In this document: positions 1-64,000 of the stretch, one piece after another
Layout: the number at the start of each line of letters is the position of its first letter
How positions within the stretch are numbered: the stretch's first letter is position 1
From: Odiellus spinosus
Lineage: Eukaryota > Arthropoda > Arachnida > Opiliones > Phalangiidae
NCBI GenBank assembly: GCA_963920705.1
Contig: OY987226.1
Span: 2,916,501-2,980,500, forward strand
Direction: 5' to 3'
Length of the DNA: 64,000 nt
Made by a program: the position numbers and the translations under genes
Notes under the pieces: generated by a model
Database searches by the model: none
Seen by the model: only the letters and a program-made list of their open reading frames with translations
Told to the model about the DNA's origin: nothing

Positions 1-250
1 CAGCTGATTTCCTCGCGTATAAGGTCTAGCAATTGTAAGTCTCGTGGAGATCTCGCGTGAACGACGGGCCTTTGCTCATTGGATGCAATCCCGGATCTCC
101 ACGAATCCCGCTAAGCCTATTTTTCGGATAAGTTTTAAATTTATTTATAGTTTAATATTTGTTTCATAAACTTTTTATTAGTGGATTAGGCCTATTTAAA
201 CGATAATGAATCGATTAAAAAATCATTTATTATTAGGTTGCACTCTTCCT
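1..250 (+). mobile_element. TTAA-type MITE (family K), right part, cut by window edge
   Basis: The window opens inside this element. It holds the central GGAGATCTC-like core, the arm with GCTAAGCCTATTTT and TTAGGCCTATTTAAACGATA, and the right terminus CTTCCT next to TTAA (251-254). The same arm recurs at 3379-3810, 24327-24595, 42130-42767 and 51489-51843. Termini of the form TTAA-AGGG match what is known of T2/Kolobok-type MITEs (TTAA duplication, AGGR start); that assignment is inference. No coding capacity. Confidence 0.75.
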
Positions 251-254
251 TTAA

Positions 255-897
255 AGCAAATTCTTCAATAATCAGAAAATTTAAAATAAAAAGACTTGAA
301 AGACTGAAAAGGAAAGTAGAAAATAAAAAATTCTCGAAGCATCGGAAGAAGAAAAGTTTCTCTAAAAAGCATTTTCTTGTCTGAGATCGCGGTGCACTAA
401 CCCCATGAACAACGTTTCTTCTAGTACGTCGCATTATACCCCAGAATGTGCGGGGATAGCTGCCCAAGATGTAAGGATATGCTCCCAATATATAGTGTAG
501 GATATAAAGTGTGTTAAAAAAAGGAAAGATGCATCGGTTCAATATCGTGGTACATTTTACCCTTATAAATAAGATAGAAGCCAAAAAACTATAGCACTTA
601 CATACGGGGACTACGCATTCTTCGTTTTTCTTTCCTACGCGTGGGCCTTGTCGTCGACCCCGACTCTGTAGGACATCAAATATGTCTGAAACCTTAAGGT
701 TCAAATCCCATAGGAGGTCGTGTTGCTACGTATAAGGCGAAACAATATGAGAAAAAGCCATATTTTTATGAAACTGTCGATATAAAGAAAGTATGCCTTA
801 ACGTATCGCGCAACCTGACTTTTACTTAAGTTTTAAAATAATTCCGGGTATTTCAAAATATGTCTGATACATTTTATTCACGTATACAACACATAAA
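255..897. other. Unassigned AT-rich stretch with a 170-codon open frame
   Basis: A minus-strand open frame spans 192-704. Its C-terminal part is the translated end of the neighbouring TTAA element, and the rest is Phe/Leu/Ile-rich with no motif I know, so I do not call it a gene. A B-box-like GGTTCAAATCCC lies near 692-703, without a matching tRNA fold. Confidence 0.5.
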
Positions 898-904
898 GTA
901 AAAT

Positions 905-1242
905 CAGAAGCCGATGAAACCCTCCTTTGAAGTCTACTACTCTAATGTTCCATATAGCGCTCCTCTCTGTATGGGTAAAATTCCCAATTTTACGAGTTAG
1001 AAGGGGTCCTACTTCATCCCCCCTTGTCTACGGAAAATTGGAAATTCTCTCTCTCCACAAATGACAACGTTTTTTGGACGAACTCCGAGGCTGCTAGAGA
1101 TATTCGCTCGACGAGCTCCCGCTCCGAAAACATCTACCGTTAGGAGGCGTACGAATCGCGCCTTTTGAGAATAACCCATACAGAGAGGGGTAGACAAGAC
1201 CCGGGAGTAATAGACTTCAAAGGAGGGTTTCATCGGCTTCTG
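905..1242 (+). mobile_element. 7-bp-TSD MITE family A, copy 1
   Basis: This is a complete element of 338 bp with terminal inverted repeats of about 38 bp starting CAGAAGCCGATGAAACCCTC. It is flanked by perfect 7-bp duplications GTAAAAT (898-904 and 1243-1249). A second inner inverted repeat carries CTCTCTGTATGGGT near the left and its complement near the right. There is no transposase. Ten copies lie in this window, seven in this orientation and three reversed. CA...TG ends with NTNNNAN duplications suggest a hAT-like or other cut-and-paste superfamily; I cannot assign it firmly. Confidence 0.93.
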
Positions 1243-1317
1243 GTAAAATGAACAAAATCTTCAAGAGGATAAAAACTATTTATAAAAATATGTAGATATA
1301 TTTTCATTTACAATTAA

Positions 1318-1624
1318 CAGGGTTGCTACGGGTCAGGGAAAGGTCAGGGAATTTGAAATTGAACCAAAAAAATTAGGGGAAAGTCAGGGAATTTAAAGAT
1401 TTTCAAGATGCCAGGAAATTACAATCATTATCTGCGGAAAATATTTGAAATAACCATGTCAGTTGTATATATAGATTAGAACAAAGATACGCGTGCAATA
1501 CGTTTGGCGAACGCAATAGCAAAATTTGTAGCCCTGAAACGGTCAGGGAAGATCGTTGGAAAAGGTCAGGGAAAAACCTGCAAAAGTCAGGGAATTTAAA
1601 TCTGAAAAAACTGTGGCAACCCTG
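1318..1624 (+). mobile_element. Family N element (CAGGGTTGC ends), copy 1
   Basis: The element runs from CAGGGTTGCTACGGGTCAGG to GTGGCAACCCTG, with possible 5-bp duplications ATTAA (1313-1317 and 1625-1629). Repeated GGTCAGGGAAAA-type blocks sit near both ends, and a conserved core includes GTATAGATTAGAAC-like and GCGAACGC sequence. Other copies lie at 30825, 48460 (partial), 48728, 56231 and 60468. Non-autonomous; superfamily not assigned. Confidence 0.8.
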
Positions 1625-1661
1625 ATTAAGTTGAAATTCGCATAACATAAACTGCTAAATT

Positions 1662-1701
1662 GGTCAGGGGGAAAACCTGGAACGTCAGGGGAAACCTGAA
1701 A
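1662..1701 (+). repeat. Family N-like fragment
   Basis: GGTCAGGGGGAAAACCTGG and the following GTCAGGGGAAACCTG repeat the subterminal motif of family N just outside copy 1. It is probably a fragment of another copy. Confidence 0.5.
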
Positions 1702-1719
1702 TGTGTGACTTCCCAAAAA

Positions 1720-1768
1720 CTACTATTATTACTACTATTATTACTACTATTACTACTACCACTACTAC
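1720..1768 (+). repeat. Trinucleotide microsatellite (TAC/TAT)n
   Basis: About sixteen near-perfect ACT/ATT triplets in a row. Translation gives Ser/Asn runs on the minus strand, which is an artefact. Confidence 0.9.
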
Positions 1769-1769
1769 A

Positions 1770-2510
1770 ATAAGATCGTTCTGACGAATCACCCTCTTCA
1801 CTTTTGGGATGAAAAGACATCTATTTTTCTCCCTCTTTCCGTATATTTTCGCTTGGTAGCCAGAGTATAGAATCTTTTTTTTTTTTTTTCACCAACGAAA
1901 GAGTAAAGGGCGTACTTGGTTCTAGTATAAGCGCGTGACACGAACTCTAAACTATACATACTTTACCACCACCGTTCTGACATCGAAAACCTTTACCAAA
2001 GAGTAGGAAGAGCTTAGATTCCTTGCCTCTCATATAGTCTAGAGTAATATTGACTTGTAGTATAGGCAGCGCGATGTCTTAGTCTTATGGTATATAGGAT
2101 GCCACGAAGAATAAAGCTTACTACACCCCCTGCACCGAGCTATGTCTTATAAGAAAGTGATACGTGGTTTGCGCTCGTAATTTTAAACAGGGCTAAAAAA
2201 AAAATTGTCGACTGGAGGCTTCTAGAGTGTGTAACATACCTATAAGTCTGTTTTTTTTTCTTCTATTTTATTTTATAATCAGTCTAAGTTTTATTTTTTG
2301 CAATATTTTTTGGATTAAATTCACGGTTTATTTGCCTTTAAATTTAGAGTTTACTAAGAGCTTTAAATTATACTTCAAATTTAAATTTTGACTTTAAGAA
2401 TTTTCAAAGTTAAAAATTAAGTTTAAAAATAAAGCAATTTTCACTATTTAAAACTGTAATACTTGAAATATTTAATGAGTTACTTAATTAACCGAAAGAG
2501 ACCTTATCAC
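1770..2510. other. No recognised feature
   Basis: Mixed AT-rich sequence with a poly-T run at about 1876-1889. I see no repeat partner in the window and no coding signal. Confidence 0.5.
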
Positions 2511-2712
2511 TCGTGCCAAAACGGATAGCCACGTGACCATAGTGATGACGTAATATTATTTTCATAATTTTGAAAATGGCGATTATAAAATTCGAATTTT
2601 TAGCGTCGCGTTAATTTTTTTCTACGACATATGTATATATATTTTGAATCGTTTTAACTCTTTCTAAAAATACTTCTAAATTTCTATTTAGAATTCATAA
2701 AAAATGCGTGTC
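2511..2712 (+). repeat. Interspersed repeat family V, copy 1
   Basis: Family V is defined by a CACGTGACCATAGTGATGACG-like start, then GGCGATTATAAAAT, then ACATATGTATATATATTTTG, then a CTTTCCGAAAATRCTACTC-type segment (degenerate in this copy). Copies or parts occur at about 3833, 16000, 31436 (reverse), 37797, 41438, 43381 (reverse), 53531 (reverse), 54957 and 55152. No coding potential. Exact ends and target duplication are not clear. Confidence 0.75.
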
Positions 2713-3374
2713 AGCCTCACTTTAAAATAAATTTACGGTTTCTCTTAGCTACTATTTTCTAAGGGGTTTAGTTTTGGCGTCATAATTTGGTTTATAAGAA
2801 TATGCCTTGTCGGGCTTTCCCCCAAATTAAGGAAATTTTACAAGAAAATATATGGAAGAGAGGAGAGCTTTCGTAATTTCGTAATCTTGTTCCATTCGTG
2901 GTCATTGTCTGGTTCTCTTCGGGTTATAATTTTAAATCCACGTTGCGAAAACGTAAGGATTTTATATAGTCTAATTTAGAGAAATCCGAACTTGGATGAA
3001 ATTAATTTTCAAGGAAATCCCTTTGAGAATTGGGTCTCGAAATTGAAATCTTAACAGAGAAAATTATACCTAGTGTAAGATTTTATGTGAGCACGTGATT
3101 TTTATTGGGCGAAAATATAAAATAATTAAAGAACATTATTATTCATAAAGAGAGAGTGAAATGGAAAAATTATTTTTTATTTAAAGTTTTAGTTATAAGG
3201 TTGACAACGCAACCTGACTCGATTTGGGCCTTGTCAAATTTATCTCGCAAAATTAATCTATTAAAAAATGCTATTAAACCTCCATTTTGCAAATTTTATA
3301 CCTTTAAATAAATAGGTAAATTATTTTAATTTATTTCTGGACCGTAATTATAACGAATAGTAAGACTTTCTGCA
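2713..3374. other. No recognised feature
   Basis: AT-rich single-copy-looking sequence between a V repeat and a K element. No motif or long frame stands out. Confidence 0.45.
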
Positions 3375-3378
3375 TTAA

Positions 3379-3810
3379 AGGGAGAATGCAACCTAATTAC
3401 AAGTGATTTTTTTATCGATTCCTTATCGTTTAAATAGGCCTAATCCACCGATAAAAAGTTTACAATACAAATATTAAACTAGAAATAAATTGAAAACTTG
3501 CCCTGAAAATAGGCTTAGCGGGACTCATGGAGATTCTGAATCGCGTCCGTGTAAGGTCTAGAGACCAATGAGCAAAGGCCCGTCGTTCACGCGAGATCTC
3601 CACGAGACTTACGTCGCGCGCGATTGGTCGCTAGACCTTACACGCGAGGAAAACAGGACCTCCGTGAATCCCACTAAGCCTATTTTCAGGGTAAGTTTTA
3701 AATTTATTTCTAGTTTAATATTTGTTTTTAAATTTTTTAAATAGTGGATTAGGCCTATTTAAACGATAAGGAATCGATAAAAAATCACTTGTTGTTAGGT
3801 TGCATCCTCT
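3379..3810 (+). mobile_element. TTAA-type MITE (family K), near full length, right end eroded
   Basis: The left side is TTAA (3375-3378) followed by AGGGAGAATGCAACCTAA. Long arms are almost mirror images: TTAGGCTTA-type blocks and AAATAGGCCTAATCC on the left, their complements on the right. They surround a core with GCGAGATCTCCACGAG. The expected CATTCTCCCT-TTAA right terminus has decayed to CATCCTCTAAG, so the right TTAA is lost. Non-autonomous. Confidence 0.82.
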
Positions 3811-3832
3811 AAGTACTTTTACAAAAAAGACT

Positions 3833-4072
3833 GCGTGAAAACGACCTTAATCGGTGTCAAAACGCTCGAGAATCAATTGTAGTCACGTGATCATAGTGAT
3901 GACGTATTATTCCATGGAATTTAAAAATCAAGAAAAGGGCGATTATAAAATAAGTATTTTTACTGTCGCTGTAATTTTGTTATATGACATACGTATATAT
4001 ATTTTGAATCGTTTTTTAACGATCTTTCCGAAAATATGACTCAATTTCCATTTGGAGTTCCGTGAGAGCCTA
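3833..4072 (+). repeat. Interspersed repeat family V, copy 2
   Basis: It contains GTCACGTGATCATAGTGATG, the GGCGATTATAAAAT block, ATACGTATATATATTTTGAA and CGATCTTTCCGAAAATATGA in the family order. The upstream part includes CGCTCGAGAATCAATTG, matching the CGAGAATC end segment of the copies at 41438 and 53531. Confidence 0.78.
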
Positions 4073-4652
4073 TTTTTAAGAAAATATAAAACTTTAATTC
4101 GAGACAACAGTATCTGTTTATTTTCAAAAAGAGCTGCTGGGGAAAACTTCAAAAAAACTAAAGATTTCTACCCATTTTCCCGCCCTTTTACAAAACGTTT
4201 CTATACACTTATCTTAATGAAACTAAGACATCTCTTGGAAAATAACACTCGCGAGCGGAAATTTCTTGTCATTCTTAGGTTTTCAGTTTATACCGGATGT
4301 TATAATCCTTTTATTTTCGTCTTTAAGCTTGGATTCTTAGAGACTGACGAGGGTTCTTCGTTCGGTAGTGAAAACTGGTTTATTTTGATTGCTTGTGGAT
4401 GGTATATTTTTCCCCCATCTGTGAAATAGACCCCAAAACTTAGGGACGAAGCTCACGAAAGGAAAAACAATTAGTAGAAAGAAAAATACTCATTTTCCAT
4501 TAGGAAACGCGCTACAAAAATGTTTCTTTAATTAATTCAAGAAGAGCCCATTTTTATTCCTCCCTAGAGAGTGAATTAGGTTAAATATGGAGTGTTTTTT
4601 TTGTAGCCAGTCTCTCTACCCTGAATATTATACCTTAAACCTCCTAAATCCA
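4073..4652. other. Unassigned sequence with a 125-codon open frame
   Basis: A plus-strand frame spans 4052-4429. Its start lies in V-repeat sequence and the protein shows no recognised motif, so I do not call it a gene. Nothing else is identified. Confidence 0.4.
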
Positions 4653-5080
4653 TAGCTACGATCACACTATCATTTCTTAATCGATTTAAAATTGTAAAAT
4701 CAAACCGATATTTAAATCGCCAAGAATCGTTCAGCCATCGATTTATCGTAGCTTCATCTATCGGTTGTTGAAAACAGCCGAATCGGTACGAAACTGGTTC
4801 CCGAAGCAGTTTCGAGAAATCCAATCAAATCGATTCCGCAAAAGACGTTTCACACGACTCTAAAGCTGCGTTCATACTACTTCGAAACCGTTTTGGAAAG
4901 GTCAAATGATAAAATTTTGGGGTCACTCATGTAGACCTTTGATCAAGAAACAAAATTAATATTTTAAAAATCGATTTGAACATCCGAAACGGTTTGAAAA
5001 CGGCTCGGAAGTGTCAAGTGTGAACGTAGCTTAGAGAAACGGTTTAAATCTTTTCCAAGGCCTAGTACGAACGCGGCTTA
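4653..5080 (+). mobile_element. Inverted-repeat element family R, interrupted by a family T element
   Basis: One end is TAGCTACGATCACACTATC and the other reads as the complement of AAGCCGCGTTCGTACTAG. The interior carries ATCGGTTGTTGAAAACAGCC and GAAACTGGTTCCCGAAGCAG, shared with copies at 16341, 26994 and 58761. The right segment (5034-5080) is separated from the rest by the T element at 4862-5033; without it, R reads through. Confidence 0.75.
4862..5033 (+). mobile_element. Inverted-repeat MITE family T, copy 1, nested in R
   Basis: The ends are AGCTGCGTTCATACTAC and its near complement GTGTGAACGTAGCT, flanked by TAA/TAG. The inside contains GAAACCGTTTTGGAAAGGTC and CGAAACGGTTTGAAAACGG, an imperfect mirror. 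Other copies are at 17174, 27131, 32446, 38996, 47269 and 51390. A 2-3 bp TA-containing duplication fits Tc1/mariner or PIF types; not resolved. Confidence 0.78.
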
Positions 5081-5798
5081 GTTTTAATCTATTAACTCGC
5101 AACGGTATGTTTCGATATAATCGATTCGCGTTAAGAGATAAATTTGAAAACTATAACTAAATCTGAGATGGATTTATTTAATCCAATATTTAAGCCACCT
5201 AATTAAAGGAAAAGTCCCGAAATTTCTCTTTTTTTCACTCATTTAAATTAATTCTGTAGAAAAAATGATGCCATACTCACTTTTATTACCCGTTTCTTAA
5301 GTAAAGGTCTTCATAATAAAGCGGAAACATATGAAAATATAATTAGTGCCAAATATAAAACAGATGGGAACAATATAATTTATTCCACTGTAGGATTGAC
5401 ACTACATATAAAACTAGGCTTCATGTTATATCTACTGTTTTTTCCACTTAGTAATAAAGGAAGCGTAGGTTTGCTAGTACTAGCAATTCAAGATGGAATA
5501 GAGAACGAAGAATTATATTATATTCAACGTATTGTTACGTTCTATAATGCCAGATCCTTCTTTAGTTTCCTTAATTATGGTTTTAATTAAAGCTTTAGAC
5601 GATGAATGCGTCTTATTTTTTTACGCGCCTTAAGGGCACATATTTATACAAAAGACGGAGTAATTTTGTCAAAACACGGTCTAAATATTTGAATAGTAGC
5701 CTTTATATAATTTTATATAATTTTTATTTTTTGTTACATAACTAGAATGTTTATTCTATGAAAAATTAACTTATAAAATCATCATGAAAACAATTTAT
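5081..5798. other. No recognised feature
   Basis: AT-rich sequence. The longest frame is 64 codons (5396-5590) with no motif. Confidence 0.45.
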
Positions 5799-5805
5799 AT
5801 TTAAT

Positions 5806-6122
5806 CAGAAGCCGATGAAACCCTCCTTAGAAGTCTATTACTCCCGGGTCTTGTCTACCCCTCTCTGTATGGGTTAGTTTCAAAAAGCGCGATTCGTATT
5901 TTTGGAGCAGGCGTTCGTCGAGCGAATATCTCTAGCAGCCTTGGAGTTAGTCAAAAAACGTCGTCGTTTGTGGAGAGAGAGAATTTCCAATTTTCCGTAT
6001 ACAGGGGGTATGAAGTAGGACCCCTTTTATCTCGTAAAATTGAAAATTTTACCCATACAGAGAGGCGCGCTATATGGAACATTAGAGTAGTAGACTTCAA
6101 AGGAGGGTTTCATCGGCTTCTG
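5806..6122 (-). mobile_element. 7-bp-TSD MITE family A, copy 2
   Basis: Reverse-oriented copy with perfect duplications ATTTAAT (5799-5805 and 6123-6129). At 317 bp it is shorter than its relatives because about 22 bp is missing near 5904, the GCCTCCTAACGGTAGAT segment. Confidence 0.93.
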
Positions 6123-6129
6123 ATTTAAT

Positions 6130-6967
6130 TATTAGTAAAAGTCAAAAATAAGGCTTCATAAATATTTTTCATGGTAAATATGAAGATTTTAAAACAATTC
6201 CTTTGATGTATAGGCTCTATAATATCCACGATGACGTATTTTTATTGGGTATGATGACGTATGGTTTATTTTATTCAATATTTGTTACAAAACGTTAATT
6301 TTCTAGAATACCACCCTAATTTCAAGAGGTTAGACTATATTTTAAACTTGGGTAATGTGGAAAGAAGGAACCACTTGAACCCCACGAGCTTAAATTTTAG
6401 TCTCGTTCGGAGAAGTTAAATTAAAATATAATTATCAAAATTACTAAATCTGTCCTCCGCGTTTAATTTGAAAGAAATTATGCCTCTATTACAATAATAA
6501 CGTGACTATTCAATTTCAGCTCGAGTTGGTAGCACGTAGAAACCTACGCTATAGTATGTAACCCTGTTATCTCTAAATTTAGATATAATGGGGGGTGGGG
6601 GTTAACCTTTTAGTTTGGAGCGTGCTATAGAAATTGAAAGTGGAATTTTCTATATATGGTATAGGAGTTGTCGCCATTATGACGGAAAAGATATTATATA
6701 GATACGAATTCCCAAGATTACGAGCAAACACAGGTATTACATTACTGTTCTAGGAAACAAGTTCCTTTTCCCTTATAGATTTACTAGCCCTAATTACGTT
6801 AATGTAAGGCCGTAACAAGAATATACAATTTTTCGCTTTATTTGACCCAATATAAGATCAGATTTTAAAGGAGTAGTTGTACCGAATTTCATTCATTTTA
6901 AAGCTAATATGATTATTGTTAATTTGTTTTGAATTTTAATACAATAGCTAATTAAGAAAACGCCTAA
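6130..6967. other. No recognised feature
   Basis: Contains a short G-rich run near 6589-6602 (GGGGGGTGGGGG) that could form a quadruplex. Otherwise AT-rich and unassigned. Confidence 0.4.
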
Positions 6968-6969
6968 TA

Positions 6970-7470
6970 CCCTCTTCAGACGAGCCTATAAACCTGGGTT
7001 TAGTAAACCAAAGTTCATTTTTAAACCAGGGTTAGTGTTTCAGACGGTGTAAATTTAAAACCCAGATTCAAACCGAAACCGCGGTTAAAAAATAAACCAA
7101 CGCCATCCGCGCGCGGGAAAAGCTAAGCCTAATTACGTCAAATTAGGCTTAGCTCTAAGCCTAATTACGTCAAATTAGGCTTAGCTCTTCCCGCGCGCGC
7201 GCGGCTTAATTTCTCCGCCTCAACCTTTTCTCCGCTTTTAAAAAATGATTGTGAACGAACTGATTATGAAATAAAGGTTGAAAATATTGGAAAATAAATC
7301 TCAAAGGTAATTTACTTTCAAAAAATCAAATCCCATATTTTTGGCGGGAAACATATTGCTATTAAATTTCAGTTTGTTTTGCTCGTAAGCTTTTAAACCA
7401 GTTTAAACTTCAGTTTATTTTGGCTTAAAATAAACCGAACTCGGCTTATTTTATGATCGTCTGAAGAGGG
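6970..7470. mobile_element. TA-flanked inverted-repeat element with a hairpin core
   Basis: The ends CCCTCTTCAGACGA and TCGTCTGAAGAGGG are exact complements, each bordered by TA, and the match extends to AATA/TATT. About 500 bp, no coding potential. The centre (7108-7204) holds a doubled palindrome. Only one copy is seen in this window. The TA border suggests a Tc1/mariner-like origin, as inference. Confidence 0.7.
7108..7204. repeat. Doubled palindrome within GC-rich arms
   Basis: Two successive copies of the mirror AGCTAAGCCTAATT-acgtca-AATTAGGCTTAGCT share one AGCT. Both sit between GCGCGCGGGAA and TTCCCGCGCGC, which are complementary. The whole block can fold as one long hairpin or two small ones. 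Confidence 0.85.
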
Positions 7471-7474
7471 TATT

Positions 7475-8853
7475 CGTTAATTCCATTCTCCCTTTAAATT
7501 AAACTATCGCTTTTAAATGTTGAAACTAGAGATTTTTGTATTTAAAAACGCGCCTTAATTAATAGCGCATTAATTAAGAGATGGTCTATTAAACGACTAA
7601 TGCATTTGTGATTAAATAGTTGTTAATACGTCTTCTCTCTTAACGCTGTCGAGATCCCCTGCCTCCATTCCCCGCGCCATATTATAGTGCCCAACATCTC
7701 GGTGCCTGCAATCCTCCCAATCATATTTTAATAACGATGATTTATACAACTGCAATTCCCACTCGCTCTCTCTCTCTATCTGATTACAATATTATATTAT
7801 ACACCCTATCCTACCTCAACCCTAGCCAAGATGTTATTGCGCATGCTCTGTATTGAACTAAGCGTACTTCAGTTAAGTTCTCATTTGAATTTAAATTCGC
7901 CTGAAACTTTGGCTTATTAACTGTAATTTTATTAGTTTATTATTTAAGTTACGAAATTAGATGAATATTTAAAATGATTATTTTGACTAGCTAATTATCA
8001 GCCAAATTTGGAACTTGAAAAGAATAAATTTTTGTTATTAATTAGTTACGTGCCATAATAATATAGGGCCTACCTAATATATAAATAGGTACGTCTGTCT
8101 GTCGGCCGAGAACGCTAAAATGTGCACGTTATGCTAGATACGCTACAATAAACTTGGCTTAAGTTTTGAAACTCACGCTCTTAGAGTTCAAGTTAAAACC
8201 ACGCTACGCACCTCTTTACTTTTGTTGAAGGGATGAACTACTTTTTATCAATGAAGTTTAATATTGTGTATTAATTCGCTTCAGCTTTTTTGGATGTAAA
8301 CTTTAGCGTTCCCGAATGACGGACAAAATTATATATTTAATGGTAAAATTAAAGCCTGTTAGATTTAATTACCCGAAAAATAAAAGATAAAGATAATTTT
8401 GTTTCACCAACGGGAAAAAATTCATAAGAAAGACTGTGTATGAATTAGCTTTAATTTGCGCGTTTATTTCCCGCCAAACTGAACGGGGCTTTGTTTAAAA
8501 CTGGGTGAGCAGTGACATAACCGGGTGTGTTGGCGGGACTGATTTACATATTGTAACGGGCCCCTTTCGTATAAGTCCAGTTGAAAATTGAACCGTCAAA
8601 GTCAGAATATTTATTTCTCAACATTTGGCCCGGCTTGTACTCAGTCTTTCCCCGAACTCGGTATCCAAATATCAAAGCCATAATGTCCATTCGATCTAGC
8701 GAAAGGGTGAATTTTGATTTAAAGTAGGGCAGGGCGCGTTAAAACTATATTTCTTAGTCGTCTCGACGACTTGTAGTCGCGTAGAGTCAGAAGGCAATAA
8801 TATTTAACTGGGGAAGTTAATATACCACGCGAGTTTTAGCGAAAAAGTAAAAT
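7475..8853. other. Mostly unassigned sequence with a short shared repeat
   Basis: 7496-7500 borders a single CATTCTCCCT-TTAA end, possibly a lone K terminus. A (CT)n run lies near 7763-7776. ACGTCTGTCTGTCGG and the following 30 bp near 8090-8135 resemble 39434-39480. No gene seen. Confidence 0.45.
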
Positions 8854-8937
8854 TAGTCAGGGAAATTGTTTGGAAATGATCAGGGAAAACCTGGAAAAGT
8901 CAGGGAAATTAACTTCCATGATTTTGTACGAACCTTG
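8854..8937 (+). mobile_element. Fragment of a family N relative (GTACGAACC end)
   Basis: It carries AGTCAGGGAAAT, GATCAGGGAAAACCTGG and AAAAGTCAGGG as family N does, but ends in TTGTACGAACCTTG rather than GGCAACCCTG. The copy at 19019-19226 shares that end, so this is a sister family. Confidence 0.6.
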
Positions 8938-8939
8938 AT

Positions 8940-10158
8940 GAGTTTTTTATTTGAAATTTATACTTTTTCTTTTTTTTCCGATTTTAACCTAAAAAGTTAG
9001 TTACTTCCATCGACAATGTTTTTGATAAACTTCTGGTATAAATGGTCTGTCCTTTTGGCTTCCAGTAAATGGAATTGAGATGTTGAGAATTATCAAGGGA
9101 GTTGCGTTGTTCCTGCGTTTTCGCTTATATGTTATATATACGGTTAAACTAATTAGTAGATGAATATTAGACTCGTATGGTATAATGTACAATGTTTGAT
9201 GGGTTTTAGTTACGGGGCTTATATATTTAATCATATTTGACTGGAATTAATATTAATTAACAACATAAGTACGTCAACTTAATTTAAAGTTAATCAAATT
9301 TGAGAATTACGCGCACCTGTTAAAAATAACTCTGTAAATTATTTTTACCCTATTAATTTTATTTAAAAACTACCTATGAATAAATTAATTTACTTCTGAT
9401 GATATTCAAGCAGCAAATTATTTTAACAATTGTATATTATTCTTTGGTTGTGCAAATAACGTCTACATTTTGCATAAATTAAACTTTGAATTGATACAAA
9501 TAAAATTTAAATAACGATAAAAAAAAGAACACATGTTAAAAAAAAAACCTTACGGTAAAAAGGGACTAAAAAAAACTTTAAATAATATTAAACAACATCT
9601 GTTACACGCGGATAGGTTACCCTTCTGTAAGTTTAGAATTCGTCAAGGTCAGTGATCATTACTCACAAGGTCAATGTAACCCCGGCTTCTTTTGTGAAAA
9701 AAAAAAAGTACCCTTCCAATCCCCACAGTTTTCGATTACGAAATTCCTGGTAGCTTTATCACCCAATCTATTTAATCTCGGGTAGGGAGTAACTTCTATA
9801 GAGTATAATATAGCAAAAGGGTTGCTTTATAGCGTCCTTAATCAAAATCCTGCCTTACAGGGTTCCCCTAAGTTCGCTATAAAGTCCCCTATTGCCCCGC
9901 GCGACGAATAACATTTGTTACTGGTGATACAAAACCCCAACTAACCATTGCAACCCTTCCCTAACGTACACCCCACCCCTCAAGTGTAAATGTCTCTAAA
10001 GTATTCCTTCTTGTATGTCCACATTTTTAAAGGTTTCAGTGCCAAATAGACGTAATTAATTATCCCGAAATTATTTGAAAACAACGTTTGTTCGAGAATA
10101 AGTCTATTTAAAGTTTAATTTTTTGGTATCTGGTGGTTAGACTAATGTTTTAGGGTAC
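8940..10158. other. No recognised feature
   Basis: AT-rich sequence with short A-runs (about 9518-9560, 9699-9708). A 77-codon minus frame near 9001-9234 has no motif. Confidence 0.45.
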
Positions 10159-10840
10159 GTCGACAATTTAAATATTTGACGTCGACAATTTAAATATTTG
10201 ACGTCGAGAATTTAAATATTTGACGTCGAGAATTTAAATATTTGACGTCGAGAATTTAAATATTTGACGTCGAGAATTTAAATATTTGACGTCGAGAATT
10301 TAAATATTTGACGTCGACAATTTAAATATTTGACGTCGACAATTTAAATATTTGACGTCGACAATTTAAATATTTGACGTCGACAATTTAAATATTTGAC
10401 GTCGACAATTTAAATATTTGACGTCGACAATTTAAATATTTGACGTCGACAATTTAAATATTTGACGTCGACAATTTAAATATTTGACGTCGACAATTTA
10501 AATATTTGACGTCGAGAATTTAAATATTTGACGTCGAGAATTTAAATATTTGACGTCGAGAATTTAAATATTTGACGTCGAGAATTTAAAGATTTGACGT
10601 CGAGAATTTAAATATTTGACGTCGAGAATTTAAATATTTGACGTCGAGAATTTAAATATTTGACGTCGAGAATTTAAATATTTGACGTCGAGAATTTAAA
10701 TATTTGACGTCGAGAATTTAAATATTTGACGTCGAGAATTTAAATATTTGACGTCGAGAATTTAAATATTTGACGTCGAGAATTTAAATATTTGACGTCG
10801 AGAATTTAAATATTTGACGTCGAGAATTTAAATATTTGAC
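10159..10840 (+). repeat. 22-bp tandem array, 31 units
   Basis: The unit is GTCGASAATTTAAATATTTG plus AC. All 31 units keep the 22-bp period exactly. Only one site varies systematically, GTCGAC versus GTCGAG, in blocks of 2 C, 5 G, 9 C and 15 G units; one unit near 10590 also has AAAGATTT. Decayed GACGTTGA-like remnants follow to about 10900. Not coding. Confidence 0.97.
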
Positions 10841-12574
10841 GTCGAATATTTTTTGACGTTGATCGACATTACCATTGAATATATTCAACGTCAATTTTCA
10901 ATATCCAACTTTAAAATTCGAATTTTCTACGTTCTAACGTCGTATTTGGAAATTTTTCCGTTTTTCGTGCAGTTACAACATTGTAACTTCAGACTGTTAA
11001 AACAAATCGGTTTGCTTCGTAGTCTTGATATAGGCTGGTGTTATATAAGCGTAGCTGAGGTATAGTTTTAGAGATTCTTTATAAGTTATCTAAACCCCTT
11101 TTTGCTTCCCTTTTTTACGGGCTATTGTTCAGGGTTGGTCCCAAAAGTGGGAGTTTAAGCGAAGTAGAAGAGTGAGAGAGAGAATGATTCAGCCAAGCGT
11201 AACCCTGCAATTTTGCTCTGCCATTTTGTCTGTCTTTTATATTAAAAACTTAACTTCAAAATGGATATTATTATAATTAGTTTTAGTTACAGTTCGGAAT
11301 TGGATAATGAATAAATTCGGATATTTCTAATTTCGGATAAATTGTTAATATAAACAAACGCGTATCAAATGGATACGAATTAAACCCGGAGATAAAATTT
11401 TAAGCTTTATTAATAAACAAATTACGCGTTTATTCAAACGGATAATTAGAAAAAACTAATTATCCGTCGATGATAATTAAAATTATCCAAATAGTGTTTG
11501 AGTATCAAATACCAAAATAGTCTTATCTTTAACTATTAGTATTTTAAGTTTAAAGTTTAAACACTTAATTTAATTCATTAAATATTTCATGTATTTAAAT
11601 TTTCATTAGTGTAAATGTAAATTTTTTTCAAGCTTTAGTTTTTACTGAAAATACATCAGGTTTTCTATATGGTTACCTAAATAGCTACACAGAGTAAATG
11701 CCATAAAAATATTTAAAACATTTTCATGCTTATGAATAAATTATACATTATAACCTTGAACCTTAACCTTTTCCTTAATTATTCAGGCTGTTTTCATCTA
11801 TAAACTTGAATACCTTGTTCCAAATTATTTGAATCAATGTATAGAAAACTATAGATGTATTTTTCTGTATCATGTAGAAAGAGCACTCTAGGAAGGGATG
11901 GCGATATTTCCCCTGTAATCTCAAACTGTTTTTTATCCCAACTCTTTTTCTCTCTCTCTTCCCTCTATTACGAGATCTATGGGGAACAAAAACCCCTGCA
12001 CGAAAAAGGGCTATTCCGAACGAATGACTGTTCTTTTTTTATTTTTAAAAAGTAAAGGGTTAGACGATGTGTTCTCTCCCTTTCCTTTTCTCCATTTTCA
12101 TCCATTTTCATCCCATAGGGAAACTAAAGATCTCCTTTATGTATACCGTGTTGCTTTCGAGTTGATGTTTCGGAACCATTTTTCGGAACCTTTTTTTCTT
12201 TATATATTTTTTTCTCTTGGTTTAAAGGTCGATTTTTATTTTTTTCCGAAGATATATTTCGTATATAAACCCTTTAAAGGGATAATTAAGTGTTAAGGTT
12301 AACCTATTTTTAATTTTCAATAATTTAGCTGACAATTTGGTTTCACAATCATTTTTCAGTATAGTTATGTTTATTTTAATATATAGGCCAATTTTTTGTT
12401 CTGTTCCAAAGATATATATATTAGATTTAAACACTTTAAAGGTATAATTAAGTAATATAAATTAATATTTAAATTTAGATTAATAATATATAAAACAGTA
12501 TGCCTTCACCGTTTAGTTTAGTTTTTTTAAAAAAACGTCAAGTTATCAAACAACAGCGTTTATTATTATTTTAA
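10841..12574. other. Array flank and unassigned AT-rich DNA
   Basis: About 11282-11500 has CGGAATTGGATAATG, CGGATAATTAG and ATTATCC motifs that recall family S but cannot be aligned confidently by eye. The remaining frames (66-105 codons near 11855-12434) are Phe/Lys-rich with no known motif. Confidence 0.4.
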
Positions 12575-12581
12575 ATATAAC

Positions 12582-12923
12582 CAGAAGTCGATGAAATCCT
12601 CCTTTGAAGTCTACTACTCTAATATTCCATGTAGCACGCCTCTCGGTATGGGTAAAATTCCCAATTTTACGAGATCGGAGGGGTCCTACTTCATACCCCC
12701 TGTCTTCGGAAAATTGGAAATTCTCTCTCTCCACAAACGACGACGTTTTTTTTTTTTGACGAACTCCGAGGCTGCTAGAGATATTCGCTCGATGAACTCC
12801 CGCTCCGAAAATATCTACCGTTAGGAGGCGTACGAATCGCGCTTTTTGAAACTAACCCATACAGAGAGGGGTAGACAAGACCCGGGAGTAATAGACTTCA
12901 AAGGAGGGTTTCATCGGCTTCTG
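12582..12923 (+). mobile_element. 7-bp-TSD MITE family A, copy 3
   Basis: Complete, 342 bp, with perfect duplications ATATAAC (12575-12581 and 12924-12930). The left inverted repeat has two substitutions (GAAGTCGATGAAATCC). An expanded T-run lies near 12747-12757. Confidence 0.93.
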
Positions 12924-12930
12924 ATATAAC

Positions 12931-13550
12931 CAATATATTAATAGCCGTAAGGAAAAACAAACTGTACTGTAACGCAGTACGCACCAAATTTATATTTTCA
13001 AAAAGCTATAACTCATAATCGTTAAATATGATTTTAAATTACGAAACATATTGCGCATTTTAGGCCCGCGGTCTGGTAAACAACCGCAAATAGTGTATAG
13101 TTTTCTTCCATTCAATTCCAAACGACCCATTTTCTGGTTGAGTAAACAACGCGAGAAAGATTAAGGGCGAGTGAGGGAAACGCATCATAATCATCATCAG
13201 AAAAAAAAAGAAAAAAAAACGTCAAAAAAGCAAAGTAATTTTTCCGGCATTTCCAGTAAGGATTCCGTTCCATTTGGTTCTTTCAAATTCATTTTCGCTT
13301 ACAATATTGCACGGTCGCCACCCTCCCCGAGTCTTTCTATCTCACTATGCCTCTCTATTTAGTGTCTGGTTGGTTTATACATTATTACAAATAACTCTAG
13401 ACTGAACTGTTCTTGTTTTCAAAAAGAGTTTGCAACGACATTTATTTCAATTATGTTCAACATTGTATATGCAGACACTTTGGTTTTCGTTATTTTGCAA
13501 ACACACCCCAATTTAATGTATGAATGTAATATCATCATATATTTCAGTTT
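12931..13550. other. No recognised feature
   Basis: Unassigned. A-rich stretch near 13199-13227. A 63-codon frame at 13171-13362 is low complexity. Confidence 0.4.
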
Positions 13551-13557
13551 ATTTCAG

Positions 13558-13849
13558 CAAGAAGGATCAGATAAGGAGAGGAAAAGTGGGGCTGCGTTGA
13601 GTTAGAGAGAGAAGAGCCAACCTCCCACTCGGGTGGAAAGGGGGGATAGGAAATTCTCGAGGTAAACTGTTGTCACGTGATCGCTAGCTAGCGCGTCTCA
13701 TAAAGGATTCGTTTTACCCACGTGACAACAATTTACCACGAAGCATCTCTACCCCCGTCTGTCCCCCGTTCTCCCAGAGTGAGAGTTTAGGCCGACGCAG
13801 TAGGAGCCGCGCCGTTCCCACTTTTCCTCTCCTTATCTGATCCTTCTTG
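13558..13849 (+). mobile_element. 7-bp-TSD MITE family B, copy 1
   Basis: 292 bp with inverted ends of about 30 bp starting CAAGAAGGATCAGATAAGGA. Perfect 7-bp duplications ATTTCAG (13551-13557 and 13850-13856). The centre has GTCACGTGATCGCTAGCTAG and GTTTTACCCACGTGACAAC, giving two CACGTG boxes. No transposase. Related copies at 15678 (reverse) and 59294. Confidence 0.95.
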
Positions 13850-13856
13850 ATTTCAG

Positions 13857-14910
13857 TAAAGAGTAATGAACAGAAAAATATTTCGCTTTTATTTAAATAT
13901 GTATAGGCCTTTAGTTATTGTGAATAATCATTTAAATTTGGTGTTTAAAGGGGGCCAGGAAATCTGGGTTCGACAATTTCAAGGGTAGAAAATTGTGTAC
14001 ATAATGAATACACATAAATTGAGGCTGTCTAGGAAAAATTTATGTTTAGGGACACTAAAATTGTCTAACTTTTTAATTTAAATTTAAATTATTATTGAAT
14101 TATTTTAGTTAAGGATTTATAATCTGAATTAATTTCTAACTTTACGGCTTCCATTTTTTTCCCCAGTTTTACAAAAAAAAAAAACCTATTTTAACTAAAA
14201 TAAAAAAATATTTTCACGAACCTCTCTCCTTAGAAACTACTAACCTACAAATCTAATATATATTACTTTTACAAAATTCTCGGCATGAAAGTATACTACT
14301 GATAATACGTATCTATACCATTATAAATATACGTATTCATACCTTTAACTGTAGTAAACTCTAAAATTGATACTATATATGTAGAATAAGGTAAAATTAT
14401 ATACGTGTCAGGAGAGACTCGGGGAGTGTTGAAAAAAAGAACCCCAGTTGAGGGGGAAATATTGTCTGGGAAGGAAAATGAGGTGGAGATTCGGAAACTA
14501 GACCTACTGTTGGCGTAATATTTATCATATTTTTTTTCTGATATCATTATTTCGCGTTAAGGGCGACAGGTGTCGCGTTGTTAACCTTTATCTCTCAGAG
14601 AAATGAGAGTATTGGGGGTTGTTTTATATATTTTTCTTTGTGTATAGGGCGGAAATGAGGAAATGAAAAATGCGATTTAATATGCTAGTGTAAATGATTT
14701 GAAAAACCTTCAACTTGAAGCCTTTTTTGTCAATTCAACCAATTTTTTTCATCACGCGTGAAGGTTTAGACTTCGTTTAATTACGTGGTAATTAGATTAA
14801 TCAGGGGAAAGATTAAGAATTTCAAAATTGGTGTTGTGTAAAAGTAAAGTAGGAATTTCAAAAATTGGGTCAAATTAGTGAATTTTAAAATTGTATTAAA
14901 GATATATTAT
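13857..14910. other. No recognised feature
   Basis: AT-rich, including an A-run near 14175-14186. A minus-strand 83-codon frame at 14296-14547 shows no motif. Confidence 0.45.
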
Positions 14911-15225
14911 CAAGAACCCATTCAGGTTCCATAAGAATATGGGAGGGCCGCGATTCAATAACCATCCTCTCAAACTTTGTAGCAAAAGTTCGTCCGCTTC
15001 GAATCGATTTTTCAAGTAAATCACTCCTGACATTATATTATTAACCCGCGCCACTAACGACCTTGACATAATATTTTGGGTAATAAAAATGGAGCCGACC
15101 GAAAAAAGATCTAAGCGTACAAATGTTGCGAAAATTGCGGACGAACTTTTGTTACAAAGTTTGGGAGGATGGTACCAGAGGCTAAAGCTACGCTCCCATA
15201 TTCTTATGGAACCTGAATGGATTTG
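14911..15225 (+). mobile_element. 7-bp-TSD MITE family C, copy 1 (right end eroded)
   Basis: Starts CAAGAACCCATTCAGGTTCC and shares CATAAGAATATGGGAGGGCC, CTTTGTAGCAAAAGTTCGTC and the mirror right arm with copies at 53819 and 61391. The right end reads ATTTG instead of ATTCTTG and no duplication survives. The minus-strand 114-codon frame through it is an artefact. Confidence 0.85.
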
Positions 15226-15670
15226 AAAGTTTATAGTCAAGAAATATATAATTAGGGTATTTGAAATTTATTTAAAAGTTTTAAATTGTTGTAATTTGAT
15301 ATTTCAGTGAAAAGATAAGGGGGAAAATAGGATAATTGTAAATCGGGAAAGAATTTAAAAAGTAAAATATAAGTTTTATAATTTTGAAAAGTTTTGAAAA
15401 TTGGGTAAAAAGGTTTTAAAAAATTAAGTCAGTATTATATTTCCCCCGCAAAATTATGAACAAAATGTGAAAAAAGTTATTAAAAACTAATTTACTAAAG
15501 AGAAAAATAACTCTACGCCTGTAAAAGTGTTCCAAGGGTCGGACATCGGTGTGCAGAGCAAAGCTACCATTTAGGGGCGAAACCCAATGCATTATTTTAA
15601 ATGGCAAAGCTACACCTGAAAAATAAACCTTCTGTTCTCAGCTCCTCGTGCTGTCTATGATTAGTAAATG
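15226..15670. other. Unassigned sequence with a small shared motif
   Basis: CGCCTGTAAAAGTGTTC near 15518 recurs near 33985 and, with changes, at 61730. All three seem to be parts of decayed repeats. Nothing else identified. Confidence 0.35.
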
Positions 15671-15677
15671 CTTCAAG

Positions 15678-15969
15678 CAAGAAGGATCAGATAAGGAGAG
15701 GAAAAGTGGGAACGGCGCGGCTCCTACTGCGTCGGCCTAAACTCCCACTCTGGGAGAACGGGGGACAGACGGGGGTAGAGATGCTTCGTGGTAAATTGTT
15801 GTCACGTGGGTAAAACGAATCCTTTATGAGACGCGCTAGCTAGCGACCACGTGACAACAGTTTACCTCGAGAATTTCCTATCCACCCTTTCCACCCGAGT
15901 GGGAGGTTGGCTCTTCTCTCTTTAACTCAACGCAGCCCCACATTTCCTCTCCTTATCTGATCCTTCTTG
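15678..15969 (-). mobile_element. 7-bp-TSD MITE family B, copy 2
   Basis: Reverse-oriented and nearly identical to copy 1, 292 bp, with perfect duplications CTTCAAG (15671-15677 and 15970-15976). Confidence 0.95.
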
Positions 15970-15999
15970 CTTCAAGTGAGGCTGCCTTCTACAACTATT

Positions 16000-16085
16000 T
16001 GACATATGTATACATATTTAGAAACGTTTTTTAACGATCTTTCCGAAAATATTACTCAATTTCAATTTGGAGTTCATCCTCACTT
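16000..16085 (+). repeat. Interspersed repeat family V, 3-prime part only
   Basis: Shares ACATATGTATACATATTTAG, CGTTTTTTAACGATCTTTCC and CTCAATTTCAATTTGGAGTT with longer V copies; the CACGTG portion is absent. Confidence 0.7.
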
Positions 16086-16340
16086 TCAATTAACATTAAT
16101 ACCTCCCTCATCGTCCTTTTTGGCGCAATATAGAGCCAGACAATTTATGAGGGGACCATATTAGACTCGGCGGTTTTTTTAATGGGCGCGCGAAACATTT
16201 AGGTTGAAGGAAAAAATATAATATCCATTAAGTTAACCCATCCTTCCTGGTCTGAACTGACTATAAGAAAATTAGTCATAAATTTGCAACAGTAGCCTGT
16301 CTCAAATGATTCTAGAAGATTTTTTGTTGTACAGGGTGTT

Positions 16341-16735
16341 TAGCTACGATCACACTAGTATTTCTCAATCGATTTGAAACTGTAAAATCAAACCGTTATT
16401 CGAATCGCCAGGAATCGTTTTAAGCGTCATTATCAGGGGCGTCGGAAGTTATTACTAAGTGGGTGGGCTGAACAAGTTGGCTAAGGTCAAATTATATGGG
16501 GCTCAGTTACCCCAGGTCCGACGGTCGAGGGGGCTTGAGCCCACCCTGCCCCCCCCCCCCCCGCTTCCGACGCCCCTGGTCATTATCTTCATAAATCGAT
16601 TTATCGTAGCTTCATCTATCGGTTGTTGAAACCAGCCGAATCGGTATTGAAACTGGTTCCCGAAGCAGTTTCAAAAAATCGAATCAAAACGATTCGAGAA
16701 AAGATGGTTTCGCATCTGAATACACAAAGTTCTTA
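16341..16735 (+). mobile_element. Family R element, split by a hAT-like MITE
   Basis: Begins TAGCTACGATCACACTAG and continues with GGTTGTTGAAACCAGCCG and GAAACTGGTTCCCGAAGCAG as in other R copies. The 145-bp insertion at 16434-16578 splits it. The right end is eroded or replaced by the outer element. Confidence 0.65.
16434..16578. mobile_element. hAT-like MITE with perfect 8-bp duplication
   Basis: Termini CAGGGGCGTCGGAAG and CTTCCGACGCCCCTG are perfect 15-bp inverted repeats. Exact 8-bp duplications GTCATTAT flank it (16426-16433 and 16579-16586). CAGGGG ends plus an 8-bp duplication are typical of hAT. 145 bp, with a C-run near 16548-16562, non-coding. Confidence 0.92.
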
Positions 16736-16754
16736 ACCTTTTAAACACCCTGTA

Positions 16755-17116
16755 TGTAAATCTTAAAGATATGGCTATATTACTACTTATATATAAAATA
16801 TTTTGACTATAAAAAGCTATCTCTATCTACGTCCGGTGCTTTTACTTTTATATGAGTATATACGCGTATATGCCAAGGCTTAACTTCTACTTTAAAAAAT
16901 ATAAGTAACGAATAAGTTAAGCCTTAGCCATCGCCACCACTTTGCCCAAAGTGCTAGTCTCTATAACTGTCACACAACCCCGTCGTTTTTTACTCTCCCA
17001 TCCAAAATCCGCCTATGGTAAAATCTATATCCTTTGCATCCTTAAAAAGGGTTAAATATTTCTATATATTGAAAAGTGATTCTGTCACTGTTCTTCACCA
17101 AGACCTATGGATTATA
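16755..17116. other. No recognised feature
   Basis: Unassigned AT-rich sequence between two repeat clusters. Confidence 0.4.
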
Positions 17117-17625
17117 ATTTTAGTTTTTACATACGCGTGACGTCGGTTTTACTTTTAATTTTAATGTTCTCTCTTAAGCTACGTTCACACTAGCAACTTT
17201 GAAACCGTTTTCAAAATAATACTTATTTTGAGGAATGATCTTATCAGTTGACCTCGAGACTTTACAATTTGACCTTTCCAAAACGGTTAAAAATAGTTTC
17301 AAAGTCTCTAGTGAGAACTCGTCTATAAAATTACCGAAGAAATCGGCTTACCTAATGAGGAAAAACCTTATAATTTGGTCAAATATGGTCCAAATAACGA
17401 AATTCCCACATAATTAAACCAAATATATATCAAATGAAATAACCAAAATTCAAACAAAAGGGAACCAAAAATCATTTTAAATTTTGGCCAACTTTTGTTA
17501 AATACAATTAGTTATTATATTTGATCGAATTTGGACTATTTCTGATATCTGTTTGCGTATTCTATGGGAGCACATTTAAATGAAAAGCAAAACTGACGTC
17601 ACGCGCGTGTATAAAAGCCTATTTC
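17117..17625. mobile_element. Inverted-repeat element family W, holding a T element
   Basis: The left end has TTTTTACATACGCGTGACGTC and TTTTACTTTTAATTTTAATG; the right end is its complement, with GACGTCACGCGCGTGTATAA. A partial copy at 52300-52366 and another near 59041-59110 share GACGTCA plus the TTTTACTTTTCATT stretch. T copy 2 (17174-17325) sits just inside the left end. Confidence 0.55.
17174..17325 (+). mobile_element. MITE family T, copy 2
   Basis: TTAAGCTACGTTCACACTAG at the left, then GAAACCGTTTTCAAAAT; the right arm ends TCTCTAGTGAGAACTCG, degenerated from GTGTGAACG. Confidence 0.7.
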
Positions 17626-17738
17626 TTGCTATTGATTTCGCGAGATTAGCGCGAAATAAATTAGACAAAGCTCCAATCGAGTGTGGCTAATTTTAAAGAT
17701 ACTGGATCAGTCCTTTCCCTTTGTGTTTTAATTATAAT

Positions 17739-18077
17739 CAGAAGCCGATGAAACCCTCCTTTGAAGTCTACTACTCCAATGTTCCATACAGCGCTCCTCT
17801 CTGTATGGGTAAAATTCCGAATTTTACGAGTTAGAAGGGGTCCTACTTCATCCCCCCTGTCTACGGAAAATTGGAAATTCTCTCTCTCTCCACAAACGAC
17901 GACGTTTTTTGGACGAACTCCGAGGCTGCTCGAGATATTCGCTCGACGAACTCCCGCTCCGAAAATATCTACCGTTAGGAGGCGTACGGATCGCGCCTTT
18001 TGAGAATAACCCATACAGAGAGGGGTAGACAAGACCCGGGAGTAATAGACTTCAAAGGAGGGTTTCATCGGCTTCTG
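17739..18077 (+). mobile_element. 7-bp-TSD MITE family A, copy 4
   Basis: Complete, 339 bp, perfect duplications TTATAAT (17732-17738 and 18078-18084). An open minus-strand frame of 135 codons runs through it, as similar frames do in other copies, because of sequence composition. Confidence 0.95.
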
Positions 18078-18084
18078 TTATAAT

Positions 18085-19018
18085 TTAGAGACACGATCAC
18101 TTTGACCGCCTTTAAGGCTGTAAATTTATAAATCTCCTTATCTCCATCGTTTTTTCCACTATACTGACAGTACATTAAAGATTTCCCGTTTTGATAGCGC
18201 CATGTCATTAAGCCTTAGTCTGAAAAAAGTGTGTACTGAGGGCGGGAAGTGTATTCTTTATATCTGTTATTCGAGTTTTGTGTGGTAACGAATTCGTAGT
18301 AGATGGAACGTAAACCCGATTTGATTCGTATATAATAATACCGAAATTTTTCTTCCTCGCAATATTAAGTCATTAAAATAACTAGAATTAAATATATTTA
18401 TAATTTTCTGTACGTTTTAAATGAATTTCGAATGAATACGGAGATATTTAGTTAAATTTGTTAGGTAAGGTTCTTTAAGTTCGCGCGTATTAACTAGAAA
18501 AGGTCGAACATGAACGAACAGATTTGAATTCTATTTCATCTTTATTTTGTAGCGTGTACGAAGTAAAGATATACCCTTGATTTCCTTTATTTGTTAACTT
18601 TGATTTAACGGAAAACGTAGCTTTATTCTCGCTGACACTTCGAAGTGAAATTGACTATAGATATATAGTTTTTATCCTCTATGGGTTAGTTTTATACTTA
18701 TGGAGTTTTTGTGATAGAACTCTTTCTCCATATAAAAAATCTTTGCTTACTTTAACTGCAAAACGTCGTATGTTAATTTGAAACATTTCAAGTCCATGTG
18801 TAATTTTCAAATAATTATTTCGTGATTTCACAATATGTTTAAATACGAATTATATTTTTTTCTATGGGGACCTAGAATACAGTGACGTATTTTTCACACT
18901 TTACGTGGGTTGACGTCATGGTTTCGCGCTCCTAATTAGCCCCTTCTCGTGGCAAAATGAGATTTTATTATAACCTTACTCATATTTAAACGGGGTTTGT
19001 AAAATATTGCCGAAATGA
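18085..19018. other. No recognised feature
   Basis: Unassigned. A GACGTCA-containing stretch near 18912 is not obviously a W copy. Confidence 0.4.
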
Positions 19019-19226
19019 ATTTCCCTGACTTTCCCAGGTTTTTCCTGACCATTTTTCGATAAATTTCCTGACCACTTCTCATTTTTGTAAACTATAAATT
19101 TACAATAGTAAATATTACAAATCCTTCCCCTGACTTAACCTAAAAAAAAATAGATTTCCCAGACCATATGGGCCCATTTTCAATTTCGCTAACTTTTCCA
19201 GGTTTCCCAAGTTGCGTACGAACCCT
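19019..19226 (-). mobile_element. Family N relative with GTACGAACC end, reverse
   Basis: Repeated complements of the GGTCAGGGAAAA motif (TTCCCTGACTTTCCCAGG, TTTTTCCTGACC) end in GTTGCGTACGAACCCT. It shares this end with 8854-8937. Diverged; no target duplication found. Confidence 0.6.
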
Positions 19227-19877
19227 ATATTTGTTTTCACTAGGACTTTAAGTCTAGAAGATCCTCGTTTTTATTTTACGATGTGTTTTATAATCCTTCG
19301 AATATTCACCCTTTGGTGATATTGAGTTTTTATAGTTTCACTGTCTGCGTGTGTGTGTGTCATCCTGCGAAACAAACATCTGTTCTGTAGGAGTTTTTTT
19401 TAGACGCTCGGGGCTATATTGGCCCCATTTCTAGGGAGACCCTTGATGGGTTATTTTAGTTAGATTCATTGTTAGATTTCAGTAAGTAAAATTCATCGGA
19501 TTCGCTTTAGTTCTAAGACATCCAAAACTTAGAGATCTATAGGGAAACGTTGGTTGGTACTAAATGATATATCAATATTATTCGGCGTGGATGTTTCAAG
19601 CCCTAAGGTGTGATGGTATATATAGTTTGACACGCTTTTGAAAGAAGATATTATAGGGAATTTAATGTCTGTCGGTTTGGTAGGTGTTAAAAGGATTAGA
19701 TTTTACACCCTAAGTGCCTAAATACGTCATATTTTATAGTATGGTGCATGGTCTAAGTCTTCTTATATATATAACTTCCAATATATAGGTTAAATAGATT
19801 ATATTTTAAAGTTTTAAAAACAAGTTGAATTTTCTATCGAAACCCATTTAATTTTTTAGTAAAAATCATTATAAAAC
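19227..19877. other. No recognised feature
   Basis: A (GT)n stretch lies at about 19346-19359. Otherwise unassigned. Confidence 0.45.
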
Positions 19878-20735
19878 AAACATTAATTTTTAATATATAA
19901 CACAAACTTAATTTCAAATATTTGTACATATAAAACATTTATTTGAAATATTTGTACATCATAAGAGAAACATGAATTTCAAATATTTGTACATCATATA
20001 ACACAAACATGAATTTCAAATATTTGTACATCATATAACACAAACATTTATTTGAAATATTTGTACATCATCTAACAAACATTTATTTTGAAATATTTGT
20101 ACATCATAAGAGAAACATGAATTTAAATATTTGTACATCATTTAACACAAACATGAATTTCAAATATTTGTACATCATATAACACAAACATGAATTTCAA
20201 GTATTTGTACATATAACAAACATTTATTTGAAATATTTGTGCATCATAAGAGAAACATGAATTTAAATATTTGTACATCATATAACACAAACATGAATTT
20301 CAAATATTTGTACATCATATAACACAAACATGAATTTCAAATATTTGTACATCATATAACACAAACATGAATTTCAAATATTTGTACATCATATAACAAA
20401 CATTTATTTGAAATATTTGTACATCATATAACACAAACATGAATTTCAAATATTTGTACATCATATAACACAAACATGAATTTCAAATATTTGTACATCA
20501 TATAACAAACATTTATTTGAAATATTTGTACATCATATAACAAACATTTATTTGAAATATTTGTACATCATAAGAGAAACATGAATTTAAATATTTGTAC
20601 AACATATAACACAAACATGAATTTAAATATTTGTACATGTAAGTTCAAACATTTGAAATATTTGTACATGTAACAAACATTTGAAATATTTGTACATGTA
20701 ACAAACATTTATTTGAAATATTTGTACATCATATA
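19878..20735 (+). repeat. Tandem array of about 37 bp, roughly 24 units
   Basis: Units hold AAATATTTGTACATCATATA followed by ACACAAACATGAATTTC or the shorter AACAAACATTTATTTG. Unit length varies from about 26 to 37 bp, with ATTTCAAATATTT and ATTTGAAATATTT forms mixed. Units at the right edge (20630-20700) shorten to ACATGTAACAAACATTTG. Not coding. Confidence 0.93.
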
Positions 20736-20739
20736 GCAT

Positions 20740-21518
20740 GCATGCATCAACAAGAATTGCAAATATACGGACGACTTAACTTAGAGCGAAAGTTTAGCAA
20801 TGTTTTGGTTTATCCGCGCAATTATAAGGATTAATTAACATATCTTTACCACATAAAACAGTATGGGTAAAAATATTGGGGGTGGAGGCCTTAAGTTGCA
20901 CCCAAATAATCTGAATCTCTTGTCAATTTAACATGGTATATTCCGCGCGCGTGGCATACTAATTAAGCGCGGTATTGCGAGGCGTATTAAGCTTGTTATA
21001 TAAGCGTGCCTAAGTACTTGCCAAAGCATGGACGCGCGGACGTCTTTAGATCATATACGTGGCAACATTACCGAAGCTTTAGGCGACATTGAGAAGTTCG
21101 AAACCTCGATATATATGTATAAGCGTATATATATCGCGCGAATATTAGTACGTTAGCACGGTCGAACGTGCATTACCAGTAGGAGGCGCGCTATAGCTCT
21201 CTGATGAAGTGAAGGTTGCCCAACTAGGTTTTAGGCCTAATTAGGAGTGCGCCTAGTCTTTGTTAATGTAATCGATCATAGCTTAACTATCGCTAGTCGA
21301 ACCGGAAACTCGTTAATCTTAGTAAAGGCTTCGATTGGGCGAGTGCCCATGTTTCACCCTATATACTCGTCCACCCCACTCGTTCGCTCCTGGCCGTTGC
21401 CTTTACCCTTTATATTCGTCGATGACGCTTCGCGCGGCAAAGATACGGGCGAGTAAGTGTTGTCGTTGTCATCCAATTTAAAGGTTTGCAAACGGATATA
21501 ATGATACAATTCGTATTA
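20740..21518. other. Unassigned, less AT-rich stretch
   Basis: GC is visibly higher near 20940-21470 with several GCGCGC clusters. A 69-codon plus frame (21247-21456) and an opposing minus frame show no known motif. Not convincing as an exon. Confidence 0.35.
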
Positions 21519-21526
21519 AAAAGTAG

Positions 21527-21700
21527 CAGTGTTGTAGGGACGTGGGTTTTAAAGGCACACTGTACCCCCCTAAAATCTGAGATTGGTTCCAAAGGGGCGT
21601 CAAGAGGCAAAAATCTATCAATGAGGCCTTTCAAAGAAGCGTCAAAATCATATTTATGCTTGCCCCCACCTCTCAAATCGAAAACGTTCCTACACCCCTG
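21527..21700. mobile_element. hAT-like MITE, 174 bp
   Basis: Left end CAGTGTTGTAGGGACGT and right end ACGTTCCTACACCCCTG match as imperfect inverted repeats. Flanks AAAAGTAG (21519-21526) and AAAAGTAC (21701-21708) agree at seven of eight positions. The 8-bp duplication and CAG start fit hAT. Confidence 0.75.
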
Positions 21701-21708
21701 AAAAGTAC

Positions 21709-23024
21709 CCAACTCTTACTGACCATTATCTGATCTCAAAATTTCTTAAATTCTAAGAAATATCTGACTTTTAGAGCCAACTTTCAAAAGTCCCTTATAT
21801 TTTTGACCCAGCTTTGAAAGATCCCTGACCTTTTGACCCAACTTTCCAAAATATCTTAAATTTTTAAAACATTTTGACCAACGTTTTTTACATTTTGAGT
21901 CAATTTTCAAAAATATTATAAGTTTAACTTTAAAATAACTCTAACCTTTTTGAGGTAACTGTCAAAAACCTCTGACTTTTAAAAGGCTCTGTAACCCAAA
22001 CTTAAAAAAATCCTTCGTCTGACGTTTGTTCTAACATTAATAACTCAACTTTTCAAAAAGTGAACATTTACAACCATATTTACCAATATTCTATAAGTTT
22101 CCATTGTTAATATAGTCCTAGATATGATATATCAACACTAATATTGTGAAAATCTTCACCTATAATTCTTCATTATTACTAGCTCGTATTTAGGAGCTCC
22201 CCATCGGGGCTTTAAGCCTTTTATGTAACACCGCAACGTGTCGGCAAAGACGCGGGATTCTGTCTCGTCTCTAAACTGGGCCCTTCACAAAAGGTACTCT
22301 CAATTAGTTTCGTCGCAAAAACTTTCTTGAAAGACTTGACTTTGTCTATAGCTCGCGATTTAAATCCCACGAGGAAAGAGAACTCCATTCAAAATGGTCT
22401 ACTTAGATTGGTCTGGAATTCTTGGGTAAATTTGCATATTTGCCTTTATATTAAATTATAAGAATCTTATCTGTAGCGATTTTTCTGATATAAATACTAA
22501 AGATAAGGCTCTGTGACTTCGTAGCGACGCGCTGGTTTGAAATCACTTGATTGGCATATTTTAATAACATATAATTATTTTACAAAAAGGTTTTGAAAAT
22601 AGTGAAGGATGATTTGGGAACCAAAAACTAAACAGCTTCGTTGAATATATTTAAATTAATTAATATCTGATTTGGATAATCATTGAACTATATTATGATT
22701 ATTACTAATTTTCCTTCCCGTGGAGTTTACTGTCAGTATTTTAAAGGATTATACTCAACTTTAATTACTATTCAATGTAAATTAAGAACACGAAAGGTAT
22801 AGTTTAAAGATAATATATACGAGCTGAATAAATAAATATAAATAATAAATTAAACTTGTATTCCATTTTCCCTTTAAATCAAAACCGAATTTAATTTCGA
22901 AATAATTAATTATGCCTTCAGGGCGAATCTATTTATAAATATTCAGATATTTAGCGAATGATCTGGTTATTCCTCGATTTATTCGTAATCAGTACTTGGA
23001 ATATTACAATTAACATTCATTGCT
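21709..23024. other. No recognised element; recurrent TTTTTGACC phrases
   Basis: Between about 21770 and 22000, phrases such as CTTTCAAAAGTCCC, CTTTTGACCCAACTTTC and ATTTTGACC recur loosely, like a decayed tandem repeat. No coding signal elsewhere in the interval. Confidence 0.4.
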
Positions 23025-23545
23025 AGAGCTCGGAATCGGATCGATCCATTATCTTCCGTTATTCGTATATTTTTAGATATATTTTCGGATAAATTGTGAC
23101 TAAAAATTGAAATTTGTATATTCGTATAATTGTTAAACGTATAAGGTTTACCCGAAGATAAGCCTTCGCCGCTTTATCTATCTACAAATTACTCGTATTC
23201 GAACGTATAACGATGGATAAGAAACATTCGCGTTTCCAGAATTAGTCTAAAATATAAGAAACAATATTTCAAATTGACTTTTAATTCGAAGAATAGAAAT
23301 AAAACGATAAGATTTTAAATCATCCTTTTATTCGTTATTTTTCAGGAAAATAAATTTTAAATTTTTTTATCCGAACGTATAACGCGGATAATATTCTAAG
23401 ATAAGGCCATTTTTGGATAAAAACGGATATGTTTTTAACTTTATCTTGGAATAAGTTAACTCGAATGAAAAATAGTCTATTTTTAAGCATACATCAGAAT
23501 TTAGTAGATTTTATCCAATTAATAAAAATTCTACGAATTCCGAGC
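23025..23545 (+). mobile_element. Inverted-repeat element family S, copy 1
   Basis: Starts AGAGCTCGGAATCGGATCG and ends with CTACGAATTCCGAGC, complementary over about 11 bp. It is closely similar through its length to 52367-52906, including AAACGTATAAGGTTTACCCG and CTCGTATTCGAACGTATAAC. TA lies at the left end. Non-coding; probably a Tc1/mariner-type MITE, by inference. Confidence 0.8.
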
Positions 23546-23999
23546 GTAGTAATATCCATTTTGATTCATTATTGACATAACCATGGAGACTGAAAATGTT
23601 TTATTTTGAAAACATTACGTTTGCAGAGAGCTTTTCGACATTTCAATATTTCTTTTTCTTAGACAAGCTATTAAATGACGTAATATTAGATATATATATT
23701 AACATTCATTATTTTAAGTCTTACATAAAGCCATTATTATATAATATCCCCCTCTTTTTTAAAAATAGGTCCTAAAATGCTTTAACTAACAGCGAAAAAG
23801 GAACCATTGTTTTTCTAAGAGCTTTATACGTATAATCACGTACTAGGTAGTTTTAGTTATTAAGAGAAAATAGATGTAATAACCCTCAATCTTCGCGCGG
23901 AGAAGGCAATTCTCCTAGTTTTTTCACGAAAAACAAAGCTAAAGTGGTAGTGCCATATTTTTTTTTTTTATTTTTTATCATGGGCCACTTATTTTTTTC
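23546..23999. other. No recognised feature
   Basis: AT-rich spacer with T-runs near 23958-23970. Confidence 0.4.
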
Positions 24000-24003
24000 T
24001 TAA

Positions 24004-24322
24004 AGGGAGAATGAAAGGCCGAAACAAATTATTTTTAATCGATTAAGAATGCTAAAATAATGAGAAAAACAATAATATAACTCACCAAAAATATTTCCTT
24101 ATTTTATGATCAATTTCCAAAGTTCCGATGCTAAGCCTTGGCTGCCTAGCTCGGTGAACTAGGCTAGCACGACCTGGATTTTTTTTTTTTTTTTTTAATA
24201 TTCGCGGCTGTTCTTGTCGCCAATCACGAGCGAGTACGCGTATTTTAAAAATACGCGTACTCGCTCGTGATTGGCGACTAGATCAGATTAAAAATAGGTT
24301 GTTTTGGCCTTTCATTCTCCCT
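24004..24322. mobile_element. TTAA-flanked MITE (family K type) with perfect central palindrome
   Basis: TTAA (24000-24003) then AGGGAGAATGAAAGGCC on the left; GGCCTTTCATTCTCCCT then TTAA (24323-24326) on the right. The terminal inverted repeat is perfect for 17 bp. Inside are a T-run (about 24180-24196) and the palindrome 24216-24278. It shares only its ends with the other K elements. Confidence 0.88.
24216..24278. repeat. 63-bp perfect palindrome
   Basis: Two 31-bp arms beginning GTCGCCAATCACGAGCGAG are exact complements around one A. All CpGs in both arms are intact. Confidence 0.97.
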
Positions 24323-24326
24323 TTAA

Positions 24327-24595
24327 AGGGATAATATAACCTATTAATTAGTTTATCGATTCCTTATTATAAATAGGCCTAATCCCGAGTAAAAAAATTA
24401 TTACTGAAAAAAATATAAAAAGGCTTAGCTGGATTCATAGAGAATTTCTTTGATCAATCGAATGTTTAACTCATTAACTTTGCTCATTAACCGACAATGT
24501 GAGGAAATTAGAGATCTCCATGAATTCTGCTAAGCCTTTGTTGATTTAGTTTAATTTTTTTATTGTAATTTTTTTCGGATGGTGATATTATCCCT
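24327..24595 (+). mobile_element. TTAA-type MITE (family K), abutting the previous element
   Basis: Starts AGGGATAATATAACC directly after the TTAA at 24323-24326 shared with the preceding element. It contains AAATAGGCCTAATCC, GGCTTAGCTGGATTCATAG and GAGATCTCCATGAATTC as in other K copies, and ends GATATTATCCCT with TTTT rather than TTAA. Confidence 0.8.
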
Positions 24596-24599
24596 TTTT

Positions 24600-25820
24600 T
24601 TTACTTGCGGTATATATCCCAACCTGACTTATTTCTCAGAAAATAAGTTCCATCAGCCTTTATATATTTTAAAAAAATACAGAGGGGAGAAGTAAAAGTC
24701 TGCAGACTCTAAGAAAATATACCAAATTTTCATTATTATTGCGTATTACAATTACTAAAGCTACTTTCACGCTAGACATTTGGCCATCGAGTCGGGAATT
24801 GTGTTTCCTCCTTAATAACTTTACTGTAATACATTATGAACTTTTGATACTACTACGTAAAAATCAATTCATTATCCTTTTCGACAACATTACTTTAAGT
24901 GGGATGAAAATCTTAAAAATGGAGTGAACTTTTTAAAGAAGCCGCTAGAGAGAGCTAGAATGGATGGAGAGAGAGAGAGTTTTGAAAGTATTATACTTTT
25001 TAAACCTCTTATACACTTAAGCAACAACATTTGTCAGTATTAAAGTCGTCTAAGCTCCGGGTTAAATCGCTATATAGGCCTGGTTAAAAGTAAAAAAAAA
25101 ATATTCTGTGGGTTTCGTATATACTACTACATGATAGCCTAGATGGCGCTGCATCCTGTATAGTGGGTTATATATATATATAGATAAATATATGAGCCGA
25201 CCATAGCGACTTAAAACGGCCAAAGAAGTCATTACGAGATCGGAAAATGCTTGAAAACCATTAGTCAAAACGACGTTTTTGAAAGAAAATATACTAAGGA
25301 GTGGGGTTTTTTTTTACTCCGAGATTATTTAGGACTTGGGTTCGGAGAAAGCTTTCTTCGTACGATAAAGGGATAATGAAATTCGTGATAGCTTCACTTT
25401 AAATTTAGGGTGTTAAGCCTAATTTACTTAGACAAAGGATATTTTAAGCCAATTAAATTTTAGTCTAGATCTTTCGCTACGAACACTCTTTATTGACTTA
25501 ATGGATTTAATTGCTATTGTATTAAATATAAACTCCTAAATAAAAAAGTGAATTAGGCTTAACGTCTTGAAATACGAGACTTAAATACCGGAAGACTTTT
25601 GGCTCAGAATTTTTTTTTTTCTCTTAGTAGAAGTATATGTTTTACTTGTTCAATTTCATTAGAGCAAAACGCTTGATTTGTTTGAAGTATATTATTTTCT
25701 AATTGAAATAATTGATCAAAAATTGGGAAAACATTCTTGAGTTTAATTTTAATTACTAAATTATTAAAAACCAGGAAAAAAAATTAAAACTCTTAACTTT
25801 TCCTTCAATGATCTTCTAAG
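24600..25820. other. No recognised feature
   Basis: Contains (GA)n near 24966-24980 and a TA-rich tract near 25165-25182. Frames of 62-68 codons show no motif. Confidence 0.45.
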
Positions 25821-25826
25821 TTTCAT

Positions 25827-26164
25827 CAGAAGCCGATGAAACCCTCCTTTGAAGTCTATTACTCCCTGGTCTTGTCTACCCCTCTCTGTATGGGTTAGTT
25901 TCAAAAAGCGCGATTCGTACGCCTCCTAACGGTAAATATTTTCGGAGCGGGAGTTCGTCGAGCGAATATCTCTAGCAGCCTAGGAGTTCGTCAAAAAAAC
26001 GTCGTCGTTTGTAGAGAGAGAGAATTTCCAATTTTCCGTAGACAGGGGGGTATGAAATAGGACCCCTCTGATCTCGTAAAATTGGCAATTTTACCCATAC
26101 AGAGAGGAGCGCTATATCGAACATTAGAGTAGTAGACTTCAAAGGAGGGTTTCATCGGCTTCTG
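25827..26164 (-). mobile_element. 7-bp-TSD MITE family A, copy 5
   Basis: Reverse-oriented, 338 bp, perfect duplications GTTTCAT (25820-25826 and 26165-26171). Confidence 0.95.
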
Positions 26165-26234
26165 GTTTCATGCCATAAAAATAAACAACTCCCCAATACT
26201 ACCAGCAAATGGTCAAGTAGACGTACTAGCCCAT

Positions 26235-26301
26235 AACTTAAAAAATAGCCAAAAAAAGTCGTCACCCCTGTCTGGCTCGAGTTATTTGGACTCTTCCTCG
26301 A
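26235..26301 (+). repeat. Short repeat shared with 34153-34214
   Basis: AAAATAGCCAAAAAAAGTC, CACCCCTGTCTGGCTCGAG and TTTGGACTCTTCCTCG recur almost unchanged near 34153-34214. Nearby, GGCGTTGTTTACTTTTA (about 26332) recurs near 40926. Family and ends unknown. Confidence 0.6.
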
Positions 26302-26692
26302 TATATTTTTGCTGATATAAGATACGAGGCGTTGTTTACTTTTATGGAGTAAAGTTATAGACTTTTGGTTTCAATCAAAATCGGCTAAAATTGTTTAACT
26401 ATTCAAATCCTACTTCATTATACCTTTAACCCTATTTTCGGATTTGGGGGTTTTATAGTTTTGAGGGTTTTTTTTTTCGCTGGGTCTCACTCCTCCCACT
26501 TTTCGGGAGTCAATCATGATTATGCTTTATATCGTCTAAGCTGCCTTCCTAAGCAATTCCATCGACGAGGAAAGACGTTCATTTTTAAGGAACTTAGAGA
26601 ATTTAAGATATTGCTCTCCATCAGATTGCTACTTTTTTTTTCTCCTCTTGATGGAGGAGGGAATATGATTTTTATGGGATTTTATAATGAAC

Positions 26693-26695
<3 letters not shown>

Positions 26696-26733
<38 letters not shown>
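26696..26733 (+). repeat. Poly-T run of about 38
   Basis: Uninterrupted T-run, A-run on the other strand. It could be a retroposed poly-A tail, but I see no identifiable body beside it; 26172-26695 is otherwise unassigned. Confidence 0.9.
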
Positions 26734-26993
26734 CTTTTCCTTTGGATGCCTACGCGTTTATAGAACTTTTCTCCGAATGTTCACAGATGTCGCTATTAAA
26801 ATATTATATCCTAGTAGCGGAAGGAGTTAATATAGTATATGGAATGAAATAAACTAGGCAATTTTAATAGGAGTTTCTCTATTTTATTTTTAAAATTCAT
26901 AAACTTTTCGTAGATTTGGTTTAACTATAAATTGGCTAAAAATTCTGGTTCATATACACCAGCTGGATATCTAAAAAACTTATCGAGGAACGT

Positions 26994-27453
26994 AAGCCGC
27001 GTTCGTACTAGGCCTTGGAATCGATTTGAAACGTTTCAAAACAATTCGCTTTATTCGTATAGCTTTGATTCGATTTCTTGAAACTGCTTCGGGAACCAGT
27101 TTCGTATCGATTCGGTTTCAACAACCGATAAGCCGCGTTCACACTACAGACTTTGAAACCGTTTTGAACCGTTTTGGAAAGGTCAAATCATACAATTTTG
27201 GGGTCACATGTGTAGACGTTTGATCAAGAAACGAAATTAACATCTTAAAAACTCGATTTGAACATTCGAAACGGTTTGAAAACGGTTCCAAAGTCTCAAG
27301 TGTGAACGTAGCTATAGATGAAGCTACGATAAATCGATTTATAAAGATAATACGTGAACGCGTGACGCTTAAAACAATTCCTGGCGATTTGAATATCGTT
27401 TTCATTTTACCGTTTCAAATCGATTAAGAAATGCTAGTGTGCACCGTAGGTTA
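26994..27453 (-). mobile_element. Family R element split by a T element
   Basis: Begins AAGCCGCGTTCGTACTAG and ends ATGCTAGTGTGCACCGTAGG, the longest R copy here. Interior GAAACTGCTTCGGGAACCAG is shared. T copy 3 lies at 27131-27313; comparison with 58761-58977 shows the uninterrupted junction CAACCGATAGATGAAGC. Confidence 0.82.
27131..27313 (+). mobile_element. MITE family T, copy 3, nested in R
   Basis: AGCCGCGTTCACACTACAG to GTGTGAACGTAGCT, with ATA on both sides (27128-27130 and 27314-27316). The empty site is visible in the R copy at 58761, supporting a 2-3 bp duplication. Confidence 0.88.
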
Positions 27454-27515
27454 AGTGAAAGGGGAGGGTAGTTTTTGATTAGTCGAAGGTCAAAATCGGA
27501 AGGTTTCAATATTTT

Positions 27516-27853
27516 CAGAAGCCGATGAAACCCTCCTTTGAAGTCTATTACTCCCTGGTCTTGTTTACCCCTCTCTGTATGGGTTATTTTCAATAAGCGC
27601 GATTCGTACGCCTCCTAACGGTAGATATTTTCGGAGCGGGAGTTCGTCGAGCGAATATCTCTAGCAGCCTCGGAGTTCGTCAAAAAAACGTCGTCGTTTG
27701 TGGAGAGAGAGAATTTCCAATTTCCCGTAGACAGGGGGGTATGAAGTAGGACCCCTCCGATCTCGTAAAATTGTGAATTTTACCCATACAGAGAGGAGCG
27801 CTATATGGAACATTGGAGTAGTAGACTTCAAAGGAGGGTTTCATCGGCTTCTG
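27516..27853 (-). mobile_element. 7-bp-TSD MITE family A, copy 6
   Basis: Reverse-oriented complete copy, 338 bp. Flanks ATATTTT and ATTTTAT match only partly, so the duplication is decayed or altered. Confidence 0.9.
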
Positions 27854-28050
27854 ATTTTATCTATAATTTTATATTTAATCATAAATGAATCAAAAGGCGT
27901 ATAATTCTAATTTGGAGAGTATATTGGATCAAATCATTATTTCAATTCAATGGAAAAAAAGAATTTTCTATTTCTGAAAGACAAAAGATTCTTCCCAAAT
28001 TAATTTCTATGCAAATTCTATCAGAGAAGGAGACGAATCTTAGTTTCTAG

Positions 28051-28387
28051 CAGAAGCCGATGAAACCCTCCTTTGAAGTCTACTACTCTAATGTTCGATA
28101 TAGCGCTCCTCTCTGTATGGGTAAAATTCACGATTTTACGAGATCGGAGGGGTCCTACTTCATCCCCCCTGTCTACGGAAAATTGGAAATTCTCTCTCTC
28201 CACAAACGACGACGTTTTTTTGACGAATTCCGAGGCTGCTAGAGATATTCGCTCGACGAACTCCCGCTCCGAAAATATCTACCGTTAGGAGGCGTACGAA
28301 TCGCGCTTTTTGAAACTAACCCATGCAGAAAGGGGTAGACAAGACCAGGGAGTAATAGACTTCAAAGGAGGGTTTCATCGGCTTCTG
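28051..28387 (+). mobile_element. 7-bp-TSD MITE family A, copy 7
   Basis: Complete, 337 bp. Flanks TTTCTAG (28044-28050) and CTTCTAG (28388-28394) agree at six of seven positions. It lies only about 200 bp from copy 6 in opposite orientation. Confidence 0.93.
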
Positions 28388-28394
28388 CTTCTAG

Positions 28395-29193
28395 ACAAAA
28401 TTCGGGAAAACAAAAAAATGATGACTTTAACATTGGCAGTAGTTCTTGTTGTCGTTCATAGAGGTCTCTGATCTCGCCATCAAAAAGGCGTCATTCCGCA
28501 AAAAAATAAAAAAAAAAAAAAAAACACCCTTCGGATCAGCGATGATTTCAACAGCTGCATCTGTTGTATATTTACTTTAACTTATACGGCCACTGACTTT
28601 TCTTTAGGATTTTTAGCTTCGTAGGAAAGTCTGGGAATTATTATATATATTATGACTTGGCTGGCTGGCTGGGAAAATAACGGAAATAATAGAATCAGGT
28701 TTAAAGGGAAACTGGGAATAAAAAATGGAAGAACTTTTGAATTTATTCAAACGCCGGCTTATTCTTTTAATTTTAGGACATTACAAGCGCTGTAGAAAGT
28801 TGAAATAATATGATTGGTATGAATTTATAATTAATTTTATAGAAATTTTACCAAACTAAATAAAAATTAATTTAATCACAAAAAAAATGTCTAAAAAAAT
28901 GGTGATTCCGAAAATAATTTCAAAACTATTATATTTTTAGCTCTAAGTTTATTTTTAATGAATTCAAGGGCGGATAAATTAAAATTTATTTATTACTTTA
29001 CGGATACTTATAACATCTTCCAACCTTCTTGTTTACGGGTATACTTTTACGCGTTGCACTAGCACGATATGCGCTTTAATAATATTTTTTTTTTCTACGT
29101 TTGAGGCCTTATAAAGCTCCCAAAGATCTGTCTTTCCTCTTGTAGCACGTAATCCCTTTGATCCTGGACAGATATTTTTACTAGCTATTGGAT

Positions 29194-29227
<34 letters not shown>

Positions 29228-29702
29228 CTCCGATCCAAAAAAACCTTTTGGCATGCTTGTGTCCGATATCGAGCTTGGAATATAGTAACTTATAGTTTGA
29301 GAATGCGTCAGAAAATAATTTCTAGTCCAGATCAACCTGTTTTTCCAATGTTATTTTAAATTTTGTGATTCAAGGGAAGTATTTTTGAAAAGTAAATTTT
29401 TTTTTTTTTTTTTTTGATATTTGAAAATTCATAAAAATAACCGAAAAAAAAATTAAAAGGAGCTCTAAATTGAAAGCTGTTCCACGTTTTAAGGATTTAG
29501 ACTAGATTTAATTAATTTTTAATTTTAATCCACTTTTTCATTTGATCTATTTGGTCTAATTCTTTTATAATTTTTCTTACAATTTGAAATATTTTTGACC
29601 AAATTAACGATTTTTCCTCATTGGATAAGCCGAATTTTTTCCTTATTCCATGAGAGTGATGAAATCGCGTAAATCGACAAGTTTTAAATAATTTTCAAAG
29701 TG
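28395..29702. other. No recognised element apart from homopolymers
   Basis: A-run at 28504-28524; T-runs at 29196-29227 (32) and near 29398-29416. AGCGCTG and AATAATATGATTGG near 28785-28820 recur near 58990-59020, a shared decayed repeat. No gene. Confidence 0.45.
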
Positions 29703-29706
29703 TTAA

Positions 29707-29760
29707 AGGGAGAATGCAACATTTTTAAAGCCCATTATGTAATAGCTAGACACTTAACCG
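29707..29760 (+). mobile_element. Solo family K left end
   Basis: TTAA (29703-29706) followed by AGGGAGAATGCAAC, but then the sequence diverges at once and no right end is found. Confidence 0.5.
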
Positions 29761-29869
29761 GATATTGTCGACTGGTGGCCGATATTACCTTCCAACCAAT
29801 GGGATAAAGGTGACTTTCATGACTCACCTTTTCAAGCTTTACGCCGTGTATACTAAATTCTCGTAAAAT

Positions 29870-30214
29870 CAGAAGCCGATAAAACCCTCCTTTTGAAGTC
29901 TACTACTCCAATGTTCCATATAGCGCTCCTCTCTGTATGGGTAAAATTCCCAATTTTACGAGTTAGAAGGGGTCCTACTTCACCCCCCCCCCCCCTGTCT
30001 ACGGAAAATTGGAAATTCTCTCTCTCCACAAACGACGACGTTTTTTTGGACGAACTCCGAGGCTGCTAGAGATATTCGCTCGACGAACTCCCGCTCCGAA
30101 AACATCTACCGTTAGGAGGCGTACGGATCGCGCCTTTTGAGAATAACCCATACAGAGAGGGGTAGACAAGACCCGGGAGTAATGGACTTCAAAGGAGGGT
30201 TTCATAGGCTTCTG
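29870..30214 (+). mobile_element. 7-bp-TSD MITE family A, copy 8
   Basis: Complete, 345 bp, perfect duplications GTAAAAT (29863-29869 and 30215-30221), the same 7-mer as copy 1. A C-run near 29982-29995 adds length. The right repeat has one change (CATAGGCTTCTG). Confidence 0.94.
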
Positions 30215-30221
30215 GTAAAAT

Positions 30222-30824
30222 TAATATGTTCTTGGTGACGCTTTGATTTTTAAATATATATATATCATTTTTCTAACGTCTTTTTTGATTGCATTTAAGA
30301 ATGAAAATGATTTCTATATGAGAATCGAGTTATTTTGAAAAATATTTCTCCAACCGTTTCTAGCTTGTATTGACAGAATGATGAATTTGTTAAGTTTTGC
30401 GTCACAACGCGCCGCCATAGCTTCTTATACGTTACTTTATTTGTGTATGAAACCTTTTTTTGCTTTTTTCCTGGAAGCCATTCCTTGTATAGAAAAGGTT
30501 GCGAGTTTTTTTTTTCTTCTGCCCTCATTCTTTATCTCGCTCGTATTGGAGTTGAAGTTTCGCAAACCGGAAGTATACTTTTTATAAAAACAGAAATTAT
30601 CCAGAGATCTTTTCAGTTTAGGATACCTATATATTTTCTTTTTATATTAAAAATACTCGCTAATATGTAAATATTTAAATTATTTTTTAGTCGAGGTAAA
30701 CACCGGCTTTTATGCAATTTTTATAAAGTTTTTAGCATCTCTTATTATATATCCAAAGTTCTTTTGATGCTATTAATAAAATAATTTTAGGTTTAGCACC
30801 GTATTTGTGAGAGTATAATTAAAA
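30222..30824. other. No recognised feature
   Basis: Overlapping 69-77 codon frames on both strands (30295-30670) are Phe/Leu/Lys-rich without a motif. Confidence 0.4.
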
Positions 30825-31119
30825 CAGGGTGGCCAGAGGTCAGGGAAAAGTCAGGGAATTTGAGAAGAATTAAAAAAGTCAGGTTATTTTAAGATATTTT
30901 AAAAAGTCAGGGAATTTAAGGTTTTTCAAGAAGCCAGGAAATTGCAATCATTATCCGCGGAAAAGATTCTCAGCTGACCGTGTCAGTTGTATAGATTAGA
31001 ACAAAGATACGCCTGCAACAAAGTTTGGCGAACGCGATTATATTAAAAAATTAAGGGTAGTATTAGACTCGGCCAGGGAAAAACCTGGAAAAGATCAGGG
31101 AAAAAACTGTGGCAACCCT
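30825..31119 (+). mobile_element. Family N element, copy 2
   Basis: CAGGGTGGCCAGAGGTCAGG to TGTGGCAACCCT, with the terminal G lost. The core with GACCGTGTCAGTTGTATAG and GTTTGGCGAACGCG is well kept. Target duplication uncertain (AT-rich on both sides). Confidence 0.82.
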
Positions 31120-31184
31120 ATTAAATTATGATTAAGTATTATTAAAATTAATTATTGACGAGACTCCATGGTACTACAGGGGTT

Positions 31185-31394
31185 TATTAAATATATAACT
31201 AACTGTTTTTATAACCATATCTGTAATAATTTCGTTAATATAATTAATTTTAATAAATCCTCACCATACCGAAGACTTAATGGTATATTCCAGGGGTGTT
31301 AAAAACATATTATTAAATAGTTAATTAACTGTTATTATAACCATATTAGTAATAATTTAGTTAATATAATTAATTTTAATAAATCATCACCATA
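31185..31394 (+). repeat. Tandem duplication with about 127-bp period
   Basis: Two copies sharing ATTAAATA, CTGTTTTTATAACCATAT or CTGTTATTATAACCATAT, GTTAATATAATTAATTTTAA and TCACCATA. Confidence 0.8.
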
Positions 31395-31435
31395 GTCAAG
31401 AAGTTTTGTTTTTAAAATGAATCTCACGGATATTT

Positions 31436-31610
31436 CATGAACTCCAAATGAAAATTGAGTAGGATATTCAAAAGATCGTTAAAAAACGATTCAAAATATA
31501 TATACATATGTCATAGAACAAAATTACCATGACAGTAAAAATACATATTTTATAATCACCATTTTTCGAAATTTTTAAAAATTTCCCGAAATTTTAATTC
31601 AAAATATAAT
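31436..31610 (-). repeat. Interspersed repeat family V, copy 4 (reverse)
   Basis: Complement of the family order: TGAACTCCAAATGAAAATTG, AAGATCGTTAAAAAACGATT, ATATACATATGTCATAGAAC, TTATAATCACCATTTTTCG. The CACGTG end is missing. Confidence 0.78.
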
Positions 31611-31621
31611 ATATTTTGAGT

Positions 31622-31947
31622 TGTATCTTTTATGTTATAAACTTGTATAGTGATATACACTGTCGAAATTGGTGCTCAGGGAAAATCCAACACCCTAGGG
31701 TTTAGACTTTATTTAAATAACAAATAATCAGCAATGCAGAACCTTTCCCGTCGCCCTTTTTTTTTCCACTCGCATTTACAATGTGATATCACTAATATAG
31801 AGTTCCCAACCCTATCCATTTAGGCCTAAATTCACTTAGTTTTCAGAAACTATTTTATTTCTAATGGAATATTGTATTCTAGTATCCCTGCGCCTTCTGT
31901 TTCTACACGCTGAAAATTCGAACTGATTTAAAAGCTGGTTTAGATAT
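31622..31947. other. No recognised feature
   Basis: Unassigned AT-rich spacer. Confidence 0.4.
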
Positions 31948-32161
31948 ACAGGTTGGTTCAGATCAAAAAACACAATAGCTTCTATTGAGGGATAAAATTA
32001 TCTTTTAAGCGCGTGCTATTCGCGCTTGAGTTTGAATGAATGAATGAATTAATGAATGAATTAATGAATGAATTAGCTAAGCACGCGCCAGACCCACGCG
32101 CTCATTGGCCCATTTTATCCATCAATTGGAGCTATTGAGTTTTTATCTGAACTGCTTTGTA
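31948..32161. mobile_element. Inverted-repeat element with GAAT microsatellite core
   Basis: GGTTCAGATCAAAAAACACA and AATAGCTTCTATTGAGGGAT on the left mirror CAATTGGAGCTATTGAG and TTTTTATCTGAACTGC on the right over about 45 bp. GCGCGTGC and GCACGCGC form an inner pair around a (GAAT)n tract at about 32032-32075. TATA at both ends may be the duplication. Confidence 0.65.
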
Positions 32162-32445
32162 TATTATTGGAAGCTAAAAGCCCATAAGGTTTTCTTCAAA
32201 TATTGGGAAAGGTTTTTGCATAATAATATACATAGACAAACGCTATCCCTATGATGTTAATATCCGGAATTAAGCCTCCAGGCCAGGGTGACGTCATCAT
32301 GCAGTATTATTTGAAATAAGGAGTAACCATTGGTGGATGAAAGGATTTAAAAGAGATCCCTCGATGGATGAAGTGTTAACTATTCGTAAAATTCAACGCA
32401 AAACTGTAGTATCTCGAGAAAGATTTGAGATTTTGAAGTCCTGAA
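32162..32445. other. No recognised feature
   Basis: Unassigned spacer containing GTGACGTCATCATGCAGTAT near 32288. Confidence 0.4.
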
Positions 32446-32612
32446 CTAAAGTTAGTCTTTGAAACCGTTTTCAAAACGTTTTGGTAACCTTCAAATCAAC
32501 TTTTCAAGATAATAGTTAGATATCTTGCCATTTGACCCCAAAATTTTACAATTAGACCTTTCTAAAACGGTTAAAAACTGTTTCAAAGTTTGTAGTGTGA
32601 ACGCAACTTTAG
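32446..32612 (+). mobile_element. MITE family T, copy 4, left end shortened
   Basis: CTTTGAAACCGTTTTCAAAAC and GTTTCAAAGTTTGTAGTGTG are shared with other copies. The first dozen bases of the usual left end (TGCGTTCACACTA) are mostly missing. Confidence 0.68.
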
Positions 32613-32844
32613 TAAGACTGCAAAACCGGGTGTCTAAGTTAGGACATATTTGCATTGAGATTACATAAAGACAAAACCCATACGCGCTAATCTCTGACAC
32701 GCGTTCGTAGTCTCGCACCCCTAAAAATTGAGTCGGTATAAAAATTTGTGAGAGGTTGGGGGCCCCCCTACAAGGTGGATAAGAGCAGATAATCGCTTTC
32801 CAGTCGGTCGCTCATTGGGCAAAAGGGGTTTTCGACAAAAGGGG

Positions 32845-33063
32845 TCAAGAGACAAAAGCTGGGAACTCTATAATATAGAGCGGCGAGCTTTCGAAAGCTC
32901 TCTTTTCGGTCAAGTCATCCACGACGAGAGATGATTTAAATTTGACTGGTGACAATGCTGGGTCGGAGGTTAAACTCGCCCGGCCTAGTATAAAGGATGG
33001 ATTTAACTTTTGAGCTCTTAACTCTGGTGGACGGCGAATTCCCTCTTTTGTTTCGCTATTCAA
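32845..33063 (-). CDS. Possible exon or gene fragment, unknown product
   Basis: An open minus-strand frame of about 72 codons with no ATG at its upstream limit. Base composition is less AT-rich than the surroundings and the translation is balanced and hydrophilic (for example RRPPELRAQKLNPS and SSLVVDDLTEKRAF), unlike the low-complexity frames elsewhere. No known motif and no clear splice sites. It could be an exon, a decayed gene fragment or chance. Confidence 0.15.
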   Translation of the reverse strand: MNSETKEGIRRPPELRAQKLNPSFILGRASLTSDPALSPVKFKSSLVVDDLTEKRAFESSPLYIIEFPAFVS

Positions 33064-33131
33064 AAGGATCGCCCTAATTCATTCGGTTCTCATTCGATGA
33101 CGCTGCCCGAATTATGTCTTCATTTTTTTAA

Positions 33132-33270
33132 AGGGTGACTTGGAGCTAAAAATGATACAGATTTTGAATTCATTTTGGGAATCACCATGTCAAGAAACTT
33201 TTTCCCAATTTTTAGATGTTTAATTTTTAGTAAAAATAAATTCGGACCATTTTTAGCTCCACGTTTCCCT
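33132..33270. mobile_element. Small TTAA-flanked MITE, 139 bp
   Basis: TTAA (33128-33131) then AGGGTGACTTGGAGCTAAAA; right end TTTTTAGCTCCACGTTTCCCT then TTAA (33271-33274). The inverted repeat is about 26 bp with few mismatches. TTAA-AGGG ends fit the T2/Kolobok type. No sequence shared with family K beyond the terminus. Confidence 0.85.
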
Positions 33271-33274
33271 TTAA

Positions 33275-33906
33275 TTACGCGTTCCTACATTTTAATTAAT
33301 GTTAATAGATAATTAAATTTAAACCCATTCTATCCTTCAATTTTTAGTCACTCTATACTAATTGTTCCATGCAGAACATCATGTTCTATAGATATGTATC
33401 GAAAATGGCAATTATAAAATACTTTTATAACGAAATCTCGGTAAATTTCGTTATAAAACAACGTATATTCGTTATAACTATGTTGTACTCCATCCTTTAT
33501 ATATATATATCACTGCGCGTATTAATATTCCTCGTCACGTGTTCAATAATTCGGCTCATTATGGCCTCGCTTCAAGTTCGGCGTCGCCTTTTGGCGCGAT
33601 GTATAACCCCTTTGACAAGTCTGTAATCTCTCGAGTGGAGGGAGGTATCGCCTTATTGAATAGCCATACACGCCCACGTTGAACCAATCCATAGCTTCGA
33701 CAACGTCATGTTTCAAATCGTGACCTATAGGTATATGAGCGGATGCCGTGACAGCCTAGTATAGTACCTTGTATAGTACCCGAGCTTGGAACTAAAGCTG
33801 AAATCAACGTACTCAGCAGACGCTGCAAAGATCCATATATATATATGATTTGAGACTCTCTCCAAATGTGTAGATAATTTCAGTGTCAAGTTAGATAGAC
33901 GAGAAA
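33275..33906. other. No recognised feature
   Basis: An 85-codon plus frame (33369-33626) is hydrophobic without a motif. TA repeats occur near 33500 and 33836. Confidence 0.4.
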
Positions 33907-33908
33907 TA

Positions 33909-34118
33909 CAGGGTGTTATAGTAAACTAACTATTACGCTGTCGGCTGGTGAACGTGAAATCATACGTATTTCCAATGAGCGCCTGTAAAAGTGTTCGAAC
34001 AGTTGTACAGCCATGTTCATTGGGAAGATCCCTTACAGGAGAAATACAAAAATAAATTATATATTGATTGGAGTACATAAGTTTATAACTTTATTTCATA
34101 GAAGTAAATAACGCCCTG
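33909..34118. mobile_element. TA-flanked MITE with CAGGGTGTTAT ends
   Basis: CAGGGTGTTAT at the left and ATAACGCCCTG at the right, each bordered by TA (33907-33908 and 34119-34120). 210 bp. The middle shares GAGCGCCTGTAAAAGTGTTC with 61725-61745. Mariner-like by end sequence and TA duplication, as inference. Confidence 0.7.
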
Positions 34119-34152
34119 TAGTTTAATACTATCTGCAGAGGGACAGTTAAAC

Positions 34153-34214
34153 TTAAAATAGCCAAAAAAGTCATCACCCCTGTCTGGCTCGAGTAATTTG
34201 GACTCTTCCTCGCC
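34153..34214 (+). repeat. Short repeat shared with 26235-26301
   Basis: AAAATAGCCAAAAAAGTCATC, CACCCCTGTCTGGCTCGAG and TTTGGACTCTTCCTCGCC match the earlier copy. Confidence 0.6.
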
Positions 34215-34222
34215 ATAAATTA

Positions 34223-34652
34223 CAGGGTGACCACTTTTCCTGTATCTCCTATTTTTTTCCTACATTTTCACCTCCTTCATATTTTCTCCTATAATTTAAT
34301 GTCAATTCCTATATTCGCCTATATTTCTACTCAAAATTTCTAGTTAAGGGTATAGTTCTAAATCATACTGTCAGCCGTGGCTGTATAAGATTATTTTAGC
34401 TTAACTCTACATTTTCCAGTTAAAATAGTCTGTAAAATTCCATACTATTTAAGCAATTGGATCGTATTAATACCGTGTTTAAACCGGTGGCGAGAGTTGT
34501 GACGCGATAATAAACACGGTTCCTACTTTTAATTATTTTCCTATTTTATCATATATTTTCCACTTATTTCTTCCTAAAATTCTTCCTATATTTCCTATAT
34601 TTCGCAAAGAAATTTCCTATATAGGATTTTCAAATTTTCAGTGGTCACCCTG
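34223..34652 (+). mobile_element. CCTATA-rich element with CAGGGTGACCAC ends, copy 1
   Basis: CAGGGTGACCACTTTTCCT to AGTGGTCACCCTG, perfect 13-bp inverted ends. The flanks are filled with TTCCTATATTT-type repeats, and the centre TACTGTCAGCCGTGGCTGTA is shared with 62488-62945. Flanks AAATTA and AAAATT are not a clear duplication. Non-coding. Confidence 0.88.
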
Positions 34653-36160
34653 AAAATTGTCTTTTCACCAGTAACATTAGAGTTTTGGTTTGATCTACAA
34701 ATTGCGCAATAAATTATCCACTCAAAATTCTAATTTCTCTCGAAAACAAATTTAATTTGTTGTTTATTAAATTATTCTATAAGATCCTTTAGAATATATA
34801 TATTTTTTTTTGGCGGGAATACCCTGTATGTGTGTATAAAACCCCGTTGGTCCTGTGCCTGTTTATGATTGATGCTTTTGTCGCCTGGTAGCTCCGTGAT
34901 AAAGTCCTCCTTCCATTTTTGCCCTCTCCGCATCCCCATCTCCATCCCATCACTTTAAAATGCTTCTTTTTCTTCACCGCGCATCACCCTTCTCTCTATT
35001 TAATCTCCATTTTCTATCGGAGTTTTCAATATCTACTTCTTCCCCTAATAACTTTTAACATTGTATATCAATCCGCCTAGAATTCTTCCTTTATGTAATC
35101 TCTTCTTGAACAAAAGTGAGGTTGATCCCAGTTTTAGTTTTCATCACGTACAAAGTATAGGCTTAATATACGAATGGTAAAGAAAGAAGGTATACCTTCG
35201 GAGTAAACTTAAATTGATACCGACTACGTTTTATCGTAGTTCAAGCAGCTTCTAGTTTTCTAACCTCTCTTTTCCTTTCCATATTATGTACACCAGTTTC
35301 GAGGAGATTTTGGGGGAACTATTTTTTCTCGCTATAGGGTTTAATATTGCGTATAATTACGCCTCAAACTTCATTGTATTACTTTATATATACCGAATCA
35401 AAGTTTGAATGAATCAATTTAAATTTTCAGCGCGTGCGAATATATGTTTGCCTATAACTATCCAATATAAATATCAAAGAATTTAGGTTTAAACGTGCTG
35501 CAAAGTTGAATTGATTCGTTGTCTAAATCTTCCGCGTCTTTCCTATCGTCTCTCAGGACTTTTATTTTTGAAAAATTCTATTTTTTTTTTTTTTTTTTTT
35601 TTATCGTGCGTTAAGCTTCTGTAATGCTTTGCAGTTTTAGTTTTGATTTCTTTTTATTCTTAGTTTTTTTTTGGGGGTTTTGTGAAGCTTGAGGAGTATT
35701 TTGGGTGTCTTTTTTCCCCTGGGTCAAGGATTCAAGGTTATTTTTTGTTTTTGTAACAGGGGATAATTTCCTCAGACTTTTGTAAACCAGGGGGATTCAT
35801 TTTGAAAATAATTAACTCGCCTCTAAGAACGATTAAATTATAAGGTATTATGGGATAAGTTATAAACTCTACTAAAACAATACACTCACATAAACAGGGC
35901 TATTCAATATACAGTGTTAAAATAATGCCTCGCCACTCGATAGAAATGGAGCAAAACATTCCCAAAAATGACCCAAATCTTAAAATGGCCGTAACTTTTC
36001 TCTACAACATCCTAGACATAAACCGATTTCACCATTAGAAAGTAGACATTACTTAGATTAATTTAAAATAATAAAATTATATTTGGCTGAAACACTCTAC
36101 TATGAATTGCAATATTTTGAACCATACAAGCCTAAATGGATTTTATATTTTTTTTAAAAG
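34653..36160. other. No recognised element; one T-run
   Basis: Poly-T 35581-35602. A CTC/TCC-rich stretch near 34900-35060. Frames are short. Nothing repeated elsewhere that I can see. Confidence 0.45.
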
Positions 36161-36167
36161 ATGCTAC

Positions 36168-36586
36168 CAGAGGTATATAATAACCCCCTTCGGGGGGAAG
36201 TATGAAAGGTAGGCAAAATCGACGAACAACGAGTGCCCGGCGTAAATCGCGGCGGATCGACACACCGCTTTACTCCCAAAAAAATAGTTACACCATTTTG
36301 AGCCTGACTAAATTTTCCCTACGCGCACTTCCGGAACTCGCGAGCCGAAGTCAACCTTCGACTCCATTTTAACAGACAGCCTGACTCCCGAGACAGGAAG
36401 TTCTAAACACAAATCGAGCCGTCTTGTTTATACAAAGACCATTTACTAGAGTAGCGACATTGAGAAGTCCAGCGCGAGCTAGTGGCCTAGATAGTCAGCA
36501 GCGGGCTCTTGTTGTTCGTGATTTTTAGCATTGGTAGTATAGGGGCTTTCATACTTCCCCCCGAAGGGGGTTATTATATACCTCTG
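36168..36586. mobile_element. 7-bp-TSD element family D
   Basis: About 40-bp perfect inverted ends starting CAGAGGTATATAATAACCCC. Each end itself contains a small hairpin, CCCCCTTCGGGGGG. Perfect 7-bp duplications ATGCTAC (36161-36167 and 36587-36593). 419 bp; the middle is GC-richer (CGCGGCGGATCGACACACC) but has no recognisable gene. Confidence 0.95.
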
Positions 36587-36593
36587 ATGCTAC

Positions 36594-36932
36594 TTAATTT
36601 CATAAGTTTTTAAAAGCTCGAGAAATCGGAAACGGGATCACTTTAAACCTTTTGCGAATGAAATATATTCCAAACTTTATTCTTGAAACTTTAAAAATGA
36701 AACCATATATTTTGATCTATAGCAGACAGTCCAAAAAATGTCCATAGTCCACAAAAAAATGTTTTTATACAATAGTAATCTCACGAAAAGAAAGTAAAAA
36801 TTCATCCCCGAAAAATGTGAAATACATCAAACTAAAATATTTAATACATGGTCGATGTAACTAAAGGAACGCTCCTGCTACTGGAATGGACACTAGAACA
36901 CGTCATAGCTCGAGTTACCGCGAAAAACCTCA
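36594..36932. other. No recognised feature
   Basis: Unassigned AT-rich spacer. Confidence 0.4.
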
Positions 36933-36936
36933 TTTA

Positions 36937-36975
36937 AAGGGAGAATGAAACCTAATCTAGTTATTAGGACAAATC
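36937..36975 (+). mobile_element. Solo family K-type left end
   Basis: TTAA (36933-36936) followed by AGGGAGAATGAAACCTAAT. No matching right end is found downstream. Confidence 0.5.
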
Positions 36976-37041
36976 CACTTGGATCCACGAATTGTTTGAT
37001 ATGTATTCGCAGATTCGGGGAATCAAAGTCCACACTAATAT

Positions 37042-37391
37042 ACGGGTAACAATGAAAAGAAATAATTAGGCCCTATTTAGGCTTAATAACGTCATTACTT
37101 CAATTTGTTTATCGAATAAAAACTTAAAATTAAATATTTTTGAAAAGACGCGTTTCAACTCTTAAGTGACATTTATTTTTTGAGTTTTTACTTCGGGCTT
37201 TCTTGGGAAGAGACGGGTAACAGTGAAAAGAAAGAATTAGGCCCTATTTAGGCTTATTGACGTCATTACTTTAATTTTTTTGTCGAATAAAAACTTAAAA
37301 TTAAAATATTTTTGAATAGACGAGTTTCAACTCTCACGTAATATTTTTAAATAATTATTTTTTCGGGTATTTTCTTCGGACTTTCCTGGGA
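37042..37391 (+). repeat. Direct tandem duplication, 171-bp period
   Basis: Two copies start at about 37044 and 37215. Each has GGGTAACARTGAAAAGAAA, TAGGCCCTATTTAGGCTTA, GACGTCATTAC-like ACGTCATTAC and TTTCTTGGGAAG or TTTCCTGGGAAG near its end. The copies differ by small substitutions and indels. Confidence 0.88.
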
Positions 37392-37796
37392 AGCGGAAAT
37401 ACGCAAACACAACAATTAAAGCATATCCATATTCATCTCATCTCCTTTGGCTAAAATATATTTTTACGATAAAGATAGAGTACATTTACAGATGGTGTCG
37501 GAAAGAGAAAAATAAAAATAACTTTAATATATATTCTTTTGAAGAAATTTACTTCAAAAAAGAACACATATCTTTCATATAACAAAAGAAAAATAGTAAA
37601 ATACGTCTTGGGAATGAAAATAAGAGTTATGGTCTATGTCACTTTCAGTTTTCAGCGAACTGTTTAAGTTTTTTAAAGTCCAAATGAAACGTAAACTTTT
37701 TATTGTACAGTTATAAATTTTAAAATATTGATTTTTTTTCAACACAGACAACATTAATTTAGAATTAACTATAATTATCACACGAAAGATTATGTA
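37392..37796. other. No recognised feature
   Basis: Unassigned; a 68-codon minus frame (37575-37781) is Asn/Lys/Ile-rich. Confidence 0.4.
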
Positions 37797-37996
37797 CTTT
37801 CACGAAAACGACCGCGCGAAAGCGACATTATCACTGATGACGTAGTATTCCTGGTAATTTAAATTTTTTAATAGTTTCGAAAATGAAGATTATTAAAACA
37901 GGTATTTTTACAGTTGCTATATATATTTTAAGGTGTTTTTTAACGATATTTTCGAAAATGCTACTCAATTTCCAAATGGAGTTGATGACAACCTTA
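37797..37996 (+). repeat. Interspersed repeat family V, copy 5
   Basis: Starts with ACGACCGCGCGAAAGCGAC, then ATCACTGATGACGTAGTATT, the AAGATTATTAAAACAGG block, TTTTTAACGATATTTTCG and GCTACTCAATTTCCAAATGG. The CGCGCGAAAG start is the segment that resembles the minisatellite unit at 43505. Confidence 0.8.
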
Positions 37997-38229
37997 CTTT
38001 AACATTGTATTGTATTCTACAGCGATGTAAATTAAGCTTGAAATGGATCTTTCTTTCGAAAGCAGGATAGATTGTTTTTTAAGTCTCATGTTTATACATC
38101 GGAATCGAAATGATTTATTGAAGAGAGCTCGATGTCCGACCAACTGCTAGCTATATATGGTTGAAATACTCAACCAAGCATCGATTTACTAGAATTTTTT
38201 AAATAATGTTTTAAAGAAATGGTGCAGAA

Positions 38230-38985
38230 TATCATAGAAAATCAAAAATAAATTAAAGAAATCACGTGATAAAAAATCTATTTCGGAGAGATAACTTTCT
38301 CCGGGAGTATCTCGAGCCTGAAGTCTCACGATCTAGCCTTCAAGCATAGCGAGGAAAAACTATCTCTCTTTTCTCAGACACGATTTAAATCCAAAATAAA
38401 TGAAAGGAAAACACGTGATATAGCTAGCCAATAAAAAAGTTACTTTCCCAGGGAGTATCTCGAGCCTGAAAGCTCACGATCTAGCCTTCAAACATAGCGA
38501 GGAAAAACTATCTCTCTTCTCTCAGACACGATTTAAATCCAAAATAAATGAAAGGAAAACACGTGATATAGCTAGCCAATAATGAAGTTACTTTCCCAGG
38601 GAGTATCTCGAGCCTGAAGTCTCACGATCTAGCCTTCAAACATAGCGAGGAAAAACTATCTCTCTTCTCTCAGACACGATTTAAATCCAAAATAAATGAA
38701 AGGAAAACACGTGATATCATAGCTAGCCAATAAAAAAAGTTACTTTCCCAGGGAGTATCTCGAGCCTGAAAGCTCACGATTTAGCCTTCAAGCATAGCGA
38801 GGAAAAATTATCTCTCTTCTCTCAGACACGATTTAAATCAAAAATAAATGAAAGGAAAACACGTGATATAGCTAGCCAATAAAAAAATTCCTTTCCCATT
38901 GAGTATCTCGAGCCTGAAAGCTCACGATTGAGCGTTCAAGCAGAGCGAGGAAAAACTATCTCTCTGCTCTCCGTGTTCGCAGAGA
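38230..38985 (+). repeat. 148-bp satellite, five units
   Basis: GAGTATCTCGAGCCTGAA recurs at 38305, 38453, 38601, 38753 and 38901, so spacing is 148, 148, 152 and 148 bp. Each internal unit holds AAAACACGTGATATAGCTAG, CTCACGATCTAGCCTTCAA and CTATCTCTCTTCTCTCAGAC. The 152-bp spacing comes from an extra CATA near 38718. The outer units are the most diverged. Non-coding. Confidence 0.95.
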
Positions 38986-38995
38986 CGGTTTATTT

Positions 38996-39165
38996 GAGCT
39001 GCGTTCACACTATGGGGACTTTGAAATCGTTTTGAATCTTTTTGGAATGTTCAAAATGGAAAATTTGAGGGTCAATTGTAAAGTTTTTGTCAAAAATTGT
39101 AGTTATTTGCTTGAAAAGTCTATTTTCAACATTTTAAACAGTTTGAAAAGGGTCTCTAGTTTTCA
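38996..39165 (+). mobile_element. MITE family T, copy 5 (right end decayed)
   Basis: GAGCTGCGTTCACACTATGG and CTTTGAAATCGTTTTGAATC match the left arm. The right arm is recognisable only as CAGTTTGAAAAGGGTCTCTAG. Confidence 0.65.
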
Positions 39166-39433
39166 CTGTTTTTTGGCAATGAAATTAATTTTAACGTGAA
39201 CTATTCCTTTTTATAGCCAGGAGATGTTGATCACTCTATAATAGTCAATTTTTAGTCTGTTTAAGAATATATTTCCCATGGTATTAAGAAATCTTGTTTG
39301 TTGACCAATAGATCGATCATTAGGGTGTTTCTATATTCGTTTGAGGGAGTAACGTCTGCTTTGGCCATTAAAGAGAGGGTGAAAAGGATAGTCTGAAATA
39401 TATATTAATCAATAATTAATCATATGTCAATTC
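39166..39433. other. No recognised feature
   Basis: Unassigned spacer under 300 bp between two repeats. Confidence 0.4.
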
Positions 39434-39551
39434 ATACGTCTGTCTGTCGGTCTGGAATGGTAAAGTGTACACGCAATCTCGCTTTCAGCTTTTCTCATTT
39501 TACTAACGTCTCGTTTAGCGTTACTGTCGGACAGACAGACAGTCAGACATG
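39434..39551. repeat. Short inverted-repeat element with GTCTGTCTGTCGG ends
   Basis: ATACGTCTGTCTGTCGGTC on the left opposes GTCGGACAGACAGACAGTC on the right. The left part (with GGTAAAGTGTACACGCA) resembles 8090-8135. Confidence 0.55.
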
Positions 39552-40559
39552 GTAGGTGACTATAACTATTACCAAATGATGGACGTATTTAATATTAATT
39601 AGTTGTTATTTATGTGACATAATCATATACGTAATCTATTCAAATAACTGAGCATATTCAGCACTTCCAGATTTTTCTTCGAAACGTTATAATCTTCAAA
39701 TCTCTAATATCGAAATGATATACCAATCAAATTAGGCTTAGAACTAATGTTAGGCTTAACCGATATTTGAAAGTAATTTGAAATAAGAAGCGCGCGACAA
39801 CTCGGGTCTCGTGATAATAGGAAAAAACGCGGGAAAAACCAATAAAATTCAAACTCCGCGCGTGTTTTGAAATAAAAACTCGAATGATATCTGGGTTTAA
39901 CTCATTATTAGCTCCGATTCCCGCCCTTTCCAACACACGTCCATTCGCTTAGGACCAAAAAAAAAAAAATGCGGTAAAAGTCCCCATTGACTCGAAATTA
40001 AACGTAATTTTAATTATATACCTAATTATCGTGAGAAAATCTAAGCCTAATGACTCGACATTTAAAATTCTAACGATAAACCAACCTCTTGTTAAAAAAA
40101 ACCCTTCCGATTTAAGCCTAAATAGGGTTTTCAGCACGCGCTACCGCCGAGTGGCTAGAACTTTTACGCTATTAGCCAAATTAAGACAGCGAAAAGAGTT
40201 TCCAATACGTGCTATCGCTTTGAAAGCCAAGTCCCGCTGTTCTTCACCCACGCCTCTTCTCTCGAAACTTAACTCGGACTATTAGTTTAGCCGGAAAACT
40301 AGTTAGTGCATGGTGGACCACGAAGTAGGTCAAGTTTTAATAGGGTGCGAGAGCGAAAGAGTCGGGTCCTGGCCACGGATCTAGCTGCATCGAGAATACG
40401 TGTCCGATTTTCTTTACTTCTAACCGCTCAACGTCCTCGCAGCCAAAAATAAAATCGCGAAAAAGAACTTAAGGATGGATTTTCACGATCCTTTCAATGA
40501 AGTCTTTCAACACTCGAATAGTTTTTAAGTGATGGGCTAGTACTTTTACCGGCTCTTTG
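39552..40559. other. No recognised feature
   Basis: Frames of 62-84 codons on both strands (39727-40285) have no motif; A-run near 39958-39969. Confidence 0.4.
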
Positions 40560-40566
40560 CTGATAG

Positions 40567-40906
40567 CAGAAGCCGATGAAACCCTCCTTTGAAGTCTACT
40601 ACTCTAATGTTCCATATAGCGCTCCTCTCTGTATGGGTAAAATTCCCAATTTTACGAGATCGGAGGGGTCCTACTTCATACCCCCCTGTCTACGGAAAAT
40701 TGGAAATTCTCTCTCTCCACAAACGACGACGTTTTTTTGACGAACTCCGAGGCTGCTAGAGATATTCGCTCGACGAACTCCCGCTCCTAAAATATCTACC
40801 GTAAAAGGAGGCGTACGAATCGCGCTTTTTGAAACTAACCCATACAGAGAGGGGTAGACAAGACCAGGGAGTAATTGACTTCAAAGGAGGGTTTCATCGG
40901 CTTCTG
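40567..40906 (+). mobile_element. 7-bp-TSD MITE family A, copy 9
   Basis: Complete, 340 bp, with a small insertion giving GTAAAAGGAGGCG. Flanks CTGATAG and CTAATAA agree at five of seven positions. Confidence 0.92.
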
Positions 40907-40913
40907 CTAATAA

Positions 40914-41435
40914 TATTTAGCTACAAGGCGTTGTTTATTTTTACGCAAGAAAATGATAGACTCTTGATTTTATAATTTCGTTCACGAATCGATCCGTGAA
41001 AACGCGCCTAAACTGTGTGTTGGCGAGAGAAGAGAGGGTAAAGGTGTAGGGGTCACCTTTCTAGCTCTCAGATACCACCTTACTTCTCCATACTTGTCGT
41101 TTTATACCCCTTTACCGAGGTATAGCGACTCGGGACACGCGCGCGGCGTTACTTAAACTTCATTACCGTTAGCGAGAAGTCTTGTACCTAATTCTCGCTT
41201 TCTTTTCTCGCCAAATTCGCGGTTTTCCACCTAGCTCCGAATCTCGAACCGGCTTCAATCATTTAAAAGAAATGGGCCCTCCCAAAAAATAAAAATTAAT
41301 GCCTTTACTGGAAATTTTATTTCAAGAGCAAATCTCATTTATTTTAAACCACTTCAGATTTAATTTAATTACAAAGAAAATTACTACGATACAATTTCAT
41401 TCCCGAGTCTAAATTCAGTTCAATTAAACAACCAA
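40914..41435. other. Mostly unassigned; short shared repeat at start
   Basis: ACAAGGCGTTGTTTATTTTTA and AAATGATAGACTCTTGATT near 40922-40965 resemble 26327-26372. GC is higher near 41000-41240 (ACACGCGCGCGGCGTTAC), no gene recognised. Confidence 0.4.
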
Positions 41436-41437
41436 TC

Positions 41438-41566
41438 ACGTGCCAGAACGAGCGAGAATCAATCGTAGACTCTGCAATAATCACGCGACCATTATGACGT
41501 GGTATTGGGGTAAATTTTTATTATAAAATCTGCATTTTTTTTGTCGCGGTAATTTTGTTCTTGAAG
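41438..41566 (+). repeat. Interspersed repeat family V, copy 6
   Basis: AACGAGCGAGAATCAATCG, CACGCGACCATTATGACGTG and TTATAAAATCTGC with TGTCGCGGTAATTTTGTTC follow the family order. The TATATATATTTTG part is missing. Confidence 0.68.
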
Positions 41567-42129
41567 ACGATTTAACAAAATTTAAAGATTAATATCTGTC
41601 TTATTTCTTGACCGATTTTGATCTACTTTGTCGTATTTTGTCCCTCTATTTAATTTCTAATAGAATCTATCGCTAATTTTAAACTAGACTTGTTCTTTAA
41701 GGGTTACTATTCGGATATCTGATGTTCGTTCGACTTTCTTGAATCAATAAAATGATTTAAAGTAAAAGACAAGAGTCTGTTAGTGTATAAAACCCTTTAT
41801 ACGGCTTTGTACCCATTGGTTCAGTTTCGTCGAAACGAATAGTAACTCAATCTCGAACTCTAGATTTATTTCACCGCAAAATCCTGAGCTAAACGGGGTT
41901 AGTGTTGATTACTTTTTCCGGATAAGGATCTGTAGGTTTATACGTTCGAAGAAATGGTGCAGTTGTTTTTTCTTGGACGTGTGATTTCTGGGAATAGGGC
42001 TTGAAATAGTGAATTTTTTTCTTAGTTCAATAATTCGTAGAATTTTCCATCAATTAAGGAATATTAATAAGAACTAATTGAGCTACCCAATGAATGAAGA
42101 GTATTTGTGAAAGATTATGTAAAAGTCAG
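41567..42129. other. No recognised feature
   Basis: Unassigned AT-rich sequence. Confidence 0.4.
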
Positions 42130-42767
42130 GATATCTTTAAATTTATTTCTAGTTAAATATTTGTTTGTAATTCAGGGCTCCCAGACCACCTATAATTACC
42201 TATAATTACCTATAATTCTAAAGTGATCCTATAAAAACCTATAATTTCACTTTTTAACCTATAATACCTATTTTTTGGGTAATTTGTTCAATTTCGGTGA
42301 TAAAATTCGAAAGGAATGAACTATATAACTATAAAAATTATATACTTTTGCTTGAAAAAGTGCAAATGATTGCAAAAAAACCAAGCTGTGGCGGAAAGGT
42401 TTCCTCTCCTAGGTCACTGGTAATTATTACTCTATTTTTTAGAGGTTAGGTAGACTGTCAAGAGGGGGCGTGAGTAGCTAGTAGTGCCAAAGGAAAGGCA
42501 GAGGGACGGGTCTAGAGGCGATAGAACCTATATTGCATTGCGTGTCAGCGAAACCTACCTATAAAACCCCTATTTTTCGAAAGTAAAAAACCTATAAAAA
42601 GTCCTATAAATTGATATTTTTGGACCTATAAATTACCTATATTTTTGGCTTTTAAAACCTATCTGGGCTAGGCGCTGGGAGCCCTGGTAATTTCATTTTA
42701 CTTTTGGATTAGGACTATTTAAAGGATAGAGAATAGATTAAAAATATAGTTAAGGTTCATTCTCCCT
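42130..42767 (+). mobile_element. Family K element half, interrupted by a 6-bp-TSD element
   Basis: CTTTAAATTTATTTCTAGTT and AAATATTTGTTTGTAATT precede the insertion. After it come TTTTGGATTAGGACTATTTA and GGTTCATTCTCCCT before TTAA (42768-42771). The left arm of the usual mirror is absent. Confidence 0.72.
42173..42686 (+). mobile_element. CCTATA-rich element with CAGGGCTCCCAG ends
   Basis: 514 bp with perfect ends CAGGGCTCCCAG and CTGGGAGCCCTG and perfect 6-bp duplications GTAATT (42167-42172 and 42687-42692). Both flanks contain many ACCTATAATTACC- or CCTATAAA-type repeats, recalling the elements at 34223 and 62488 though the interior differs. CAGGG ends with a 6-bp duplication may be a hAT subgroup; not assigned. 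Confidence 0.92.
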
Positions 42768-42771
42768 TTAA

Positions 42772-43380
42772 ATAATAATTTAGCTACACTTTTAGAAAAA
42801 ATAAAAATCTTTATAAGGGGAATATATAAAAATATTTCTCAAATAATCGTTAGCATTTTTGTCACGTAAACGACGTCAGCCGTATACTTGTGATAGCTCT
42901 GACAGCGCGGCTACTTTTATAATATTTATAACCAGGCCGTAATTATCTGCCGATTATTGCTTCCCAAAACTATATAGAACCCGACTGAGCTAAAGTGAAC
43001 TCTTTTTCTTTCATGCACGTTCTTCTCCATACACTTACCTTCTATAATACGCTTTGTACCGGTAGAGTTCAAACTCTTGGCTTATAATGATTACATTCTT
43101 TTTTTAAGCAATATTTGGTGCTTTCTATTTAAGGGCCCTTGTTTGACGCTCTTTCAAGATTTATATTGATTTTTTTTGGGGTTTTTCTCGGCATTAAAAA
43201 GACCAGGGAACCTGGATTGGATAATTTAGGGTAGGCAATGTAAGGATAAAACATTAATTTTCGTCATGAATAGATATGCTTGGTGTTTTCTAAAAAATGG
43301 TATTTTTTGTCACTTTGATAAGCAATTTAATAGCCAATCATCAAACAGGTCTAATCAGGCGAGTTTAATGAGTTATTAAA
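42772..43380. other. No recognised feature
   Basis: Unassigned sequence between the K/CCTATA nest and the V copy. Confidence 0.4.
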
Positions 43381-43497
43381 GAAACCGCGATTGTAAAAAT
43401 ATATATTTTATAATCGCCATTTTTTCCAAATTTTTAAAATAGAAATTTGATGCAATATTACGTCATCACTATGGTCACGTGATTGTAGAGAACCTGC
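43381..43497 (-). repeat. Interspersed repeat family V, copy 7, at the head of a minisatellite
   Basis: TTTTATAATCGCCATTTTTTC, ATATTACGTCATCACTATGG and TCACGTGATTGTAGAGAACC are in reverse family order. The CGCGCG-containing terminal segment (GACTTTCGCGCG) continues directly into the array at 43505. Confidence 0.8.
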
Positions 43498-43504
43498 AGT
43501 TGAC

Positions 43505-45916
43505 TTTCGCGCGTTTGTCTTTTTCTTTCGCGCGTTTGTCTTTTTCTTTCGCGCGTTTGTCTTTTTCTTTCGCGCGTTTGTCTTTTTCTTTCGCGCGTTT
43601 GTCTTTTTCTTTCGCGCGTTTGTCTTTTTCTTTCGCGCGTTTGTCTTTCTTTCGCGCGTTTGTCTTTCTTTCGCGCGTTTGTCTTTCTTTCGCGCGTTTG
43701 TCTTTCTTTCGCGCGTTTGTCTTTCTTTCGCGCGTTTGTCTTTTTCTTTCGCGCGTTTGTCTTTTTCTTTCGCGCGTTTGTCTTTTTCTTTCGCGCGTTT
43801 GTCTTTTTCTTTCGCGCGTTTCTGTCTTTTTCTTTCGCGCGTTTCTGTCTTTTTCTTTCGCGCGTTTCTGTCTTTTTTTCGCGCGTTTCTGTGTCTTTTT
43901 TTCGCGCGTTTCTGTGTCTTTCTTTCGCGCGTTTCTGTGCCTTTCTTTCGCGCGTTTCTGTGCCTTTCTTTCGCGCGTTTCTGTGCCTTTCTTTCGCGCG
44001 TTTCTGTGCCTTTCTTTCGCGCGTTTCTGTGCCTTTCTTTCGCGCGTTTCTGTGCCTTTCTTTCGCGCGTTTCTGTGCCTTTCTTTCGCGCGTTTCTGTG
44101 CCTTTCTTTCGCGCGTTTCTGTGCCTTTCTTTCGCGCGTTTCTGTGCCTTTCTTTCGCGCGTTTCTGTGCCTTTCTTTCGCGCGTTTCTGTGCCTTTCTT
44201 TCGCGCGTTTCTGTGCCTTTCTTTCGCGCGTTTCTGTGCCTTTCTTTCGCGCGTTTCTGTGCCTTTCTTTCGCGCGTTTCTGTGCCTTTCTTTCGCGCGT
44301 TTCTGTGCCTTTCTTTCGCGCGTTTCAGTGCCTTTCTTTCGCGCGTTTCTGTGCCTTTCTTTCGCGCGTTTCTGTGCCTTTCTTTCGCGCGTTTCTGTGC
44401 TTTTCTTTCGCGCGTTTCTGTGCCTTTCTTTCGCGCGTTTGTCTTTTTCTTTCGCGCGTTTGTCTTTCTTTCGCGCGTTTGTCTTTCTTTCGCGCGTTTG
44501 TCTTTCTTTCGCGCGTTTGTCTTTCTTTCGCGCGTTTGTCTTTCTTTCGCGCGTTTGTCTTTCTTTCGCGCGTTTGTCTTTTTCTTTCGCGCGTTTGTCT
44601 TTTTCTTTCGCGCGTTTCTGTCTTTTTCTTTCGCGCGTTTCTGTCTTTTTCTTTCGCGCGTTTCTGTCTTTTTTTCGCGCGTTTCTGTGTCTTTCTTTCG
44701 CGCGTTTCTGTGTCTTTCTTTCGCGCGTTTCTGTGTCTTTCTTTCGCGCGTTTCTGTGCCTTTCTTTCGCGCGTTTCTGTGCCTTTCTTTCGCGCGTTTC
44801 TGTGCCTTTCTTTCGCGCGTTTCTGTGCCTTTCTTTCGCGCGTTTCTGTGCCTTTCTTTCGCGCGTTTCTGTGCCTTTCTTTCGCGCGTTTCTGTGCCTT
44901 TCTTTCGCGCGTTTCAGTGCCTTTCTTTCGCGCGTTTCTGTGCCTTTCTTTCGCGCGTTTCTGTGCCTTTCTTTCGCGCGTTTCTGTGCCTTTCTTTCGC
45001 GCGTTTCAGTGCCTTTCTTTCGCGCGTTTCTGTGCCTTTCTTTCGCGCGTTTCTGTGCCTTTCTTTCGCGCGTTTCTGTGCTTTTCTTTCGCGCGTTTCT
45101 GTGCTTTTCTTTCGCGCGTTTGTCTTTTTCTTTCGCGCGTTTGTCTTTCTTTCGCGCGTTTGTCTTTCTTTCGCGCGTTTGTCTTTCTTTCGCGCGTTTG
45201 TCTTTCTTTCGCGCGTTTGTCTTTCTTTCGCGCGTTTGTCTTTCTTTCGCGCGTTTGTCTTTTTCTTTCGCGCGTTTGTCTTTTTCTTTCGCGCGTTTCT
45301 GTCTTTTTCTTTCGCGCGTTTCTGTCTTTTTCTTTCGCGCGTTTCTGTCTTTTTTTCGCGCGTTTCTGTGTCTTTCTTTCGCGCGTTTCTGTGTCTTTCT
45401 TTCGCGCGTTTCTGTGTCTTTCTTTCGCGCGTTTCTGTGCCTTTCTTTCGCGCGTTTCTGTGCCTTTCTTTCGCGCGTTTCTGTGCCTTTCTTTCGCGCG
45501 TTTCTGTGCCTTTCTTTCGCGCGTTTCTGTGCCTTTCTTTCGCGCGTTTCTGTGCCTTTCTTTCGCGCGTTTCTGTGCCTTTCTTTCGCGCGTTTCTGTG
45601 CCTTTCTTTCGCGCGTTTCTGTGCCTTTCTTTCGCGCGTTTCTGTGCCTTTCTTTCGCGCGTTTCAGTGCCTTTCTTTCGCGCGTTTCTGTGCCTTTCTT
45701 TCGCGCGTTTCTGTGCTTTTCTTTCGCGCGTTTCTGTGCCTTTCTTTCGCGCGTTTCTGTGCCTTTCTTTCGCGCGTTTCTGTGCCTTTCTTTCGCGCGT
45801 TTCTGTGCCTTTCTTTCGCGCGTTTCTGTGCCTTTCTTTCGCGCGTTTCTGTGCCTTTCTTTCTCGCGTTTCTGTGCCTTTCTTTCTCGCGTTTCTGTGC
45901 CTTTCTTTCGCGCGTT
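43505..45916 (+). repeat. CGCGCG minisatellite with higher-order units
   Basis: Roughly 110 units share CTTTCGCGCGTTT and differ in a tail of GTCTTTCTTT (19 bp), GTCTTTTTCTTT (21 bp) or CTGTGCCTTTC and CTGTCTTTTTCTTT (23 bp). Unit types follow an ordered sequence that repeats: the landmark GTCTTTTTTTCGCG lies at 43870, 44666 and 45347 (spacings 796 and 681), and the switch into 21-bp units lies at 44441 and 45122. The plus strand is almost free of A, so no stop codon can occur and frames of 750-860 codons are open on both strands; these are compositional, not genes. Confidence 0.97.
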
Positions 45917-47152
45917 AAAAGTACTTAATCCAGAAAGTCTTACATTTCGTATCAAAATTATCATTCCAAAAAAAAAAAAAAAATACTCTCATATTTTTAG
46001 ACATTTTGCTTTTGTAATTAATTTTAAATTTAAATTAATTTCATTCTATGTTCATATTTAAATCTGAAATACGTAAAATATTATTATTCTTTGGTCTAAG
46101 GTTTAATAAAATGGCGTCAGTATTGTAAATCGAAAGAAAAACCCCCAAAAAATGAAAATATATATATAGGAAAAATTGAATTTCATTCCGTATAAGAACT
46201 TACGTCTCCCCCTTCCCCCCCCCCCCCAAAAAACAACAAAAACTAAATTATTTCAAAACAAAATTTCACGTCTCCATATGTATATAACAGTCGTTTGAAT
46301 CCCTAACGGAATTCCAAAAAAAAAAAACAAAAAAAAATTGGGGTATTGAAAATCAAATCGTGGTGGGCGGTAGCATTCTTAACAATGTAATACTACTGAG
46401 AAAGTTGATGCGGTTTACGTTTATCTACCTTTTTTGAGCCAACTGATCTTAAAGGCGGTGAGAAAGAAATACCAGTAATGACGTCATCCCTCGTGTATAT
46501 ATTCCACGTACTTTTATTCTATATTACATCTAAGAAAACGAATATATCTTCTTGTAACGAGAATGGGATTTTAGCCGTTTTTGCGGCGTACCACGTAATA
46601 TAAATTTGCAATGTATACAATGATACCGCGGATTAATACGTAGTGTTAAATATAATAGGGTATAAAAGAAGTGTGGTAAACTTGGAGTAGATTTGTAGAA
46701 GAGAGAGCGGGACACCTATCGGAAAATCGACTTTTTTTCCTCTTTTTGAGAAAGATATACGCGGTATATTGGAAAAAATACAAATCATCTAGAGAAATCT
46801 CTTTTGGGTTGTTGCGATGTTTTCTGAGTAGTAAAAGGCGCTGTTGGTGGTACCTTAGCCAATCAAAATCCTCGTGGGAGATTATTGTACAGACAGATTC
46901 AGCGCCAGCTTTTTTTTTTTCCATCCACTGACTCGGCTTCAATGAAGTAAAAAAAGAACGAACCTAGGGTTATTTTTTGTAGGTTTATTTTTAATGTCCC
47001 TGCCTTTAACTTCGTTGCTTTCTAAAAACTTTAACCCCTTTTTACTAGTTTCATCTCGCCTGTAGTTTTTATCGAATTAACAAAACCCGTGGGCTCGATC
47101 CAATTGTTAAAAACATTGGTGAGATCAAGTTAATACTATTTCCAGTTCCACG

Positions 47153-47186
<34 letters not shown>

Positions 47187-47268
47187 GAGTTCTGGGAATT
47201 TAAAACAAGTTTCCTGAAACGAATTTGACAATTTTAAAAGTTATTCTCATAGGAATTGAAGAGTTACT
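45917..47268. other. No recognised element; several homopolymers
   Basis: A-run 45968-45983, C-run 46215-46227, A-run near 46316-46337, poly-A of 30 at 47153-47182. Frames of 61-98 codons near 46530-46942 lie on both strands with no motif. Confidence 0.4.
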
Positions 47269-47454
47269 AAAGCTACGTTCACACTACAGACTTTGAAACC
47301 GTTTTAAACCGTTTTGGAAAGGTCAAATTATAAAATTTTGGGGTCATACGTGTAGATCGTTGATCAAGAAACAAAGTTCATATCTTGGAAAGACGATTTG
47401 AAAATTCGAAACGGTTTGAAAACAGTTCCAATGTGTTAAGTGTGAACGTAGCTT
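47269..47454 (+). mobile_element. MITE family T, copy 6
   Basis: AGCTACGTTCACACTACAG to GTGTGAACGTAGCT, with TAA on both sides. Well preserved: CTTTGAAACCGTTTTAAACC and CGAAACGGTTTGAAAAC are intact. Confidence 0.85.
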
Positions 47455-47455
47455 A

Positions 47456-48459
47456 AGTAAGCGGGTTTCTTTTGTAAAATTTCATTCAAGTACTTGTTTA
47501 ACAAACGCTCGTAGTAATTTAACCAGCACCCTTACTTAAGGAGTTTTTGAAAAAAAAAAAGCGTTGTAAACTTAACCAATTATGCAATTTAAGCAATAAT
47601 ATTTGCGCGTGTAACTATTCGCGTAAGAATTTTTTTTCTTAAAGGGTGGGTGACACGCAATTAAAATTAGAACCTTCGAAAGACTCCCCTTTGCACCTTA
47701 ATGGCTTCGTAAAATATCCTCTGTTTAATTCTAGACGTCAAGGGACATGACCGAATATTCCACATCCCTCTCTGATAGCTTAGAATTGCGTAGTTGACAA
47801 AAGTTGGTCCCTCCCTAGACGTACGAGGGACTATAAAGAGGGCTCATGCCCCAGCCAGGGACGCTAAGAACACTCGGAACGAAAAGAGTTTTAGTTGTTG
47901 TACACCGTATTCGATCCAATGTACTTAAAGATAGGTTAAGAATATTTTCAGTTCTCACAGACTTTCTCTATATTACTTCTAATTCAATGAATGGTTTATA
48001 TTAATAGTATATAGATCTAGGAGAAAACTTAGTCGTATATATAACGTCAAATATCTCAAGACGGAAGACGTTGAAGGGGGTTTGGAGTCTAAGGTCGACG
48101 TAATAATAATAATCGGGTTAAGTTTCCATCGCGCCCGAAGTACGATTCCATATTATTTCTAAGGAAACAATTCGTGTAGGAATTGATACGGCTTAGATTT
48201 GCACTCGCTGAAGAGTGCGACTTATTCCGGTTGTGGGAAAGTGAGAGAAGGCGCGATATTTGTATACGTTCGGATATCGGAGGAATGTCGCCTAAGTCTA
48301 GTTGCTAGACATTGCGTCGCTAGTCAATGGTCATTCGCTATTTGCACTTGAAGAAGGCGTTTCCTAGTAGAATTACGAGTTACTTTTAAGATTACGAGCT
48401 GTTTCATTTTAAAGTAAGGTTGTAACTATTTGATTACTAATTTGGTTTCCATTTGCCAA
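47456..48459. other. Unassigned, moderately GC-richer in places
   Basis: Includes a lone TTAA-AGGGTGGGTG near 47640. No recognisable coding exon or RNA gene. Confidence 0.35.
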
Positions 48460-48556
48460 GGGAATTTGAAAATGAACCAAAAAAGTCAGGGAATTTTAAG
48501 ATCTTTCAAGAAGCCAGGAAATTACAATCATTATCCGCGGAAAAGATTCTCAGCTG
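48460..48556 (+). mobile_element. Family N fragment, copy 3
   Basis: GGGAATTTGAAAATGAACC through CATTATCCGCGGAAAAGATT and CAGCTG, then an abrupt change. Both ends truncated. Confidence 0.75.
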
Positions 48557-48559
48557 TCA

Positions 48560-49046
48560 TTTTCTTTCCTTAAAATACCGAAATTTAAAGCAAATATTAA
48601 ATTAAGCAAATTTGGGGTCTTTTTTAAATATACCCCGAAATTGAAATCATCATTAGATTTAAGCGCGTTTAAATATTAAAATTTGAAAATTCATTTTACT
48701 AAAAAATTATAATAATTTTAATTTAAACAGGGTTGCCACAGGTCCTGGGAAAAGTCAGGGAATTTGAAAATTAACCAAAAAAGTCAGGGAATTTTAAGAT
48801 CTTTCAAGAAGCCAGGAAATTACAATCATTATCCGCGGAAAAGATTCTCAGCTGACCGTGTCAGTTGTATAGATTAGAACAAAGATACGCCTGCAACAAA
48901 GTTTGGCGAACGCGATTATTTAAAAAAATAAAAGGTTAAAAATTGGATAGTATTAAGCTGAAACGATCAGGGAAATCGTTGGAAAATGTCAGGGGAAATC
49001 CTGGAAAAGTCAGGGAATTTGAATCTGAAAAACTGTGGCAACTCTG
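48560..49046 (+). repeat. Duplicated segment, partner at 60302-60789
   Basis: Starting at TTTCCTTAAAATACC and running through AAATTTGGGGTCTTTTTTAA, TTTAAGCGCGTTTAAATATT and a complete N element, the two segments are similar over about 485 bp. The shared flank shows the duplication happened after the N insertion, or N is part of a larger repeat. Confidence 0.85.
48728..49046 (+). mobile_element. Family N element, copy 4
   Basis: CAGGGTTGCCACAGGTCC to GTGGCAACTCTG, 319 bp. It contains one GTCAGGGGAAATCCTGG and one GATCAGGGAAATCGTTGG block, the latter the single-copy equivalent of the 23-bp unit expanded at 56491. Confidence 0.87.
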
Positions 49047-49723
49047 ATTTTGGTTACTTGTTTGGTTTCCATTTGGTTACTCGTTTGGTTATTAATTTGG
49101 ATACGTGTTGTTACCATTTGGCTAGTTTGCAGGTTAAATTTGGCTACTTTATCGTTTGATTTTGATATCATTTGGTCAAACTTACTGATTAAAAAGATTA
49201 ACCATGTTAAAGCTTCTATATTTAAAATTAGAAGAGTTTTATCATTAGTTGAGCATATTTCGAGTGACCCTGTCATTGTATTAAAAGCTACCCTTTCCTG
49301 ACACAAAGGGTTAACTTCGGTTAAGACGATACGCGTATATTTTCGGCAGCATGCACCCCTAAAATCAATAATGTCGTGGAGAGAAACACGTTTGCTTTAT
49401 CGAATTCAGACTCTTCTCAACCTTGTTTTCCCACCAAATTTACGGTTGGCCATGCACCACGCGGTCGAATGTATTTCTCCCTTCGCTATAACCTAACCCT
49501 TTTCTCGATTTACTTAATGGAAAAGCTGACAGTCAACATACTCAAGACTGTATAAGAATTTCCTACGTTGAATTGTGGTCTGATTTAACTCTTATATACG
49601 ATATTACATTGTGTATCAATCCGCCTCAGCGTAACTAAGTTTGCAAACTGATATAGAATCAAAAGGATGCATTGTGTACAACACGTGCTACTCTCAAACG
49701 TTTAAAGGCCGGGTGAAAATTAA
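49047..49723. other. No recognised element
   Basis: A TTTGGTTACTCGTTTGGTTA-like run at 49040-49130 looks like a short decayed tandem repeat. The rest is unassigned. Confidence 0.4.
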
Positions 49724-49728
49724 AAATT

Positions 49729-50740
49729 ACCTGACATACTTCTAATAGAATGAAAAATCTGGCATACTTCTAATATAATGAAAAATCTGGCGTACTTCTG
49801 ATAGAATGAAAAATCTGGCGTACTTCTGATAGAATGAAAAATTTTGCATACTTCTGATATAGTGAAAAATTTGACATACTTCTAATATAGTGAAAAATTT
49901 GACATACTTCTAATATAGTGAAAAATTTGACATACTTCTAATATAGAGAAAAATTTGACATACTTCTAATATAGAGAAAAATCTGGCGTACTTCTGATAG
50001 AATGAAAAATCTGGCATACTTCTGATAGAATGAAAAATTTGGCATACTTCTGATATAGTGAAAAATTTGACATACTTCTAATATAGTGAAAAATTTGACA
50101 TACTTCTAATATAGTGAAAAATTTGACATACTTCTGATATAGTGAAAAATTTGGCATACTTCTAATATAGTGAAAAATTTGACATACTTCTAATATAGTG
50201 AAAAATTTTACATACTTCTAATATAGTGAAAAATCTGACATACTTCTAATTGTGTGAAAAATCTGACATACTTCTAATAGCGTGAAAAATCTGACATACT
50301 TCTAATTGAGTGAAAAATCTGACATACTTCTAATAGAATGAAAAATTTGACATACTTCTGATATAGTGAAAAATTTGACATACTTCTGATATAGTGAAAA
50401 ATTTGACATACTTCTGATAGAATGAAAAATTTGACATACTTCTGATAGAATGAAAAATTTGACATACTTCTGATAGAATGAAAAATTTGACATACTTCTA
50501 ATAGCGTGAAAAATTTGACATACTTCTAATAGCGTGAAAAATTTGACATACTTCTAATAGCGTGAAAAATTTGACATACTTCTAATAGCGTGAAAAATTT
50601 GACATACTTCTAATAGCGTGAAAAATTTGACATACTTCTAATAGCGTGAAAAATTTGACATACTTCTAATAGCGTGAAAAATTTGACATACTTCTAATAG
50701 CGTGAAAAATCTGACATACTTCTAACAGAGTGAAAAATAG
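49729..50740 (+). repeat. 28-bp tandem array, about 36 units
   Basis: Unit GACATACTTCTAATATAGTG plus AAAAATTT. Variants occur in blocks: GATAGAATG units at the left and middle, ATATAGTG units, and a run of ATAGCGTG units at about 50500-50700. The right edge passes into S-element sequence. Minus-strand frames encoding YQKYVKF-like repeats are products of the period, not genes. Confidence 0.96.
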
Positions 50741-50818
50741 TCTATTTTTTAATGAAACAGAAAATATACATCAGTAGATTTTATCCAATTAATAAAAATT
50801 CTACGAATTCCGAGCTCT
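50741..50818 (+). mobile_element. Family S fragment (right end only)
   Basis: AAAATAGTCTATTTTTTAATG, TTTTATCCAATTAATAAAAA and TTCTACGAATTCCGAGCTC match the right end of S copies at 23025 and 52367. The left part is replaced by the 28-bp array. Confidence 0.82.
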
Positions 50819-51389
50819 AATATTGATTCTTCTTCTATAGTGGATAAACTTTAGATTTGAACGATATATAAATAAGCTATGGAAAATCAGTTGTCGGGGC
50901 TGCAATCTCCATTTTAAAGTGGAAATAATATAAATATTCCCTTTTGAAAATGTCAAGAACACGTGTCTAAAATAGTCTACAAATTAATTCAGTTTTCATT
51001 TATCAAAATATGTTTCCAAAACTAAACTATATTAGAATATATAATTTATAAAATTGACATAATTTAATTAAGGTATTATAATATACATGGTTATTTGTAT
51101 ATATAGATATTTAAAATATTTATTCACTCCAATCGTAATTAAGAGTCGGGTAGTTAAATTAAAAATAATATCAAAATAAAGTTCGAGTTCGTAATAATAA
51201 AATAATAATGTCCGAACTTATTGCTAATGAACAAAAGCTCCGTGTATAAAGTTTGTAAACATAAATTAAGTTAAGTTTAGTCCATTTCATTTTAAATATT
51301 CACTGACAATGTTGGAAATTCGCTAAGGTTCGAAAGGTTATGAATTTAATATATTTTCAATCAATTTCTATAGTTTTGCATACGCGAAT
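50819..51389. other. No recognised feature
   Basis: AT-rich unassigned spacer. Confidence 0.4.
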
Positions 51390-51933
51390 TTAAAGCCGTG
51401 TTCACGCGAGAGACTTTGTAAAATATTTAAAAATAGTTTCAAAGGTCAAATTATAATATTTTCAGGTCAACTGTAAAATATTATTTAAAGGGAGAATGCA
51501 ACAAGTGTTTTGTTTATCTATTCCTTATCGTTTAAATAGGCCTAGTCCAACAATGAAAAGTTTACAAAATAAATATTAAATTAGAAATAAATTTAAAACT
51601 TACCCTGAAAATAGGCTTAGCGGGATTCATGGAGATCTTTAATTGCCTCCGTGTAAGATCTATGAGCAAAGGCCGTCGTTCACGAATGGAAATAAGCTGA
51701 TCTCCATGAATCCCGCTAAGCCTATTTTCTGGGTAAGTTTTAAATTTATTTCTTGTTTAATATTTGTTTGTTAATTTTTTCGCTAGTGGATTAGGCCTAT
51801 TTAAACGATAAGGAATCACTTGTTGTTAGGTTGCATTCTCCCTTTAACAAAATATATAATTATCACCTTAAAAAGTTGATTTGGAGATTCAAAATAATTT
51901 GTTTTAAAAAGTCTCTAGTGTGAACGTAACTAA
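51390..51933 (+). mobile_element. MITE family T, copy 7, split by a family K element
   Basis: TAAAGCCGTGTTCACGCGAG on the left and GTCTCTAGTGTGAACGTAAC on the right are the T ends. The K element at 51489-51843 sits between them at a TTAA. Confidence 0.75.
51489..51843. mobile_element. TTAA-type MITE family K, most complete copy
   Basis: 355 bp between TTAA at 51485-51488 and 51844-51847. Ends AGGGAGAATGCAAC and GTTGCATTCTCCCT are perfect complements. Long arms mirror each other through TTAAATAGGCCTAGTCC and GGCTTAGCGGGATTCATGG into a short core. No coding sequence. This copy defines the family used for the other K entries. Confidence 0.93.
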
Positions 51934-52299
51934 AAGGTCAAATTAAACCAGATAATATTTTTACTTTAATACCAAGCTCTATTAAAAATTAGCAGTGAAA
52001 TAAAGTGAAATTAAAGATCAAAGACGGCCTATAACTTATTTATTCGTCCTGTATCAAAAGAGAAAGAGAATAAGGTTTTGTCTAATTAGGGCCTGCGTGT
52101 GCTTGTCAAGTTCAAACGATTTTAGATTGAAATTTTTAATAAATTAACAATTAATAACTTAACATTAATAAATTATATTTCTGAGAATAATATTCTTTAA
52201 AGAAGACAAGCAACCGGACTCGATTGAGGCTGCTTACCAAATTAATCTCGCCTCAAACTCGCCAATTTAATCGCAGGAAATTGAAAAGAGTATCCAGAG
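51934..52299. other. No recognised feature
   Basis: Unassigned spacer. Confidence 0.4.
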
Positions 52300-52366
52300 G
52301 TTGTTTTTACATACGCGTGACGTCAGTTTTACTTTTCATTTCAATCTGCTCCCATAGAATAACGAT
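52300..52366 (-). repeat. Family W fragment
   Basis: TTTTTACATACGCGTGACGTC, AGTTTTACTTTTCATTTC and GCTCCCATAGAATA match the complement of 17555-17617. It ends exactly where S copy 2 starts, so S may have inserted into it. Confidence 0.6.
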
Positions 52367-52906
52367 AGAGCTCGGAATAGGATCGATCCATTATCTTCCG
52401 TTATTCGTATATTTTATTTTCGGATAAAATTGTTTAACTAAAAAATTAAATTAGTATATTCGTATAATTGTTAAACGTATAAGGTTTACCCGAAGATAAG
52501 CCTTCGCCGCTTTATCTATCTACAAATTACTCGTATTCGAACGTATAACGATGGATAAGAAACATTCGCGTTTCCAGAATTAGTCTAAAATATAAGAAAA
52601 ATATTTCAAATTGACTTTTAATTCGAAGAATAGAAATAAAACGATAAGATTTTAAATCATCTTTTTATTCGTTATTTTTCAGGAAAATAAATTTTGAATT
52701 AAATTTTTATCCGAACGTATAACGCGGATAATATTCAAAGATAAGTTGCCATTTTTGGATAAAAACGGATATGGATTATGTTTTTTTACTTTATCTTTGA
52801 ATAAGTTAACTCGAATGAAAATTAGTCTAATTTTAATCAAACGGATAATATACAACAGAATTAAGATTTTATCCAATTAATAAAAATTATACGAATTCAG
52901 AGCTCT
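52367..52906 (+). mobile_element. Inverted-repeat element family S, copy 2
   Basis: AGAGCTCGGAATAGGATCG to ACGAATTCAGAGCTCT. Similar to 23025-23545 along its length, with extra bases near 52413 and 52775. Left border TA. Confidence 0.82.
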
Positions 52907-53530
52907 TTATTTTGAAGTCTGTTAAACGAAAAGCTTGATTAAGGCTTCAATTTGTTTCGACGCTTAAGCTTGCTAAACAAATGTTAATTAAAAACGCGCC
53001 TTTAGACCTTTGAGGAAAGGTGAGAGCTTCACTTTAAGCTTTTGGAAAACCCTTTAAGCATTTAGTTTTCATCTCGTTGAATTTTTAAATTGACACGACT
53101 CCTTAAGCGAAAGAGAAAATATACGGGGAATGTTTTAAAAATTTTAATTTTAAATTTATTCCTTTGTCTTTCGTTTTCTCGTTCGTTCTCCATCCTTTTA
53201 ATGTTAATTTAATATAAATTATTAAAGACCTAATCGAAGAAGGCAAATTAACAGAAGCGCGTGCCTAGTTTAAATTTCCTCCTTTTAGAATTTCAGGGTT
53301 TGGGTTAAAGGTCATGTGAAAGAATAATAATGTAGATTCTCTTTTCTGTAATAAATTAAAATAAATTCCTTGTTCACCTTTTTATCCTGAATTGACAAAT
53401 GAGACCCGTGTCACTCGCAACTATTGGTAAACAAGTTTGTCAATAAACTCCACAGGGAAGCCACACCTCCATAGCCCTTTGTTATTTGATAAAAGTTCGC
53501 TAAGCCTAATTTTTTAAATAAATTCCTTGC
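52907..53530. other. No recognised feature
   Basis: Unassigned AT-rich sequence. Confidence 0.4.
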
Positions 53531-53600
53531 AGTACAACGTCATAACAATATGGTCACGTGGTTATTATAGGACCTTCAGTCGATTCTCGCGCGTTTTTTA
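53531..53600 (-). repeat. Interspersed repeat family V, terminal fragment
   Basis: AACGTCATAACAATATGGTC, CACGTGGTTATTATAGGACC and CAGTCGATTCTCGCGCG: the CACGTG end of V including its CGCGCG terminus, here without array expansion. Confidence 0.7.
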
Positions 53601-53818
53601 TTAAATTGACAATGCTAAGTCACCGGGAAAACATGGATAATAAATTATCAAATGAATAATTATTATATTTGCGAATTAAAAATTGGTGAATAGGTTATTA
53701 ATTAAAGAGGATGAATTTAGATGAAGAAATAGGAATGACTATAATAGGGCGGTTTTAGATAACTAGCGTTAATATGTGATATAACCCCACTATTTGAATC
53801 ACTTTAAGCAAGAATTCA

Positions 53819-54126
53819 TTCAGGTTCCATAAGAATATGGGAGGGCCGCGATTCAATAACCATCCTCCCAAACTTTGTAGCAAAAGTTCGTCCGCTTCGA
53901 ATCTATTTTTCAAGTAAAAATCGCTCCTGACATCTATTATTAACCCGCGCCACTAACGACCTTGACATAATATTTTGGGTAATAAAAATGGAGCCGACCG
54001 AAAAAAGATCTAAGCGTACAAATGATGCGAAAATTGCGGACGAACTTTTGTTACAAAGTTTGGGAGGATGGTACCAGAGGCTAAAGCTACGCTCCCATAT
54101 TCTTATGGAACCTGAATGGATTCTTG
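53819..54126 (+). mobile_element. 7-bp-TSD MITE family C, copy 2
   Basis: Complete, 308 bp, ends CAAGAATTCATTCAGGTTCC and GGAACCTGAATGGATTCTTG, perfect 7-bp duplications CTTTAAG (53812-53818 and 54127-54133). The left and right arms pair over most of their length through the CTTTGTAGCAAAAGTTCGTC segment. Confidence 0.95.
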
Positions 54127-54133
54127 CTTTAAG

Positions 54134-54954
54134 GGTATTAAAATTTTAGTTTCCTTATGGCGTTGTTGAATCATATTGGTTTTAATGATTTGCCAGAGTA
54201 ATATATTTCGCTCTTTGAGTTTTCGCTTTTAGAGCTGTACATATACGAATAAGTTCGCGAATGCAATGCGTCCTAAGCTATCTTCTCCTTCGAACTAAAT
54301 CCGTGTTTCTTATAGAAGAAAATGATTCGTAATTTCTGACGTATTGAATGATTAGAACTGATTCTTATAACGAGAATTCTCTTTGCCATTGTATATTTCA
54401 TTTTTGCAAGCTGCTACTAATGAACAATTTTTGCCTTTGATAAAGCCGACAACAAAATTATTGGCTATGGAATGGATTGTTATTTAGAAGCTTTAATTGA
54501 GAAATTCCCGGATGAAAGATTACTTGTTAGAACAGTTATAATTTGAAAGTTGTTGAGAGATTGATTCTAATTGGGTGTTGTAGAGAAATTTCACTTAAAA
54601 TCTTCGGAATTTATACTTTTATTAATTGTTTAAAGTCTATTCCAAAGTGCAATCGTATATAATCCATTCGTTTTGCTATCAAAAATTCTCATTTGAGGTA
54701 AATTATTAGGAAGATTAAAGGATTATATTCTTATCCTTACGAATTATTCATTTTTCTTCATTTGGATAAGATTGATTACATAATTTCTTACGTATTATAA
54801 CTATTTTTGAATATATCACTAAAAAATAAGAAAAAATATAACATCATTTATGGACGGTCCCGTTTTTAAATTTTTGGCCCATTTTGACTTACCCTGTCGA
54901 ATTTAAATGACCTTCCTATTTTAGTCTTAGAAAGGTTTAAAAACCAAAATTCCC
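54134..54954. other. No recognised feature
   Basis: Unassigned AT-rich sequence without long frames. Confidence 0.4.
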
Positions 54955-54956
54955 CA

Positions 54957-55040
54957 TAGTACCACGTCATCACTATCGTCATGTGGCTATCATTATGCCC
55001 TGTGTCACGTGATGAGGTCACTTTCGCGTGGTCTTTTTTT
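54957..55040 (-). repeat. Family V fragment, reverse
   Basis: TACCACGTCATCACTATCG, CATGTGGCTATCATTATG and CACTTTCGCGTGGTCT. It faces the next V copy in inverted arrangement. Confidence 0.6.
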
Positions 55041-55151
55041 GTGAAAGTACTAAAAGTGAAGTTTTTATCATTTTTATCGAATGGCTATTGAGTAAAAGTT
55101 GAATTTATTACGTTAATTAAGGATAATGTTGGTACTAGAGGTACTTCCACG

Positions 55152-55325
55152 AGGAAGACCGCGCGAAAGCGACTATAGTGATATTTCAAAATTTTCGAAA
55201 ATGGTGATTATAAAATATGTATTTATACTGTCACTGAATATATATTTTGAATCATTTTTAACGATCTTTCCGAAAATGCTACTCAATTTCCATTCGTAGT
55301 TCATGACGTCATTTCAAATGTTATT
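55152..55325 (+). repeat. Interspersed repeat family V, long copy
   Basis: AAGACCGCGCGAAAGCGAC, AAAATGGTGATTATAAAAT, AATATATATTTTGAATC and CGATCTTTCCGAAAATGCTA in family order. Confidence 0.78.
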
Positions 55326-56230
55326 TTGTGACTAAGAGATGGTACCCAAAATCATTAAAAAAAAAACGTGAAATCTTTTGATGACACTGCGCAGCTAGTC
55401 GTTTGACTTTAATAATGATTTCTTTTAATTTTTAAAATATTAAAATTGAGTCTCAACCTAAAACTCATTTCCCCCCATGCTCCAATATTTGCCTGTTTTA
55501 ATTACGAAAGCGTCGTTGAAAAATTTATTAAAACAGTCAGCGCTTTGAAGGCGAAAATGGCCTTTAAAACCGACCGTTGGAGATATTGAAAATCCCCATC
55601 ACCGTACTATGTTGACATATATGATTAAAAGTACCATGGTTTTCAAATAATTAATTTAAAATCTTCTCCGGAAACCCGGACGGTTCATTTTGGAATATTT
55701 TCCCCTACTTTTTTTCTTTTTTTACACTTTTATCCTTTCAGCGTTGTCAAAGGCTTTGTTAAGGATATATTCGCTCTTAAATTTAAACCGTCACTATAGT
55801 GACGAGTGATAGGGGTTCGTGTTTGCTCGGATTATTATGCCAGAGGGTTGAAATCTGTCTTAGAAAAGTCCCGTATGTAAACAAGTCACTATTGCGTGAG
55901 AACACTGCGCCTTGTATGGCGAGTGATACTGTTACGCTATGAATTTGTTAATTCAACGTAACTTTGCAGCGTTATTAAAGATAGGGAAACCTCTTTTATA
56001 CTCCCATCATTAACATTTCTTGAATGATTTTGATTGGGTGCATGGACCATTTCACTACTTATCCTTGGGTGATATTACAAAACTAGTTTTAGTTTTAACT
56101 TCCATGCAGTTTAACATTGTATAATCAGTTAGTGGGTTATTCAATTTAAAGTGATAGTAACACGATCTGATCAAAATTATAATTGTCCAACTACTTAAAT
56201 TAATAAAAAAAAAAAATCTAGTTGCACCCA
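55326..56230. other. No recognised feature
   Basis: Unassigned; A-run near 56205-56214. No frame of interest. Confidence 0.4.
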
Positions 56231-56965
56231 CAGGGTTGCCACAGGTCAGGGAAAACTGGGAAAAGCCAGGGAATTTGAAAATGAACCAAAAACGTCGGGG
56301 GATTTTAAGATATTTTAAAAAGTCAGGGAATTTAAAGTAGCCACGAAATTACAATCATTATCTGCGGAAAAGATTCTCAGCTGACCGTGTCAGTTGTATA
56401 GATTAGAACAAAGATACGCCTGCAAAAAGTTTAACGAACGCGATTATGTAAAAAATAAAAGGTTAAATATTGGGTAGTATTAGCCGAAAAGGTCAGGGAA
56501 AATCGTTGGAAAAGGTTAGGGAAAATCGTTGGAAAAGGTTAGGGAAAATCGTTGGAAAAGGTTAGGGAAAATCGTTGGAAAAGGTTAGGGAAAATCGTTG
56601 GAAAAGGTTAGGGAAAATCGTTGGAAAAGGTTAGGGAAAATCGTTGGAAAAGGTTAGGGAAAATCGTTGGAAAAGGTTAGGGAAAATCGTTGGAAAAGGT
56701 TAGGGAAAATCGTTGGAAAAGGTTAGGGAAAATCGTTGGAAAAGGTCAGGGAAAATCGTTGGAAAAGGTCAGGGAAAATCGTTGGAAAAGGTCAGGGAAA
56801 ATCGTTGGAAAAGGTCAGGGAAAATCGTTGGAAAAGGTCAGGGAAAATCGTTGGAAAAGGTCAGGGAAAATCGTTGGAAAAGGTCAGGGAAAATCGTTGG
56901 AAAAGGTCAGGGAAAAACCTGGAAAAGTCAGGGAATTTGAATCTGAAAAAACTTTGGCAACCCTG
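56231..56965 (+). mobile_element. Family N element, copy 5, enlarged by an internal array
   Basis: CAGGGTTGCCACAGGTCAGG to TTGGCAACCCTG. The usual 300-320 bp element is here 735 bp because one internal 23-bp block is present 18 times (56491-56904). Ends and conserved core are otherwise normal. No target duplication seen (CACCCA versus TTTTAT). Confidence 0.9.
56491..56904 (+). repeat. 23-bp tandem array, 18 units, inside family N copy 5
   Basis: Unit GGTYAGGGAAAATCGTTGG plus AAAA, exact period throughout. Unit 1 has GGTCAGGG, units 2-11 GGTTAGGG, units 12-18 GGTCAGGG. The frames through it (131, 75 and 81 codons, EKVRENRWKR-like) are the three readings of the same unit and not genes. Confidence 0.97.
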
Positions 56966-57921
56966 TTTTATCTCTTACTAAGTTTAACATTAAGTATCAA
57001 TGCACCTAAGCTTTCTTTAGTTTGCAAACTTCTCTTGAGAAAAAATAATTCATACAAAAATGTAGATCGGTTGCATTTTGCGTAATTCTTTTTCTGGTGT
57101 GTGTGGGCGTATCGTGCCATTGAATTTATTAGAACCCCACCCACAGCCCCGCTGAAAGAGTGTCAAGAAAATGTCAATCAGAGGTATAGGCTGGACTTGC
57201 TGGCGAATTTTCTTAGAATTTTTTTTCTTGTGTGTCTTTCGATCCATGAAGAAATAAATTGTCCGCCAAGGATTTATCATCTATACGCTTGAAGTTTAGT
57301 TTGTATTAAAAAAAAAATTGTTCCCCGAGTCTGGGAAACTTGATTAAATTAGATAAAAATAATATTTTTCAGATATTTGAGTTCAAAAGGAACAGATTTT
57401 ATAACCATTCAGTCTCGTTAATAAGTTAGTTTAATAATAATTTAATTTAATCACCATGATATAGAAATTTTGGCTTCCATAGTTGATATTCTTACATAAA
57501 ATATATATATTATCAAAAGTGTATATCACTTTAAACCATATAAGTAAACAACGTCTGAAACTATTACATTTCATAGTTTAACAAGAGGTATCCAGATAAT
57601 CTGGCTAAACCTGGAGTGATGATCAATCGAGTACTCGGTAACCGCGTAAAAAATGTAAATGATTCTTACCCGCGCAAAAAAAATATATCAAAAAATAAAT
57701 AAATGTAGACAGGAGTCTTCGCGCCAGATGGCGCCAGGGACTCCAACCAGAGAGAGAAAACTCTCAACTGGGTGTAACACGAAAAATTTGCCTTTTTTTA
57801 GGAGCGACGCGAAAGGGAGTAAACGCGCTAAAAGCTACGTTCCTTCCCCCAACTACATCTGTATTTCGAGCTATCCTTCTATAACGTGTAGTGATGACGT
57901 CATCACTCCAATGAAAAATAC
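56966..57921. other. No recognised feature
   Basis: Opposing 63- and 76-codon frames near 57050-57292 show no motif. Otherwise AT-rich. Confidence 0.4.
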
Positions 57922-57928
57922 ATTTCAC

Positions 57929-58266
57929 CAGAAGCCGATGAAACCCTCCTTTGAAGTCTACTACTCTAATGATCCATATAGCGCTCCTCTCTGTATGGGT
58001 AAAATTCACAATTTTCCGAGATCGGAGGGGTCCTACTTCATACCCCCCTGTCTACGCAAAATTGGAAATTCTCTCTCTCCACAAACGACGACGTTTTTTT
58101 GACGAACTCCGAGGCTGCTAGAGATATTCGCTCGACGAACTCCCGCTTCGAAAATATCTACCGTTAGGAGGCGTACGAATCGCGCTTTTTGAAACTAACC
58201 CATACAGAGAGGGGTAGACAAGACCAGGGAGTAATAAACTTCAAAGGAGGGTTTCATTTACTTCTG
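57929..58266 (+). mobile_element. 7-bp-TSD MITE family A, copy 10
   Basis: Complete, 338 bp, right inverted repeat partly decayed (CATTTACTTCTG). Flanks ATTTCAC (57922-57928) and ATTTCTC (58267-58273) agree at six of seven. A 147-codon plus frame (57659-58102) merges unique sequence with the MITE and is not a gene. Confidence 0.92.
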
Positions 58267-58273
58267 ATTTCTC

Positions 58274-58760
58274 TAAATTTGCTTTGCACTTGCCTTTAAA
58301 ACTACTCCGCAACCAATTGTCTTCAGGCTTCGATTCCAAATAATATTAGAGAACTAGCTACTCTGTATATTTATATACGTATATATATAAATATGCAGTA
58401 TTAATAAGTCCTTCAATAAGGAGTAAGCAGGCCATACTCTAAAGATGTCGTACACTCGATATATTATTAAATTAATTATCTACCTTATAGACAAAGCGAC
58501 GGGGGGGGGGGGGGACTCTAAAACTATATCTCGGGATTAAAATTCGACTCTAGCGTCAATAGCGAGATTACGAATGAATGATAATTCCTATTAAATTTGC
58601 ATTCGTTTTAATCCCATGGATTGTGAGCGGCGAAACGAACGTTTGGGATATAATATAAATGCGCTTTAATAAGCCATTTGTGGATAATTACGAAGTTAAT
58701 TCTCGACTATTAAACTCTAGAAATTGAATCATTCCTATTCGTTCAGTTTTTTTTTTAACT
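58274..58760. other. No recognised feature; G-run
   Basis: Poly-G of 14 at 58501-58514. TATATATACG tracts near 58370. No gene. Confidence 0.45.
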
Positions 58761-58977
58761 AAAGCCGCGTTCGTACTAGTTACGCCTTGGAATCGATTTA
58801 AACCGTTTCAAAACCTTTCGCCGAAGTCGCGTGAACCGGAAACAGTCTTTTCTCAAAACGATTTGATTCGATTTCTCGAAACTGCTTCGGGAACCAGTTT
58901 CGATCGGCTGGTTTCAACAACCGATAGATGAAGCTACGTTAAATCGATTTATAATGATAATGCGTGAACGCCTGTTA
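58761..58977 (-). mobile_element. Family R element, uninterrupted partial copy
   Basis: AAGCCGCGTTCGTACTAG at one end; GAAACTGCTTCGGGAACCAG and CAACCGATAGATGAAGC inside; far end truncated after AATGCGTGAACGCC. It provides the empty site for the T insertion at 27131. Confidence 0.78.
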
Positions 58978-59286
58978 GGACGTTATAAGCGCTGCTGATT
59001 GCTGAAATAATATGATTGGTCCGATTTTTATTTACTATTTTTCAAATTTTACTTTCGCTATTCAATGGGAACGCATTTGAAATTAAATTTAAAACTGACG
59101 TCACAGGATTGAACCTTTTTTAAAAATAAACTAGGTTCTAAAGTTTGGTTAATATTGAATATAAATTAAGTTTAAAATTAAACCAATCAGATTAATCCAA
59201 CGTCTCCCACCTTCAACACTACATATTTCCCATTATGGTGTCGCCATCTGGCGACATTTTTAAAGAAACTCAATAGTGATATCTCT
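58978..59286. other. Decayed repeats
   Basis: AAGCGCTGCTGATTG with AATAATATGATTGG resembles 28785-28820. TCAATGGGAACGCATTTGAA with AAACTGACGTCACAGG resembles the right end of W. Confidence 0.45.
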
Positions 59287-59293
59287 GTTGAAC

Positions 59294-59574
59294 CAAGGAG
59301 GATTAGACAAGGAGAGGAAATGTGGGGCTGCGTTGAGTTAGAGAGAGAAGAGCCAACCTCCCACTCGGGTGGAAAGGGGGGATAGGAAATTCTCGAGGTA
59401 AACTGTTGTCACGTGGTCGCTAGCTAGCGCGTCTCATAAAGGATTCGTTTTACCCACGCGACAACATTTTACCACGAAACGTCTCTACCCCCGTCCTCCC
59501 AGAGTGGGAGTTTAGGCCGACGCAGTAGGAACCGCGCCGTCCCCACATTTCTTCTCCTTGTCTAATCCTCCTTG
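59294..59574 (+). mobile_element. 7-bp-TSD MITE family B, copy 3
   Basis: 281 bp with ends CAAGGAGGATTAGACAAGGA and the complement TCTAATCCTCCTTG; both ends carry matching substitutions relative to copies 1 and 2. Perfect duplications GTTGAAC (59287-59293 and 59575-59581). Confidence 0.95.
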
Positions 59575-59581
59575 GTTGAAC

Positions 59582-60301
59582 GAATGAAATAATATTCTTT
59601 GGGAGAATTTACCCACATATACGCTGAAATTCAAACCTAACTTCAAAGTTTAAATTAAATTTAAATCTATTTCTTTTGTATTTCTTAGTTCTCTTTAATG
59701 AATATATATTTGAATTGCAAGAAAATTAGTATATTTTAATTTAAATCCGAGGGTATTCTTTTGAAGCAAATACATTTTAAAGGTAATGAATTTTTTTACC
59801 ACTCCTCGCTGTTCAAAGATTTGAAAAACTCGGGTTTTTTTTTTTTCGTGACTCTTGATAAATAACATAGGTACTGAATTTCATCGTATATATTAAAAAA
59901 AAAAAAGTTAAAGTACCCTTTAGAAATTAATTTAAAAGCGATTTAAAATGAAAAGAAGTCTTTCTTCTAGAGCATATTCTATTATATTTGCATATTATCC
60001 TACCTTTCTTTCTAGAAAAAGACTTAAATAGAAATCTTAAGGAATTAATTGAAATACGAATCTCTTTTCTAAATCCCTGGTTCCCCAAAATCAGAGCGAA
60101 TAAAAAAAAAGATTAAAAAAAAAAAAAAAAAAAACAAAGCTTGAATATCTTCCATTTTATTTCTGATGGAAGTCTTTTAATTAAAAATTCCAAGAACCTT
60201 AGTATATATAAATATATATTATCCAAATTACTTAAATTTAAAAAGACAGTATAGCAAATATTTGATCTTAAATCAAAGGTATAGTAGAAATAAATAAAGT
60301 A
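59582..60301. other. No recognised feature; homopolymers
   Basis: T-run near 59837-59847 and A-run near 60115-60134. Very AT-rich, no gene. Confidence 0.45.
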
Positions 60302-60789
60302 ATTTTCCTTCCTTAAAATACCAAAATTCAAAGCAAATATTAAATTATGCAAATTTGGGGTCTTTTTTAAATATACTCCAAAATTGAAATCATCATTAGA
60401 TTTAAGCGCGTTTAAATATTAAAATTTGAAAATTCATTTTACTAAAAAATAATAATTTAAATTTAAACAGGGTTACCACAGGTCCTGGGAAAAGTCAGGG
60501 AATTTGAAAATTAACCAAAAAAGTCGGGGAATTTTAATATCTTTCAAGAAGCCAGGAAATTTCAATCATTATCCGCGGAAAAGATTCTCAGCTGACGGCG
60601 TGTCAGTTGTATAGATTAGAACAAAGATACGCCTGCAACAAAGTTTGGCGAACGCGATTATATAAAAAAAATAAAAGATTAAAAATTGGGTAGTATTAGC
60701 TGAAACGGTCTGGGAAAATCGTTGGAAAAGGTCAGGGAAAACCTGGAAAAGTCATGGAATTTGAATCTGAAAAAACTATGGCAACCCTG
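60302..60789 (+). repeat. Duplicated segment, partner at 48560-49046
   Basis: Carries the same flank (CCTTAAAATACC, TTTGGGGTCTTTTTTAAATA, TTTAAGCGCGTTTAAATATT) and the N element that follows. Confidence 0.85.
60468..60789 (+). mobile_element. Family N element, copy 6
   Basis: CAGGGTTACCACAGGTCC to TATGGCAACCCTG, 322 bp, with one AAAATCGTTGG block (no expansion). Core GCTGACGGCGTGTCAGTTG has a 3-bp insertion. Confidence 0.86.
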
Positions 60790-61383
60790 AAATAATATTT
60801 TTAATAATAATTTTACATTTCACCTTCCCTTTGAAATAAATGACGTGGATTTCCTTCTTAAACTCGACCACCATGCAGTACCGGCTAATATCACTTTCTA
60901 CACTACACTATATAATATATCAAACCCCAAAAAGCTTTTTGAATAAGTATATTTTTTTATACACAAGGTTATGTAGGATTAAGCCTAGCCAATATCCCTT
61001 AGGGGCCTATTGGCACCGCCGTTATATTGCTTTTTGGCAACTAGTCGCGTGCGCCCGTTATTATCTAAATCCTCCTTTAGGCCGCAACAGAGACTCGGCC
61101 TTAAGCCTTGGCTTTTTTTTTTTTTTTTTTTTTCACGCCTATATGCCTACATTTGCGTCGTCTACACCTCCTTACTCATCTACTTTTCGCCTAGGTATTT
61201 GCCAAAAGCGTGGGGCTTAAAATGGAGACGCAAAGTTGAGCAAACAAGAGCTATAGTGGCGGCTTAAAAATCGGTGGGATCCTTTGGGCCGTTTAGTGTT
61301 AAGTTCCGTTTTCATGGAGATTGGGAATGTTACGTTTTGAGGTGTTTTAAACCCCGTCAGAATAATTTCATTATAATTAATGA
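60790..61383. other. Unassigned sequence with a 126-codon open frame
   Basis: A plus-strand frame 60840-61220 crosses a T-run at about 61112-61132 that would encode seven Phe. The downstream part is moderately GC-rich. No motif; low-confidence non-gene. Confidence 0.35.
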
Positions 61384-61390
61384 CTCTTCG

Positions 61391-61641
61391 CAATAATCCA
61401 TTCAGGTTCCATAAGAATATGGTAGCATAGCTTTAGCCTCTGGTACCATCCTCCCAAACTTTGTAACAAAAGTTCGTCCGCAATTTTCGCGACATTTGTA
61501 CGCTTAGATCTTTTTTCGGTCGGCTCCATTTTTATTACCCCAAATCGATTCGAAGCGGACGAACTTTTGCTACAAAGTTTGGGAGGATGGTTATTGAATC
61601 GCGGCCCTCCCATATTCTTATGGAACCTGAATGAATTCTTG
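61391..61641 (-). mobile_element. 7-bp-TSD MITE family C, copy 3
   Basis: Reverse-oriented and shorter (251 bp); the spacer between the two arms is reduced, leaving an almost continuous hairpin. Ends CAATAATCCATTCAGG and CCTGAATGAATTCTTG, perfect duplications CTCTTCG (61384-61390 and 61642-61648). Confidence 0.94.
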
Positions 61642-61648
61642 CTCTTCG

Positions 61649-62481
61649 TTAATGACTTCATTATATCTCGATTGAAATAAAAATGAGCCTTGATTCAGGG
61701 GCTGTCGTACTAATGTACTTCCTATGAGCGCCTGTAGAAATGTTCGAGTAGCAGTACGTTCTAGTACACGGCGAAGCTCCTCTACAGGAGATAATTTTTT
61801 CAGCGTCATTAAGCGCTTGAAACTCTAAGAATTCCGCATTTAAAATCGCATAAATTCAAACAAATCATTTTTCGAGTACCGGTAAATTACTGTGAAGCGT
61901 TAAATTACCTCGTAATCTACCAATTTCCAAAATTTCGGTAATTTAGGTTATATAACGAGATATATATCAAGTTATTTTTGTTACCAGAGCATGCAAACGC
62001 GTCTTTCTGGGTCTGAGAAAAACTTAAAAAAAGAAGCGGTTATGTAAAAAAGAAAAAAAGATTCAAATACTATAGCCAGACTCGCTAAGTACTTCCGGAT
62101 AATGTTGTTTGGTTTCAAAGCTTCCTTTTTTTCGTCGAGTCTATTCCTAAAGCATCCTGCTTCTTTTTTTTTATTATTTTATTTGAGCCAAATTAATTTC
62201 CTTAGGCGACGAAAGACACGCGCCTCCTTTTTATCGCGACTTGATCGTTGTTGAATAATTTTTTCGCTTTTTATACGCTAGATATTTGGGGATTTTTACG
62301 GCTTTTTTCATTGGCTGTGAGCGCAATAGGTACATAATAGGTGTGGGGGATTAAACCTTCTTAAAACCGCATGAGTTGGTGTCATTAATTAGTGGTACCT
62401 AGCGGTAAAAAACGCGTTAAGCCTTGAAATAAAATTTGATAATATTCAATCCTATATTTCTGTAAATGTGGAAGCCCTGAA
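61649..62481. other. Unassigned; one small shared motif
   Basis: TATGAGCGCCTGTAGAAATG near 61723-61745 with CTACAGGAG near 61792 recalls 33977-34045. No gene. Confidence 0.4.
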
Positions 62482-62487
62482 CTATAG

Positions 62488-62945
62488 CAGGGTGACCACT
62501 TTTCCTATATATTTCCTATTTTTTTCCTATATTTTCACCTCCTTCCTATAATCTCCTATAATATAATGGCAATTCCTATAATCTCCTATATTTCTACTCC
62601 AAATCTCTAGTTAAGGGTAAAGTTCTAAATCATACTGTCAGCTGTGGCTGTATAAGATTATTTTAGCTTAACTGTACATTTTCGAATTAAAATAGTCTGT
62701 AAAATTCCATACTATTTAAGCTATTGGATCGTATTAATACCGTGTTTAAACCGGTGGCGAGAGTTGTGACGCGATAATAAACATGCTTCCTACTTTTAAT
62801 TAATTATTTTCCTATTTTATCATATATTTTCCACTTATTTCTTCCTATTTTATCCTATATTTTACGTAAAATCCTTCCTATATTTTCCTATATTTCGCGA
62901 AGAAATTTCCTATATAGGATTTTCAAATTTTCAGTGGTCACCCTG
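62488..62945 (+). mobile_element. CCTATA-rich element with CAGGGTGACCAC ends, copy 2
   Basis: 458 bp, ends CAGGGTGACCACT and AGTGGTCACCCTG, perfect 6-bp duplications CTATAG (62482-62487 and 62946-62951). Interior (CATACTGTCAGCTGTGGCTG, CCGTGTTTAAACCGGTGGCG) is close to 34223-34652. It carries additional TTTCCTATATTT repeats relative to that copy. Confidence 0.93.
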
Positions 62946-62951
62946 CTATAG

Positions 62952-63097
62952 CTCTAATTTTATCGTGAAGAGTATTATACTATATACATTTTTGTGGAAA
63001 TGGGAACAAAAAATAGAACACACATCGTATTTCTTCGACGTTCAGAAGAGAGCGAGAGGTTGGAAACAAACCTCCAACAATCGAATTTGTGGTCGTC
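62952..63097. other. No recognised feature
   Basis: Short spacer. A 76-codon plus frame starts here (62994-63224) opposite the exon candidate; neither is firm. Confidence 0.35.
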
Positions 63098-63230
63098 CTA
63101 CTGGCTAGATGATTTCACATATCCCCTGGTTGGTCCTTTTTTTTTCTTGGAATTCGTATCACCCTCCCTGGCTGTCATGACCTCTGTGGCGTTGTCTTCA
63201 TCTGTCAAGCCACTTCTGACATAGTGAGAC
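63098..63230 (-). CDS. Possible terminal exon, unknown product
   Basis: On the minus strand, a pyrimidine-rich tract and CTCACTATGTCAG could act as a 3-prime splice site near 63218-63230. The frame that follows reads SGLTDEDNATEVMTAREGD, then a basic KKKKGPTRG stretch, and stops at 63098. Composition is GC-richer and more codon-like than neighbouring DNA. No ATG is needed if this is an internal or terminal exon, but no partner exon is seen and no family is recognised. Confidence 0.18.
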
Positions 63231-64000
63231 CCAAAAGAAACGGACGGGAAAATGCTCGCTTCCCCTAACCCAACCCTATATTTTTTCACTGAAATTTGCT
63301 ACCAAAAGATATAGATATAACACGGCGTAACTCGATTACTATCATATTCCATGGTTTTCAGCTTTAACTTTAGTACAGTTTCGTCTTGAAAACTCTATCT
63401 GTTCATAATCAGTTGAAAATTGCATTAGGTTGAAAGCTATAGTCCATTCTATCTCTAATATATCTGTAGAAGGAAATAAAGGATAGACTAACATTGTATT
63501 TGATAATGTCTTAAATTGGTTTTCCAACTGTTCAGAAATTTTCAACGAAACTTGGTGCCGAAACCCGGGGTTGAAGTGAAGGAAATCTTACGTCTTACAA
63601 AAACTATGATACCTTGCGTTAAATTTGGTACACTTTCGACTTGATAATCGCTATAAATTCCCATTATTTCGAGACTTTAGCTACCCATATCATCTTTATT
63701 TCGTTCATTGCTTACTAAGCAATAGAGTGATAGGCAGGGTTAAAGAAAAGATGGTAGTCTTCTCATCCATTTCTCCTAGAAGCTTTCTATAAATTTCTTC
63801 CAATCTATCCAGATCATTGAACATACAATACAATGCACTAAAATTTGAAACTTCTCCTTTTAATTCAATGCAAAAATTAATCCATTTTTTTTGTACAATT
63901 CAGACAAAAACACTTCCTGAATATGTTATGTAAACGTTTCTTATTTTTAGTAGCAGATTGAATAAAAATTAAGTTGAGTTTTCACCCTCCCTTTATCAAA
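63231..64000. other. No recognised feature
   Basis: AT-rich sequence to the window end. The last bases (CACCCTCCCTTTATC) look like a decayed family K-type terminus but cannot be judged at the edge. Confidence 0.4.

Follow-up and report, generated by a model that had tools for sequence, protein, structure and literature searches.

Four MITE families in the window

The window, the whole 64,000-nucleotide stretch of Odiellus spinosus DNA analysed here, contains 16 full copies of four families of miniature elements (MITEs), identified by BLAST and inspection: ten of family A, three of family B, two of family C and one of family D (Table 1). The elements are 250-420 bp long, and all 16 full copies have CA...TG termini. 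By eye, the B and C termini both begin with CAAGAA, and beyond their first letters the ends of the four families differ. A third C copy was excluded from the counts because its right end is lost. No P transposase lies inside A-D, and no match to the P-transposase GTP-binding domain (PF21788) was listed within the window; since these elements are MITEs, an encoded transposase is expected to be absent and is not required.

Table 1. Miniature elements of the window, with their target-site duplications (TSDs) and terminal structure
Feature	Position	Strand	TSD or flanks	Remarks
Family A MITE	905..1242	+	GTAAAAT	TSD at 898-904 and 1243-1249
Family A MITE	5806..6122	-	ATTTAAT	
Family A MITE	12582..12923	+	ATATAAC	
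Family A MITE	17739..18077	+	TTATAAT	
Family A MITE	25827..26164	-	GTTTCAT	
Family A MITE	27516..27853	-	ATATTTT/ATTTTAT (flanks)	5/7 match; no clear TSD
Family A MITE	28051..28387	+	TTTCTAG/CTTCTAG	6/7 match
Family A MITE	29870..30214	+	GTAAAAT	
Family A MITE	40567..40906	+	CTGATAG/CTAATAA (flanks)	5/7 match
Family A MITE	57929..58266	+	ATTTCAC/ATTTCTC	6/7 match
Family B MITE	13558..13849	+	ATTTCAG	perfect 33-bp terminal inverted repeat
Family B MITE	15678..15969	-	CTTCAAG	
Family B MITE	59294..59574	+	GTTGAAC	
Family C MITE	53809..54126	-	CTTTAAG	diverged palindrome over whole element
Family C MITE	61391..61641	+	CTCTTCG	diverged palindrome
Family C copy	14911..15223	-		right end degraded; no TSD counted
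Family D MITE	36168..36586	+	ATGCTAC	perfect 41-bp terminal inverted repeat

The initial annotation had described four families sharing CA...TG ends and 7-bp duplications with a near-universal T at position 2 (T2) and A at position 6 (A6), and our analysis confirms this description, including the presence at the elements of the duplication words it quoted. A perfect 7-bp duplication flanks 12 of the 16 full copies, and the 7-bp flanks of the remaining four, all of family A, match at 5/7, 6/7, 5/7 and 6/7 positions. None of the 16 has a perfect flank repeat at 4, 6, 8, 9 or 10 bp, and a perfect 5-bp repeat is found at one, the A copy at 27516-27853, whose 7-bp flanks match at 5/7. Among the 12 perfect duplications, T2 is present in all and A6 in 11, the sole exception being the family C word CTCTTCG; treating insertions as independent, binomial tails against the window base composition are 2.5e-6 for T2 and 2.6e-5 for A6. 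In the left-hand flank copies of all 16 elements, T2 occurs in 16/16 and A6 in 14/16.

We also scanned the window for inverted ends at least 13/16 identical with perfect flanking repeats, taking a crude 0.28^k estimate as the expectation. At 7 bp the scan gave 10 matches against 0.4 expected, nine of which are elements of the initial annotation; the tenth (48675-53148) is AT-rich and looks like a chance match. As a control the scan is not clean, since counts at 4, 6 and 8 bp (94, 25 and 5) were also above the crude estimate; many of the printed 6- and 8-bp matches consist of palindromic words lying inside inverted repeat pairs.

Family A across the genome

The exact 21-bp end of family A occurs 18,782 times in the 443-Mb genome, equivalent to the intact ends of about 9,400 copies. 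Among 38 further A copies fetched genome-wide, 33 have a perfect 7-bp duplication and the other five match at 6/7, while one is perfect at 4 bp and none at 5, 6, 8, 9 or 10 bp; the 8-bp duplications that the initial annotation had raised as a possible counter-observation are thus absent from these copies, a result that concerns family A and duplication length only. A 39th copy, L018, was set aside because CTTCTG is missing from its right end. The query used extended 13 bases into the right flank and selects for copies in which GTA adjoins the right end, a bias that affects base preference and leaves duplication length unaffected. On the side least affected by this bias, A6 is present in 29 of the 38 copies. 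Target words differ between copies, and in this biased sample they often read GTAAT.. or GTAAA... In one nested case, an A copy sits within an older A fragment at GTAAAAT: when the flanks are joined with a single 7-bp copy they align to A positions 1-83, with only six A bases beyond the duplication, five of which match. Exact A, B and D ends gave no matches in viral contigs.

P elements of the same genome

The O. spinosus genome holds at least 144 matches to PF21788 (150 of 164 candidates scored). PF21787 and PF21788 were both present in all five open reading frames scanned, and the one of them compared with solved structures matched the P transposase 6p5a (E 7e-19). Only one of the five showed a THAP domain, below Pfam's cut-off; some of these frames are cut at their start.

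We looked for the two ends of the element at 16 P loci, and nine distinct insertions were readable at both. Loci L063 and L072 were counted once because a duplicated region gives both one shared duplication; both ends were unread at L062, L074, C1:15733330, C2:22248587 and C17:13608301. The C17 element has a C2 copy, identical over 5,404 bp, whose right end was likewise unread. Eight of the nine insertions have 7-bp duplications (ACTACAC, ATAAAGG, ATAGAGC, CTCCAAT, CTAGACC, ATATTAT, GTAGAAT and CTTCAAA), with T2 in seven, A6 in five and both in four. Several P duplications, including ACTACAC, CTCCAAT and GTCCCAAT, were read by eye from printed flanks; the ATATTAT insertion has an alternative 9-bp reading with ends ATAGAC, and the CTCCAAT element shows, by eye, a one-base register difference between its two ends. 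Ends begin with CA in five of the seven 7-bp P families and with CT or CG in the other two, and they differ widely (CATGGAC, CATAGAC, CAAGAAAA, CTTGGAGG, CGGTGCC). One 5.7-kb P element, with the duplication ACTACAC, splits an A copy and has A sequence on either side. The ninth insertion, a divergent P-like element in L108, has TAGAG ends (TAGAGTATC) and an 8-bp duplication (GTCCCAAT).

Search for autonomous partners

The initial annotation had also proposed a search for an autonomous element with the same termini as the MITEs. Our scan covered 30 P loci of about 3.3 kb (L048-L077, partly overlapping), 40 upstream flanks (L090-L129), all L048-L131 stretches and, in addition, L132-L139; in these stretches, drawn from a genome with at least 144 P matches, no P element was convincingly bounded by A, B, C or D ends. 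The 30-locus scan gave a single weak C match, in L064, and the 40 upstream flanks gave three matches of at least 14/18 to A-D ends. Weak partial matches occurred in L065, L074, L091, L098, L117, L132, L134, L136, L137 and L139.

Three candidates were rejected. In L118, an A-like word falls within the transposase reading frame and was put down to chance. In L108, a B-like end with 14 identical letters and the left flank CTTTATG adjoins the divergent P-like element, which has its own ends and duplication, as given above; the L108 stretch read contains no B-type right end. Finally, half a B copy followed by CTTTAAA lies in L138, 2.5 kb downstream of a P domain, and was judged a cut B MITE, as neither a B-type left end nor CTTTAAA before CA lies upstream.

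Discussion

The 7-bp duplications of A-D are like those of the P elements of the same genome, and these families are therefore most likely P-element MITEs; we regard their assignment to the P superfamily, as non-autonomous miniature elements, as highly probable. A P-like origin was among the candidates of the initial annotation, and it gains support from the 7-bp P insertions reported here and from two Drosophila members of the superfamily. The element 1360 makes a 7-bp duplication at 274 of 279 sites, with the target motif GTTNAAC, earlier given as KTNBWAB, that is, T2/A6 (PMC3276498). Similarly, Galileo makes a 7-bp, rarely 8-bp, duplication at the palindromic target GTATTAC or GTANTAC, again T2/A6 (PMC4168063), and the GTAAT.. 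and GTAAA.. words of our biased sample of A copies are similar to it. A-D show the 7-bp length and T2/A6 target of 1360- and Galileo-type elements. The likeness to 1360 is one of duplication length and target motif, and Galileo is described as having unusually long terminal inverted repeats (PMC3688188), in contrast to the short A-D elements.

MITEs moved by P elements are an already known kind, of which A-D are most likely further examples. MITEs of Anopheles gambiae derive from P elements and are thought to be moved by them (PMC1562414); unlike A-D, they make 8-bp duplications and have ends that match named P elements. Other P-type transposases also work on ends starting with CA while making 8-bp rather than 7-bp duplications, as in zebrafish Pdre2 (CATACC...GGTATG) and the Drosophila P element. 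The latter starts with CATG.

An origin from hAT elements with a 7-bp instead of an 8-bp stagger, close to the one-base shorter stagger suggested in the initial annotation, is improbable in our view. A typical hAT end is of the CAGNG type, and A and D do have CAG-type ends; the start of D, CAGAGG, resembles hAT ends such as that of Tol2. The CAAGAA ends of B and C depart from this type. The A end matches two CAGGG ends at 8/22 positions against at most 7 for any P end, a slight difference, and the hAT element hobo has the target rule NTNNNNAN, like that of A-D, but differs in length, with 8-bp duplications in 1,196 of 1,198 insertions. No perfect 8-bp duplication was seen in any of the 16 window copies or the 38 further A copies, the window's four hAT-like elements with CAGGG ends show repeats of 8, 6, 6 and 5 bp and none of 7, and it is the P elements of this genome that give 7 bp in 8/9 readable insertions. 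On the other side, one example query in the Repbase paper is for hAT families with '7-bp TSD'. Mobilisation by a Dada-like or other superfamily with 6-7 bp duplications is far less probable still: the targets of Dada are U6, U1 and tRNA genes, and terminal inverted repeats are missing from its U6/U1 families, whereas A-D target words vary and B and D have perfect ones (Table 1).

If A-D are P-element MITEs, the P transposases that moved them probably fall into several separate families that differ in their ends. The initial annotation held that one transposase type mobilised all four, and this stands insofar as one type, with a 7-bp stagger and a T2/A6 preference, fits all four families. That one P transposase served A-D would accord with their common duplication length and target rule and with the CAAGAA of B and C, yet we consider it unlikely, given that the ends of the four families differ beyond their first letters and resemble the P ends read here no better than shuffled letters do. 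Since P families with quite different ends all make 7 bp, a single enzyme is not needed to account for the shared rule. Mechanistically, the P-type transposases of this genome, with an RNase-H fold and an inserted GTP-binding domain, would recognise the CA...TG ends and excise the element, which may then be inserted, with a stagger of 7 bp, at a target of the roughly palindromic form NTNNNAN, and repair of the staggered joint would leave the 7-bp duplication. It is an evenly balanced proposition that several P families, their ends as unlike one another as CATGGAC, CAAGAAAA, CTTGGAGG and CGGTGCC but all with a 7-bp stagger and an NTNNNAN-like target, drive very large MITE bursts such as that of family A, and that the main P lineage here is the 7-bp one known from Drosophila, which would also be a leading source of small interspersed repeats.

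These results suggest that orphan MITEs can be assigned from the length of their duplications together with the target rule, with the host's own P elements as the yardstick, and they warn against classing CAG-ended MITEs as hAT by default. They also suggest that P elements drive a family as abundant as A. Finally, the occurrence in one genome of 7-bp P families and of an 8-bp relative offers a natural comparison for studying what determines stagger length in P transposases.

Target duplications of the four MITE families

Families A to D of the window most likely belong to the P superfamily, as judged against the genome's own P elements by the length of the duplications, the target rule and the CA...TG ends. 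BLAST and inspection identified 16 full copies in four families, and when flanks were compared at lengths of 4-10 bp, 12 of the 16 matched perfectly at 7 bp, one at 5 bp and none at 4, 6, 8, 9 or 10 bp, in agreement with the shared ends and 7-bp duplication described in the initial annotation. Position 2 is T (T2) in all 12 perfect duplications and position 6 is A (A6) in 11; the single exception, CTCTTCG, is allowed for by "almost every" in the initial annotation. Inverted repeats, each measured in one copy, span 72 columns at 81% identity in family A and a perfect 33 bp in family B.

Duplications were tested genome-wide for family A, and those of B, C and D come from window copies; a partial D copy (stretch L081) and half a B copy (stretch L138) found elsewhere carry no readable duplication. 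In the 443-Mb genome containing the window, exact copies of the first 21 bases of family A number 9,358 and 9,424 on the two strands (reversed control: 0 and 0), and the family has about 9,400 copies, provided that the ends pair up. Among 39 further copies retrieved, 38 have both ends; the 7-bp duplication is perfect in 33 of these and matches at 6/7 in five, 4-bp flanks are perfect in one, and perfect flanks at 5, 6, 8, 9 or 10 bp are found in none, which upholds the 7-bp length for family A. Flanking bases included in the query skew base preference near the right end in this sample; on the opposite side, 29/38 copies have A6. One A copy is inserted into an older A fragment at GTAAAAT, and without the insert and one 7-bp copy the joined flanks align to A 1-83. 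Since just six bases extend beyond the duplication (5/6 match), this empty site is backed mainly from one side.

Repeats of the window and P insertions of the genome (C-numbers are contigs)
Feature	Location	Ends, size or unit	Duplication or remark
Family A	window	CAGAAG...CTTCTG; 317-345 bp	10 copies
Family B	window	CAAGAAGG or CAAGGAGG	3 copies
Family C	window		2 full copies, both diverged palindromes
Family D	window	419 bp; perfect 41-bp inverted repeat	1 copy
CAGGG-type MITE	window 16434-16578	CAGGGGCGTCGG; 145 bp	perfect 8 bp, GTCATTAT
CAGGG-ended elements	window 1318-1624, 42173-42686, 62488-62945		5-bp ATTAA, 6-bp GTAATT and CTATAG
Long minisatellite array	window 56486-56935	23 bp	
Long minisatellite array	window 43504-45916	23 bp	
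Long minisatellite array	window 10157-10845	22 bp	
Long minisatellite array	window 49732-50738	28 bp	
P insertion	C17	CATGGACTC	ACTACAC; within A MITE, A sequence either side
P insertions, one family	C33 and C1	CATAGACAAT	ATAAAGG (C33), ATAGAGC (C1)
P insertion	C45, duplicate on C1	CAAGAAAATA / CAGAGAAAAT	CTCCAAT; counted once
P insertion	C2	CATGGACGC	CTAGACC
P insertion	C1	CATAGACTAA	ATATTAT; alternatively 9 bp with ends ATAGAC
P insertion	C8	CTTGGAGG	GTAGAAT
P insertion	C1	CGGTGCC	CTTCAAA
P-like insertion	within C9:1779000-1786263 (L130/L108)	TAGAGTATC	8 bp, GTCCCAAT

P elements of the genome

With 150 of 164 candidates scored, at least 144 matches to the P-transposase GTP-binding domain (PF21788) are present in the genome, and every one that is listed falls outside the window. 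All five ORFs scanned contain PF21787 and PF21788, one has a THAP domain under its cut-off, and a comparison of one ORF with solved structures gives P transposase 6p5a as a match. By eye, many PF21788 matches lie on small contigs (e.g. C45, C118, C169, C275), and many also at C1 3-9 Mb and C2 near 29-32 Mb.

Sixteen P loci examined for both ends yielded nine distinct readable insertions, eight with a 7-bp duplication (T2 in 7/8, A6 in 5/8, both in 4/8). The P-like C9 element measures 3.85 kb and has TAGAG ends and long inverted repeats. It stands apart from the other insertions: three of the four query proteins match it at 23-26% identity, and the fourth does not match. The autonomous partner anticipated by the initial annotation did not emerge: in the P loci and flanks scanned, the ends of families A to D were not found on any P element. 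Similarity between A-D ends and P ends is at chance level, and family A ends are slightly closer to two CAGGG ends than to P ends.

Over 5,404 bp, the C17 P element (in L080+L068+L081, C17:8096789-8105130) and a C2 copy (in L078+L066+L079) show no differences, a sign of movement or copying in the very recent past. On the minus strand of L081, near 2110, the first 16 letters of the family A end are followed by divergent sequence (CAGAAGCCGATGAAACAGTCC), possibly a related element. Adjacent to the C9 element lies CAAGAAGGATCAGACAGG, which resembles a family B end and has CTTTATG as its left flank.

Comparison with known systems

One source gives a modal 7-bp duplication with motif GTTNAAC for 1360, and 8 bp for both P-element (GTCCGGAC) and hobo (PMC3276498); Galileo is described in another as making 7-bp, rarely 8-bp, duplications at GTATTAC or GTANTAC (PMC4168063). 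A P superfamily with both lengths is therefore already known, and the T2/A6 preference of A-D agrees with the 7-bp motifs of 1360 and Galileo. Within the papers searched, as far as their accessible text goes, Galileo work and other systems were found, and no account of 7-bp P MITEs outside Drosophila. From an example query in the Repbase paper it follows that annotated hAT families include some with 7-bp duplications.

CAGGG-ended elements and minisatellites

The four CAGGG-ended elements of the window, which we take to be hAT-like from their end motifs, have flanking repeats of 8, 6, 6 and 5 bp. An 8-bp duplication with such ends is the usual hAT pattern, and the CAGGG-type MITE offers an internal contrast with the 7-bp families. 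Units like GGTCAGGGAAAA occur in the CAGGGTTGC element at 1318, and the GAAAAGGTCAGGGAAAATCGTTG unit of the 56486 array is similar to sequence inside that element; the array looks as if it had grown from an element of this kind.
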